DNA from: Hirudinaria manillensis
Lineage: Eukaryota > Annelida > Clitellata > Hirudinida > Hirudinidae
NCBI GenBank assembly: GCA_034509925.1
Contig: CM067533.1
Coordinates: forward strand, 3,176,535-3,240,534
Direction: 5' to 3'
DNA length: 64,000 nt
The position numbers were made by a program, and so were the translations under genes. The notes under the pieces are model-generated. The model saw nothing but the letters and a program-made list of their open reading frames with translations. It was not told the origin of the DNA and made no database searches. Within the stretch, counting starts at the first letter, position 1. The number at the start of each line of letters is the position of its first letter. This document shows, one piece after another, positions 1-64,000 of this stretch.

Positions 1-1303
1 ATATATATTGCATTCAGAAAAGCTTTGCAAATAGCCATTTCGATGAAATATCGGACAGTCATCGATCCCTTCTATGCTCCACTCAATGAAAATAACGATT
101 TTTTCTCAACAGTTTTTTTTTATATAATTCTCATCTTATTTTGATTTCAGCTTCACACCTTTTAGCCATGCTCAAATGTCATTTACCCACGGGAAATGTA
201 CGGCTACAAATCACTAGCGAATTCATTGCACTTCGTACAATACGTTGAAAAATAGTAGGTGTAGGATGCACAGATCGAAATGTCACCAAATTCATATTTG
301 TTGGAAATGCGTCTTTTACCACTATCAGGACGGAATCTTTAAATGTAATATACTGCCCCACTTCCCTTGCGTGCCCAACGGCCCCCCTCCCCCATAGTAT
401 TCTAGATCCGCCACTGACTCAGCATTTTCGCCCTTTCCAATTGACTATTTTTTTTTAATCTAGAATAATAAGGCCCACAGAAGGACCGATTACAGAGGGT
501 GTTAGTTTAAATTCTTTGCAACGAAAGCAGAGTTACGTTAGCACATTGAACTAGCCCTAAGCACATCTTTACAGAGTGAATTCTTTGTTAAAAGTTCAAT
601 GTCTCACGAATAACTAACATCAAAACGTGACTCAGCCAGAGCAACGCAATTGGAAATAAAATAATTCGCCGACCAATTACCTAGACGATTGCTTTCGATC
701 CAGTCATTGATACCCAGGCTCTCCAGGGCAATTCGCTCTCCAGTTGGCCTCGATTCTAAATAACCATCGCGTACGAATCTTGCTCATCTTCTCAGGTCGC
801 TGAGTAATTGAGAGCTTTACGCAGAGAAAATGAATAAAAATGAGTTTTTTTAAAAGGTCTATTATTACATAAGACATCTATTGTCGTATACACGATTTTC
901 TAGGCACGCTCAGATATTTCTACCAGACAAGTCTGAGGTAATGAATGGTTTGCAGATTAATGTCACATCCGAGCAAGGAAAAACAGTGTAAACGCTTTCC
1001 AACCATCCATGCCTTGCAACTCGTGCATAGATGGACAAGAACACAAAATTAAAAAGTTGGTGCAGCCCTAGCGAGTTTGATCGGCGAGTGCGTCAATAAA
1101 AAATCGAGAAGTAACCGAAAACCAATCCTTTGGGTTTTGAATGCAAATACGCCGTTCGAATAAATGTAAACAAAATAATTCGATGCAATCGAGGCGCGTT
1201 CTGCACTTCATTCCCCATGAAAACTATTGAAACGTGTCTCGAAAATTATGACATTGAATGCAATTTATTTCAAAGAAAGCAGATTAGAATCAAGCAGCAT
1301 CTG
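1..1303. other. Intergenic 3' flank of the MEK gene
   Basis: No coding region, RNA gene or recognisable element is supported here. The phrase around 400-418 (ATCCGCCACTGACTC preceded by a C-run) looks like the edge of a dispersed element, but nothing else supports that. The right end contains the polyadenylation signal of the minus-strand MEK gene. Confidence 0.5.
1264..1269 (-). terminator. Poly(A) signal of MEK gene
   Basis: AATAAA on the minus strand (TTTATT on plus), about 35 bases after the MEK stop codon at 1304-1306. The position fits a short 3' UTR. Confidence 0.6.
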
Positions 1304-4300
1304 TCACAGTTCAATCTCCACCATTTTTTTCACCCAATCAGCAAAGACGACCTCCTTTCCATATTCCTGTTCTGTCTTCTTCAGGAATGCATGTTTCTAA
1401 AAGGAGATAAGGTTTTTTTGTGTCTAATACTTACATGAATCTTCAAACACCTTGACTAATAAGTTTAGTTCTAATACTGATTATTGGTGATTATTGTCAT
1501 CAATATTGTTGTCATAGCTGTTACCACTGCCATTGTCATCAACAACCACCATCAGGTTAACCAAGGATAATCAAAATGTTATCACTTTCACAGCCACATC
1601 CTTACCAGTGGTAATCCACCATAATGGTCTTATGAAGAGTCATTAATAACACAGAGTAAATCCAATTACAAACAATTAAGCAACTCAATTATGGTTTCAT
1701 AATGTAATTATGAAACAATAAGTAGTATATAAAATTGTAACATTCAACAACGTAATGTGTACTTACCGTCAATGTTTGGAGGTCAGACCTCTCAGAAGGG
1801 ATTTTTTTCAAACTGTAAAAACAAAAAGCAGGAGATCATTAGGAGAAGCAACAAAATCAGAATGTTGAATATGAATGTTGCATCATAAATGTTGCAGCTA
1901 TTATTAAAATTGTTACATTCACATTAATACATTAAGATAAAATAAAATAACAAATTCACATTAAATTCATTTCTCTGAAGAATAAGAACAAGAACATGAA
2001 GAATAAGTAATTAATGTTTAACAGATCTCGGCAATAACTCGGCTCTTCAGTGCACAAAAATGATTTCATTGATCGCTCAATTATCGAGAACATAACATAA
2101 TAAGCCACAGATGGTTTCAAGGGCAGGAAAGCTAATTTACAGTCGCAAGGCCATACATAAACAATGTTATGTAAATGAATGTATTTGTGTGCATTATAAA
2201 TAAATGAGTAGTACAAGTATACACCATCTTTTGAATATTCAAAAGATATTATGGTGAGGCATTAATATTTATTAAGTATTTAGAATGCTGAAAGCAGACC
2301 AGCAGCCAACAAAGTCTTGAAATTCTTTTGAAAAATATTCAGGAGGCAGGGAGGGTGGAGGCTGCAAATTAAAAAATAGAAATAAATCTCTTATAAATAT
2401 GATAACATACATAAACAGATGCTAGTATTTTTGCTTTGACAACTTTTCAACCCCACGTTTTTAACATTTTCAATAAATTTATTACATCACCAAAAGTGGA
2501 ATCAAATATTAATATTTACTCCAACAAGACAACAATTGAACATTAATTAAAATTAAATAATAATTAAAACGATTAAAATAAAAATAAAAGATGCAGAGAT
2601 TAATTAAAACAAAGCACTGGCATCAAACAAATTATTATCATACGTAATTATTATATTTTTGATTATCGTCATCATTATTGTCGTCATAGCTGTTACCGAT
2701 GCCCTTGCCATCAACCTCACCATCATCAAATATTTGTTGTCTTAATAACAGCTTGCCATCACCACCATCACCACCATCATCATCATCATCATCTAATAAA
2801 ATACATGGTGGGCACGAATGACACAAGAGCACAGAAGCTCACCTCATTGACAATGTATTCAAGTAATTCAAAGATGGACATGAAAGGCTCCTCGAATGCG
2901 ATCCGATGGGCTGCAAATGGCATAAGAGGATCGTGCTTCTTCCAAATTATCATACATTATGAATAATTATCATGCATTATGAATAATTATCATCTCATTA
3001 TTGAAATTAGTTATGTCCTTAAATTATCACAATAGCTAATACTATGGTGACTTATGTATAGTTATCATTAAAAACTTGAATGAATATCCATTTGCAGGGA
3101 CATTCAACTCTCATCTGAGTTTACATACTTTTGCAAAACTAAAACTTTATTTTGTTAAAATCTTAAAATTAAATTGTTAAATCTTAAACTGAGAATTCCA
3201 CTGAGAAAAAGATTAAACCTTAAAACCAGATTTCATAATAATAATAATAATAATAACAGCATTAATTACTATTAATTAATTAATAAGATGAACAAAAGTT
3301 GTTTATGAATAAACTCACAAGAGAAAGGTTTGCCCAATTTAGCAGCAGTCATGTGGTCTTCGAACGAGCTGTTGTCAAATATGAGTTCAATCTCCTCTTT
3401 CGTGGGCGGAGGTATCGGGTACTTTCCGATGGCCATCTCTACCAGGGAAAGTCCCATGCTCCAAATGTCACTCTGGACCGAATACTGGACTCCCTGGAGT
3501 CGCTCGGGCTGAAATAAGACGGGGAGTGAATGAATCAAATTAATTAACGACACCAATCTCGTTGCCAATAGCAACGCTATCTCGATCACCTTTGTACACT
3601 TTTGTTTTGCAAGACCAGTACAATCGAAGCGAGATCAAATCTTCACAAATAAACAAACTTTGAAGTGAAAGTTGAGAAGCTCAGGCGAGAGCATTGAAAT
3701 GATAACAACCGATTGGAGCGATTGAAGTGTTTGAAATGCAGTCTTTAATGAATTAATTATGAATGAGACCAATAATTATGAATTGACCGATTCATCTAAT
3801 TCAATTGATAAGTTGTCATCATCGTTGTCGGAATTTCAAGCACAGAGAGCACATGTAAAGTTTGAAGACATTGTAACATCTTTATGGGAAGTACATGAGC
3901 TTGTTCATGTCGACCGATATGAGGTCCATTACATTAATTAATTAATTAAATGCTAAGTTACTTTTCATCAGTCAAAGTTAAAATTGCAGCAGAAGAAGTG
4001 ATAAATAAATCACAACTGTGACGACACTGCTACTACAAAAAAACTACGAAAACAAATTTTTAAAAAATCCATCGCATGGAGATCACTCACGGACATGTAG
4101 GACCTCGTACCCACGAAGGAATTGGCCAGAGAATCGATGAGCTCCCCGCTGACGCCAAAGTCGCAGAGTTTGATTTCACCTCTCGTGTTGACCAATATGT
4201 TGGATGGCTTTACATCTTTATGAGAAGTACATGCACTCATTCATGTTTATGTGTGCAAGGTGTTAATTATTAATTAATTAATTAATTTTAAAAAATTATT

Positions 4301-6056
4301 ATAATAATAATTAAAGATTAATTAATGGCTAAGTTACTTATTATCTGATAATGATTGGCACAACATCATGAGTCCTTAATGTAGCCGTTATATTGTTAAT
4401 ATGTTAATATTGTTGGTGACAATGTTAAAGTGTAAACATAGTGATGGTGTAACGAGTTCCTACAACCACATCCTGTTTGTTTATGGGCCGATTATGGATG
4501 TTAAAAGATGCAAAACACATTTGAAAAAAAAAATATACTCGGAACCTCGATGGATGATTTGATGTTTTTCTCTTAAGTAACTCAATCCCTTGAGAACCTG
4601 GTTGGGAAATTAACATCATAACTTTAAAGTCAAGATGTTTAGAGAATCATAATAAAATAGAAATTAATTAATTAATTAAATTATTAATCAATTAATTAAT
4701 AATCAGAAAAGTAATTAAGCCTAACTTAAGCTTCAAATACAAAGCTACAATATAGCTTAAGGTTAAATGAACGTCCCAGTCAGTAAACTACCCACAGAGA
4801 TGCTTATCATTCCAAGGATTGGTTCTGGAATCCTCCCAATCTTCTTTTGGATCAAATCTAATGAACCTCCATCCTGATTGTCAAATCAATGAGGCATCAG
4901 TACATCAGTACTTATTGTATTTATTTATTTAATGCAAAATAAAAGAAAAAATATTAAACATCTGCTCACACAAAAACAAGACATTCAAATTCATTCAATC
5001 ATTTTAAGCTCAGAATGACCTCAGATCAGAGACAGGTTGTCAATTGAATTATTCATTTAATTATTTTTTGAGAAGACAATGTTATTATAATTGCAGTATT
5101 TCTGAGGTCACAACACAATAATCATTGACAACAAATAAGATTGTTGTAAATATTTAAGACAGGTTACAGATTTTAAAGTCTGTATAAAATTAACAAGAAA
5201 TTAAAAGTATAATTTTGCCTTATTTGTTAACATATAAATTTCAAAGCAACAAAAACATCTATTGAAACCTACCATGTACTCCATGCAAATACTTATTTCA
5301 CCATCACTGTAAAAGGAGCCATAGTAGCCAACAATGTAAGGAGAATTGCAATTGTTGAGAACTTGGAGTTCCCTGATGATCTGAGTTCGAACTGCGAGTT
5401 TGATTTCAAGTCGAATGAGCTGCCAATTATATTTCCGTACGTCATCTCTTTTTCAAATCATCTTTAAAGATAACCATCTCTTGACCAACCTTCCTGGCCA
5501 TTACAAGCCCTGAAGGCTTGTGCCTCACGCTCCAAACCACACCACCATTCCCAAACCCAAGCTCAGTGATCTTTTCCAGATCGTCTGAAACCAAATCACC
5601 GATGTTGTTCCTCTGGTTCAGAAATTGCTCGAGCCGTGATGACTGTTCATCATCAAGATCAATTTGGAGGGGAATCTTTGCTGGTTCATCTCTGAATTGT
5701 TACTTATTTCATCATAAAGTGCAAAAACTTATCACAATAAAGTGTCACTGGCTATATTGTTATATATAAGCTATATGCTATATTGTCAATGCAACAGCAC
5801 TAATCATCATTTTAGAATGCCACAACAGTTAATGCTGCTTTAAAATGCTGGATAGTTTGATGATCCAAACAAAAACTGGCATTTTTATTTTTATTCTACC
5901 GAGGCATTTAGCAATATTATATTCGTTCAACAAAATTTATTTTTCAGGCATATTATGAATAGGTACTTACTGATTGTTCGAAGTCTCATTAGCAGGTTTA
6001 GTGGCTAAATCACTAGTAGGGGGAAGTCTTAAAGCCGGTGCTCGATTTTTATACAT
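1304..6056 (-). CDS. MAP2K1: MAP kinase kinase MEK1/2, 11 exons, complete
   Basis: Dual-specificity kinase that phosphorylates ERK downstream of RAF in the cytoplasm. Exons in coding order: 6056-5971, 5691-5490, 5419-5273, 4873-4796, 4597-4546, 4215-4091, 3508-3319, 2910-2843, 2361-2300, 1812-1767, 1396-1304. They join in frame to 382 residues (human MEK1 has 393). Visible motifs: a basic N-terminus ([11 protein letters not shown]) like the ERK-docking site; glycine loop GFGNGG at about 74-79; catalytic lysine in MARK (about 96); HRDVKPSN at about 187; DFG at about 207; and activation-loop SLANS, with the two RAF-target serines at about 217 and 221, the same spacing as human S218/S222. MSPERLQ and [10 protein letters not shown] follow. 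The proline-rich insert of vertebrate MEK is much shorter. The donors after exons 5 (GTTCCG) and 9 (GTCTGC) are weak, but both are required for frame. MEK1 and MEK2 cannot be told apart; a single invertebrate ancestor-type gene (Dsor1/mek-2) is likely. Confidence 0.95.
2757..2793. repeat. CAC/CAT trinucleotide microsatellite in a MEK intron
   Basis: Short run of CAC and CAT triplets within the intron between MEK exons 8 and 9. A minus-strand frame through it reads poly-Asp/Gly and is not a gene. Confidence 0.7.
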
Positions 6057-6580
6057 TTTAATATTTTCATTCAGCACGATAAATAATGTAATCAAAATCG
6101 GTGAAATCCAACAGTCGGAAAAACAGAATCATCAACTGCTAGAGTCCATCCCACGCAATCGCTCGTGCAGTTCAGCCTTTGATTGTATATTTGTACCACG
6201 CTCTATCGACCGCATAAATAATTAGGATCATTATCAGAAATGCAACAAAAACATAAACATATAATTATTCGATGCATAGATTTTAGAATTCAGAACGCGT
6301 TAAAGTAATTTTTTAAATTATATTTATTTAATTCAAAATACATAACAAAATATCAAATTTAGCTATCATTTGTAGACACCGCTTTTTTCTCCAAACATTG
6401 GAATTTTCAGTATTAACAATGTTTACAAATGTTACCATAACAGACAAAAATTCTGTAAATTTTCTAGGTTTATCGCTGTATCTTCAATGATTGATTCTTG
6501 AGCATGTTCTACTGCGAACATTTTACTTATTTCATGGCTGCTGCCATAAACATTAATGTTCAATCTCTATTATCTCTGGC

Positions 6581-6722
6581 CATCTATATAAATAAAAATG
6601 CAAATGTGTGTCTGTTTCAAACAATGTTCTCTGAAAGTTCCTAATCAGTTGCTTTGAAATTTTGACACTACATAGTACTCGATTGGGAGTGTTTATATAT
6701 AGGTTTCATATAAATGTCACAA
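6581..6722 (-). repeat. Dispersed repeat, copy 1 (inverted)
   Basis: The reverse complement of this stretch closely matches 25105-25240 and 36640-36790. Shared blocks are TATGTTGTGTCAAAATTT (one base different here), TTTCAGAGAACATT and, at the end, GCATTTTTATTTATATAGAT. Identity falls away outside about 120 bases. The fixed AT-rich tail resembles the 3' ends of some transposable elements of invertebrates, but no protein-coding part is present, so the family is unassigned. Confidence 0.75.
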
Positions 6723-6931
6723 CTATAACAGGTACAAATACGCTTTTTTTAAATCTTATCATCCATTAGACATCAAAAAGGACGAACATTTGAATTTTTA
6801 TTAAAATAATAAAATGAAATGATTTTATGATATTATTATATTAAATTTACCTTTGGTTTGATCCTTCTAGAAACTGTATCAGCAAAACTGATCAAACTAA
6901 GCATTGTGAAATTTTAAAAATAAACATATTA

Positions 6932-7591
6932 TTATCTGAAGAAATTTGTTGAAGGGAATTCAAAGGACACGAAAGACCATTTGAAAAGTCGTATTAAGGA
7001 TATCGAAGAAATGAAAACCATTATCAAAACGACTGATACCCTGTGCGAAACCATCAGAGACCAAGGAAAGCAAATAAGTGAAGAATTGTGAATACAGGGA
7101 TTTCATAGAAGAGCTGATTCAGGACAACTTAGTTTTCACTCATCCCAACAGAGGATGATGAGTGAAGCATAGTTTTCTTTTCAAAATCTCAGAAAATCGC
7201 AGAAGTCTTCGAGAATGCTCAGAGAAGTCGAATGCTGATGGATAAAAGGCAGTTGACCAGGCCAATTACAATAATTGGGGCTGCAAACGGAACGGAAACT
7301 GAAGTGGTGGGGAATTTCGAAGTAAATGGGAAGCAAAAGTTAATAAAGAATTTGAGAGACTAGTGAAAGACACCGTCCTGGAAAAGGTGGAATGTAGTAT
7401 GTAGAATACTTATATTATTAATATAATTTTGTAATTGTATTATTACATAATTGCATAATTAAAATCAGAGACTTGCACTGAAATTCCTGAAAAGGTTTAG
7501 GCAAGAACCGAAGTGTATAGACTTGAACATTGCAGGATCGAAAACTATGAGCAACAAACTCTTGGAGACAGACGAGTTGAATGAATTTTAG
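6932..7591 (+). pseudogene. Unassigned coding-like fragments, possibly a decayed or very short-intron gene
   Basis: Three plus-strand stretches read like protein with charged, helix-forming composition. The first is 6932-7092, containing IKDIEEMKTIIKTTD and ending at a stop. The second, about 7194-7370, contains KIAEVFENAQRSRML and shifts frame near 7310. The third, 7469-7591, follows a good acceptor (AAAATCAG) and contains FLKRFRQEPKCIDLNIAG and KLLETDELNEF before TAG. I do not recognise the protein. The third piece vaguely resembles the N-terminal stem region of dynein heavy chains, which is only a hint. I could not join the pieces in one frame with normal introns, so a pseudogene is as likely as a real gene. 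It sits upstream of, and on the same strand as, the PPP1R2-like gene. Confidence 0.25.
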
Positions 7592-7946
7592 CTTTACTAG
7601 TTAATTATTTTTTTTGTAATTTGACTTTTTTATGTGTAACTTTGCTTCTAGAGCGAGTGAGAAGTTTGACCAATCGCACGTATGATTGGACTTACTGTCG
7701 CGTTCCTGTGTTTCCGGAACTTCATCTAATATCCTTACTCTAAGGATTTATATTAAATTTCACATCACTTATAATACGAGCCTTAAACGTTCCGTTGAGT
7801 CCATCACTTATCGCCATTTCTGATGACGTACTATGCACATCAAAGGAAATTGTAAACATGCGGGTGGTGCCGGAAAAATCGTATAAAGATTAACAAACAA
7901 AAAGCTGTTGCACATTAAAACATAAGACTTAAATGTTCTCATCCAT

Positions 7947-8875
7947 ATGAAAAGTCAGAATGATAAATCGAAAAAACAAGGAAAGGACGGAAAGGATGCA
8001 GAAGAAAAGCCCGGAATCCTAAAAAGACACACCAGGTAATTAGCTCGTTGAGAAGTAAAGCAGAATAAAGTCGACAAATGTCGACAAACCAGATGAAACC
8101 TATTCAAAATTCAAGCTCAATGGCGCCTTGTTTTCCAAATTCTTTTTAGACGATCGACCAAATAATGAAAACTCTTCCTGCTTGCTGTAATCGTAAGACT
8201 GTCGTAATGTATTATGGTCGCAATCCATCCTGCATCCCTAGGGGCGTCTGTAATAGATAGATTGAGAAATACATTACAACAATGATAAACTGCAAATGCC
8301 TGGGATTAGATTTAAGACATTCAGACAATCTGCTAATTATATATAGAAAGATTCAAATGCCTTCCGTGTTTGTTTGTTTGTATTGCAAATTTGTTTGAAC
8401 ATTTTTGCAATATTTTACTTAAGTAAAGTACAAGAGGTCATCGTTTATTCGTCAAAATACTTCAGCGCAAAATACACTGAGGACCCAAATACCCGCCATT
8501 CTTTGCGGTTCAGAAAAATTTTTGGTGGTAGACAGATTAAAATCCTAATTTTAATACTTACATGCATTTCTCTTCGGGTTCTGACGAAGATTATTCTACC
8601 TCCCCTTCTCTCCCGTATGCCCGATGTATAGCCCGCCAAATGTTATAGATCTGCCAGACATAAATGACTATTTCATAATTGTTTGTACTCTTTTATATTC
8701 AAATTGACTTTGAAGCTCGAAAAAGAGTCCCGCTTTGAAATGGAACGAGGATAACATCACTGCCACCTTCCATCCGGCCGGAAAAACTTACGGATTACAG
8801 AAGGTAACCGAACCTGACACGCCTTATCCATCAAATAAGCCTGGAGTAGATGCGGAGGAATTAAATAAAAAGTAA
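7947..8875 (+). CDS. PPP1R2: Protein phosphatase 1 inhibitor-2-like (PPP1R2), short or 3'-incomplete
   Basis: Inhibitor-2 binds and regulates the PP1 catalytic subunit. Exon 1 is 7947-8035, starting at ATG with a lysine-rich leader, then KPGILKRH, matching the family's KGILK PP1-binding motif. It splices (AG, GTAATT) to 8716-8871, giving SSKKSPALKWNEDNITATF, then HPAGKTYGLQKVTEPDTPY. This corresponds to the second inhibitor-2 signature ([22 protein letters not shown] in mammals). After NKK the frame either stops at TAA 8873-8875, giving about 82 residues (mammalian protein about 205), or splices at the GTAATG donor after 8871 to an acidic exon such as 9534-9652. The third PP1-contact motif (HYNE helix) was not found. 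Identity as inhibitor-2 family is well supported by two ordered motifs; gene completeness is not. The neighbour MEK is divergent and unrelated. Confidence 0.75.
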
Positions 8876-9372
8876 TGACAGACTTTTGAGTGGATTTGTG
8901 ACTTGTTTTTTTTTTCATTCGACGATGTCATCCGCCATAATAGATTAGCATTCTAATGTTTATTGATTTAGTTTTAAGCAAATTACTGTGAATAAACAAA
9001 TAAAATGTCCAGACCACTGACATCAATAATTGGCCCGACAAGGACATTGATATTGGCCATAGTGCGAGTTTTGGTGCAATGTTTATATGGCTTCTCAGGC
9101 GGAATGAATTTAAATAAATAAATATATTAATTTACATTAATCTTTCATGTGATGACCGCTCTTGTCCTTCAGTTTCTACGTAAATATCAAATATTGCATG
9201 TAAATATTATATGGTTGACCTGATAACAATGCGTCTTCAAGACACTGTCATTGAAGTTGTAACATTAAATTTATAACACTAAAATCATAATACGTCTGCA
9301 GATTAAATCTTATTGACTCCAAAAGGGAATCCGACAAAAGCAAAAGTTCTGACGATAGTAGTTAGTAATAAA

Positions 9373-9491
9373 TTAACTATTATAATAACGTTCGATTAAT
9401 AGATAATGTTTAATTAATAATAATAGTAATTTTGTTTATTATAATTATTATAATAACAATAATTATTAACTATTATAATAACGTTCGATTA
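9373..9491. repeat. Direct repeat of 26 bases
   Basis: TTAACTATTATAATAACGTT plus CGATTA occurs at 9373-9398 and again at 9466-9491, separated by A/T-only sequence rich in TAATTA. This looks like a local duplication or replication-slippage product. Confidence 0.7.
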
Positions 9492-9533
9492 TTATTATTA
9501 TAACCAACGTTATTACTATTATATTACAAATAG

Positions 9534-9652
9534 CGGGCAAAGACAATTTTAAGAAGCTTGCGAAAGCATTCTATTCGAATGAATTTCCAAAGAAGCCTCC
9601 AGTTGCAGATGAAGATGACTCCTCGAGCAAGGACTCAAGTCCATCCAAGTGG
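9534..9652 (+). other. Candidate further exon of the PPP1R2-like gene
   Basis: Follows a plausible acceptor (TTACAAATAG) and reads GKDNFKKLAKAFYSNEF, then an acidic and serine-rich PVADEDDSSSKDSSPSK. Inhibitor-2 proteins have a KLAAAE segment followed by an acidic serine stretch after the DTPY motif, which this resembles. The splice phase does not match the donor at 8871 directly, so either an intermediate exon is missing from my reading or this is not part of the gene. Confidence 0.3.
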
Positions 9653-10704
9653 TCGGTGGTTTTCTGCATAGTGACTAGGGAGAGACTAATTAACATATTA
9701 TGATAATACGTTTGACAATCAATTCCAACCTATTGTTTGCTTACTATATCTGATAGTATCGCTAATTATAAGATTTATTCGATTAGCTCCAAATACATGC
9801 TTGATATAATTAATCTCGCCAGATGTCGTTCTCTGGAATATTTTCCAGTGCTCTCAACTCAATGGAAACATGTTGCGTCGCTGTTTTGTGAGATGTGATT
9901 CTGTCATAAAATCAATATTTATCAGTATTTATTGACCGGTTAATTTTTAAAGAAACATAAATTAAACAATACATCTTGTAATTTCCATACAATTTGTCCA
10001 AAGTATGAGAGGCAAGAGATTATTATTATTATTATATATTGTTTCCCGAGAACGTATTTGAAATATAATTATTGATCGCTAAATTATTTAAGCTTAAGCA
10101 TCTGGTTTCAAGCGACTATAAACTTCTGAAATTTATTTTCATATTTCGATTAAATTTTCTGCTTTTTCTTTCAGTTCCGACAGTCTGCTGAATTTGTTTC
10201 AAAATGGCGATAAAAATCTGAACACTTCTTTTTATCAACGTGATGCTGATCGAAAGAATAGAACTTTGACCCCTTATCATCGTATCAACTCATCAACATA
10301 CAGCGTTGTCTTGACCGATTCTGCCATTTTCGCCCGCGTATTTTACTTTCTCTTTATTAAAATTGTTGATATACAAAAACACACCACGAAAATAAACTTT
10401 TATGAGATAAGCTTCCTCCATATTTAAAATAACCACCCTTTCACAATGGTCGACAATAAACGACGTAGCTTTGATGAGAACTTTGGTCCATCTATTCTTG
10501 TCGGATAAACTGAGATTCTTAAAAAACAAAAATTAATTTTTAAAAAATCCCTGATTTATAAATTCATTTTCTTTTTTATAATGTGCATTATAAAAGTGGA
10601 GATGATAGAATTTAAAAATATTAATTTTCTATTCATAAACAAAGGTATTCGGGGTACTGCATCATCGATAACTTGAGATTGACGTAGGTAGTCGGGTGTC
10701 GAAC

Positions 10705-11538
10705 ATGCTCATAGTCGAGTTCAGGATCGTGTTGCCGTTAACCGTGCAAGAATATCAGATAGCGCAGTTGTATTCCGTAGCCCAAGCAAGTAAGAACGAA
10801 ACGGGAGGAGGAGATGGAATCGAGGTATTGAAAAACGAACCTTTTAATCCCAGTGAAGGAGTGCAACCAAAGACTCCACTTTGCAATGGAGACTACAACA
10901 TCGGACAGTACACAAACAAGGTGTACTATTTAGAACAGAAAGTTCCGTCTCTGTTTCGCAGGATTGCGCCAAAAGGATCCTTAGTTGTCAGAGAGGAGGC
11001 ATGGAATGCTTATCCTTATTGCAGGACTGTTGTCACCAATGACTACATGAAGGAAGACTTTTTCATTAAAATCGAAACAATGCATTTGGCCGACAGAGGT
11101 GAAACGGAAAATGCTCACGGTCTGGACGAGAAAACCCTGAAGGAGAGGAAAGTAATCTACATCGACATCGCTAATGATTATGTTGAACCGAGAGATTACA
11201 AGCCCGATGCCGACCCGAAGACATTCAAGTCAGTAAAGACTGGAAGAGGACCGCTCACCGAAGCCAAGTGGCAAGAAACTTCCCAACCCGTCATGTGCTG
11301 CTACAAACTGGTGACTGTCAATTTCAAATGGTTTGGACTGCAGACTCAGATCGAGAAGCTGATCATCAAAAGCGAACAAAGAATATTCCTCAACTTCCAC
11401 AGAGAATTGTTTTGTTGGATCGATCATTGGTACGGCCTAACAATGACAGATGTTAGGGCCCTCGAAGAGAAGATCAAGATTGAATTGGACGAGAAGAGAA
11501 CAAAGGGACCTCTTTGTGGAACAACCGATGACAAATAA
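10705..11538 (+). CDS. PITPNA: Phosphatidylinositol transfer protein, class I (PITPNA/PITPNB type), intronless
   Basis: Single-domain START-like lipid exchanger that moves phosphatidylinositol and phosphatidylcholine between membranes. The 277-residue frame covers the whole family length (human alpha 270). Visible: [20 protein letters not shown] at the N-terminus; [18 protein letters not shown] with the Thr and Lys equivalent to T59/K61; NAYPYCRTV with the Asn and lipid-contacting Cys equivalent to N90/C95; [10 protein letters not shown] with the conserved serine; KFKWFGLQ (WW in vertebrates, WF here); and [12 protein letters not shown] near the C-terminus. About 11 extra residues lie between NEPF and GQYT. 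The ATG at 10705 is preferred over an in-frame GTG at 10696. There is no intron, unlike every other large single-copy gene here, which suggests a retrogene. Assignment to alpha or beta is not possible. Confidence 0.93.
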
Positions 11539-11573
11539 ATTGTTAATAAATAATTTGAATCTAAATATTTTTC

Positions 11574-11579
11574 AATAAA
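11574..11579 (+). terminator. Poly(A) signal of PITP gene
   Basis: AATAAA 36 bases after the PITP stop codon. Two other AATAAA copies at 11534-11539 and about 11546 overlap or follow the stop directly and are less likely. Confidence 0.5.
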
Positions 11580-11932
11580 CTTGGGTATACACCATGGTAA
11601 CGAATAAGTAAATTTTGTGTTGTAGCATTGCACTGCCTGGATTTGAGTTTTTTGGCGTGAAAACGTAAACATTACTCCGCTCGTTTCGGTAGCTTGAGTG
11701 GATGTTCAGGTTGGGTGTTTTAGATTTAGAAACTAGACGGCAAACACGCCGCAACACCTTCAGACCAATTCAGTATTAGATATCTTTACTTGGTAAAACG
11801 ACAATCAATCGATAGGTAGATTTGCTTTAAATTACGAGCTAATAATAAAGTGCAAGCAATACAAAAATGTGTTTCGGGGGCTTTCAACGGTAGCCTCTGA
11901 ATGTCAATTTCTAAGAACCATTTCAATAAGAA

Positions 11933-11938
11933 TTTATT
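11933..11938 (-). terminator. Poly(A) signal of KIF4 gene
   Basis: TTTATT on plus (AATAAA on minus), about 67 bases beyond the KIF4 stop codon at 12005-12007. Confidence 0.5.
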
Positions 11939-12004
11939 GAAGGAACACATTTTACCACAAAAAACAAAAATCGTAGGAATGAGAGAGAATGAGTCAACAG
12001 CTAC

Positions 12005-15000
12005 TTATAAGCCAACGGTGTCAGAGAAATAACTCGGCTGTTGGATGGATTGTAATTTCCTCTTCTTGTTTCCAATTCCAAGGTCGTTGTAGTACTGACG
12101 CGCATCGAGCTTCGAAGTAATCGGCTCACTGACTTCATTCGGCGAAGAGTCTTTTGATCTCTGAGCGGTCGTCCTTTTGCTTTTGTCAGAAACTCTTTTG
12201 CGAGTTTCCCTCTGTTCGTGTATTTCCGTGCTGTTGTTGGACGAGTTCTGTGGCTCGGCAATGTACGTCTGATTCAACGGCTCGTTTCTGTTGAACTGGA
12301 AAAGAAAATATCACATTTTACATATTATTCGTTATTGTTTAGATCATTTATTAAATAATCTAACAGGTAGTCATTATATCATATCATGAATACCATCAAA
12401 ATAAGATTAAGATCAACAATTAAATAAATTAGACAACTCCCAATGGAATTGTGCAAATTCTGAAGTTTTGAAATCGCTCACCCTTGACTTTGTCCTCGGA
12501 GGTGCCGGGGTCAAGCCCGACTTCCACGTAGGGTCGTTATCTAAATCGTCCTGATCTTCACTGGCAGACGAACCGTCGCTTTCTTCTTTCTCTGGGTTGA
12601 GCAGGGTCGTGCGCTTCCTCTTCTGACAGAAACGAGAATAAGAATCGATCGAAGCGATATTAATATTAATAAAAGCACTGACCTGTCTCGGACGAATGAC
12701 GGTACTGAAGAACTCGGACTTGCTGACGTCGTTGGTCGTAGAATCCGATTTGGCGGACGAGGAATGTGCCGACTCCGGCATGAGGGACCCGGAGAGACCG
12801 GTGGTTTTCTTGTATTGGACCTTTGTGAACTCCTTTGGATTTGAATTTGCAGACTATGCATGTATACATGAAAGCACAACGGGATGGTCACATGAGATGA
12901 ATTAGAATTAACAATGCTGCAGACAACATTGTAGCCAGAATTAATTACATTCGCATAAGCTTTTTGTTTGTCTTAGTGATTATGCATCCTTAATATTCAT
13001 TTCTTGTCAATTATCGTGTAATCATTAAAAATAATATATTTAATGCACGAGATTGTATCACAAAATGAAAAACAATATTCAGTGTTTATTCGTGACTAGT
13101 CATAAGACTGACCTTTTTCAGTGCTTCACACTCTTCAGTCTTCCTTAGAAGTTCTTCTTCCAATCTACCGAATTTTTTAACTTCTCCTTCCTACAAACGA
13201 GTTTTGCCAACGTATTTACAATCCTTCATATACAAAACATAGATCTGCAGTTGCAATCATTCTCACCATGAATGCAATTCTTTTCTGGAGTTCCTTGGTT
13301 CGTTCTGTTTCATCTACGTTCGATAAATCAATGGGGTTCTTGATTTGGTTGAGCAGATACAAGACCTGAAAGAGATCTTGTTGATGAGTTTCCGAGAAAA
13401 ACTGAACAAAGCATTACCAGACAATGCTAAATTCCATTGTCAAACTGTCAAATAAATGACAGCATACCTTGCTTTCATGCTCCTTCTGCATTTCAAATTT
13501 CTCTTGTTGACATTCAAGTCTCACTAGTTTGGATGCCTCCTCAATTCTTTGCATCGACTGCGTTAAATCCTCCCACTGCGCCTTCAAGTCGTTCGACTGC
13601 CTGTCCTTCTTGTCCGCTTCGACTTTAGCACTGACGGCCTGAAACGAGTCAAAAAGAATACAATATAATATTTAAGAATATAATCCCATAAAAAGTTTTG
13701 TAAATTGGTGTCACTGTACCGCAGTGAGGAGCCACTTGATGGTACACTTTGCTTCCATCATCGTATGGATGTTTTCCCACCTCGACTTTGCTTTTTCATC
13801 TGCTTGTAGAAGGATTATTTCATTGAAATAAAATTGTAGAGTCGTAAATAATTCCATTTCATGAAAAATATATTCTTCATAGAGGAATAAATTTTGCATA
13901 AACGTTGAATGATGGAATTTGCATCTTACCCTGATCAGCATCCAGTAGTTTTTGCTGCAAATCAGAGATCTGAAGGTTGCAAAGGACCATCTGTTGCTCC
14001 ATGTCTTTGATTTGGTCCTTGATGGCCTGTGTCTCCTCCTCAGACAAGTTTTCCTGAATAAAGAATAAATTATGCAAAAAATGTAAATTAGCTTAATTGG
14101 CTGAATTCCTTCATAAAAAATAAAACATGTGACATGCTCATTGATGCAGACAACAGAGGCACCTTAATGCAGACATTCAGATGTTACCATACATGTCCAT
14201 AGGCAATGAAAATCAAAAATTGAAAGATAGTTAAAATTTTTGCAGAAAATACTTAATACAATGGATTGTTCTAAAAGCAATTGATATCAAATCGTTACAC
14301 GATTATATCAACAACCTTCTCGCACTCTCCCAGCGTTGTTTTCAATTGCAGAATCTGTTGGTTCATCTCCTTCCTCGAGTCCATCTGTTCGTTCAGCTGT
14401 GCACGAGCCTGCTCCACAGTCACCAGCAGTTCCATCTCGTCGTTGACAAGTTTCTGCAAAATTCGATCGACAACTTCAAAACTGTGCAAAAGACGTGTCG
14501 ACAAATTGATGCTTCGAACGTCAAACTGTCCGTCGCCACCATTTTGACCGTCGCTGCCACTTTTAGTTCCGTGACTCACCCTGACTCTGCTCCCGACGCT
14601 GGTGATGTCCGCATTCTCCTGCTTCTTGTTTCTATCGTCGGCAGCGATCCTCTGCCTCATGAGCACCTCTTTCAGCCTGTTGTTTGCGGCTGCCGCTTCT
14701 TCAGCCTTCCTCTTGAGGACGACCTGCTGGTTCTCGTGCTGTCTCTGAAGCTTCGCCATCTCCGCAAGGCGCTTTCGATCCTGAAAAGATGCCGTAAACA
14801 TCGAGCTGAGAGATTCTATCCGATCATAGAATGATCGACTTGGCACTGACGAACCTGGGATTTCAACTGAAGGACCTCCTTGGCCATGTCTGCCTTCATC
14901 TTCCTGAACTGTTCGGCATCGTCTTTGATCTGATTCATTAGTCGTACCCTTTGCTGCTTCATTGACTGTAGACCGACGAAATTAGTCAGGAAAGGTCACA

Positions 15001-18000
15001 AAAAGCACTCTGCAATTCTAAAGCATATCTTACCATGATCTCCTGATTCAACTTCTCAACCTGCTTGTCTGACTGCTCCTTCATTTTGAGCATCCTCATC
15101 TGTTCGGTCACCTTTTTCCTCAGCTGCTGAATCTGACCCTCGAGATCCTGGATTCTCTTTCTTCGTTGTTCAGCAACTCTGGGGAAAACAAAGTACATTT
15201 AAAGTCACAAACATGTAAGAGTAGGCATGGTTAGTGATGATGAACATTGAATGTGTTGTAAATATGTAAGATTCTGCAAGAATTCATGAGTTGAATGTAA
15301 CACTAAATATATTCATAAAGGAGAATTGTCTATTCTAAGGAAGACAAAAAAAGCACAATCCTCACTTGTTATTGTTGTTGACTGATCTGACACCTTGCAT
15401 CTGAGCAACCAATTCATCTCTTTCCTTCTGGAACTTCTCAATCTCCCCTTCCATCTCCTTAACTTGTTGCTAGGAGCAACGTAGAACATTATTAATATAA
15501 TTCTAAAAATTAACTACAATCGTCTAGGTTTTTATTTGAGTTATCGTAGCAACTCAACTATCCATATCCTACCCTGTGCAACTTTCCATAGCAAAATCAG
15601 CATGTGGTGATGAACATGAAGTATTAACGTTAAGAAGAAATTATGTTATAATAACGTTACTAATCACTACAAAATTAATCAACTCAGATTTCTAAGCAAC
15701 AAAACCAATTCACAAGCATACCTCATGCTTCTCTCTCATCTCCAGTATTTCTTTGCTGTTGTTCTCCATCTGCGATGCAAGTTCTTGTGTCTTGTGCAGA
15801 CGAAGATTCAGTTCCTTCAACTCTCTGCTCATCTGCGCCTGCTTGAGGACGTGTTTGCTCCTCATTTCTTCCTGAACCTCGTCCGGTTCGTTCACGGACG
15901 CCTCCTCGTAATTCTGCTGCTCCGACAACTTCCCGTCTACATCGTTCTGAAAAGAACCGAGAAGAATATCAAAGTATTGTTACAACATTTAAATGTTTAA
16001 GTGAACCAACATATCTCCAATAATTAATCTAAAAATCCACATAAATTTACCTCGATTTGCAACAACTTTTCCTGTACTTGTTTTACAAGATTCAATTCCA
16101 TCTGAGTGGCATCACAGCCTTCTTCGTTGAGCTTCGAGGCGTCAAACAGTTGGTTTATTCCGAGCCTGAAATGTTAATAATCGATCATAAAAGATCACAG
16201 TTCAATATAACGGATGTCTATAGAGCGATGCACAGACAGCCATTAGTGCATTTTATAGAGTCATGCAAATGAATTTTGTCTCACTTAGTGGTTTCTTTTA
16301 TATCGTGGAGTTTTTCCTTCAAACAATCCATGGCCATTTCTGTCTTGAAGACCTTCTCCATCAGTTCGGTGTTTTGAATAACAGATGCCTGAAGCTCATT
16401 CACCAGTTGCAGTTTTTCATCCTGCATTACAAAATCCAATGATGCATCATCAATCGTGTCAATTCAATCAAACTGATTGCCAACCAAATGCATTTCACGT
16501 GTCAACAATCAGATAACAAACCTCCAATTTCTTTATCTTTTCTTGCATGTTTCCATCTATGCATGGTAAGCTTTTGATGGCCCCCATGTTCATGCCATTA
16601 GACTGCAGTTCCTGGACCTAATAAATTAATTAATAAACTTAATAAATTAACTAAATAAACTAAATTAATAAATAAAATAAATAAACTAAATTAATAAATA
16701 AAATAAATAAACTTAACATTCGAAATCTTAATAAACATGAACATGCTATCGCCAATATTTTCTAATATTTACTAATCGTTAACACGCAAAAAATTAAACA
16801 CTGGCAATTCAAACAGCAAATCTCACCAGTTGCCTGAGTTTTATTAACTCCGCGATTTGCGGGTCGCGGTTGACGACGGGTTTGTTCTTGATCTTCCTCG
16901 CCCTGTCGGCGTATCTGAGGGTGTTGATGGTTTCTTCCATGTTGGAGTCGGCAGGACTCACGCAGGCCATCATCAGGGTGTGACTGTTGCCACCTAGTGA
17001 ATCTTTTAAAAGAAATCGTTGTTCATTGACTTCAATCTGATGGCATGTTGAGGACCAAAGGAATAGCAATCGTTGTTTGCAAACGACATGTTATGAAATC
17101 AATGATTTTTGGAGTGTTCAGCCATTCTTTCAGAGCATTCTCAAAAAAGTTGAGAATAACAAATAATGAAGCTACTGACCTTGAAGCAGTCTGGTGAGCT
17201 TGCTGTCCCTGTAAGGAATGTGCCCCCTTTTAGAATTATCATCACCCAGGGCGCTGATGACGTTCCCAAGCACCAGAAGACCTTTGTTAATGTTGATTCC
17301 TGTTTGGTAATTTTTTGGAATTCAGTGACTCTAAAATGGTGATTTAGAATTCATTTACTCCTTTGAAACTCCACAAACCTTCTTTCAGTCTCTCTCCCTC
17401 TGCGTGAGTCTTTTTTATTCTTTCAGATCCAGCCAAATCAACGAGGTGGAATTTTGCTTTGCAGAAATCTTGGCTGTTGTAAGTTTAACAAAAAAAATTA
17501 AAAGCAATTTCAATGCAAACAACACGCTTTGCAATTTCAACAACAATAACAACAACAACCTGTCACTGATGCTCTTCCTGTCAAGGTGAACTGTAAAAAT
17601 GGCATGAGATCGACTCGACTGATTGTTCATTGCAGTGGCTCCCACAGTTCTGCTTTGAGATCCTTCTTCGAGGCACTTCATTGTCTCCTCAAAACTCTTG
17701 ACTTCGAGCTCGGACATGCCAGTCAGCTGCAAATTAATGAAAAATTAATTAACTAGTTCTTTCTATTAGGTCTCTGCTTTGAAAATCATTTCAAAGACTG
17801 ACCTTGACTCCCACATTGTCATTTAAAATCTGCACTTGATCTTTCTCCCTCTTTGTGGGAGGAACAAACAGATCAAAGAGGTCATCTTTGTAGAGCTACA
17901 TAAAATAACAAGAAAATTCAAACTTTGAGAATAGAGAATACATTACTGACAAAGAAGTTTCAAAAATATCGACTCATACCTCCAGGTATGACACCCTGAT

Positions 18001-18474
18001 GACAAATTGATATTTTTGCTCCATGTCTTTTATGCCTGTAAATAGGTCCTTGATGACACGTGGGATGATTCCCACCACTTCCTCATCTGTATCAAGACTC
18101 ACTCCATAGCCACCACCCATAGAATAGGTCTTGCCACTGCCTGTCTGTCCATAGGCCAAAACTGTGGCATTGTAACCTGAGATGGAATATCAGAATTTCA
18201 CATAAGAGCATGCATGTAATTTAATAAAAGAATACAACTCCACACCTTTGAATAATCCTTGAACAAGAGGTAAAACTGATTCCTGGTATACTGTGGATTG
18301 CTCGGTGTTAGGGCCAAATACATAATCAAAGGTGAATGCCTTGTCCTTTCCAACTATAAGTTGAGGCTCTCCTGGCACAAACTGAAGGCAACATTGACAC
18401 CCATCTTTTTGTTCCTTTTGAATCAAAGGTCTACATCTGACAGCAACTTTTACAGGTATGACTTTCTCTCCCAT
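12005..18474 (-). CDS. KIF4: Chromokinesin KIF4 (kinesin-4 family), 23 exons, complete, no cysteine-rich domain seen
   Basis: Plus-end motor of mitotic chromosomes and the spindle midzone. Exons in coding order: 18474-18246, 18176-17980, 17895-17803, 17726-17560, 17473-17379, 17299-17180, 17002-16827, 16617-16522, 16421-16285, 16165-16051, 15946-15722, 15469-15366, 15178-15034, 14965-14855, 14780-14316, 14053-13930, 13802-13720, 13638-13468, 13365-13267, 13190-13113, 12853-12683, 12622-12482, 12295-12005. All phases agree, giving 1210 residues (human KIF4A 1232). The motor has P-loop GQTGSGKT (86-93), NNQSSRSH (207-214) and DLAGSE (241-246), then the KIF4 neck [16 protein letters not shown]. 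Long coiled coil follows, with family blocks [34 protein letters not shown] and [14 protein letters not shown]. The tail has [12 protein letters not shown], then a KR-rich last exon ending [10 protein letters not shown], like the SFFSGC end of vertebrate KIF4. The CSCKGWC-type iron-sulfur/cysteine-rich segment expected just after the acidic DDPTWK block is absent. Confidence 0.95.
16616..16722. repeat. AT-rich minisatellite in a KIF4 intron
   Basis: The intron between KIF4 exons 7 and 8 holds repeated modules of AATAAATAAAATAAATAAAC and TAAATTAATAAA, about 30 bases per longer module. It starts right at the exon 8 acceptor. Confidence 0.6.
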
Positions 18475-21400
18475 ATTAATAGTTTAGATGTAAGCCTGTT
18501 GTAAAACAATTTGCTAATTTAATCTATAATGCACCGAAAACTATCCTTATATTCGAAATACCTGTGCTGAGCATTTAAATAAAAAATTCAATTAAATAAT
18601 TTGAATTTTGAAGGTTTGCATGAAATATTGGTTGGTTGTTTATCCAAGAAGTCAGTTCGGTTTCAAAGCGATTACAAGTTTGCAACTTGGTGAAAATTCT
18701 CTATCAAAATAACAGATGAAATATCGTCCTCGAGCTTGTATTTACTTTTATAAAACTCCACGCACCCGCAACAAAAACAACGAGATGCCGCCCAATTTTG
18801 AATGAATATTCTATGCAGGCTACAATAGATAACCTATGGCAAGATCAACTTATTTTATATATTAAATTTTAGTTAAGTAGAAAATCAGTTAAAACGCTTT
18901 AAATAATTTTTGTACTAACAAAAAAATTAAAGTATCTTTCCAAAATGTAATACTATAAAATATATTTTGGCGTTAGAATTGACCAGCAATGTTTGCCGAT
19001 TTGTGATAAAGTATGTAACTTGTAATACAATCTATAACATGATTATTCAAACTTGTTTCGCTGCGGGTCACATGCGGTAAATCACACGTTCATCCGGACC
19101 ATTCACCCGAAGAACTGTGTTGCCACATCTAGTTTATTTCAGACAAATTGATAACATTTATTAACTAACAGGGCCCAGTATTTTCTAGACCTAATTAAAC
19201 CAACGGTGCTCCTACGATTTTTATCGTCGGTCATATTATGCTTGTTTGTACTATTCTAAATTTCTTTTGGTACCGACGCGAAATGACGATTGTTATCAAC
19301 GGGGGTCGATCTCTAAATGACGAGGTATCACCTGGGTCTCGAGGACGCGGTCGACCGATTGAAGTTAATGATTTTCGTTACGAGTTTCTGTTCACAAATG
19401 GCGCACATCAACCAAGAGAATCACCTAAATGTTTTCTCTGACCACTAGTGTAATACTGAAACAGTGCTGACAAATGCTTCTTATTAAGAATTCATTAAAA
19501 GTTCTTACATTTTCATTCGTCGGTGTTGAAATCCTAAAATACATTACAACTAGATGATTGAATATATCATAGTTCTCACCGTACCAGTAGTGGCAAAGAA
19601 GTTTGGAGCCCAGAGCAAAACCCCCAAAATTTTCGCCCTCGATACCCGACTTCCCGTCCCAGTATTTCTTTTAGCATCCAGCATCACCTTATAGAGGCAA
19701 CTTCCCCGTCAACACTAGCAGCTTAACAAATCTCCAAAACCTAAAATGCTTTTGAATAAGGACGTGCTGGATATCCAAATATTCACTCCTTTATTCTCTA
19801 AGTTTATGTTCAATTAAATCGTTTAACCTGTATATTGCACGCATGTAATCCAGTCAAGAGCTTGTAGTACATACAAGGGACAATATGCAATTGAAGGTGA
19901 TGGCGCGTACGAGCCACAGAGGCCCGGTTGTTTTGCTTTGCCCCGCCGGCCGGCTAGCCAGCGACAAACCGCGGTTCAAGAACGTCATAGTTGTTTCTAA
20001 ACCCGATCTCCGTTCGTTATCTGTTGTCGTCCTGCTAGTTCAAATAAAAGTAATAAAACTCATTCTTTCCGTGTTACCGCTACCAGCTCTATACAGTAGA
20101 CGTTGACTGAAACAGCATAGTTAGTATTGTGTTAATGAAAATAAGTATTAATTTAATAACACTCCAGTTTTCATTAATTGATTCAATTTATAATCCAACA
20201 AATCCATCGGTGATTTTCTGAGTCCCTTTGGCGCTCCCACCGGGGCCCGGGGCTATTGTTCCGGCTGACCTATTAACCATCCCCAAAATGATTCGACTTC
20301 GAATACCCATCGAGCACTTCGTGTAAATGCAGCACGATGTTGAATCCAAGATCTATAACGTGTCACTGGTTTCATAGTTAGTGACACAAAACAAAAGAGT
20401 GACAATTACAACAGTAATAATAAAAGTTTTAGAGGTGTCTCATCCCGGAGTGGTAGTGTCTATGCCGTCATTGGTTGAGACATTTGGAGACTTAAAACTT
20501 CACGTTTTATTCTCTAAAATTATGAGGAAAATGCTCAAACCTTACATAATTTAATAAATTAGGATTAGTTTTTAACTTTAACAATAAAAATCTTCACCAA
20601 TAACTGAATCATATTAAAGTTAATTCGAATGGATGGAGAGTGTCTCAATCATCTCCACTCTCCCCTATCATCATTTCCTACCCAACCGGGTTCGCCCTGA
20701 ATACCTTCCTCCGCAAGGAGTTTTACGCCCAACCGCTCAGAATCCTTTAAGCCCTTTTTAGACATATGCTACTAATAATGTTCAGTGTTATTATTATTAT
20801 TATTATTATTTATGATGGTCCGCCTTCTTCGATAACATACCATCTAAAACAAGTAGACTGTTAAATCATTTTAGAACTATATAGAGTAAAATAAATTAAT
20901 GAGCTAAGAAAAAAGCCAATCATCTCAAAATATCGAAAAAATAATATTAATCACCACGGATTAACCGATATGGATTTTCTATCGTACTTTTAATTTAAAA
21001 TGATTTTTTTCTGGCTGAATAGTTTTTTAACAATGTAAATCCTTTGCGTTTAAATAAGCTGTAGTTCTTTACGAGTGACAAACACTATATTTTTACGGAT
21101 TACTCTACTTGTAAACAACTGTTTTTAGCCTTTGGTGCGCTGTGCAGATTGTCACATAAACTTTTATCCGCAGTGAATGCTTTCAAAATTTGGTAAATAT
21201 CGAAAGGTTAGAAATGTTGAATGATGCATCTTGTCACCATTCGTACGTCGTCTGCTTTGCTATCAGAACTTTTCATGTTATCGACTCATCATATGATGTG
21301 AAATGTGTTCTGTTCCACTCCTCACATAGTTTAGTGCATTTCAAGCAACAGATGATTGACCTATAAAATGATAAATGTTTCAGTGCAAAATATTTTTTGT

Positions 21401-21528
21401 TTATAAAGGTGAACTTGGCAATAATTACTGACCAGCCCCGAAATGAGTATGTTTGACATCTTCGTTTGCCTTCAGTTTGCAACATAATTTCTTAATAATG
21501 TAAAGTCCATTTATTTATAGCTTTGCAG
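18475..21528. other. Intergenic region between KIF4 and RUFY, presumed to hold RUFY exon 1
   Basis: The two flanking genes are divergent, so both promoters should lie here. RUFY's first exon must also be here because its exon at 21529 starts with an acceptor. No convincing first exon was found. Frames at 19238-19441 and 19885-20106 are open but show no RUFY similarity. Short GC-rich patches (about 19590-19690, 19915-19975, 20225-20265) stand out from the AT-rich background and may be decayed mobile-element pieces. TAT repeats lie at 20789-20813. Confidence 0.4.
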
Positions 21529-24500
21529 GACAGATGTAAAGTTGAAAGATGTAATTTGATAAGTATATGCAAGCTTGTCATGAAATCCTTGATAGATTCA
21601 AGTCTTTCAAAAGGATACAAGCCCAGCGGTGACAATGATGATATCCACTTGGAACGTTTTTTAATTGTCCTCGAGAACATTTTGTATCATGAGTCCAGAG
21701 GTTGGTTGGAGCAAGTTTCATAGGTGAAATCCCAGAAATAATTTGTGTTGTTGCAATGTCAGCATGAGTTTTATGAATGATCACATGGCTGATCATAAAG
21801 CTTTGTTGCTTTTTTGCCTTTGATTAAATGAGTTGCTTTAAAAACTAATGTGTTTATGTGTGCCTAAGTCACTGCATTTCAAGAAAGAATTCAAAATTCT
21901 TTTGCTTGCAGTAATACACATTTTAAATGATTATTAATGTTATTATTATTATTACAAATGTGCAGATATTTAGAGAATAGGTGACAGTCTGCATTAAGTT
22001 TGTAATCTATAATGATGATCTTTTAGTATTCTGATATTCTTCTTAAATGATACAGCATAATATTATGTAGATATTAAATTGAACAATAATATTGAATTTG
22101 TTCAACAATATTGAATTTGTTCAATTATTGGTACAATTGAATGTTATTGAGTAATTTTCTTATTCAAAAAGTTGGAAAGTTCATTAATGAGTTCAATTAA
22201 TTGTTTCATGAACATTCGAAGGAAAGAAAGGCTTACTGAAGGAGAGCAGAGATGTTTGGAGGCTCATTGAGCACCTCGGTGGCTTCTCGCGAAACATCTT
22301 GGACATGGTGACCAGCATACGAGACATGTCGAACATCAAGTAAGCCCTGCACTTGCTTTTCGTTCGTTCTTGAATTTAAATTTATAAATATATTATACAT
22401 TATATTATTAAAATATATTAAAATCGGTTATGGTTACCTTTTGGTTGCGACAGGACTGGCTTGGGTCGCACGAGGGCTTGGCTGAGGCTGGCTATGATGC
22501 AGAAGAAGCTGGCAGAGTACTTTGCATTGATCATTGATCATAGGATGGAACTAGGGTTATTATTAACATTTCCCAACTTTGATTTGTAATCTGCTATATG
22601 TTCCATTATTATCAATACTACCATTATTGCTGTTGTTGTTAGTATTAAGACTTGCATCTTAATTATATCTCTTTGGAGTCTTATTCAGATATTTATTTAG
22701 TTATTTAGATATTTAGCGATGGAAATAAACGCTTTAAAATTGAAGAGATTATTACGAACCCGGTTCGCTGATGATGGCTGACGAACTGAGTGTCGTCTGC
22801 GGTCTCCTGGTCGGAATCAACTTCCTCGATTGCATCATCGTCTTCAAAGATGAAGATCTCGACATGCCCGTGGGTTTTGTCATCCGGCTACCTTAATAAC
22901 TTAATTAGGTTTTTCTTGACATAATTTTATCTAATAACATGGTTACATGGTTGGGTCTAGTTATTTATCAAGTTAATATTTTGAATGTATTCGTTAAATT
23001 GCCTTACGTTTTAAGGATTTGTTGGTCAAAATATAAGCATTGTACATTATGATTCAGCTGGGTATAATAGATTACAGTTCCTACTTGAAAGAGGTCATGC
23101 CATCAGAAAATGCAGTTGAAATTCCAACAAAAAGGTTTTTCATTTGGAAACATAACCTTTCAATATAAATATGAGATATAACCTGTATTATTATTAATAT
23201 TATAATAACCTGTATTATTATTAATATTATAATAACCTGTATTATTATTATTATAATAACCATTATTATTATTATTATTATAACCATTATTATTATTATT
23301 ATAACCATTATTATTATTATAATAACCTGAATTATTAGTATTATTACTATGCATTATATTGTTATATATTTCTATATTCAGTGAAGATAAAACTGATGTG
23401 AATCTTCTGATTGAACAAAAGCATTACTTAGAAGAACTCAACAAAAACCAAAGGTCATTTCAACCAATATTCCATGATATAAATTATACAGTAAAATCTA
23501 TGAATTAGTGCAACCAAGAACAGGGTAAAACCTGTCCTAAGGGCTGTTTTTTTAGGAATCAATTTTACTTTCATTTAATATAAACACCTTGTAAAAGAGA
23601 TAACCTGTCCATGGATGTACCATTTTTGGGCCAAAATCTAAGTGCCTCTATATAAGGCAGATTTTGCTGCATATCTATGACGTATTACATGACAATATTG
23701 TACAATATACAATGTATAACGTATATGAACTTCTGTTTAATTTTAGTTCAACCCTGGCAAACATCACTCGAAAACTTGATTTGCTGACCTCTGAAAACAC
23801 GTTGCTTCAAGAGGAAATCGTGACGACCAAGTTGAGTCTCGTTCAACTCCAGAAGGAAAACGTGATCCTTCAGAACGAAAACTTAACCCTCTGCGAGGTT
23901 CACAAGAGAGAAATCATCGTGAGTAACTCGTTTGTGAATTGTTTGCTCTCTGTGAACTTGAATCATTGAATCAAAGTGTTAGAAGGATGGTACGTAATGC
24001 ATAAGAAGATGATGATTCTCAGAAAGATGGATTTGACTGCTAAATGTCATTAATATTTTGTAATATATGTTTAATTGTTATAAATTGGTTATGACTGAAT
24101 GAATGAAATTCATGATTTTTTTCAGAACTCCCAGAAAGACATTGAAACTGAAAGGGACACGTACAACAAGTCGAGATTGGGATTGAATGCTTTGTGTGAG
24201 GAGACTGAAAAGGTATTGAACGACCAGGTTCAAATGAGATTGGTTGGTTTTGAGAGTTTCTTTTTTACTTTTTTTAAAATTATTTTTATTATTATTTTGT
24301 TCTTTGTTTGTGCCTTTGATTGCATTTAACTTCTGTTAATGATGTTAAGCTTATCCAGAAATTAACTGCTTTATCATAGTTTTTCAAGCCTTTTATTTCT
24401 TAATGCCATAATATTCTTGACAATAAGCAGATATTTGCTTTATAAATAGCAGTAACATTTCATACTTTGGGTCCAATTTGCATCTTCCAAGTAATTCTTC

Positions 24501-27500
24501 TAAATGGCTAGCAAAGAGTGCCTGCGATGCTCTGCAGAACAAAAATGATTGGTTGATTGATTGATTGCAATTGATCAATCATCTAACTAACTTTTGCAGG
24601 ACCTCGAGAAGGAGTTGAACACACAGATTGGATTGAAGCAGGAGTTGGAAGTTGGAATGAGATTGCTGGAGAGGGACATTCACGAGAAACAAGACTTCAT
24701 AACCTCGTTGAGGATGCAACTTGATGATGTCAAAGCACTCAACATACAACTCACTCAGAAGATAGAAGTATGCACTGTGCATATTTATAGAAATTAATCT
24801 TTGAAAGTTATTAGTTGAGGTCAAAACTGAGTAAATATTGGCCATGAAAAATTTAAACAATTTTAAATAAATTGCTAAATAAATTTATAACTAGGCAGGC
24901 GCTTTAACTGACTAATGTCTCGCTAAAGTTTATTTATCATTATACAGTGATGTTAAAATTTCAAAGCAATCGTTTACTAGGTGTTATTAATTTCGGATTG
25001 AGAGCATAATTTATGAATATTTATGATAGTAATCTGATATAATAATATATAAAATTATTTATTATAATAACGTGGTGAGAGACAATAATTTCAGAATTCT
25101 ATTTAAAACTAGAACCCATGCCTGGTGTTGCCACTCATTCGAGCACTATGTTGTGTCAAAATTTCAAAGCAATTGGTTAAGTACTTTCAGAGAACATTTA
25201 CATGATACAAACACACATTGCATTTTTATTTATATAGATTATATAGATGTATTCCAGATGGTTTACACATTACATTTAGATGTTGTTCCCAATGAGGAGG
25301 CACTAATTAGTGTATTGTCTTAGTGAGGTGTTATTTATATGGAATCATAACAAAAGCAATTTTTGGTGTTTTGGGTCCTCTTGATGGTATTTCTGCAAAA
25401 TATCAACTAAAGTCACTGCACAAATTTGTACTTAAATACTGAAATAATTGCATGTGAATCTTAAGGATTAAGAGTTAATATTATTATTATTTATTTTTGT
25501 AATAAAATTGTTTGAAAATAATTTTATCCAGGACTTGGAAAGTGCTCTCCAACATAAAACTGAAATGATCAGCAAGTTGGAGCTCAAGAACTCACAAATG
25601 ACTTTCACTATCAAGGAGATGGAAATCGAGTGAGGATGTCACTTTTTAACATTTTTAACCTTTTATGTTATTAATGCAGATCTGAATAGGATACCTGCTG
25701 TAGAAGAAGCTTTATTATCTTGTTTATATTGACATCAGCAAATACATTTACCTTGTTATTGATATTATTATTATTGTTTTTTTTTTATATTATTATTGTT
25801 ATTATTATCATTATTATTGTTGTTGTTGTTGTTATGATTTAATTAATTAGCAGCACAGATGAATGTATTTTCACCAGACTTTTTTTTGTCTTTGTCAGTG
25901 CTCCTTGGGGTGTAGGCCTGGAGTCCAAAAGCATTTGCATTTATTTATTTACGTATTTCCATTTATATCATGTGATGTCGTTATTATTATTATTGGATAA
26001 CAGGTTGAAGACATTTCAATGTGGAAAGAAGGAATTGGAGGATCTGTTCAGAAATCTCGAGTCTCAGCTGGCAGTGAAGGACCAAGAAAGGCGTGTAGGC
26101 GTTCGAAAGATTGGTTTTGAAGTTGCCGATTGTTTCTCATTTTGTTATTTTCCGCTCGGAGCAGGGAGGTCGTGGAGACGGACATGAAGATGGAAAGAGA
26201 ATGGAGGGTGTCTCTCCAGAATGACATCGACGCAGAAAGGACCAAAGTCTTCAAACTCAATTCAGAACTTGCCAGCTTCAGAGATTTGAAAAAGGTTGGT
26301 GGTCTCCGGTTAAAGTCACGAGGCGAGTTCATTACTGATGATTTACAATATGTAAATGAGTATTGCATTGACATTGGTTTGTATTGACAAAGTATTGATA
26401 TAAAAGTGAAAAGTTGATAATACGTTCCCATAGGAATATGATAGCATTATTCTCCAGAGAAATGAGTTGCAAAAGTTGTGTGGGGATCAAGAGAAGGCAC
26501 TGACGGAGCTTGGATCTCACTTGAGCGAGTGAGTGTCAACGTGCCTCTGACGCTATGGCATATGGCACTTTACAAATTAACTGTTATTATTATTATTATT
26601 ATTATTGTTATTATTATTTACATCTTTTAATTTTATTCTTTAATTTTTCTTTTATTTTATTAATTATCTGCTGATTGCCGTCGTGTGTCCAATGTTTATT
26701 GCTTAAGAGGTGTCCTTACATTCCTTTGGGATAAAATCGAGCATGTTAAAAATTTGATAAATATATGTAAATGTAAACATCTGTTGGTAAACTAGTTAGA
26801 GAATGATATCTGATCTAATTCCTGTCAATGTTTTTGTTACTATTAATTAATAAATTCATTAATAAATCATTAATTGATAGATCATATGATTATTGTGAAC
26901 ATATGGGACATAGTAGCATGACCTGAGTCCAATGCTAACAGGTCAAAGTTGAAAGTTGAGAATATGATGGAAGCACAGCTATCATTGATGGATGCTCAGT
27001 GGACTGATGATAAGACTGTCTCAGAATGCACGAAGTGCCAGAAGACATTCTCTGTGTCTAGGAGGAAGGTATAGTTAATACATTAGGTTGTTTTATGAAA
27101 GCACTAAGATAGTAACTAAGGTTAGCATTAATAAACTATTAACCAGTTTTTAAGACTACAAGATAAACTCTTGTCTTTGCAAACAAATTGGTGAGACATT
27201 ACAATTAATAATGTAGATTGAATTATATAGAAATAGAATGCATTTGCTGGATAAATATCTTGGAAACCAAGTTTTCGGAACAAACCGGCTTTGAATCTCA
27301 GGCACAGACAATCATTTTCACATGATACATGACTTGACATGGCATAACAAAATTTCATTTTAAATTTATTTAAAGTTATTTTAAAATTTATAATTAGCAC
27401 CACTGCCGAAGCTGCGGAGAGATTTTTTGCAACGACTGTTCAAACACCAAGATGCCTCTGCCCTCCTTTCCAAAGCCCGTCAGAGTTTGTGACACGTGCA

Positions 27501-27532
27501 GTGATAAACTCTTGAAGAGATTCTGCTCGTGA
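21529..27532 (+). CDS. RUFY2: RUN and FYVE domain protein (RUFY1/2 type), first exon not located
   Basis: Endosomal Rab4/Rab14-type effector. Exons: 21529-21700, 22222-22339, 22454-22555, 22746-22869, 23058-23134, 23382-23453, 23747-23918, 24126-24242, 24600-24767, 25532-25629, 26004-26094, 26169-26294, 26434-26528, 26942-27068, 27398-27532. They give 597 residues in one frame (human RUFY2 is 606). The RUN domain covers about residues 1-180: [73 protein letters not shown]. Coiled coil follows, with [13 protein letters not shown] and [20 protein letters not shown], then a C-terminal FYVE finger with [24 protein letters not shown] and eight zinc ligands, so PI3P binding is expected. The donor of the exon ending at about 26094 and the next acceptor (26165 or 26169) are ambiguous. 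The initiator methionine lies upstream of 21529. RUFY1 and RUFY2 cannot be separated. Confidence 0.92.
23170..23350. repeat. TTA/TTATAA microsatellite in a RUFY intron
   Basis: About 180 bases of ATT triplets interrupted by repeated TTATAATAACC modules. Frames reading poly-Asn or poly-Ile through it are not genes. It lies between the exons ending at 23134 and starting at 23382. Confidence 0.85.
25105..25240 (+). repeat. Dispersed repeat, copy 2
   Basis: Direct-orientation member of the family seen at 36640-36790 and inverted at 6581-6722. It shares GAGCACTATGTTGTGTCAAA and the tail GCATTTTTATTTATATAGAT. It is inside a RUFY intron. A weaker related piece (AAAATTTCAAAGCAATCG) precedes it at about 24955-24973. 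Confidence 0.75.
25752..25832. repeat. ATT/GTT microsatellite in a RUFY intron
   Basis: Runs of TTATTA and GTTGTT with a poly-T stretch. A similar ATT run occurs at about 26581-26620 in the same gene. Confidence 0.6.
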
Positions 27533-28714
27533 TTTTGTTCTTGCTTCAAATTCCACGAATTTTATAGTATTTTATGAAAAGCTATGATTAATGATAATTG
27601 ACAAGTAATTGGTTGTTAATAATAATAATGATAATAATAATTATTATTATAATTATAACAATAAACAATAATTACGTTTATAACAATTATGTTTTATGCT
27701 CTTCAAGCATGAAACCTGTCTTGAAAACCTGTTTGCTCATCATCTGTTATGACTTTAGTTTATGCAATAAGCGTTTGTAATTGTTATCTTTTGTGTTGAT
27801 TTATTAGTCTCAATCAGGCTTGTATTACTAGGTATTACTGGTATTTTAGGTTCTTTTGGACAACTATTGTAACAAGTAATAGGTATTAGTACTGGCACTT
27901 GAAGCGAGCATGCAGTAGTGGTACTAATACTGAAATACCAAGTACTGGTAATGTATTCAGGTTAGAGTACCAAATATCATCAAAAAATGGAAACAATTTT
28001 GATTTGGGTCGAAGACTGACACTAGAGGACTATGGCTGCGTTGGCCTCACATATGTATAGTTGCAACAAATATATATAAGAAGACTGGGGTCAGTAGGAA
28101 GTTTTAATTTCTTATTTCTGCGTGGAGAGGACCAGTTGGCAAAAAAGTGCCAGATATTACGGTATTGTCTGTGAACAGGTGACACCTAGAAATCATAGTC
28201 AGACTCAAATTTCATCCAATCTCCAAACCATGGAAACGTGGAATCTGGATACACTCAAAAAGTGATTGTCAAACTAAGGGTATGCCTTAAATACGAAGAT
28301 GAAGAGTCGAAGTATGAATACGTTTCAGAATGTCCAAACAAATAATTTCGTTAAGGAAAGACCGAAATGATATCCCTAGTATCAAGAGAAATATGAGTGA
28401 AAATTTAATTTGCATCCTTTCGAGGATTTAGCTTGTAGTTGTCATTACTTATGAGTATGTAGTGTCTTCAAAACACTGTCATTGAACACCCCCACGTTGT
28501 TGTGCAAGTTTTTCGATTACCTGGATTTTTAAAACATGTGTAAAAACACAAAATTTATATCTTTTAAGTGGAGAAATTATTGTTACTGATGGGAGAAATT
28601 GTTTAGCTTAAATTTATTTTATTTAATAATCTTTGGTCCAGACATGAAATAGCACTTCAATTGTTTACGTTCGCGTTACTGAATAGAATCTGTATTATAC
28701 GGAGTTCTGCCAGT
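27533..28714. other. Intergenic region between RUFY and SRP68
   Basis: It contains the RUFY 3' UTR with AATAAA at 27660-27665, a palindromic stretch at 27815-27960, and about 700 bases in which I recognise nothing. The SRP68 promoter should lie near the right end. No TATA box is obvious. Confidence 0.5.
27815..27960. repeat. Imperfect inverted-repeat element
   Basis: GTATTAGTAC at 27883-27892 pairs perfectly with GTACTAATAC at 27921-27930. The outer arms TACTGGTATTT and AAATACCAAGTA also pair imperfectly. The stretch could form a hairpin of about 140 bases, compatible with a small non-autonomous DNA transposon, but no clear target-site duplication was identified. Confidence 0.5.
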
Positions 28715-31700
28715 ATGAGTAAAATCAACGAAAGTAATAGTTTACCAAATGGTGAACAAAGCCAATCAAACGGCCCGAAGTCTTTGGACAGCTTTACTTT
28801 GGAAGGTACATTTTACTCGATTTAATTCACGTGTTGACGTGGATATCTTGCAGTAAATCTTTTGTTGTCACAACTATTTTAACCGATATCCTATTGTTAG
28901 GATCATGTGATGCAAAGTGATTTTCACAAAAAATACCACCTTGATTAGGCTGCTTTCATGCATATGCAACAATTATTTTGTGACATATGTCTTCATATTC
29001 CTAGCTGTGATAGTTGCATTTTATGATATAAATCGCTTAATTCGCTTCTGCCTTTATGATAATTGCATTGATTAGTGTTGCATTTCATTGCAGTGTTGCA
29101 GATTGTCAAGGATGCTCAAATGCAGCATGGATTGAGGCATGGAGATTATCAAAGATACAGGTGATTGATAATAATGATGATAAAGAAAAGTTTCGTTGTT
29201 ATGCTCTTAAGAATTGATATATTTTCAACATGTTTTTCTCAAAATTATTTTTTAGGTTCTACTAGAATAGGTAGAATGACAACTTTGAATACTTATTGTG
29301 TTGGATAATGTGTTGTTCATAATAATAACCATGTTATCAATAGTTATGAAATCAATCGTAATCAATCAAAAAGTAATGAGTTAGTGAAACTGTATTATTG
29401 TAAATAAATTAATGATTTGGTATAGTTATTCCTCTGTCATTTAAGATTACTGATTAACTGAGATTGTTTCCATTACGTCATTTACTGTTCATGTCTGTTG
29501 TAGTAAATTACTTTTTGTACTCAATTTATTGAGTAAACACAATATATTTTTATTTAAAATAATTTCTGTCATCAACTTATTTTTCTATTTATTACATTTT
29601 TTATTTATATTATTTCTAAATGTAACTATATCTCTGATAAACATTATCAATAATAATATGACTAAGAACTAATTTCAACACTATTCAAATGGCTGTTTCA
29701 TGGCTACATGATGGATGAATGATTGATAACTGCACAATTATATTTTTGATATTTCTTGATATGAAATCTATTTGCTTAACCCTAGGACGTAATTGGGCTT
29801 ACAGAGCCTGTACAAAATATGTTTTTACCCAGTTCATATTTTGTTCATAATTTAAAAGCCTCAATTATAATTTATTGTGAAGGCAATATTGTTCAATGAG
29901 ACTGAGAAGGATGAGAAAGTCAATACACTTTACTCAGGGCAACAAACACAAGGTTGTCCCCAAGAAGGTCACTGCTGATGTCGTCAAGGATGTGAAGTAA
30001 TCAACTTCATTTATTATTATTAATAATAATATTATTATTATTATAACCATCACTTCTTCACAATGGATATTGAATTTAATAATTATTCATATTAATTTAT
30101 AGCTAATGGTAGGACCTCTGATGGATGATAAGATAATTCATAACCAATGATTCTAATAATTAATCTGTTTCCAATTCTGATTATAGTTCTTGTAAAAGGT
30201 ATAAAGGTAAATGAATCTTATTATACATTATATAAACACGTCCAGGTACCTCTACCTACCACTCTTTGATGCCGAGAGGTCGTGGGCCTACGCCATGGAA
30301 TTAAAGTCAGAGTCGAATACGGAGCCAAGAAAGAAGTTCCACATGTTGAACAGATTGAAGAAGGCAGTCGAACACGCAACAGACCTGCAGACGATAGTTT
30401 CCGACGAACACCTGCCCTGCGATGCACTCACTAAACTCGAGGCCAACGTGAGTACATTTCGTAATCGATGGGTTTTGATTTAGAATTTAATTCTGGAGAT
30501 GAATTGTGATGGCAGTGATGATCTGTTATTTAGTTTAAAAGTAAACTTCTACAGTTAACAATTCATGCTTAATTTGTAGTGGCTGATTAACCTGATTAAA
30601 TTCTTCATGGAACAAAATTTAGGATAAATGCTAACAAAAACATGGAGAGGTGTTTAAATTTAAGCAATTGTAATGAAAAAGATTGGTATCGTATTTTTCA
30701 CGACAGGCTTACTGCTGCTGGATGAGAGGGTTGTTGGAGTTTGAACGACAAGACTGGAAGAATGCTCGAGACAACTTCAGCAAATCGAAGTTCGTTTTTA
30801 ATGCAATGCATTTCCAACGTAATTGGAAAATATTGATTTGCATTCCTTTTGTTTATTTAATGATTTATTTGTGGCATTTTTAAAAATTTTAATTTAAAAA
30901 TCAAAATTTCAGAGTGATCTGTGAGAAGTTGGCAGAAACTGTGGTCGGCGATGCGAAGGAAATCTACCTGCAGAGGTGTTCTGAGATATCCCCGAACATG
31001 AGGTACTGCGAGTACAACATCGGAGACAGTTCGGCCATCGAAGACCTCGTTCAAATGAGGCTCAACGTCGGCTCCGAAGATCCACTCACTTCCAAACTAG
31101 ACGTGAGTTTTGGATTTGTCATCTCATTTTATCGATAATAAATTCTAAATAATCTACTATTTTTTCTGTCATTATTTTCACAATTTTTCCTTTGATAATT
31201 ATATATTTCATATGAAAAAATAAAAAGCCGGAAGGAAGGCAAAATAGAATAATGTAGAACCATCACGACTCGTAGGAATTGATCGAGAAGACCAGAGAGA
31301 AGCAGTCTCAGTCCCTCTCCGAAGTGTCCTGGTTGGGTCGCGTCATCCCGGTCAGGAACTTGAACGTCAGGAGGGTCCTGATGAACCTCCAGCAGGACAA
31401 CAAACAAGTCTCCGAGGCTGCGGACGACCAGAAGCTGTCCATGTGCGAGAGCCACCTGAAGGAGATCATCGAGGCACAACAGTCTCTCAAAGACGACTTC
31501 AAGGACGATGTCGTGAGTTTTCGGTGTCTCTTTGATTGATTATTTGTGTTTTAAAATGTAAAAAATAATTAAATCATAACAAATAATCATACAAGTCATT
31601 GATCCTCTATTGACTTTTGCTTATTAGAACTTCAAGACTGCCATAACCAAAGGCCAGGCCCACGAGGGACCGGTTTCTGACCCTGTTTATTTGTTTTCCT

Positions 31701-33557
31701 ACCTGAGCTTCCTGAAGCAGACGACGACGGCAGAGCGCAACCTGTTGATGGTTCGTTCGATCAAGAACCTGAAGCCCGAAGACACCAAGAAGGGAAGACC
31801 GCAGGACTTTGCCAGACTTTACGATTCCATCATCCAGGTGACACAAGTTTACATCTTGTTTACTAAGTAAAATCAACGTGCTTGAAAAGTATTTTTAGTA
31901 TTAATTTTATTGTAGATTTTTTATTTAATAATCTAATCTAATTGCGATCTAATTGTTCTGATCACATTGAAAGTGTTTATTTGGCTCTACTGTAGATATT
32001 TTCTTTGAATAACGATTATTAACACTTATTTTCTTTAAAATGTGGCAGTTAACTGTGATTTTGTTTTATTGATATGCTGCTGATGTTGTGATCTTGTTAT
32101 CTTGTTATCATTGTTAGCAAACCGATTAATGCCAGGAATGCAAACTACTTTCAGAACTTTTCCGAAATACTGATATTACCTGGATTGGATGGCAAGAAGT
32201 TATTGGATGACACTCAAGTACAAATAACTGGATACAAGGCATTGAGGTGGGTTTGTTATAACCTATTATTACATTACTAGTTATGATACCAATTATTATA
32301 ATTGTAATTATTTTGAGCAAGTATTTTGATTAGAGCCACAAGATAATTATGTAACATAATTTGCTAGAATATGCTATAAAATTACCATTTGTCTCCTTTT
32401 TTGGAAACAGATGTTTCCACATCGCCCAATCGTACGTCTCCATTAAAAAGTGGAAGGAAGCCATGGCCTTATACGATAGGTCCTTGAAGTATGCCTCGGA
32501 GGCCCTTTCGGCCTATCAGAAAACATCTTTGGACAAGAAGAAAGTTGAATTGGTTTGTTGTTCTGAATATCTTGCTAAAGCTTATTTACATGACTAGTAT
32601 TATTGGATTGGTTTTAAGACAAGTTTAAGTTTATGGCCAGTCGTATTACTAAAAGCATATATTAATTTTATGCTAATGAGTTATAATTACTGCGCTTGGA
32701 TCAGATTTTTATTCACTCATTTGTCAAATGAAACACAATTTTGAGTACAATTACAATAGAAATTGTTATATGATGTGTAAAACCAATACATCATATGATA
32801 CATAGTTTTGAACAATTAGTAGATTATTTTTAAAGTAATTAAAGTATTTAAAATTTCAATAATATTTCTTAAGTGATTGAATAATTAATGAACTAGTTAA
32901 TTAATTAGCCGATAATACATTCCCTCGAATTGTTCGTCGTTTTCAGGCTACGAGCGAGTTGAAGGAACTGACAGGAAATATTGAAGGTCTCAAGTACTTC
33001 GTCCATGCCTCAAGCATCATCAATGATCAGGAGGTCGGAGTGGCTCAACCAAGACCTGTCAATCTTTCTAAGGTGATCCTTGTAAATATTAAATAGTTAG
33101 ACATTTATTAAAAGGTTTGCAGCTGCACTGGATTTTGAAAGGATTGTTCTAAGTAGTCAAATGTCAGATATGGTTATGTTATTGTCTTTATATTAACTAT
33201 TCCTCTTCTTCCTATTATTATTATTATTTTATTCTCACCATGTTTGTTATCCACAATCAGATGATGTTGATCCACACTGTCAAATCATTTCATTCATTCC
33301 TTCACTTTCAGCCCGTCGTCGAGAGACTCCACGATTACGCAGAGCTTCCTACGAACAACCTGAAGAAGTTGAGTCTCATGACCTTCCCTCCGGACTTTGA
33401 GCCGATCCCGGCCAAGCCCTTCTTCTTCGACCTCGCCCTCAGTCTCGTCCAATTCCCTTCTCTGGACGACCGACTCGAGCAGAAAAAGGCGCAGGGCGGC
33501 TTCACGGGGTACTTCAAGAAGTGGATTTGGGGCGGGGAGAGCGGCGACAAGAAGTAG
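28715..33557 (+). CDS. SRP68: Signal recognition particle subunit SRP68, 12 exons, complete
   Basis: Forms the SRP68/72 heterodimer that binds 7SL RNA and is needed for co-translational targeting to the ER. Exons: 28715-28805, 29094-29160, 29883-29996, 30246-30447, 30707-30789, 30913-31102, 31276-31512, 31628-31837, 32155-32246, 32411-32552, 32947-33072, 33312-33557. They add up to 599 residues (human 627) with consistent phases. Family blocks in order: LQIVKDAQMQHGLRHGDYQR and RLRRMRKSIHF in the N-terminal RNA-binding region; FDAERSWAYAMELK and NTEPRKKFHMLNRLKKAVEH; LEFERQDWKNARDNF; SPNMRYCEYNIGD; CFHIAQSYVSIKKWKEAMAL; and the C-terminal SRP72-binding end DFEPIPAKPFFFDLAL and KAQGGFTGYFKKWIWGG. 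The start ATG at 28715 is the first in the exon. An AATAAA lies 216 bases after the stop. No abnormal feature was seen. Confidence 0.96.
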
Positions 33558-33772
33558 GTTTTTCCCGGCTTTCCGTTCGGCTCGGAGGACCGTCGGCGGA
33601 TTCCCGGAACGTCTCTCGTCGCTTCCTCCTCTTCCTCTTCTTCTTCTCCTCGTGCGTAGGTTCTGGACAGGGGTGTCGGCATCAATTAATTGATCTTTTC
33701 GTTCTCCCCGTTGTTACTCTTATTATTTTCAATTATTTCTCTTCTTAGAGATGATTTTCAATTGAATTTCTG

Positions 33773-33778
33773 AATAAA
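33773..33778 (+). terminator. Poly(A) signal of SRP68 gene
   Basis: AATAAA, 216 bases beyond the SRP68 stop, after a CT-rich 3' UTR. Confidence 0.55.
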
Positions 33779-34555
33779 TAATTTCTATTTAATCCTCCAA
33801 GGTGTTTTTTTCTTTACACCGAAAAATTTTAAAGCTTCAAAGCCGCACTTGTTTCAAGGCACTGCTGTTTACTCCGTGTGCTTGGTTTTACAGTAAATTG
33901 ATTTGTATTCATTTCATGAAATTCATTCTTTGACCTTCCAATCCCCCTTCAAACTTTCAAACAGCTTCTGGTAATTTGTCAAACCTATCCATTGCCGGAC
34001 TTCAGGATTTTAACTTAAAATCAGAATATTGAGATATAATGTTATATCAAAATACTGTTGTGATTGTGATCATGGCGTGCATCATGTAGTTTGTGGTGAG
34101 ATGTGGCTCTCAAGGTTTTCTGCAGTGAATTGGCATCCGAAATGTGTTAGGGTTGCAGTTCCAGTTATTAGTTGCTTGTGGTGGTTAAATTAATTAATGC
34201 CTTGTTCAAATAAGGTTTTCTGGTGAACAGGTTCAAAATTAGGTCGTCAACAATGGATGGGCTGACCAAATTGGTAATATTAATAACCACCGAATTAGGG
34301 CGGTCAGAATAGCCTAGAACTCGCTACCTGATAAAAAGTTTATAATTAATTTGATTAATTACTTTTATTAATTGAATTAATAATTACAAATAAATAAATT
34401 ACGGTTTAATTACTTCTGGTGGCAGCGAATGACCGATTGTTAAACGTCCGAGGATACATGGTAAGAGTGCAAACATCACAACGTCCTGTCCAAGCTGTGC
34501 TCGGATTAGAAATATTTTCCTATGACGTCATACGACTGGGATCAATCCATCTGAT

Positions 34556-34597
34556 GTGTACGTGTGCGTGAGTGAGTGTGTGTGTGCGTGAGGGAGG
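34556..34597. repeat. TG/TGCG/TGAG microsatellite
   Basis: Purine-pyrimidine alternating run of TGTG, TGCG and TGAG steps. Confidence 0.6.
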
Positions 34598-36639
34598 TCA
34601 CTCGATTCTGATGACAGATGTCGCTACATCGATGGACCAGGTGTCTGTGCAAACATTGAATGACCTCGATTTTATGATAAAATGCTTTACGTAAGTAAAC
34701 TTTACAAAGCAGAAGTTCAAAGGTCTGACTTTAAAATTTAAATTGTTTACGTTTTTTTTTGCTTGCCGTCCATTTAATAAGGTTATAAGGTAAGTTATTT
34801 AGTGCAATTCGTACTGTTGAGACCCATTAGAACGTGGGATCTTTCAGTATCACGTACTCCAATAAATAAATTATTATTCACTTTAATTGTTGTATATCTT
34901 TTGAAAAATTAATAAGTGGGTGTTTATTAGTAGTCTGTTGTATTCTTTTTGCACGAATGTCTGATTGAGGATTTCATCGCCGTCTTGAATAAAGTCATGG
35001 ATCACAGAGCGAGAAAGAGTTCATTTTGAAAACCAAGTGCTGTTGAAACAAAGCACGGTATCCATGAACACGAATAAATACGGACAAATAAGAATAAATA
35101 CTGACAAATACTCGGAAGTATCAAAGCAGACGTGACGGCACGAATCGTCAGCAGACGCGCGCATTAAATTTAATTCCATACCTTGGGCGTCAACCATTAC
35201 AGCGATTTGATGCGAAAACAATCGAAGAAGAAGCGAATTACAAAAAAAGCTTTTCGCAATTAAACGATTACGTACATAAATAGAAAAAAATAATAACAAA
35301 TCGGCGTAATTTCGTTTAAATTGCTCTTTGTTACTGCGTAATTTCAAAGCGGAAGGTGAGGATTTTTAGATTCAGAGTCACATTCATGGAGCGCTGGCGG
35401 AGTTTATTTTTTTACTTTTGATGAAAATTACCTCAAATCGATGGCTTGGCAGGCGATAATTTGCTGTTTCTTATTCACAAGAGGCCTGTAATCGCTCCAG
35501 GTCCGTAATTAGCGACTTCCACTTCTTTTGTCGACTCGATTTCATCGCAAGGTCTGGAAAGCATTCCATCCAGCCATTCTCGAGTTCCATTGTCCTGTTC
35601 TTATAAGTCAACAATTAAATTAGCATCACCCGGTTCTTGTTCTTCTCGTTGCCGTTGTTATTGTTGTTGTTGTTGTTCCGAATCACGTGTTGTTTTGCTT
35701 CCAACGCCGCCCGACATTACACCACTTGACCTCTGACCTCGTGAATCGTGCATCTCCTCGGGACTGTAATTTCTGACTCCTCGTCTGGAAGTTCTTGTTC
35801 AAATATTCGCAAGTCAATGACAGAATGGCTGAAATTATTTTTAACTGAATAATTTTAGTTATTATAACGTGAAAAGTGATAAAATGTTATGAACCGTTAT
35901 TGTTATTATTATTGTTGTTGTTGCTGATGTTGTTGTTGTTACTAACTTGTTACGTTGATGTTGAAATACGATTATGACTCCTCGTGTCAGCACAAGTAAT
36001 GAGATGGAATAAAATGAAAATTAAGAAAATACCAGGCAAATAATTCTTTTCTCTAGCGCAGCAAGTCCAAGTGATTTTCAGATTTCAACATTCTTTTAGT
36101 CAACCAATCACTATCATGGGTCATTATAGAGCATGTGTCTCATTGGTCGAGAAAAAATGTGGGCGGAGTGATTGCAGAGATTGGCAGATGGAAGACGAAT
36201 AAAAGAATTATGTCCCTTCATGGAAGTGATTGAGCCAATGTCTACGAGGTTTGTGAGTTCATATTAATTCAAAATATTTTATTTTAGTCGGGTAATGATG
36301 CCATGCGATTTTAATCACTTGTTTCTAATTAAATGATAAATCGTTAATAATTATTCCTGATAAAAATTGTCAATGCATTTACAAGCCTCTCGACGTAAGC
36401 CATTTCAACCTAATTTGGAGCACCAATTTTTTTGGTGGACAAGGGCCATTGTGGGGAAGGATAGAAACAGGTTGATATGGCGACAACCGAAATGGTTTCT
36501 TCAGATTTAGTACAAGCACAAACAACTACACATAAATCAGAAAATTACAATTTAAAATTACAGAAAATTTATAAAAAAAAAATTATATTTTCTTCATAGA
36601 ATTTATCTTTAAAAGCGTATTTTTACATGATACAGTTAT

Positions 36640-36790
36640 GGCATATATGAAGTTATATATGAAGTCTATAAAAAAAACACTCCTCTAATCGAGCACTATG
36701 TTGTGTCAAAATTTTAAAGTAATTGGTTAAGTGGTTTCAGAGAACATTTACATGACACAAACACACATTGCATTTTTATTTATATAGATT
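36640..36790 (+). repeat. Dispersed repeat, copy 3
   Basis: Same family as 25105-25240 and 6581-6722. This copy shares GAGCACTATGTTGTGTCAAA, TTGGTTAAGTGGTTTCAGAG, ACACAAACACACATTGCATT and the TTTTTATTTATATAGATT tail with the RUFY-intron copy almost base for base. Confidence 0.8.
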
Positions 36791-37660
36791 TACAGTTATC
36801 AAGGCTGTGCAAACTGTAACTTTTTGAATCACAAAACCATTTATTTCTTCAGTTAAACACGTTCTCAAATCTCAATCGGATTTAGAATCACAAGGCAACA
36901 TAAGAGCACATATTGCGTGTAATAAGACTTTTTAAGATTACTAACATTTAATGAACATATTACAAATATTATTTCTTTCGTTATATAAATCAATGATTGC
37001 ATAGAACATGAGATCTTCATTTATTATACAATTCAAATTAATTTGGAATTAAAATTTAAATTTTAACATAACTAAAAAAAGAGGCAGAAACCGTCACCGA
37101 CAATTGCATAACAACTGTGATCATCTTGAACGAGGTGGCAATTGTTTGCCCATCCAAGTGAGAAAACGCTTCCACCAATCGGAAGCCGTGTTTACTCATG
37201 CATGACATCCGTTGGACCGTTTGGATATGCATGGCACACTAATTTGGAAGAAATTTAGATGAGAATGACGAAATACAACACCCTCTTGAAAGGCACGCCG
37301 GTCCTGCCAAGTAACTGGATTAGGATGAAGATGATGATGTCCAATGGGTTGACCGCTTTCACTCGGCATAGTTAGCATACGCGAAAGACTAAGGAAAGAA
37401 AAAATGATAGGCTGAATAAGAAGAAATAATAGAGCCACAAGCAGACGGAATAAGAAGACAATTGCTGTAATGCAATCTAAATGATTACTTATAATCTCCA
37501 GGGAGAAGCTCTGCACAGTTGGCGCACATTTCAGCGTCGAATTTGTTTACCGATGAAGAGACGCTGGTGACGAGTAATTATCTTGAAACACGTGTCGAGG
37601 CAACACGCATTCACCAATTGAATATCCACCAATACCGATCCTCCACGAAATGTTTCCAGG

Positions 37661-37668
37661 TGACGTCA
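37661..37668. promoter_or_regulatory. Perfect CRE palindrome (TGACGTCA) just upstream of SKOR start
   Basis: TGACGTCA is the consensus CREB/ATF site. It ends 10 bases before the SKOR start ATG and is followed by several TGACCT nuclear-receptor-like half-sites (37669, 37680 and more within the first 60 coding bases). Function is inference; the match itself is exact. Confidence 0.4.
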
Positions 37669-37682
37669 TGACCTCATCATGA
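37668..37682 (+). promoter_or_regulatory. Minimal upstream ORF overlapping the SKOR start codon
   Basis: ATG ACC TCA TCA TGA. The TGA stop overlaps the main ATG at 37679 as ATGA, the geometry used for termination-reinitiation. It matters only if the transcript starts upstream of 37668. Confidence 0.4.
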
Positions 37683-39612
37683 CCTCCTCTCCTCTACAAG
37701 TACGTGACCTCGGACCAATTGACCTGACCTCGATGGAAAAAGCTCCGCGCTACCAGTCAGAAGCCGACCTCAAACCCCGGAAGCCCCGATGGTCTGTGGA
37801 CAGCATCCTCAGCAAGGAGGATGCCAAACGCACCCCAAGTCCGCCGTCCGCGGAGGCGTCATCGAAAGCAGACGAGATGGACAAGTTCTACACGAGGCGA
37901 GCCAATGAGATCAACGTTGTCCTATTGAGGAACGAGCCGATCGTGAGCCTCCACATCGACGGGAAGGAAAGACTCTGCTTGGCTCAGATCAGCAACACCC
38001 TCCTCAAGAATTTCAGTTACAACGAGATACACAATCGAAGGGTTGCACTCGGCATCAACTGCGTTCAGTGCACACCCGTACAACTGGAAATACTAAGGAG
38101 GTATCATTTGCTTGTTTCTACATGAAGCTTTCGTCCTTGCTGCAATTACTTACAAATTACTTAATGATATTTATTATAATATACAAATAATGCGGTATCT
38201 ATTATTTGTATTATTTATCGGTATCAATTATTTGTATAATTGTAAAATATTTATGTCAGCTTTTAATGGATTTAAGACTTAATTTTGACGGTGCACAGTA
38301 TATTTTCAACAAATTTGCAATTTTCAATTTTGCAGTTCTATTCTGCGCCACTGTCACTTTTTGGCCATGATATTTATTTTTTTAATATTAATCATTATAT
38401 TTTCATTGGACTTATATTACGGATATAATAATCATTGAAACTATACATTACCGATATACTGTATTGCTGGAAAAGTGTCCCAATTCTTTCGCTTTTACTA
38501 CAACGATGATATGAAACATTATAATGTCTATAACAAAGGTTCAAACTTTAATTGACCCAAAAACTATTATATCAATTAAGCAATTATCATTACTTTGCTC
38601 TAGACACGGTGCGATGCCAATTTCATCGCGTCGATGTGGGATGATCACCAAGAGGGAGGCAGAAAGGTTAGTAGCCTCTTTTCTCGAGGAACATAGTCCT
38701 CCGAAGCTGCCAGAGACATTCTCTTTTCAAGTCTACCACACGTGCGGCTGGGGCTGCAAGGGAAACTTCATACCCTCGAGATACAACAGTTCAAGGGCAA
38801 AGTGCATCAAATGCACATACTGCGGACTCATTCTTTCCCCAAACAAGTTCATTTTCCACTTTCATCGCACCCCTAACTCCAAGTACCACCATCCAGATGC
38901 CGCCAACTTCAATTCGTGGAGGAGGCATCTTTTCCTTGACTACGAATCGCCTAATGACGACTTGAGTCACGCATGGGAAGACGTCAAGGCCATGTTTAAC
39001 GGCGGCAGCAGAAAAAGATCGTCCGTTGAACTCAACCTCTGCAAGACTGAGAACAACAAGCCAGAAGCTCTGTGGAATCCAAAGGTGGATTTCGAACATT
39101 CGAGCGACTTCTGCAGCCGAGATCCAAGATCCAAAACGTCGGCGTTTGACGCCTGCTCTCCCGTCGAGCACAAGAAATGCTCGACGTTTCCACTGTCTCT
39201 TCTCTACACGAACGATTTCTTGAAGGGCTACTTTAACCGACCTCACTACCCCTATGTGCAGCACTACATGAACGGATTTCAGGCGTTTCCCATGAAACCC
39301 GATGCAGACCTCCTCAAAAGATACGAACCACCGTGTCTCGTTGCGCCCGTGAATCCCGTGCTTCTTCAGCCTCACAAGCAAATCTTTGTCGATTCAGATG
39401 TAATTCCGAACAACAACAATCAAAGATTCATCGAATGTTTCAGACCAGAAACGATTTTCACTCCTGTCTCGTCGGTAGCAAGGAGTGCCCAGGAGTGCGG
39501 AAGCGGTATTTATTCGTGCAGTAACGGCATCAACAACAAACTCTTCGATTATCAATCCGATCCTGCGACCAACGATAACAACGACTTGGACGAGGAAGAA
39601 GTTGAAGTCTGA
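37679..39612 (+). CDS. SKOR1: SKI-family transcriptional corepressor SKOR1/2 (Fussel/Corl), two exons
   Basis: Nuclear corepressor of the Ski/Sno/Dach group. In other animals it acts in neurons, modulating TGF-beta/BMP and homeodomain targets. Exon 1 is 37679-38100 and exon 2 is 38604-39612 (donor GTATCA, acceptor TTGCTCTAG), giving 476 residues. After a low-complexity N-terminus, the Ski/Dach domain runs from about 95 (IVSLHIDGKERLCLAQISNT) through NFSYNEIHNRRVALGINCVQ and CTPVQLEILRR to HGAMPISSRRCGMITKREAE. The SAND-like Smad4-binding fold follows: HTCGWGCKGNFIPSRYNSSR, AKCIKCTYCG, FIFHFHRTP, DAANFNSWRRHLF and LSHAWEDVKAMFNGG. Wording such as EIHNRRVALG and SHAWEDVKAMFNGG is specific to SKOR rather than SKI or SKIL. 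The protein is about half the length of vertebrate SKOR (about 950-1000), because the tail after residue 330 is short and ends in acidic DEEEVEV. An in-frame stop at 37661-37663 fixes the start at 37679 in this transcript reading. Confidence 0.93.
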
Positions 39613-39828
39613 AAACAACTCAGCAAAGTTACATTCAGCGTCTTCTGCGTCGAGACATGTTTTGCGTTTAGATTGAGCATAGTTTGCGCACGTACCAAAG
39701 CAATTAAATTACAAATAACACAAATATTGTACTGAAATTCATTTTAATATTCCTTCCCAGGGGCATATTTTAAAAGTGTCGATGTATTTAAGTATTTGTT
39801 TGTAAATAATTTCTTTGCGACCGAAAAG

Positions 39829-39834
39829 AATAAA
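39829..39834 (+). terminator. Poly(A) signal of SKOR gene
   Basis: AATAAA, 217 bases after the SKOR stop. Confidence 0.5.
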
Positions 39835-41273
39835 AATAGGCATTTGATTATTTTATTTTTCAAAAAAAAAAAATCTTTTTCTGTCAAACGAATGTCAATA
39901 GAGGGCGCAAATTAAAAGAATTGCAGGAGAAGCATTTCATAAAAATAGGAGATTAAGGGGTAACTGGTCTCAACGGGTCAAGAAGGAAGCGTTGAATATG
40001 TTAATTAGTTCTCTTGGGAGCGATGCTGTTTCTAGCTTTCGTGTCGTTGAATAGAAAGGCGAGAAATGCTTTTTAATGGGATTGCTCTTCATGGACAAAC
40101 AGTGGTTTGTTTCCAACACGTCTGTCGGAATAATCGATTTAAATAAAAGGAAAAGATCCATACTCGGATTCGCGTCACGTCTCTAAGCCCTGGAGTTCAA
40201 CTCCTGCTTGGCCTCACATAAAACACACTTCTCTTTGCCATGGAAATTTCTTGCAGATTTCAAAATAGCACCGAAGTTATTTTGTAGATTCAGATTGATT
40301 GTGTTGTAACGTTGTGGTGATTGCAAATACGTTTGTCTATTGATCAATAGGCGCCTAATAATCGATGAGAATCTCGTTCCAAGATGCAGGTTTAACAATT
40401 ATGAATACCTACGATTTAATACGACATTTATTATTATAAGTGTTTATATATATAATTATATATGATTTGTAATCGGTACAAGGAATACACAAGCTTATAT
40501 AATGTTATAGATGATTAATGAAAATATATGATGAGGATTTGTAGTTCTCCATTTTGATTGTAAAATAATTTGTTGCATTTCGTATACGCTCGTCATCAAA
40601 GTAATCAAAATAATATTATTACAATTATATTAATATTAATATATTAATTTAATTAATAATAATTAATTAATATTAATATATAATATATTAATACTATTCA
40701 TTGTTATTACTAATAACATTGAAATATTATTACTAATCATTATTATCATTATAAATTATGAGGTCTTTGATAATGTCATTAATTTGAATAATAAAGAATT
40801 TTCCTTTTCGGGTTAAAGATGCATAAACTGGTCATCAAATTTAACCATGAGAATGATAAACGTTCATTTACCAGGTTCAACCATCAATGCGTCGGAGGTC
40901 GGATGGTCACAATTCATTTGAGTAAATTATATTTATAAAACTCTCAGAAATATCCATCAAATGAGTCACTATAATTTCACGAGAAGGATTCGTAACACGA
41001 AATAATTTCATTTCTTTTCTCTTGAAAGAGCTTTTTATTCAACAACAAAACGCAACTTAATTGCAGGCCTGCTTTCATTTTCCACGGGTGCACAGTTAAT
41101 CAGAAGCTATCAATTCACTTAAAGTCAAGAGCTCCTCCATTGACCGATGCTTTCAATGATGTACGGCGTGCGTAATTATGTATAACCTTACTTCAGGTCA
41201 AATTATGAGGCTAACATCACTATCAAGATTTTATAATAAAATTACAAAAGATACAAAAAAATGTAAGGAATGA
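39835..41273. other. Intergenic region between SKOR and the kinase array
   Basis: No gene supported. 40612-40700 is almost pure A/T with nested TTAATATTAATA palindromes. The sequence ends abruptly in the first repeat unit at 41274. No transposon terminal repeat or target duplication was recognised at the junction. Confidence 0.5.
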
Positions 41274-41493
41274 GATAAGACGTCAGAAAAAACTGGCGGT
41301 ATTGTCGTCCTGCCTTTTCCTAGAATGCCAAAGAAAGAACGTTCGTGGAGCCTGCAGACGGATTGTCGATGCGTCTGGACTGAACGAAAAGGTCATCAGG
41401 CGAGTAGCTAGAATCGTCAGAAAAATGTCGACTCGAGGCGTCAACGGGGTCGACCGAAGGAAAGAAAAGAAATACAGGCGTTCTGAAGAATGA
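41274..41493 (+). pseudogene. Left-border fragment of the kinase gene (last 71 codons only)
   Basis: From GATAAGACGTCAG onward this matches the 3' end of every kinase copy (compare 43173-43392). The 5' 1085 bases of the gene, including the whole kinase domain, and its promoter are missing, and unrelated AT-rich sequence precedes it. The remaining frame is open to the stop and encodes the basic tail. Its spacer has a few private differences (for example TTTCACTTTTCATTT at 41571-41585 and CATTAAAAATTT at 41623), as expected for an edge unit that escapes homogenisation. Confidence 0.9.
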
Positions 41494-41709
41494 GCGGCAC
41501 ATCGAGTTTTTAAATTGACGGTTTTAAAAATTAAAAAAAAAACTTAACATCTAAAAAAACAAAATTGTCAATTTCACTTTTCATTTAAACCTATAGTTAA
41601 TTTAGGAATATTATAAATAAGTTCATTAAAAATTTACAATAGATTTAACAAAAAAAAAAAATCAAAATTACATGTTTATATTTTATTTTTTTAAATATTA
41701 GGAGTTGAA

Positions 41710-41885
41710 TATAAATTAAATCTTATTAAACATAAAAAATATAAATTAAATCTTAATAAATATTAAAATATAAATTATATCTTAATAAATATTAAAATAT
41801 AAATTAAATCTTATTAAATCTTAAAATATAAATTAAATCTTATTAAATATTAAAATATAAATTAAATCTTATTAAATATATAAAA
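41710..41885. repeat. AT-only minisatellite in the array spacer, 6 x about 29 bp
   Basis: Six modules beginning TATAAATTAAATCTTA (one has TTATAT) and ending TTAAAA, with no G and almost no C. Modules 2 and 3 contain AATAAA (41755-41760 and 41784-41789), which could serve as poly(A) signals for the preceding gene about 260 bases downstream of its stop. The same block occurs in every spacer, for example starting near 43610, 45507 and 47408. The copy before the twelfth gene has one extra A. Confidence 0.85.
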
Positions 41886-41899
41886 TACATCTCAACTTA

Positions 41900-41952
41900 G
41901 CGCGCGCGCGCGCCATTGTCTCATTACACATGCAGGCTCGTGCGCGCGCGAG
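41900..41952. promoter_or_regulatory. Paired alternating CG tracts upstream of the kinase TATA box
   Basis: GCGCGCGCGCGCGC at 41900-41913 and GCGCGCGCG at 41942-41950 flank 28 bases of mixed sequence. Alternating CG is the classic Z-DNA-prone sequence. It directly abuts the AT-only minisatellite, producing an extreme composition step about 60-70 bases before the TATA box. It is conserved without change in all units. Confidence 0.7.
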
Positions 41953-41969
41953 GGCTTGGCCCTGGGGCC

Positions 41970-41977
41970 TATATAAA
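41970..41977 (+). promoter_or_regulatory. TATA box of kinase copy 1 (repeated in every unit)
   Basis: TATATAAA preceded by GGGGCC lies 118 bases before the ATG. Transcription would start near 42000, giving a leader of about 85 bases. The ATG context (AATAGCATGG) has A at -3 and G at +4. Identical boxes precede the other copies at 43870, 45768, 47669, 49570, 51469, 53368, 55267, 57165, 59062, 60960 and 62860. Confidence 0.75.
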
Positions 41978-42087
41978 CGCGAAAGGGCGCAATCAAGATT
42001 ATTTTCACGAGTCAAGCGGTCGAGACGGGTGGAGGACTAAAAGAGGCAGCTAATCTCGGTAGAAACGCTCGATTAACCATTAATAGC

Positions 42088-43392
42088 ATGGAGTCACAAG
42101 TTATTCTCGGAAGATATTTCCTCACTAAAAAACTAGGAGAAGGAGGCTACGGGCAGGTCTACAGTGCCGTTGATTTGAGCGATGGCACCGACGTTGCCGT
42201 CAAATTATCTTACGGATATGGTCCGACAAGAGATTGCAACGTGCTCGAGGCTAACATTCTAGCGGCATTTTCGAATATCGACTCCCCATTCAAAAACCTC
42301 GTGGTGAACTTGAAATCGTCGCACGTGTTCGACAACTGCGTAATCCTCGTGCTCGAATTATTATCGAACAACCTGAGGAAATACATAAAAGACAGGGCTT
42401 TGGAATGCTTGGACAAGATATCAAATTACGCCAAGCAAATGATAGATTTCCTTCTCTTCATGTCTCAGAGGAATGTCATTCACGGCGACATAAAGCCTGA
42501 AAACATCCTAGTCGATGAGGCAAGTGAAAGCATCAAATTTGCCGATTTCGGACTGGCGCACTGGCCCTGGTCTACGCATAAAGCGCATGTCATACAAACT
42601 TTGCCTTATCGCGCACCCGAAGTCCTATTGGGATACAACTACGACGCGACGGTCGATAGTTGGAGCGTAGGCTGCGTGCTGGTCGAGTGCCTGCTAAGTA
42701 AACCGCTCTTCGGCGTAAGGGACGAATTACAACTCATGCAGAACATTGTCAAAATAATCGGGGCGCCCAGTCAACTTGTCATAAGCCAGGCACCCAAAAG
42801 AGACGAATACTTCTGGTTCGATCATGGATCTCGGCAATGGATCGTTAAAGGCCATCGATCGCCGGTGGTGCCGATGGGCTTGAGAAGATACATCAAGACT
42901 TACCACCTCATCGATTCAAAGAGTCCCGACTTTGAGCATTTTATGGATCTCGTCGAAAACATGATGAGAGTGGACTCGTACACACGCTATTCGCCTGAGG
43001 ATTGCCTCATGCTCCCGTTCATAAACCGACCGGTGCCTCGTTTTGAGCACGGCAAGGACTCTGAAAGCAGAGACTCGCCTACGACGGAGATGAGCCGTTT
43101 GTCGCAAATGGCTAACATCGACGAGTGCATTTCTGAAGCTGCCGCTAAGATCTACGGAAATGTCAGGCATTCGATAAGACGTCAGAAAAAACTGGCGGTA
43201 TTGTCGTCCTGCCTTTTCCTAGAATGCCAAAGAAAGAACGTTCGTGGAGCCTGCAGACGGATTGTCGATGCGTCTGGACTGAACGAAAAGGTCATCAGGC
43301 GAGTAGCTAGAATCGTCAGAAAAATGTCGACTCGAGGCGTCAACGGGGTCGACCGAAGGAAAGAAAAGAAATACAGGCGTTCTGAAGAATGA
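42088..43392 (+). CDS. Array kinase, copy 1: intronless divergent CMGC (DYRK/HIPK-like) protein kinase
   Basis: 434 residues, no intron. Glycine loop GEGGYG (17-22), VAVK with catalytic K39, helix-C glutamate probably E54, catalytic loop IHGDIKPEN (131-139) with H132-G-D134, K136 and N139, DFG (153-155), and YRAPEVLLG (174-182). Every residue needed for catalysis is present. The HGD loop in place of HRD, the VIQTLPYRAPE activation segment and GAPSQLVISQAPKRDEYFWF recall DYRK (HCD, YIQSRFYRAPE) and HIPK (HAD, and the SAGTK..RFF region). The activating tyrosine of DYRK/HIPK (Y of YIQ) is valine here (168), so activation must differ. The domain ends at about 312. A 120-residue tail follows, serine-rich then strongly basic (HSIRRQKK, RRKEKKYRR), possibly for nuclear localisation or nucleic-acid binding. 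Asp29 codon GAT; E240, V260. The specific function is unknown. Confidence 0.93.
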   Translation: MESQVILGRYFLTKKLGEGGYGQVYSAVDLSDGTDVAVKLSYGYGPTRDCNVLEANILAAFSNIDSPFKNLVVNLKSSHVFDNCVILVLELLSNNLRKYIKDRALECLDKISNYAKQMIDFLLFMSQRNVIHGDIKPENILVDEASESIKFADFGLAHWPWSTHKAHVIQTLPYRAPEVLLGYNYDATVDSWSVGCVLVECLLSKPLFGVRDELQLMQNIVKIIGAPSQLVISQAPKRDEYFWFDHGSRQWIVKGHRSPVVPMGLRRYIKTYHLIDSKSPDFEHFMDLVENMMRVDSYTRYSPEDCLMLPFINRPVPRFEHGKDSESRDSPTTEMSRLSQMANIDECISEAAAKIYGNVRHSIRRQKKLAVLSSCLFLECQRKNVRGACRRIVDASGLNEKVIRRVARIVRKMSTRGVNGVDRRKEKKYRRSEE

Positions 43393-43987
43393 GCGGCACA
43401 TCGAGTTTTTAAATTGACGGTTTTAAAAATTAAAAAAAAAAACTTAACATCTAAAAAAACAAAATTGTCAACTTCACTTTTTATTTAAACCTATAGTTAA
43501 TTTAGGAATATTATAAATAAGTTCATTACAAATTTACAATAGATTTAACAACAAAAAAAAATCAAAATTACATGTTTATATTTTATTTTTTTAAATATTA
43601 GGAGTTGAATATAAATTAAATCTTATTAAACATAAAAAATATAAATTAAATCTTAATAAATATTAAAATATAAATTATATCTTAATAAATATTAAAATAT
43701 AAATTAAATCTTATTAAATCTTAAAATATAAATTAAATCTTATTAAATATTAAAATATAAATTAAATCTTATTAAATATATAAAATACATCTCAACTTAG
43801 CGCGCGCGCGCGCCATTGTCTCATTACACATGCAGGCTCGTGCGCGCGCGAGGGCTTGGCCCTGGGGCCTATATAAACGCGAAAGGGCGCAATCAAGATT
43901 ATTTTCACGAGTCAAGCGGTCGAGACGGGTGGAGGACTAAAAGAGGCAGCTAATCTCGGTAGAAACGCTCGATTAACCATTAATAGC

Positions 43988-45292
43988 ATGGAGTCACAAG
44001 TTATTCTCGGAAGATATTTCCTCACTAAAAAACTAGGAGAAGGAGGCTACGGGCAGGTCTACAGTGCCGTTGACTTGAGCGATGGCACCGACGTTGCCGT
44101 CAAATTATCTTACGGATATGGTCCGACAAGAGATTGCAACGTGCTCGAGGCTAACATTCTAGCGGCATTTTCGAATATCGACTCCCCATTCAAAAACCTC
44201 GTGGTGAACTTGAAATCGTCGCACGTGTTCGACAACTGCGTAATCCTCGTGCTCGAATTATTATCGAACAACCTGAGGAAATACATAAAAGACAGGGCTT
44301 TGGAATGCTTGGACAAGATATCAAATTACGCCAAGCAAATGATAGATTTCCTTCTCTTCATGTCTCAGAGGAATGTCATTCACGGCGACATAAAGCCTGA
44401 AAACATCCTAGTCGATGAGGCAAGTGAAAGCATCAAATTTGCCGATTTCGGACTGGCGCACTGGCCCTGGTCTACGCATAAAGCGCATGTCATACAAACT
44501 TTGCCTTATCGCGCACCCGAAGTCCTATTGGGATACAACTACGACGCGACGGTCGATAGTTGGAGCGTAGGCTGCGTGCTGGTCGAGTGCCTGCTAAGTA
44601 AACCGCTCTTCGGCGTAAGGGACGAATTACAACTCATGCAGAACATTGTCAAAATAATCGGGGCGCCCAGTCAACTTGTCATAAGCCAGGCACCCAAAAG
44701 AGACGAATACTTCTGGTTCGATCATGGATCTCGGCAATGGATCGTTAAAGGCCATCGATCGCCGGTGGTGCCGATGGGCTTGAGAAGATACATCAAGACT
44801 TACCACCTCATCGATTCAAAGAGTCCCGACTTTGAGCATTTTATGGATCTCGTCGAAAACATGATGAGAGTGGACTCGTACACACGCTATTCGCCTGAGG
44901 ATTGCCTCATGCTCCCGTTCATAAACCGACCGGTGCCTCGTTTTGAGCACGGCAAGGACTCTGAAAGCAGAGACTCGCCTACGACGGAGATGAGCCGTTT
45001 GTCGCAAATGGCTAACATCGACGAGTGCATTTCTGAAGCTGCCGCTAAGATCTACGGAAATGTCAGGCATTCGATAAGACGTCAGAAAAAACTGGCGGTA
45101 TTGTCGTCCTGCCTTTTCCTAGAATGCCAAAGAAAGAACGTTCGTGGAGCCTGCAGACGGATTGTCGATGCGTCTGGACTGAACGAAAAGGTCATCAGGC
45201 GAGTAGCTAGAATCGTCAGAAAAATGTCGACTCGAGGCGTCAACGGGGTCGACCGAAGGAAAGAAAAGAAATACAGGCGTTCTGAAGAATGA
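43988..45292 (+). CDS. Array kinase, copy 2
   Basis: Protein identical to copy 1. Differs by the synonymous GAC codon for Asp29, a state shared by copies 2-7. TATA box at 43870. The A-run after the stop is two bases shorter than in copy 1. Confidence 0.93.
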   Translation: MESQVILGRYFLTKKLGEGGYGQVYSAVDLSDGTDVAVKLSYGYGPTRDCNVLEANILAAFSNIDSPFKNLVVNLKSSHVFDNCVILVLELLSNNLRKYIKDRALECLDKISNYAKQMIDFLLFMSQRNVIHGDIKPENILVDEASESIKFADFGLAHWPWSTHKAHVIQTLPYRAPEVLLGYNYDATVDSWSVGCVLVECLLSKPLFGVRDELQLMQNIVKIIGAPSQLVISQAPKRDEYFWFDHGSRQWIVKGHRSPVVPMGLRRYIKTYHLIDSKSPDFEHFMDLVENMMRVDSYTRYSPEDCLMLPFINRPVPRFEHGKDSESRDSPTTEMSRLSQMANIDECISEAAAKIYGNVRHSIRRQKKLAVLSSCLFLECQRKNVRGACRRIVDASGLNEKVIRRVARIVRKMSTRGVNGVDRRKEKKYRRSEE

Positions 45293-45885
45293 GCGGCACA
45301 TCGAGTTTTTAAATTGACGGTTTTAAAAATTAAAAAAAAACTTAACATCTAAAAAAACAAAATTGTCAACTTCACTTTTTATTTAAACCTATAGTTAATT
45401 TAGGAATATTATAAATAAGTTCATTACAAATTTACAATAGATTTAACAACAAAAAAAAATCAAAATTACATGTTTATATTTTATTTTTTTAAATATTAGG
45501 AGTTGAATATAAATTAAATCTTATTAAACATAAAAAATATAAATTAAATCTTAATAAATATTAAAATATAAATTATATCTTAATAAATATTAAAATATAA
45601 ATTAAATCTTATTAAATCTTAAAATATAAATTAAATCTTATTAAATATTAAAATATAAATTAAATCTTATTAAATATATAAAATACATCTCAACTTAGCG
45701 CGCGCGCGCGCCATTGTCTCATTACACATGCAGGCTCGTGCGCGCGCGAGGGCTTGGCCCTGGGGCCTATATAAACGCGAAAGGGCGCAATCAAGATTAT
45801 TTTCACGAGTCAAGCGGTCGAGACGGGTGGAGGACTAAAAGAGGCAGCTAATCTCGGTAGAAACGCTCGATTAACCATTAATAGC

Positions 45886-47190
45886 ATGGAGTCACAAGTT
45901 ATTCTCGGAAGATATTTCCTCACTAAAAAACTAGGAGAAGGAGGCTACGGGCAGGTCTACAGTGCCGTTGACTTGAGCGATGGCACCGACGTTGCCGTCA
46001 AATTATCTTACGGATATGGTCCGACAAGAGATTGCAACGTGCTCGAGGCTAACATTCTAGCGGCATTTTCGAATATCGACTCCCCATTCAAAAACCTCGT
46101 GGTGAACTTGAAATCGTCGCACGTGTTCGACAACTGCGTAATCCTCGTGCTCGAATTATTATCGAACAACCTGAGGAAATACATAAAAGACAGGGCTTTG
46201 GAATGCTTGGACAAGATATCAAATTACGCCAAGCAAATGATAGATTTCCTTCTCTTCATGTCTCAGAGGAATGTCATTCACGGCGACATAAAGCCTGAAA
46301 ACATCCTAGTCGATGAGGCAAGTGAAAGCATCAAATTTGCCGATTTCGGACTGGCGCACTGGCCCTGGTCTACGCATAAAGCGCATGTCATACAAACTTT
46401 GCCTTATCGCGCACCCGAAGTCCTATTGGGATACAACTACGACGCGACGGTCGATAGTTGGAGCGTAGGCTGCGTGCTGGTCGAGTGCCTGCTAAGTAAA
46501 CCGCTCTTCGGCGTAAGGGACGAATTACAACTCATGCAGAACATTGTCAAAATAATCGGGGCGCCCAGTCAACTTGTCATAAGCCAGGCACCCAAAAGAG
46601 ACGAATACTTCTGGTTCGATCATGGATCTCGGCAATGGATCGTTAAAGGCCATCGATCGCCGGTGGTGCCGATGGGCTTGAGAAGATACATCAAGACTTA
46701 CCACCTCATCGATTCAAAGAGTCCCGACTTTGAGCATTTTATGGATCTCGTCGAAAACATGATGAGAGTGGACTCGTACACACGCTATTCGCCTGAGGAT
46801 TGCCTCATGCTCCCGTTCATAAACCGACCGGTGCCTCGTTTTGAGCACGGCAAGGACTCTGAAAGCAGAGACTCGCCTACGACGGAGATGAGCCGTTTGT
46901 CGCAAATGGCTAACATCGACGAGTGCATTTCTGAAGCTGCCGCTAAGATCTACGGAAATGTCAGGCATTCGATAAGACGTCAGAAAAAACTGGCGGTATT
47001 GTCGTCCTGCCTTTTCCTAGAATGCCAAAGAAAGAACGTTCGTGGAGCCTGCAGACGGATTGTCGATGCGTCTGGACTGAACGAAAAGGTCATCAGGCGA
47101 GTAGCTAGAATCGTCAGAAAAATGTCGACTCGAGGCGTCAACGGGGTCGACCGAAGGAAAGAAAAGAAATACAGGCGTTCTGAAGAATGA
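45886..47190 (+). CDS. Array kinase, copy 3
   Basis: Protein identical to copy 1; Asp29 is GAC. TATA box at 45768. Distance from the previous start is 1898 bases. Confidence 0.93.
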   Translation: MESQVILGRYFLTKKLGEGGYGQVYSAVDLSDGTDVAVKLSYGYGPTRDCNVLEANILAAFSNIDSPFKNLVVNLKSSHVFDNCVILVLELLSNNLRKYIKDRALECLDKISNYAKQMIDFLLFMSQRNVIHGDIKPENILVDEASESIKFADFGLAHWPWSTHKAHVIQTLPYRAPEVLLGYNYDATVDSWSVGCVLVECLLSKPLFGVRDELQLMQNIVKIIGAPSQLVISQAPKRDEYFWFDHGSRQWIVKGHRSPVVPMGLRRYIKTYHLIDSKSPDFEHFMDLVENMMRVDSYTRYSPEDCLMLPFINRPVPRFEHGKDSESRDSPTTEMSRLSQMANIDECISEAAAKIYGNVRHSIRRQKKLAVLSSCLFLECQRKNVRGACRRIVDASGLNEKVIRRVARIVRKMSTRGVNGVDRRKEKKYRRSEE

Positions 47191-47786
47191 GCGGCACATC
47201 GAGTTTTTAAATTGACGGTTTTAAAAATTAAAAAAAAAAACTTAACATCTAAAAAAACAAAATTGTCAACTTCACTTTTTATTTAAACCTATAGTTAATT
47301 TAGGAATATTATAAATAAGTTCATTACAAATTTACAATAGATTTAACAACAAAAAAAAAATCAAAATTACATGTTTATATTTTATTTTTTTAAATATTAG
47401 GAGTTGAATATAAATTAAATCTTATTAAACATAAAAAATATAAATTAAATCTTAATAAATATTAAAATATAAATTATATCTTAATAAATATTAAAATATA
47501 AATTAAATCTTATTAAATCTTAAAATATAAATTAAATCTTATTAAATATTAAAATATAAATTAAATCTTATTAAATATATAAAATACATCTCAACTTAGC
47601 GCGCGCGCGCGCCATTGTCTCATTACACATGCAGGCTCGTGCGCGCGCGAGGGCTTGGCCCTGGGGCCTATATAAACGCGAAAGGGCGCAATCAAGATTA
47701 TTTTCACGAGTCAAGCGGTCGAGACGGGTGGAGGACTAAAAGAGGCAGCTAATCTCGGTAGAAACGCTCGATTAACCATTAATAGC

Positions 47787-49091
47787 ATGGAGTCACAAGT
47801 TATTCTCGGAAGATATTTCCTCACTAAAAAACTAGGAGAAGGAGGCTACGGGCAGGTCTACAGTGCCGTTGACTTGAGCGATGGCACCGACGTTGCCGTC
47901 AAATTATCTTACGGATATGGTCCGACAAGAGATTGCAACGTGCTCGAGGCTAACATTCTAGCGGCATTTTCGAATATCGACTCCCCATTCAAAAACCTCG
48001 TGGTGAACTTGAAATCGTCGCACGTGTTCGACAACTGCGTAATCCTCGTGCTCGAATTATTATCGAACAACCTGAGGAAATACATAAAAGACAGGGCTTT
48101 GGAATGCTTGGACAAGATATCAAATTACGCCAAGCAAATGATAGATTTCCTTCTCTTCATGTCTCAGAGGAATGTCATTCACGGCGACATAAAGCCTGAA
48201 AACATCCTAGTCGATGAGGCAAGTGAAAGCATCAAATTTGCCGATTTCGGACTGGCGCACTGGCCCTGGTCTACGCATAAAGCGCATGTCATACAAACTT
48301 TGCCTTATCGCGCACCCGAAGTCCTATTGGGATACAACTACGACGCGACGGTCGATAGTTGGAGCGTAGGCTGCGTGCTGGTCGAGTGCCTGCTAAGTAA
48401 ACCGCTCTTCGGCGTAAGGGACGAATTACAACTCATGCAGAACATTGTCAAAATAATCGGGGCGCCCAGTCAACTTGTCATAAGCCAGGCACCCAAAAGA
48501 GACGAATACTTCTGGTTCGATCATGGATCTCGGCAATGGATCGTTAAAGGCCATCGATCGCCGGTGGTGCCGATGGGCTTGAGAAGATACATCAAGACTT
48601 ACCACCTCATCGATTCAAAGAGTCCCGACTTTGAGCATTTTATGGATCTCGTCGAAAACATGATGAGAGTGGACTCGTACACACGCTATTCGCCTGAGGA
48701 TTGCCTCATGCTCCCGTTCATAAACCGACCGGTGCCTCGTTTTGAGCACGGCAAGGACTCTGAAAGCAGAGACTCGCCTACGACGGAGATGAGCCGTTTG
48801 TCGCAAATGGCTAACATCGACGAGTGCATTTCTGAAGCTGCCGCTAAGATCTACGGAAATGTCAGGCATTCGATAAGACGTCAGAAAAAACTGGCGGTAT
48901 TGTCGTCCTGCCTTTTCCTAGAATGCCAAAGAAAGAACGTTCGTGGAGCCTGCAGACGGATTGTCGATGCGTCTGGACTGAACGAAAAGGTCATCAGGCG
49001 AGTAGCTAGAATCGTCAGAAAAATGTCGACTCGAGGCGTCAACGGGGTCGACCGAAGGAAAGAAAAGAAATACAGGCGTTCTGAAGAATGA
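47787..49091 (+). CDS. Array kinase, copy 4
   Basis: Protein identical to copy 1; Asp29 is GAC. TATA box at 47669. Distance from the previous start is 1901 bases, because of longer A-runs in the spacer. Confidence 0.93.
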   Translation: MESQVILGRYFLTKKLGEGGYGQVYSAVDLSDGTDVAVKLSYGYGPTRDCNVLEANILAAFSNIDSPFKNLVVNLKSSHVFDNCVILVLELLSNNLRKYIKDRALECLDKISNYAKQMIDFLLFMSQRNVIHGDIKPENILVDEASESIKFADFGLAHWPWSTHKAHVIQTLPYRAPEVLLGYNYDATVDSWSVGCVLVECLLSKPLFGVRDELQLMQNIVKIIGAPSQLVISQAPKRDEYFWFDHGSRQWIVKGHRSPVVPMGLRRYIKTYHLIDSKSPDFEHFMDLVENMMRVDSYTRYSPEDCLMLPFINRPVPRFEHGKDSESRDSPTTEMSRLSQMANIDECISEAAAKIYGNVRHSIRRQKKLAVLSSCLFLECQRKNVRGACRRIVDASGLNEKVIRRVARIVRKMSTRGVNGVDRRKEKKYRRSEE

Positions 49092-49687
49092 GCGGCACAT
49101 CGAGTTTTTAAATTGACGGTTTTAAAAATTAAAAAAAAAAACTTAACATCTAAAAAAACAAAATTGTCAACTTCACTTTTTATTTAAACCTATAGTTAAT
49201 TTAGGAATATTATAAATAAGTTCATTACAAATTTACAATAGATTTAACAACAAAAAAAAAATCAAAATTACATGTTTATATTTTATTTTTTTAAATATTA
49301 GGAGTTGAATATAAATTAAATCTTATTAAACATAAAAAATATAAATTAAATCTTAATAAATATTAAAATATAAATTATATCTTAATAAATATTAAAATAT
49401 AAATTAAATCTTATTAAATCTTAAAATATAAATTAAATCTTATTAAATATTAAAATATAAATTAAATCTTATTAAATATATAAAATACATCTCAACTTAG
49501 CGCGCGCGCGCGCCATTGTCTCATTACACATGCAGGCTCGTGCGCGCGCGAGGGCTTGGCCCTGGGGCCTATATAAACGCGAAAGGGCGCAATCAAGATT
49601 ATTTTCACGAGTCAAGCGGTCGAGACGGGTGGAGGACTAAAAGAGGCAGCTAATCTCGGTAGAAACGCTCGATTAACCATTAATAGC

Positions 49688-50992
49688 ATGGAGTCACAAG
49701 TTATTCTCGGAAGATATTTCCTCACTAAAAAACTAGGAGAAGGAGGCTACGGGCAGGTCTACAGTGCCGTTGACTTGAGCGATGGCACCGACGTTGCCGT
49801 CAAATTATCTTACGGATATGGTCCGACAAGAGATTGCAACGTGCTCGAGGCTAACATTCTAGCGGCATTTTCGAATATCGACTCCCCATTCAAAAACCTC
49901 GTGGTGAACTTGAAATCGTCGCACGTGTTCGACAACTGCGTAATCCTCGTGCTCGAATTATTATCGAACAACCTGAGGAAATACATAAAAGACAGGGCTT
50001 TGGAATGCTTGGACAAGATATCAAATTACGCCAAGCAAATGATAGATTTCCTTCTCTTCATGTCTCAGAGGAATGTCATTCACGGCGACATAAAGCCTGA
50101 AAACATCCTAGTCGATGAGGCAAGTGAAAGCATCAAATTTGCCGATTTCGGACTGGCGCACTGGCCCTGGTCTACGCATAAAGCGCATGTCATACAAACT
50201 TTGCCTTATCGCGCACCCGAAGTCCTATTGGGATACAACTACGACGCGACGGTCGATAGTTGGAGCGTAGGCTGCGTGCTGGTCGAGTGCCTGCTAAGTA
50301 AACCGCTCTTCGGCGTAAGGGACGAATTACAACTCATGCAGAACATTGTCAAAATAATCGGGGCGCCCAGTCAACTTGTCATAAGCCAGGCACCCAAAAG
50401 AGACGAATACTTCTGGTTCGATCATGGATCTCGGCAATGGATCGTTAAAGGCCATCGATCGCCGGTGGTGCCGATGGGCTTGAGAAGATACATCAAGACT
50501 TACCACCTCATCGATTCAAAGAGTCCCGACTTTGAGCATTTTATGGATCTCGTCGAAAACATGATGAGAGTGGACTCGTACACACGCTATTCGCCTGAGG
50601 ATTGCCTCATGCTCCCGTTCATAAACCGACCGGTGCCTCGTTTTGAGCACGGCAAGGACTCTGAAAGCAGAGACTCGCCTACGACGGAGATGAGCCGTTT
50701 GTCGCAAATGGCTAACATCGACGAGTGCATTTCTGAAGCTGCCGCTAAGATCTACGGAAATGTCAGGCATTCGATAAGACGTCAGAAAAAACTGGCGGTA
50801 TTGTCGTCCTGCCTTTTCCTAGAATGCCAAAGAAAGAACGTTCGTGGAGCCTGCAGACGGATTGTCGATGCGTCTGGACTGAACGAAAAGGTCATCAGGC
50901 GAGTAGCTAGAATCGTCAGAAAAATGTCGACTCGAGGCGTCAACGGGGTCGACCGAAGGAAAGAAAAGAAATACAGGCGTTCTGAAGAATGA
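49688..50992 (+). CDS. Array kinase, copy 5
   Basis: Protein identical to copy 1; Asp29 is GAC. TATA box at 49570. Distance from the previous start is 1901 bases. Confidence 0.93.
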   Translation: MESQVILGRYFLTKKLGEGGYGQVYSAVDLSDGTDVAVKLSYGYGPTRDCNVLEANILAAFSNIDSPFKNLVVNLKSSHVFDNCVILVLELLSNNLRKYIKDRALECLDKISNYAKQMIDFLLFMSQRNVIHGDIKPENILVDEASESIKFADFGLAHWPWSTHKAHVIQTLPYRAPEVLLGYNYDATVDSWSVGCVLVECLLSKPLFGVRDELQLMQNIVKIIGAPSQLVISQAPKRDEYFWFDHGSRQWIVKGHRSPVVPMGLRRYIKTYHLIDSKSPDFEHFMDLVENMMRVDSYTRYSPEDCLMLPFINRPVPRFEHGKDSESRDSPTTEMSRLSQMANIDECISEAAAKIYGNVRHSIRRQKKLAVLSSCLFLECQRKNVRGACRRIVDASGLNEKVIRRVARIVRKMSTRGVNGVDRRKEKKYRRSEE

Positions 50993-51586
50993 GCGGCACA
51001 TCGAGTTTTTAAATTGACGGTTTTAAAAATTAAAAAAAAACTTAACATCTAAAAAAACAAAATTGTCAACTTCACTTTTTATTTAAACCTATAGTTAATT
51101 TAGGAATATTATAAATAAGTTCATTACAAATTTACAATAGATTTAACAACAAAAAAAAAATCAAAATTACATGTTTATATTTTATTTTTTTAAATATTAG
51201 GAGTTGAATATAAATTAAATCTTATTAAACATAAAAAATATAAATTAAATCTTAATAAATATTAAAATATAAATTATATCTTAATAAATATTAAAATATA
51301 AATTAAATCTTATTAAATCTTAAAATATAAATTAAATCTTATTAAATATTAAAATATAAATTAAATCTTATTAAATATATAAAATACATCTCAACTTAGC
51401 GCGCGCGCGCGCCATTGTCTCATTACACATGCAGGCTCGTGCGCGCGCGAGGGCTTGGCCCTGGGGCCTATATAAACGCGAAAGGGCGCAATCAAGATTA
51501 TTTTCACGAGTCAAGCGGTCGAGACGGGTGGAGGACTAAAAGAGGCAGCTAATCTCGGTAGAAACGCTCGATTAACCATTAATAGC

Positions 51587-52891
51587 ATGGAGTCACAAGT
51601 TATTCTCGGAAGATATTTCCTCACTAAAAAACTAGGAGAAGGAGGCTACGGGCAGGTCTACAGTGCCGTTGACTTGAGCGATGGCACCGACGTTGCCGTC
51701 AAATTATCTTACGGATATGGTCCGACAAGAGATTGCAACGTGCTCGAGGCTAACATTCTAGCGGCATTTTCGAATATCGACTCCCCATTCAAAAACCTCG
51801 TGGTGAACTTGAAATCGTCGCACGTGTTCGACAACTGCGTAATCCTCGTGCTCGAATTATTATCGAACAACCTGAGGAAATACATAAAAGACAGGGCTTT
51901 GGAATGCTTGGACAAGATATCAAATTACGCCAAGCAAATGATAGATTTCCTTCTCTTCATGTCTCAGAGGAATGTCATTCACGGCGACATAAAGCCTGAA
52001 AACATCCTAGTCGATGAGGCAAGTGAAAGCATCAAATTTGCCGATTTCGGACTGGCGCACTGGCCCTGGTCTACGCATAAAGCGCATGTCATACAAACTT
52101 TGCCTTATCGCGCACCCGAAGTCCTATTGGGATACAACTACGACGCGACGGTCGATAGTTGGAGCGTAGGCTGCGTGCTGGTCGAGTGCCTGCTAAGTAA
52201 ACCGCTCTTCGGCGTAAGGGACGAATTACAACTCATGCAGAACATTGTCAAAATAATCGGGGCGCCCAGTCAACTTGTCATAAGCCAGGCACCCAAAAGA
52301 GACGAATACTTCTGGTTCGATCATGGATCTCGGCAATGGATCGTTAAAGGCCATCGATCGCCGGTGGTGCCGATGGGCTTGAGAAGATACATCAAGACTT
52401 ACCACCTCATCGATTCAAAGAGTCCCGACTTTGAGCATTTTATGGATCTCGTCGAAAACATGATGAGAGTGGACTCGTACACACGCTATTCGCCTGAGGA
52501 TTGCCTCATGCTCCCGTTCATAAACCGACCGGTGCCTCGTTTTGAGCACGGCAAGGACTCTGAAAGCAGAGACTCGCCTACGACGGAGATGAGCCGTTTG
52601 TCGCAAATGGCTAACATCGACGAGTGCATTTCTGAAGCTGCCGCTAAGATCTACGGAAATGTCAGGCATTCGATAAGACGTCAGAAAAAACTGGCGGTAT
52701 TGTCGTCCTGCCTTTTCCTAGAATGCCAAAGAAAGAACGTTCGTGGAGCCTGCAGACGGATTGTCGATGCGTCTGGACTGAACGAAAAGGTCATCAGGCG
52801 AGTAGCTAGAATCGTCAGAAAAATGTCGACTCGAGGCGTCAACGGGGTCGACCGAAGGAAAGAAAAGAAATACAGGCGTTCTGAAGAATGA
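51587..52891 (+). CDS. Array kinase, copy 6
   Basis: Protein identical to copy 1; Asp29 is GAC. TATA box at 51469. Distance from the previous start is 1899 bases. Confidence 0.93.
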   Translation: MESQVILGRYFLTKKLGEGGYGQVYSAVDLSDGTDVAVKLSYGYGPTRDCNVLEANILAAFSNIDSPFKNLVVNLKSSHVFDNCVILVLELLSNNLRKYIKDRALECLDKISNYAKQMIDFLLFMSQRNVIHGDIKPENILVDEASESIKFADFGLAHWPWSTHKAHVIQTLPYRAPEVLLGYNYDATVDSWSVGCVLVECLLSKPLFGVRDELQLMQNIVKIIGAPSQLVISQAPKRDEYFWFDHGSRQWIVKGHRSPVVPMGLRRYIKTYHLIDSKSPDFEHFMDLVENMMRVDSYTRYSPEDCLMLPFINRPVPRFEHGKDSESRDSPTTEMSRLSQMANIDECISEAAAKIYGNVRHSIRRQKKLAVLSSCLFLECQRKNVRGACRRIVDASGLNEKVIRRVARIVRKMSTRGVNGVDRRKEKKYRRSEE

Positions 52892-53485
52892 GCGGCACAT
52901 CGAGTTTTTAAATTGACGGTTTTAAAAATTAAAAAAAAACTTAACATCTAAAAAAACAAAATTGTCAACTTCACTTTTTATTTAAACCTATAGTTAATTT
53001 AGGAATATTATAAATAAGTTCATTACAAATTTACAATAGATTTAACAACAAAAAAAAAATCAAAATTACATGTTTATATTTTATTTTTTTAAATATTAGG
53101 AGTTGAATATAAATTAAATCTTATTAAACATAAAAAATATAAATTAAATCTTAATAAATATTAAAATATAAATTATATCTTAATAAATATTAAAATATAA
53201 ATTAAATCTTATTAAATCTTAAAATATAAATTAAATCTTATTAAATATTAAAATATAAATTAAATCTTATTAAATATATAAAATACATCTCAACTTAGCG
53301 CGCGCGCGCGCCATTGTCTCATTACACATGCAGGCTCGTGCGCGCGCGAGGGCTTGGCCCTGGGGCCTATATAAACGCGAAAGGGCGCAATCAAGATTAT
53401 TTTCACGAGTCAAGCGGTCGAGACGGGTGGAGGACTAAAAGAGGCAGCTAATCTCGGTAGAAACGCTCGATTAACCATTAATAGC

Positions 53486-54790
53486 ATGGAGTCACAAGTT
53501 ATTCTCGGAAGATATTTCCTCACTAAAAAACTAGGAGAAGGAGGCTACGGGCAGGTCTACAGTGCCGTTGACTTGAGCGATGGCACCGACGTTGCCGTCA
53601 AATTATCTTACGGATATGGTCCGACAAGAGATTGCAACGTGCTCGAGGCTAACATTCTAGCGGCATTTTCGAATATCGACTCCCCATTCAAAAACCTCGT
53701 GGTGAACTTGAAATCGTCGCACGTGTTCGACAACTGCGTAATCCTCGTGCTCGAATTATTATCGAACAACCTGAGGAAATACATAAAAGACAGGGCTTTG
53801 GAATGCTTGGACAAGATATCAAATTACGCCAAGCAAATGATAGATTTCCTTCTCTTCATGTCTCAGAGGAATGTCATTCACGGCGACATAAAGCCTGAAA
53901 ACATCCTAGTCGATGAGGCAAGTGAAAGCATCAAATTTGCCGATTTCGGACTGGCGCACTGGCCCTGGTCTACGCATAAAGCGCATGTCATACAAACTTT
54001 GCCTTATCGCGCACCCGAAGTCCTATTGGGATACAACTACGACGCGACGGTCGATAGTTGGAGCGTAGGCTGCGTGCTGGTCGAGTGCCTGCTAAGTAAA
54101 CCGCTCTTCGGCGTAAGGGACGAATTACAACTCATGCAGAACATTGTCAAAATAATCGGGGCGCCCAGTCAACTTGTCATAAGCCAGGCACCCAAAAGAG
54201 ACGAATACTTCTGGTTCGATCATGGATCTCGGCAATGGATCGTTAAAGGCCATCGATCGCCGGTGGTGCCGATGGGCTTGAGAAGATACATCAAGACTTA
54301 CCACCTCATCGATTCAAAGAGTCCCGACTTTGAGCATTTTATGGATCTCGTCGAAAACATGATGAGAGTGGACTCGTACACACGCTATTCGCCTGAGGAT
54401 TGCCTCATGCTCCCGTTCATAAACCGACCGGTGCCTCGTTTTGAGCACGGCAAGGACTCTGAAAGCAGAGACTCGCCTACGACGGAGATGAGCCGTTTGT
54501 CGCAAATGGCTAACATCGACGAGTGCATTTCTGAAGCTGCCGCTAAGATCTACGGAAATGTCAGGCATTCGATAAGACGTCAGAAAAAACTGGCGGTATT
54601 GTCGTCCTGCCTTTTCCTAGAATGCCAAAGAAAGAACGTTCGTGGAGCCTGCAGACGGATTGTCGATGCGTCTGGACTGAACGAAAAGGTCATCAGGCGA
54701 GTAGCTAGAATCGTCAGAAAAATGTCGACTCGAGGCGTCAACGGGGTCGACCGAAGGAAAGAAAAGAAATACAGGCGTTCTGAAGAATGA
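53486..54790 (+). CDS. Array kinase, copy 7
   Basis: Protein identical to copy 1; the last copy with GAC at Asp29. TATA box at 53368. Confidence 0.93.
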   Translation: MESQVILGRYFLTKKLGEGGYGQVYSAVDLSDGTDVAVKLSYGYGPTRDCNVLEANILAAFSNIDSPFKNLVVNLKSSHVFDNCVILVLELLSNNLRKYIKDRALECLDKISNYAKQMIDFLLFMSQRNVIHGDIKPENILVDEASESIKFADFGLAHWPWSTHKAHVIQTLPYRAPEVLLGYNYDATVDSWSVGCVLVECLLSKPLFGVRDELQLMQNIVKIIGAPSQLVISQAPKRDEYFWFDHGSRQWIVKGHRSPVVPMGLRRYIKTYHLIDSKSPDFEHFMDLVENMMRVDSYTRYSPEDCLMLPFINRPVPRFEHGKDSESRDSPTTEMSRLSQMANIDECISEAAAKIYGNVRHSIRRQKKLAVLSSCLFLECQRKNVRGACRRIVDASGLNEKVIRRVARIVRKMSTRGVNGVDRRKEKKYRRSEE

Positions 54791-55384
54791 GCGGCACATC
54801 GAGTTTTTAAATTGACGGTTTTAAAAATTAAAAAAAAAACTTAACATCTAAAAAAACAAAATTGTCAACTTCACTTTTTATTTAAACCTATAGTTAATTT
54901 AGGAATATTATAAATAAGTTCATTACAAATTTACAATAGATTTAACAACAAAAAAAAATCAAAATTACATGTTTATATTTTATTTTTTTAAATATTAGGA
55001 GTTGAATATAAATTAAATCTTATTAAACATAAAAAATATAAATTAAATCTTAATAAATATTAAAATATAAATTATATCTTAATAAATATTAAAATATAAA
55101 TTAAATCTTATTAAATCTTAAAATATAAATTAAATCTTATTAAATATTAAAATATAAATTAAATCTTATTAAATATATAAAATACATCTCAACTTAGCGC
55201 GCGCGCGCGCCATTGTCTCATTACACATGCAGGCTCGTGCGCGCGCGAGGGCTTGGCCCTGGGGCCTATATAAACGCGAAAGGGCGCAATCAAGATTATT
55301 TTCACGAGTCAAGCGGTCGAGACGGGTGGAGGACTAAAAGAGGCAGCTAATCTCGGTAGAAACGCTCGATTAACCATTAATAGC

Positions 55385-56689
55385 ATGGAGTCACAAGTTA
55401 TTCTCGGAAGATATTTCCTCACTAAAAAACTAGGAGAAGGAGGCTACGGGCAGGTCTACAGTGCCGTTGATTTGAGCGATGGCACCGACGTTGCCGTCAA
55501 ATTATCTTACGGATATGGTCCGACAAGAGATTGCAACGTGCTCGAGGCTAACATTCTAGCGGCATTTTCGAATATCGACTCCCCATTCAAAAACCTCGTG
55601 GTGAACTTGAAATCGTCGCACGTGTTCGACAACTGCGTAATCCTCGTGCTCGAATTATTATCGAACAACCTGAGGAAATACATAAAAGACAGGGCTTTGG
55701 AATGCTTGGACAAGATATCAAATTACGCCAAGCAAATGATAGATTTCCTTCTCTTCATGTCTCAGAGGAATGTCATTCACGGCGACATAAAGCCTGAAAA
55801 CATCCTAGTCGATGAGGCAAGTGAAAGCATCAAATTTGCCGATTTCGGACTGGCGCACTGGCCCTGGTCTACGCATAAAGCGCATGTCATACAAACTTTG
55901 CCTTATCGCGCACCCGAAGTCCTATTGGGATACAACTACGACGCGACGGTCGATAGTTGGAGCGTAGGCTGCGTGCTGGTCGAGTGCCTGCTAAGTAAAC
56001 CGCTCTTCGGCGTAAGGGACGAATTACAACTCATGCAGAACATTGTCAAAATAATCGGGGCGCCCAGTCAACTTGTCATAAGCCAGGCACCCAAAAGAGA
56101 CGAATACTTCTGGTTCGATCATGGATCTCGGCAATGGATCGTTAAAGGCCATCGATCGCCGGTGGTGCCGATGGGCTTGAGAAGATACATCAAGACTTAC
56201 CACCTCATCGATTCAAAGAGTCCCGACTTTGAGCATTTTATGGATCTCGTCGAAAACATGATGAGAGTGGACTCGTACACACGCTATTCGCCTGAGGATT
56301 GCCTCATGCTCCCGTTCATAAACCGACCGGTGCCTCGTTTTGAGCACGGCAAGGACTCTGAAAGCAGAGACTCGCCTACGACGGAGATGAGCCGTTTGTC
56401 GCAAATGGCTAACATCGACGAGTGCATTTCTGAAGCTGCCGCTAAGATCTACGGAAATGTCAGGCATTCGATAAGACGTCAGAAAAAACTGGCGGTATTG
56501 TCGTCCTGCCTTTTCCTAGAATGCCAAAGAAAGAACGTTCGTGGAGCCTGCAGACGGATTGTCGATGCGTCTGGACTGAACGAAAAGGTCATCAGGCGAG
56601 TAGCTAGAATCGTCAGAAAAATGTCGACTCGAGGCGTCAACGGGGTCGACCGAAGGAAAGAAAAGAAATACAGGCGTTCTGAAGAATGA
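55385..56689 (+). CDS. Array kinase, copy 8
   Basis: Protein identical to copy 1; Asp29 returns to GAT, as in copy 1 and copies 9-12. TATA box at 55267. Confidence 0.93.
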   Translation: MESQVILGRYFLTKKLGEGGYGQVYSAVDLSDGTDVAVKLSYGYGPTRDCNVLEANILAAFSNIDSPFKNLVVNLKSSHVFDNCVILVLELLSNNLRKYIKDRALECLDKISNYAKQMIDFLLFMSQRNVIHGDIKPENILVDEASESIKFADFGLAHWPWSTHKAHVIQTLPYRAPEVLLGYNYDATVDSWSVGCVLVECLLSKPLFGVRDELQLMQNIVKIIGAPSQLVISQAPKRDEYFWFDHGSRQWIVKGHRSPVVPMGLRRYIKTYHLIDSKSPDFEHFMDLVENMMRVDSYTRYSPEDCLMLPFINRPVPRFEHGKDSESRDSPTTEMSRLSQMANIDECISEAAAKIYGNVRHSIRRQKKLAVLSSCLFLECQRKNVRGACRRIVDASGLNEKVIRRVARIVRKMSTRGVNGVDRRKEKKYRRSEE

Positions 56690-57282
56690 GCGGCACATCG
56701 AGTTTTTAAATTGACGGTTTTAAAAATTAAAAAAAAACTTAACATCTAAAAAAACAAAATTGTCAACTTCACTTTTTATTTAAACCTATAGTTAATTTAG
56801 GAATATTATAAATAAGTTCATTACAAATTTACAATAGATTTAACAACAAAAAAAAATCAAAATTACATGTTTATATTTTATTTTTTTAAATATTAGGAGT
56901 TGAATATAAATTAAATCTTATTAAACATAAAAAATATAAATTAAATCTTAATAAATATTAAAATATAAATTATATCTTAATAAATATTAAAATATAAATT
57001 AAATCTTATTAAATCTTAAAATATAAATTAAATCTTATTAAATATTAAAATATAAATTAAATCTTATTAAATATATAAAATACATCTCAACTTAGCGCGC
57101 GCGCGCGCCATTGTCTCATTACACATGCAGGCTCGTGCGCGCGCGAGGGCTTGGCCCTGGGGCCTATATAAACGCGAAAGGGCGCAATCAAGATTATTTT
57201 CACGAGTCAAGCGGTCGAGACGGGTGGAGGACTAAAAGAGGCAGCTAATCTCGGTAGAAACGCTCGATTAACCATTAATAGC

Positions 57283-58587
57283 ATGGAGTCACAAGTTATT
57301 CTCGGAAGATATTTCCTCACTAAAAAACTAGGAGAAGGAGGCTACGGGCAGGTCTACAGTGCCGTTGATTTGAGCGATGGCACCGACGTTGCCGTCAAAT
57401 TATCTTACGGATATGGTCCGACAAGAGATTGCAACGTGCTCGAGGCTAACATTCTAGCGGCATTTTCGAATATCGACTCCCCATTCAAAAACCTCGTGGT
57501 GAACTTGAAATCGTCGCACGTGTTCGACAACTGCGTAATCCTCGTGCTCGAATTATTATCGAACAACCTGAGGAAATACATAAAAGACAGGGCTTTGGAA
57601 TGCTTGGACAAGATATCAAATTACGCCAAGCAAATGATAGATTTCCTTCTCTTCATGTCTCAGAGGAATGTCATTCACGGCGACATAAAGCCTGAAAACA
57701 TCCTAGTCGATGAGGCAAGTGAAAGCATCAAATTTGCCGATTTCGGACTGGCGCACTGGCCCTGGTCTACGCATAAAGCGCATGTCATACAAACTTTGCC
57801 TTATCGCGCACCCGAAGTCCTATTGGGATACAACTACGACGCGACGGTCGATAGTTGGAGCGTAGGCTGCGTGCTGGTCGAGTGCCTGCTAAGTAAACCG
57901 CTCTTCGGCGTAAGGGACGAATTACAACTCATGCAGAACATTGTCAAAATAATCGGGGCGCCCAGTCAACTTGTCATAAGCCAGGCACCCAAAAGAGACG
58001 AATACTTCTGGTTCGATCATGGATCTCGGCAATGGATCGTTAAAGGCCATCGATCGCCGGTGGTGCCGATGGGCTTGAGAAGATACATCAAGACTTACCA
58101 CCTCATCGATTCAAAGAGTCCCGACTTTGAGCATTTTATGGATCTCGTCGAAAACATGATGAGAGTGGACTCGTACACACGCTATTCGCCTGAGGATTGC
58201 CTCATGCTCCCGTTCATAAACCGACCGGTGCCTCGTTTTGAGCACGGCAAGGACTCTGAAAGCAGAGACTCGCCTACGACGGAGATGAGCCGTTTGTCGC
58301 AAATGGCTAACATCGACGAGTGCATTTCTGAAGCTGCCGCTAAGATCTACGGAAATGTCAGGCATTCGATAAGACGTCAGAAAAAACTGGCGGTATTGTC
58401 GTCCTGCCTTTTCCTAGAATGCCAAAGAAAGAACGTTCGTGGAGCCTGCAGACGGATTGTCGATGCGTCTGGACTGAACGAAAAGGTCATCAGGCGAGTA
58501 GCTAGAATCGTCAGAAAAATGTCGACTCGAGGCGTCAACGGGGTCGACCGAAGGAAAGAAAAGAAATACAGGCGTTCTGAAGAATGA
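57283..58587 (+). CDS. Array kinase, copy 9
   Basis: Protein identical to copy 1; Asp29 GAT. TATA box at 57165. Its downstream spacer has an uninterrupted A-run after TTTAAC (58738-58753) where most units read AACAAC, a variant shared with the left-border fragment's spacer. Confidence 0.93.
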   Translation: MESQVILGRYFLTKKLGEGGYGQVYSAVDLSDGTDVAVKLSYGYGPTRDCNVLEANILAAFSNIDSPFKNLVVNLKSSHVFDNCVILVLELLSNNLRKYIKDRALECLDKISNYAKQMIDFLLFMSQRNVIHGDIKPENILVDEASESIKFADFGLAHWPWSTHKAHVIQTLPYRAPEVLLGYNYDATVDSWSVGCVLVECLLSKPLFGVRDELQLMQNIVKIIGAPSQLVISQAPKRDEYFWFDHGSRQWIVKGHRSPVVPMGLRRYIKTYHLIDSKSPDFEHFMDLVENMMRVDSYTRYSPEDCLMLPFINRPVPRFEHGKDSESRDSPTTEMSRLSQMANIDECISEAAAKIYGNVRHSIRRQKKLAVLSSCLFLECQRKNVRGACRRIVDASGLNEKVIRRVARIVRKMSTRGVNGVDRRKEKKYRRSEE

Positions 58588-59179
58588 GCGGCACATCGAG
58601 TTTTTAAATTGACGGTTTTAAAAATTAAAAAAAAACTTAACATCTAAAAAAACAAAATTGTCAACTTCACTTTTTATTTAAACCTATAGTTAATTTAGGA
58701 ATATTATAAATAAGTTCATTACAAATTTACAATAGATTTAACAAAAAAAAAAATCAAAATTACATGTTTATATTTTATTTTTTTAAATATTAGGAGTTGA
58801 ATATAAATTAAATCTTATTAAACATAAAAAATATAAATTAAATCTTAATAAATATTAAAATATAAATTATATCTTAATAAATATTAAAATATAAATTAAA
58901 TCTTATTAAATCTTAAAATATAAATTAAATCTTATTAAATATTAAAATATAAATTAAATCTTATTAAATATATAAAATACATCTCAACTTAGCGCGCGCG
59001 CGCGCCATTGTCTCATTACACATGCAGGCTCGTGCGCGCGCGAGGGCTTGGCCCTGGGGCCTATATAAACGCGAAAGGGCGCAATCAAGATTATTTTCAC
59101 GAGTCAAGCGGTCGAGACGGGTGGAGGACTAAAAGAGGCAGCTAATCTCGGTAGAAACGCTCGATTAACCATTAATAGC

Positions 59180-60484
59180 ATGGAGTCACAAGTTATTCTC
59201 GGAAGATATTTCCTCACTAAAAAACTAGGAGAAGGAGGCTACGGGCAGGTCTACAGTGCCGTTGATTTGAGCGATGGCACCGACGTTGCCGTCAAATTAT
59301 CTTACGGATATGGTCCGACAAGAGATTGCAACGTGCTCGAGGCTAACATTCTAGCGGCATTTTCGAATATCGACTCCCCATTCAAAAACCTCGTGGTGAA
59401 CTTGAAATCGTCGCACGTGTTCGACAACTGCGTAATCCTCGTGCTCGAATTATTATCGAACAACCTGAGGAAATACATAAAAGACAGGGCTTTGGAATGC
59501 TTGGACAAGATATCAAATTACGCCAAGCAAATGATAGATTTCCTTCTCTTCATGTCTCAGAGGAATGTCATTCACGGCGACATAAAGCCTGAAAACATCC
59601 TAGTCGATGAGGCAAGTGAAAGCATCAAATTTGCCGATTTCGGACTGGCGCACTGGCCCTGGTCTACGCATAAAGCGCATGTCATACAAACTTTGCCTTA
59701 TCGCGCACCCGAAGTCCTATTGGGATACAACTACGACGCGACGGTCGATAGTTGGAGCGTAGGCTGCGTGCTGGTCGAGTGCCTGCTAAGTAAACCGCTC
59801 TTCGGCGTAAGGGACGAATTACAACTCATGCAGAACATTGTCAAAATAATCGGGGCGCCCAGTCAACTTGTCATAAGCCAGGCACCCAAAAGAGACGATT
59901 ACTTCTGGTTCGATCATGGATCTCGGCAATGGATCGTTAAAGGCCATCGATCGCCGGTGGTGCCGATGGGCTTGAGAAGATACATCAAGACTTACCACCT
60001 CATCGATTCAAAGAGTCCCGACTTTGAGCATTTTATGGATCTCGTCGAAAACATGATGAGAGTGGACTCGTACACACGCTATTCGCCTGAGGATTGCCTC
60101 ATGCTCCCGTTCATAAACCGACCGGTGCCTCGTTTTGAGCACGGCAAGGACTCTGAAAGCAGAGACTCGCCTACGACGGAGATGAGCCGTTTGTCGCAAA
60201 TGGCTAACATCGACGAGTGCATTTCTGAAGCTGCCGCTAAGATCTACGGAAATGTCAGGCATTCGATAAGACGTCAGAAAAAACTGGCGGTATTGTCGTC
60301 CTGCCTTTTCCTAGAATGCCAAAGAAAGAACGTTCGTGGAGCCTGCAGACGGATTGTCGATGCGTCTGGACTGAACGAAAAGGTCATCAGGCGAGTAGCT
60401 AGAATCGTCAGAAAAATGTCGACTCGAGGCGTCAACGGGGTCGACCGAAGGAAAGAAAAGAAATACAGGCGTTCTGAAGAATGA
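59180..60484 (+). CDS. Array kinase, copy 10 (E240D)
   Basis: Differs from copies 1-9 by GAT instead of GAA at codon 240 (Glu to Asp). V260 is retained. TATA box at 59062. The change lies in the kinase C-lobe insert and is conservative. Confidence 0.93.
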   Translation: MESQVILGRYFLTKKLGEGGYGQVYSAVDLSDGTDVAVKLSYGYGPTRDCNVLEANILAAFSNIDSPFKNLVVNLKSSHVFDNCVILVLELLSNNLRKYIKDRALECLDKISNYAKQMIDFLLFMSQRNVIHGDIKPENILVDEASESIKFADFGLAHWPWSTHKAHVIQTLPYRAPEVLLGYNYDATVDSWSVGCVLVECLLSKPLFGVRDELQLMQNIVKIIGAPSQLVISQAPKRDDYFWFDHGSRQWIVKGHRSPVVPMGLRRYIKTYHLIDSKSPDFEHFMDLVENMMRVDSYTRYSPEDCLMLPFINRPVPRFEHGKDSESRDSPTTEMSRLSQMANIDECISEAAAKIYGNVRHSIRRQKKLAVLSSCLFLECQRKNVRGACRRIVDASGLNEKVIRRVARIVRKMSTRGVNGVDRRKEKKYRRSEE

Positions 60485-61077
60485 GCGGCACATCGAGTTT
60501 TTAAATTGACGGTTTTAAAAATTAAAAAAAAACTTAACATCTAAAAAAACAAAATTGTCAACTTCACTTTTTATTTAAACCTATAGTTAATTTAGGAATA
60601 TTATAAATAAGTTCATTACAAATTTACAATAGATTTAACAACAAAAAAAAATCAAAATTACATGTTTATATTTTATTTTTTTAAATATTAGGAGTTGAAT
60701 ATAAATTAAATCTTATTAAACATAAAAAATATAAATTAAATCTTAATAAATATTAAAATATAAATTATATCTTAATAAATATTAAAATATAAATTAAATC
60801 TTATTAAATCTTAAAATATAAATTAAATCTTATTAAATATTAAAATATAAATTAAATCTTATTAAATATATAAAATACATCTCAACTTAGCGCGCGCGCG
60901 CGCCATTGTCTCATTACACATGCAGGCTCGTGCGCGCGCGAGGGCTTGGCCCTGGGGCCTATATAAACGCGAAAGGGCGCAATCAAGATTATTTTCACGA
61001 GTCAAGCGGTCGAGACGGGTGGAGGACTAAAAGAGGCAGCTAATCTCGGTAGAAACGCTCGATTAACCATTAATAGC

Positions 61078-62382
61078 ATGGAGTCACAAGTTATTCTCGG
61101 AAGATATTTCCTCACTAAAAAACTAGGAGAAGGAGGCTACGGGCAGGTCTACAGTGCCGTTGATTTGAGCGATGGCACCGACGTTGCCGTCAAATTATCT
61201 TACGGATATGGTCCGACAAGAGATTGCAACGTGCTCGAGGCTAACATTCTAGCGGCATTTTCGAATATCGACTCCCCATTCAAAAACCTCGTGGTGAACT
61301 TGAAATCGTCGCACGTGTTCGACAACTGCGTAATCCTCGTGCTCGAATTATTATCGAACAACCTGAGGAAATACATAAAAGACAGGGCTTTGGAATGCTT
61401 GGACAAGATATCAAATTACGCCAAGCAAATGATAGATTTCCTTCTCTTCATGTCTCAGAGGAATGTCATTCACGGCGACATAAAGCCTGAAAACATCCTA
61501 GTCGATGAGGCAAGTGAAAGCATCAAATTTGCCGATTTCGGACTGGCGCACTGGCCCTGGTCTACGCATAAAGCGCATGTCATACAAACTTTGCCTTATC
61601 GCGCACCCGAAGTCCTATTGGGATACAACTACGACGCGACGGTCGATAGTTGGAGCGTAGGCTGCGTGCTGGTCGAGTGCCTGCTAAGTAAACCGCTCTT
61701 CGGCGTAAGGGACGAATTACAACTCATGCAGAACATTGTCAAAATAATCGGGGCGCCCAGTCAACTTGTCATAAGCCAGGCACCCAAAAGAGACGATTAC
61801 TTCTGGTTCGATCATGGATCTCGGCAATGGATCGTTAAAGGCCATCGATCGCCGATGGTGCCGATGGGCTTGAGAAGATACATCAAGACTTACCACCTCA
61901 TCGATTCAAAGAGTCCCGACTTTGAGCATTTTATGGATCTCGTCGAAAACATGATGAGAGTGGACTCGTACACACGCTATTCGCCTGAGGATTGCCTCAT
62001 GCTCCCGTTCATAAACCGACCGGTGCCTCGTTTTGAGCACGGCAAGGACTCTGAAAGCAGAGACTCGCCTACGACGGAGATGAGCCGTTTGTCGCAAATG
62101 GCTAACATCGACGAGTGCATTTCTGAAGCTGCCGCTAAGATCTACGGAAATGTCAGGCATTCGATAAGACGTCAGAAAAAACTGGCGGTATTGTCGTCCT
62201 GCCTTTTCCTAGAATGCCAAAGAAAGAACGTTCGTGGAGCCTGCAGACGGATTGTCGATGCGTCTGGACTGAACGAAAAGGTCATCAGGCGAGTAGCTAG
62301 AATCGTCAGAAAAATGTCGACTCGAGGCGTCAACGGGGTCGACCGAAGGAAAGAAAAGAAATACAGGCGTTCTGAAGAATGA
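61078..62382 (+). CDS. Array kinase, copy 11 (E240D, V260M)
   Basis: Carries both the codon-240 Asp and an ATG for GTG change at codon 260 (Val to Met, in SPMVPMG). TATA box at 60960. It is the only copy with both changes. Confidence 0.93.
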   Translation: MESQVILGRYFLTKKLGEGGYGQVYSAVDLSDGTDVAVKLSYGYGPTRDCNVLEANILAAFSNIDSPFKNLVVNLKSSHVFDNCVILVLELLSNNLRKYIKDRALECLDKISNYAKQMIDFLLFMSQRNVIHGDIKPENILVDEASESIKFADFGLAHWPWSTHKAHVIQTLPYRAPEVLLGYNYDATVDSWSVGCVLVECLLSKPLFGVRDELQLMQNIVKIIGAPSQLVISQAPKRDDYFWFDHGSRQWIVKGHRSPMVPMGLRRYIKTYHLIDSKSPDFEHFMDLVENMMRVDSYTRYSPEDCLMLPFINRPVPRFEHGKDSESRDSPTTEMSRLSQMANIDECISEAAAKIYGNVRHSIRRQKKLAVLSSCLFLECQRKNVRGACRRIVDASGLNEKVIRRVARIVRKMSTRGVNGVDRRKEKKYRRSEE

Positions 62383-62977
62383 GCGGCACATCGAGTTTTT
62401 AAATTGACGGTTTTAAAAATTAAAAAAAAAACTTAACATCTAAAAAAACAAAATTGTCAACTTCACTTTTTATTTAAACCTATAGTTAATTTAGGAATAT
62501 TATAAATAAGTTCATTACAAATTTACAATAGATTTAACAACAAAAAAAAATCAAAATTACATGTTTATATTTTATTTTTTTAAATATTAGGAGTTGAATA
62601 TAAATTAAATCTTATTAAACATAAAAAATATAAATTAAATCTTAATAAATATTAAAATATAAATTATATCTTAATAAATATTAAAATATAAATTAAATCT
62701 TATTAAATCTTAAAATATAAATTAAATCTTATTAAAATATTAAAATATAAATTAAATCTTATTAAATATATAAAATACATCTCAACTTAGCGCGCGCGCG
62801 CGCCATTGTCTCATTACACATGCAGGCTCGTGCGCGCGCGAGGGCTTGGCCCTGGGGCCTATATAAACGCGAAAGGGCGCAATCAAGATTATTTTCACGA
62901 GTCAAGCGGTCGAGACGGGTGGAGGACTAAAAGAGGCAGCTAATCTCGGTAGAAACGCTCGATTAACCATTAATAGC

Positions 62978-64000
62978 ATGGAGTCACAAGTTATTCTCGG
63001 AAGATATTTCCTCACTAAAAAACTAGGAGAAGGAGGCTACGGGCAGGTCTACAGTGCCGTTGATTTGAGCGATGGCACCGACGTTGCCGTCAAATTATCT
63101 TACGGATATGGTCCGACAAGAGATTGCAACGTGCTCGAGGCTAACATTCTAGCGGCATTTTCGAATATCGACTCCCCATTCAAAAACCTCGTGGTGAACT
63201 TGAAATCGTCGCACGTGTTCGACAACTGCGTAATCCTCGTGCTCGAATTATTATCGAACAACCTGAGGAAATACATAAAAGACAGGGCTTTGGAATGCTT
63301 GGACAAGATATCAAATTACGCCAAGCAAATGATAGATTTCCTTCTCTTCATGTCTCAGAGGAATGTCATTCACGGCGACATAAAGCCTGAAAACATCCTA
63401 GTCGATGAGGCAAGTGAAAGCATCAAATTTGCCGATTTCGGACTGGCGCACTGGCCCTGGTCTACGCATAAAGCGCATGTCATACAAACTTTGCCTTATC
63501 GCGCACCCGAAGTCCTATTGGGATACAACTACGACGCGACGGTCGATAGTTGGAGCGTAGGCTGCGTGCTGGTCGAGTGCCTGCTAAGTAAACCGCTCTT
63601 CGGCGTAAGGGACGAATTACAACTCATGCAGAACATTGTCAAAATAATCGGGGCGCCCAGTCAACTTGTCATAAGCCAGGCACCCAAAAGAGACGAATAC
63701 TTCTGGTTCGATCATGGATCTCGGCAATGGATCGTTAAAGGCCATCGATCGCCGATGGTGCCGATGGGCTTGAGAAGATACATCAAGACTTACCACCTCA
63801 TCGATTCAAAGAGTCCCGACTTTGAGCATTTTATGGATCTCGTCGAAAACATGATGAGAGTGGACTCGTACACACGCTATTCGCCTGAGGATTGCCTCAT
63901 GCTCCCGTTCATAAACCGACCGGTGCCTCGTTTTGAGCACGGCAAGGACTCTGAAAGCAGAGACTCGCCTACGACGGAGATGAGCCGTTTGTCGCAAATG
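62978..64000 (+). CDS. Array kinase, copy 12, cut by window end (V260M)
   Basis: 341 codons are visible, open to the last base, and include the entire kinase domain. E240 as in copies 1-9, but M260 as in copy 11. TATA box at 62860. The upstream minisatellite has one extra A (about 62735). The missing 93 codons presumably continue beyond the window. Confidence 0.92.
   Translation, partial: MESQVILGRYFLTKKLGEGGYGQVYSAVDLSDGTDVAVKLSYGYGPTRDCNVLEANILAAFSNIDSPFKNLVVNLKSSHVFDNCVILVLELLSNNLRKYIKDRALECLDKISNYAKQMIDFLLFMSQRNVIHGDIKPENILVDEASESIKFADFGLAHWPWSTHKAHVIQTLPYRAPEVLLGYNYDATVDSWSVGCVLVECLLSKPLFGVRDELQLMQNIVKIIGAPSQLVISQAPKRDEYFWFDHGSRQWIVKGHRSPMVPMGLRRYIKTYHLIDSKSPDFEHFMDLVENMMRVDSYTRYSPEDCLMLPFINRPVPRFEHGKDSESRDSPTTEMSRLSQM

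Follow-up and report, generated by a model that had tools for sequence, protein, structure and literature searches.

The window, a stretch of 64,000 nucleotides of the Hirudinaria manillensis genome (C8:3176535-3240534), contains a tandem array of kinase genes at positions 41274-64000. It consists of eleven complete open reading frames of 434 amino acids and one further copy that is cut by the window end (Table 1). The units are spaced by 1897-1901 bp, and each coding sequence differs from that of copy 1 at 0-2 bases. Identity with unit 1 stops at position 41274. No structured RNA was matched in the window at the Rfam gathering scores.

Table 1: Features of the kinase array in the window.
Feature	Position	Strand	Evidence or remark
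Truncated leftmost kinase copy, approximately codon 362 to stop; the array begins here	41274..41493	+	Identity break at 41274
29-bp A+T-rich spacer minisatellite; 12 such in the window, this being the first	41708..41887	+	Tandem Repeats Finder
Core promoter of copy 1	41969..42029	+	CTATATA at 41969, GACGGG at +55 (42024-42029)
Kinase-TFIIB fusion gene, copy 1, 434 aa	42088..43392	+	
Protein kinase domain of copy 1, residues 12-312	42121..43023	+	PF00069, E 2.1e-41
TFIIB repeat of copy 1, residues 329-405, corresponding to TFIIB repeat 1	43072..43302	+	PF00382, E 4.4e-6; tail profile
Kinase copy 2	43988..45292	+	
Kinase copy 3	45886..47190	+	
Kinase copy 4	47787..49091	+	
Kinase copy 5	49688..50992	+	
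Kinase copy 6	51587..52891	+	
Kinase copy 7	53486..54790	+	
Kinase copy 8	55385..56689	+	
Kinase copy 9	57283..58587	+	
Kinase copy 10	59180..60484	+	E240D
Kinase copy 11	61078..62382	+	E240D and V260M
Kinase copy 12, cut by window end	62978..64000	+	V260M in visible part

Extent and uniformity of the kinase array

The analysis was extended to the whole assembly (148,429,096 bases in 23 contigs). This revealed 26 complete kinase copies in the array. Copy 12 is whole in the assembly (C8:3239512-3240816) and is followed by 14 further copies up to the right end of the array at C8:3267389. All 26 genes consist of one open frame, and 26 promoters with a TATA and a GACGGG element were found for them. 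Thus, the original prediction of at least 12 near-identical, intronless and promoter-bearing kinase genes, arranged head to tail with intact frames and a period of 1.9 kb, was confirmed.

The 26 copies represent seven distinct coding sequences and four distinct proteins, with 4 variable columns out of 1305. Among the spacers of 25 of the 26 units, substitutions affect 2 of 659 alignment columns, length differences being outside this count; the last unit was omitted because its spacer is cut. With its head-to-tail units, their own promoters, open genes and homogenised sequence, the array has the anatomy of a histone-type array. Rapid homogenisation alone can also yield uniform arrays.

The copy number of 26 may be off, since the array (49 kb) is longer than the mean HiFi read (18.73 kb according to the publication matching this genome). 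This uncertainty and the almost complete lack of divergence between the copies would fit an assembly artefact or a recent neutral amplification without function. However, every frame is open, the few variants sit in ordered blocks along the array, and both array ends pass into other sequence. Moreover, in a separate analysis of other assemblies 'transcription factor IIA complex' appeared in the list of families expanded in H. nipponia and H. manillensis (PMC10087013), and a promoter common to three arrays, as described below, is not expected from neutral amplification. We regard an artefact or functionless amplification as very improbable.

The array protein

The array protein combines a DYRK-like kinase with repeat 1 of TFIIB in one chain. 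A Pfam Pkinase domain was found in its N-terminal part (Table 1), and DYRK1A was the best solved match by sequence and by fold. The catalytic residues K39, E54, D134, N139 and D153 are invariant in an alignment of 10 kinase sequences, as are H132/D134/K136/N139, D153-F154-G155 and P177-E178. The domain therefore possesses the catalytic Lys and Glu and the HxD, N, DFG and APE elements, and the postulated catalytically complete DYRK/HIPK-like kinase is indeed encoded. In the DYRK family an activation-loop Tyr-x-Tyr serves autophosphorylation. This motif is absent here: 'YQYIQS' of DYRK1A aligns to 'AHVIQT'. Both tyrosines are replaced and the array kinase is consequently classed as DYRK-like and not as a DYRK.

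The tail of the protein matched PF00382 above the gathering score. A profile built from four kinase tails, with no TFIIB included, retrieved TFIIB chains with a best E of 3.9e-19 and matched residues 116-207 of full-length human TFIIB with E 1.5e-18. When the tail was compared with two TFIIB proteins of this genome, their repeat 1 scored 82 and 101 and their repeat 2 scored 42 and 38. Repeat 2 was consequently rejected as the source of the tail. A model of the tail, obtained from an alignment that held two TFIIB rows, exhibited five helices at a mean pLDDT of 79.7, and TFIIB was ranked first by Foldseek (E 8.6e-4, TM 0.70). In the full-length model, based on an alignment of 10 rows of which 3 carried the tail, the pLDDT of the tail was below 50. 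Pfam, profile and tail model agree on a five-helix cyclin-like TFIIB repeat. According to Pfam, the fusion has one such repeat and no zinc ribbon, and does not have the full TFIIB architecture of a ribbon and two repeats. CK2-beta was not among the six Pfam families found in the array protein at E up to 1.

The TFIIB tail is retained at four kinase loci. Kinase paralogues without it are also present in the genome, including a seven-copy array on C11. For 10 chosen pairs of kinase genes dN/dS was 0.14-0.43, and thus well below 1 between kinase loci, with dS near saturation in most of these comparisons.

Sister arrays of initiation factors

Genes for general transcription factors are usually regarded as present in one or a few copies. 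In this genome at least four arrays of core promoter factors occur, the kinase array among them. The four arrays encode TRF2/TBPL1-like proteins, TFIIA-gamma, TFIIB and the kinase-TFIIB fusion and are spread over three contigs. The TFIIB array on C10 comprises 19 intronless copies in tandem, 16 intact and 3 broken, and its protein matches residues 9-300 of human TFIIB (E 7.8e-68). One compared pair of arrayed TFIIB subtypes exhibited a dN of 0.036 and a dS of 0.035. Because these values are about equal and 3 of the 19 copies are broken, the TFIIB array shows no sign of tight constraint.

The TRF2/TBPL1-like array on C2 contains 14 intronless tandem copies. Two PF00352 stretches in its protein correspond to a TBP core of two repeats. 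Three of the four phenylalanines that intercalate into TATA DNA, with positions taken from PMC3142196, are lost: Phe193, 210 and 284 are replaced by N, W and H, while Phe301 is kept. The W and H replacements are shared with a multi-exon gene on C3. TRF2/TBPL1 is characterised by binding to TFIIA and TFIIB but not to TATA. TFIIA-gamma was searched for after the discovery of the TFIIB and TBP arrays, and forms the largest array found, with 82 complete intronless copies in tandem (E 2.9e-28 against the human protein).

Interrupted versions of TFIIB and TRF2 exist beside paralogues dispersed over several contigs, and PCNA, chosen as a control, is represented genome-wide by one interrupted gene. 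As a further control, no genomic array was found for genes that we read as BRF1-like. TFIIF-beta and TFIIE-alpha occur as dispersed copies only, so that the amplification does not extend to all initiation factors. An NC2-type histone-fold gene was rejected for a further array at C2:13032369-13041472, where it had no match.

The original prediction had missed the TFIIB domain and the sister arrays. Its view of a complete kinase in a histone-like array holds, but the idea of a lone kinase array was abandoned in the light of the Pfam TFIIB match and the genome-wide TFIIB, TRF2-like and TFIIA-gamma arrays. The literature searched, consisting of main texts with few subscription journals among them, yielded no description of a kinase-TFIIB fusion or of initiation-factor arrays, and the main texts of other leech genome papers held no relevant passage on TFIIA or transcription initiation.

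Core promoters

In addition to its TATA and GACGGG elements, the promoter of copy 1 carries an initiator-like GATTATTT at +28 and a GCGC-rich stretch upstream. The CTATATA-N48-GACGGG geometry is common to the kinase, TRF2-like and TFIIA-gamma arrays. A genome-wide search with one base of slack (N47-49) gave 124 matches, which comprised 83 in TFIIA-gamma, 14 in TRF2-like and 26 in kinase units and a single one on C4; thus 123 lie inside the three arrays, and the reversed control gave 4. The promoter of the TFIIB array has a variant form without the exact GACGGG element. Since this geometry occurs in three arrays and, in variant form, in the fourth, the arrays are probably activated together.

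These data bear on the view that an ordinary kinase is simply needed in bulk in the egg or embryo and that the TFIIB tail is a vestige without a role in initiation. The uniform, open units with a promoter each, the tail-less paralogues and a putative core histone array of this genome, seen as nine weak histone-fold matches at even spacing, are in line with it. On the other hand, the tail is kept at four loci and is TFIIB-like in profile and modelled fold, and the other arrays encode TRF2-like factors, TFIIA-gamma and TFIIB, two of them using the kinase promoter. We consider bulk supply of an ordinary kinase rather unlikely.

A further promoter motif, TTCAGAATCTTTT, is common to dispersed gene copies and an LTR element. 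LTR-like motif pairs numbered 22 after removal of three that belong to two four-copy gene arrays. One might therefore think of a selfish amplification, be it Stellate-like, by meiotic drive or in an arms race with retrotransposons reading the same promoters. The extreme homogeneity of the kinase array and the nearly equal dN and dS of the two TFIIB subtypes point in the same direction. But the amplified set consists of coherent factors that work together, and the dN/dS of the kinase genes is low. We know of no drive system with such a set of factors. Selfish drive is insufficient by itself, because the TRF2-like, TFIIA-gamma and TFIIB arrays are left unexplained, and we judge this origin to be distinctly unlikely.

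Intronless genes with a common promoter motif, the kinase expansion and the presence of TFIIB- and TBP-like genes would also be compatible with a viral or other horizontal origin, in which the genes stem from a large DNA virus, or an element resembling one, that has a promoter motif and initiation factors of its own. However, no relative was found among viral contigs in a search that reaches close relatives only, and the paralogues reside on several contigs beside interrupted TFIIB and TRF2 genes. Arrayed TFIIB and TFIIA-gamma match their human counterparts well, and a copy of CPSF2 that bears the motif finds CPSF2 in the PDB with E 3.6e-82. A viral origin is thus hardly credible.

Possible function and comparison with known systems

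Taken together, the kinase-TFIIB fusion and the sister arrays with a common promoter shift the likely function from that of a kinase to that of an alternative initiation machinery. The matching arrays suggest mass production of a second version of this machinery at some life stage. With moderate confidence we regard the array as one of several modules in an alternative RNA polymerase II initiation machinery that is amplified for dosage and supplied in mass like histones. The arrays would be switched on together, as histone arrays are, for a burst of protein at one stage, most likely in the germline or early embryo. The product would probably be a TRF2-TFIIA-TFIIB promoter complex. The TFIIB repeat likely brings the kinase to this complex or to Pol II, where its targets would be the C-terminal domain of Pol II or factors nearby. 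DYRK1A and HIPKs are reported to phosphorylate this domain (PMC8595372). Mass production in eggs, sperm or embryos, as proposed originally, remains the best class of explanation.

Precedents are known in the testis, with TRF2 and TFIIA/ALF (PMC5006001), and in mouse oocytes, with TBPL2 and TFIIA (PMC7755920). In mouse spermatids TRF2/TBPL1 cooperates with TFIIA and TFIIB in a germ-cell-specific machinery; it is a TBP paralogue in which, as in the leech protein, Phe residues that contact TATA are altered (PMC5006001, PMC3142196). In contrast to the spermatid system, the leech possesses intronless TRF2-like, TFIIA-gamma and TFIIB genes arranged in tandem, together with a kinase-TFIIB fusion. The oocyte system is comparable in that the initiation complex is exchanged at one stage for another, which reads a particular set of core promoters, LTR retrotransposon promoters among them. 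It differs in that TBPL2 prefers TATA-like promoters, and gene arrays or a kinase fusion are not described in the accessible part of that paper (PMC7755920). DYRK1A, the closest solved kinase, has transcription-linked substrates (PMC8595372), whereas the leech kinase lacks the activation-loop Tyr-x-Tyr and carries a C-terminal TFIIB repeat.

Among repeated genes, histone, rRNA and 5S arrays have uniform promoter-bearing units with many intact copies, which undergo concerted evolution and serve mass supply. The leech units are likewise uniform, promoter-bearing and in many copies intact, but they encode general transcription factors and a kinase, with one gene per unit over three contigs. Stellate of Drosophila is a tandem array derived from the regulatory subunit of casein kinase 2. 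It resembles the leech array as a tandem array of a kinase-related gene; the latter, however, encodes a complete catalytic domain with a TFIIB repeat and is accompanied by arrays of initiation-factor genes.

More tentatively, and as a possibility we consider doubtful, the arrays may serve a second Pol II initiation system that is largely independent. The TATA-driven arrays would then yield large amounts of the TRF2-like factor, TFIIA-gamma, TFIIB and the kinase-TFIIB fusion, and the resulting complex would read the TTCAGAATCTTTT core promoter and drive dispersed targets. Candidate targets would be Ty3/gypsy-type elements and intronless duplicates of genes for the gene-expression machinery, namely TFIIB, at least one TFIIF-beta, CPSF2, a CPSF4-like and an XPO4-like gene, and kinases with and without the tail. 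This would amount to a genome-encoded alternative programme of transcription and mRNA processing.

If the favoured dosage-amplified machinery exists, part of the initiation complex may be scaled in some animals in the way that histones are in others. With the arrays it can be tested whether TFIID-based initiation is replaced at one life stage, and two candidate core promoters are gained. The fusion may serve as a naturally occurring example of a kinase attached to the initiation machinery. The arrays are also an unusual model of concerted evolution, in which the products may need to stay proportionate to each other.

Kinase Array and Fusion Protein

The window contains 11 complete head-to-tail copies of the 434-codon kinase gene at steps of 1897–1901 bp and a twelfth copy cut by the window end. 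The assembly searched (148,429,096 bases in 23 contigs, here C1, C2 and so on, with the window at C8:3176535-3240534) holds 26 complete copies, all of them open (26/26). The left edge of the array is sharp, identity ending at approximately codon 362 of a truncated copy. At the right end the repeat is lost, as judged by eye, in the last spacer upstream of any TATA box. The 26 copies represent 7 distinct coding sequences and 4 distinct proteins. Variation was found in 4 of 1305 coding columns and, by substitution, in 2 of 659 spacer columns (25 units compared). Each of the 26 genes possesses its own TATA and GACGGG promoter.

Residues 12–312 of the encoded protein match a protein kinase (PF00069, E 2.1e-41) and residues 329–405 a TFIIB repeat (PF00382, 27.1 bits versus a gathering score of 23.6). 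By these matches the array protein is a fusion of a kinase and a TFIIB repeat. Tyr-x-Tyr is a feature of DYRK kinases; it is absent from the fusion kinase in an alignment with DYRK1A, the nearest solved kinase by sequence and by fold. The catalytic residues are invariant across 10 aligned sequences. A profile of four kinase tails (the C-terminal TFIIB repeats), with no TFIIB included, retrieved TFIIB from the PDB with a best E of 3.9e-19 and matched human TFIIB 116–207 with an E of 1.5e-18. The tail scored 82 and 101 against repeat 1 of two TFIIB proteins encoded in this genome and 42 and 38 against their repeat 2, values also reached by shuffled tails. The AlphaFold model of the tail, whose input alignment included two TFIIB repeats, exhibited five helices with a mean pLDDT of 79.7, and Foldseek ranked TFIIB first for this model (E 8.6e-4, TM 0.70). 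In the full-length model the tail was placed without confidence (pLDDT < 50).

The fusion was also found at three dispersed loci, and paralogues without the TFIIB tail exist, including a 7-copy array. Between kinase loci dN/dS is low (0.14–0.43 for 10 chosen pairs, one within the latter array). For most pairs dS is large; among the pairs of fusion genes the most informative one gave a dN of 0.25 and a dS of 0.84.

Arrays of TFIIB, TRF2-Like Protein, and TFIIA-Gamma

A TFIIB-repeat search of the assembly revealed a second array: its 19 TFIIB genes are intronless, and 4 of them are inverted relative to the remaining 15. Sixteen of the 19 frames are intact (315 aa) and three are broken; in a comparison of two TFIIB subtypes dN and dS were nearly the same. 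The same search showed no array of BRF1-like genes, as we read their identity. A TBP search revealed a third array, 14 copies of a two-repeat protein of 180 aa (two units read, one residue apart). In this protein three of the four TATA-intercalating phenylalanines of human TBP, at the positions given in PMC3142196, are replaced by N, W and H; at the remaining position phenylalanine is conserved. The W and H replacements are also present in a multi-exon C3 gene, three of whose four pieces are closer to the array protein than to two intronless TBP genes on C8; the fourth matched the array protein slightly worse (81 versus 87 for one C8 gene). Because of these replacements, their recurrence and the better matches of the C3 gene, the array protein is classified by sequence as TRF2/TBPL1-like.

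Given arrays of TFIIB and a TRF2-like protein, TFIIA was expected to be arrayed as well, and TFIIA-gamma was therefore searched. This search revealed 82 complete copies and one partial copy in a fourth array; three of four units read encode identical 102-aa proteins and the other has a single difference. Elsewhere we observed a best match on C6, taken as the ordinary TFIIA-gamma gene, and two other single matches.

The initiation factors are arrayed in part, not all. TFIIF-beta gave 8 matches at 7 loci, namely six dispersed long frames and one interrupted gene, and TFIIE-alpha showed long frames at three loci. The negative control PCNA gave one interrupted gene. A probable core histone array on C10 shows at least nine 5-kb units at even spacing, detected by weak histone-fold matches; each of the four arrays exceeds these nine units in copy number.

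A leech genome comparison based on other assemblies lists "transcription factor IIA complex" among the functions over-represented in gene families that expanded in H. nipponia as well as in H. manillensis; the parts of that paper drawn on here carry no comment on arrays (PMC10087013). Searches of an open-access literature library revealed no account of the arrays, the shared promoter or the kinase-TFIIB fusion.

Locations of arrays, genes and elements in the assembly
Feature	Location	Strand	Remarks
Kinase-TFIIB array	window 41274 to C8:3267389
SKI/SNO + SMAD4-binding domains	window 38524-39612		long frame
Phosphatidylinositol transfer protein	window 10705-11538		one open frame
Dispersed fusion genes	C2:7626764, C2:9530428, C11:8139156
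Kinase array without tail	C11:8124105-8136182
TFIIB array	C10:5074983-5103339
TRF2/TBPL1-like array	C2:12753116-12766256
TFIIA-gamma array	C2:7857804-7922548
TFIIA-gamma putative ordinary gene	C6:6752246
Cluster of intronless genes	C11:8055620-8060992		TFIIB (-), kinase of the fusion's family without TFIIB tail (+), PRMT5 (637 aa, +)
TFIIF-beta long single frames	C8:709251, C8:552007, C8:601920, C8:1133677, C8:5497413, C1:10324782		TTCAGAATCTTTT site ~0.65 kb upstream of the last copy
Probable core histone array	C10:5456475-5497728		close to broken TFIIB copy at C10:5451135
Single array-promoter match	C4:3017277
Further tandem array (predicted)	C2:13032369-13041472	-
LTR-type element	C10:5106225-5108774	-	reverse transcriptase, RNase H, integrase; near one TFIIB array end
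Four-fold tandem TTCAGAATCTTTT sites	C1:9374967-9382608		2547-bp steps; unit read, intronless CPSF2-like gene
Four-fold tandem TTCAGAATCTTTT sites	C2:6348987-6353959		1.6-1.7-kb steps; unit read, intronless ubiquitin-conjugating-enzyme gene
Kinase of the fusion's family	C2:12882931-12891658		between two inverted near-identical intronless 835-codon genes

Promoter of the Arrays

The kinase, TRF2-like and TFIIA-gamma arrays have GACGGG at exactly +55 from CTATATA; between the two, at +26 to +30, lies an initiator-like GATTATTT, TCATCATT or TCATTATT, and the DNA upstream is GCGC-rich. The TFIIB array promoter contains TATA and TCATTATT, and its downstream element is a variant. CTATATA-N47-49-GACGGG was found 124 times in the whole assembly (41 and 83 by strand) versus 4 times for the reversed control; 83 matches lie in the TFIIA-gamma, 26 in the kinase and 14 in the TRF2-like array, and the sole match outside these three on C4. 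Since the copies in any one array do not count as independent, this amounts to three independent promoters with one common geometry.

A search of the assembly for CTATATA plus TCATTATT yielded 126 matches versus 18 for the control, and TFIIA-gamma was found again among the 100 of 126 matches listed. At least eight such sites on C2, most of them 940–941 bp apart, appear to form a further tandem array, in which no NC2-type histone-fold match was detected.

Second Promoter Class

The dispersed genes, intronless duplicates outside the arrays, showed no exact array promoter in the CTATATA...GACGGG search of the whole assembly. At least 11 of the 13 positions of another motif, TTCAGAATCTTTT, were matched within 350 bases upstream of 13 of 16 intronless genes, a count which is not independent because the motif was derived from some of those genes. 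Ten of the 13 reach at least 12/13; in a TBP copy among these ten the motif lies at an unusual distance, 338 bases. The three genes below 11 are PRMT5 (10), C2:12886609 (9) and C11:7840167 (8, upstream largely masked). Among 2000 random stretches 37 reached 11 and none 12. The independent genome count was 506, versus 15 for the reversed control. An exact copy of the motif stands 53 bases upstream of the ATG in both 835-codon genes on C2; one of these genes was searched and gave no Pfam or PDB match.

Among 100 of the 506 sites listed, 42 form 22 same-strand pairs 4.9–5.5 kb apart and two opposite-strand pairs have this distance. The same-strand pairs are spaced as LTRs would be; three further pairs, not counted in the 22, belong to two 4-copy gene arrays. 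The site at C10:5106225 lies just past a reverse transcriptase-RNase H-integrase frame. Eight unpaired or tandem sites were read for downstream frames; five are followed by a frame of at least 190 codons beginning 96–144 bases downstream and three by none. Four frames, one per site, encode a CCCH protein read as CPSF4-like, CPSF2, an E2 enzyme and an exportin-4-like protein (weak, E 2e-4). The fifth, with no Pfam match, may be an element, because a 131-base stretch of its start region shows 89% similarity to another sampled site. Apart from this case, the nine sites compared resemble one another over no more than some 18–70 bases around the motif. Because this flanking similarity is so short, TTCAGAATCTTTT looks like a core promoter, not a captured LTR.

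Proposed Role of the Arrays

The anatomy, the fusion, the array set, the promoter identity and the low dN/dS between kinase loci are observed; beyond them, we propose that the four arrays are co-activated and would provide large amounts of a TRF2-TFIIA-TFIIB complex. The broken TFIIB copies and the dN/dS relation of the two TFIIB subtypes count against this proposal. TFIIB repeat 1 contacts TBP, DNA and Pol II in TFIIB, and the fusion kinase may sit at initiation complexes by way of this repeat. The Pol II C-terminal domain is a substrate of DYRK1A and HIPKs (PMC8595372). By analogy, the favoured site of action is the germline or the early embryo. This rests on the motif shared with LTRs and on two precedents: TRF2-TFIIA/ALF in spermatids (PMC5006001), and the TBPL2/TFIIA of oocytes, by which LTR elements are driven as well (PMC7755920).

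The SKI/SNO and SMAD4-binding frame lies 1.7 kb to the left of the kinase array, and the phosphatidylinositol transfer protein frame of the window matches PF02121 with an E of 3e-112. Antistasin domain matches are abundant, with 63 counted in this one genome.
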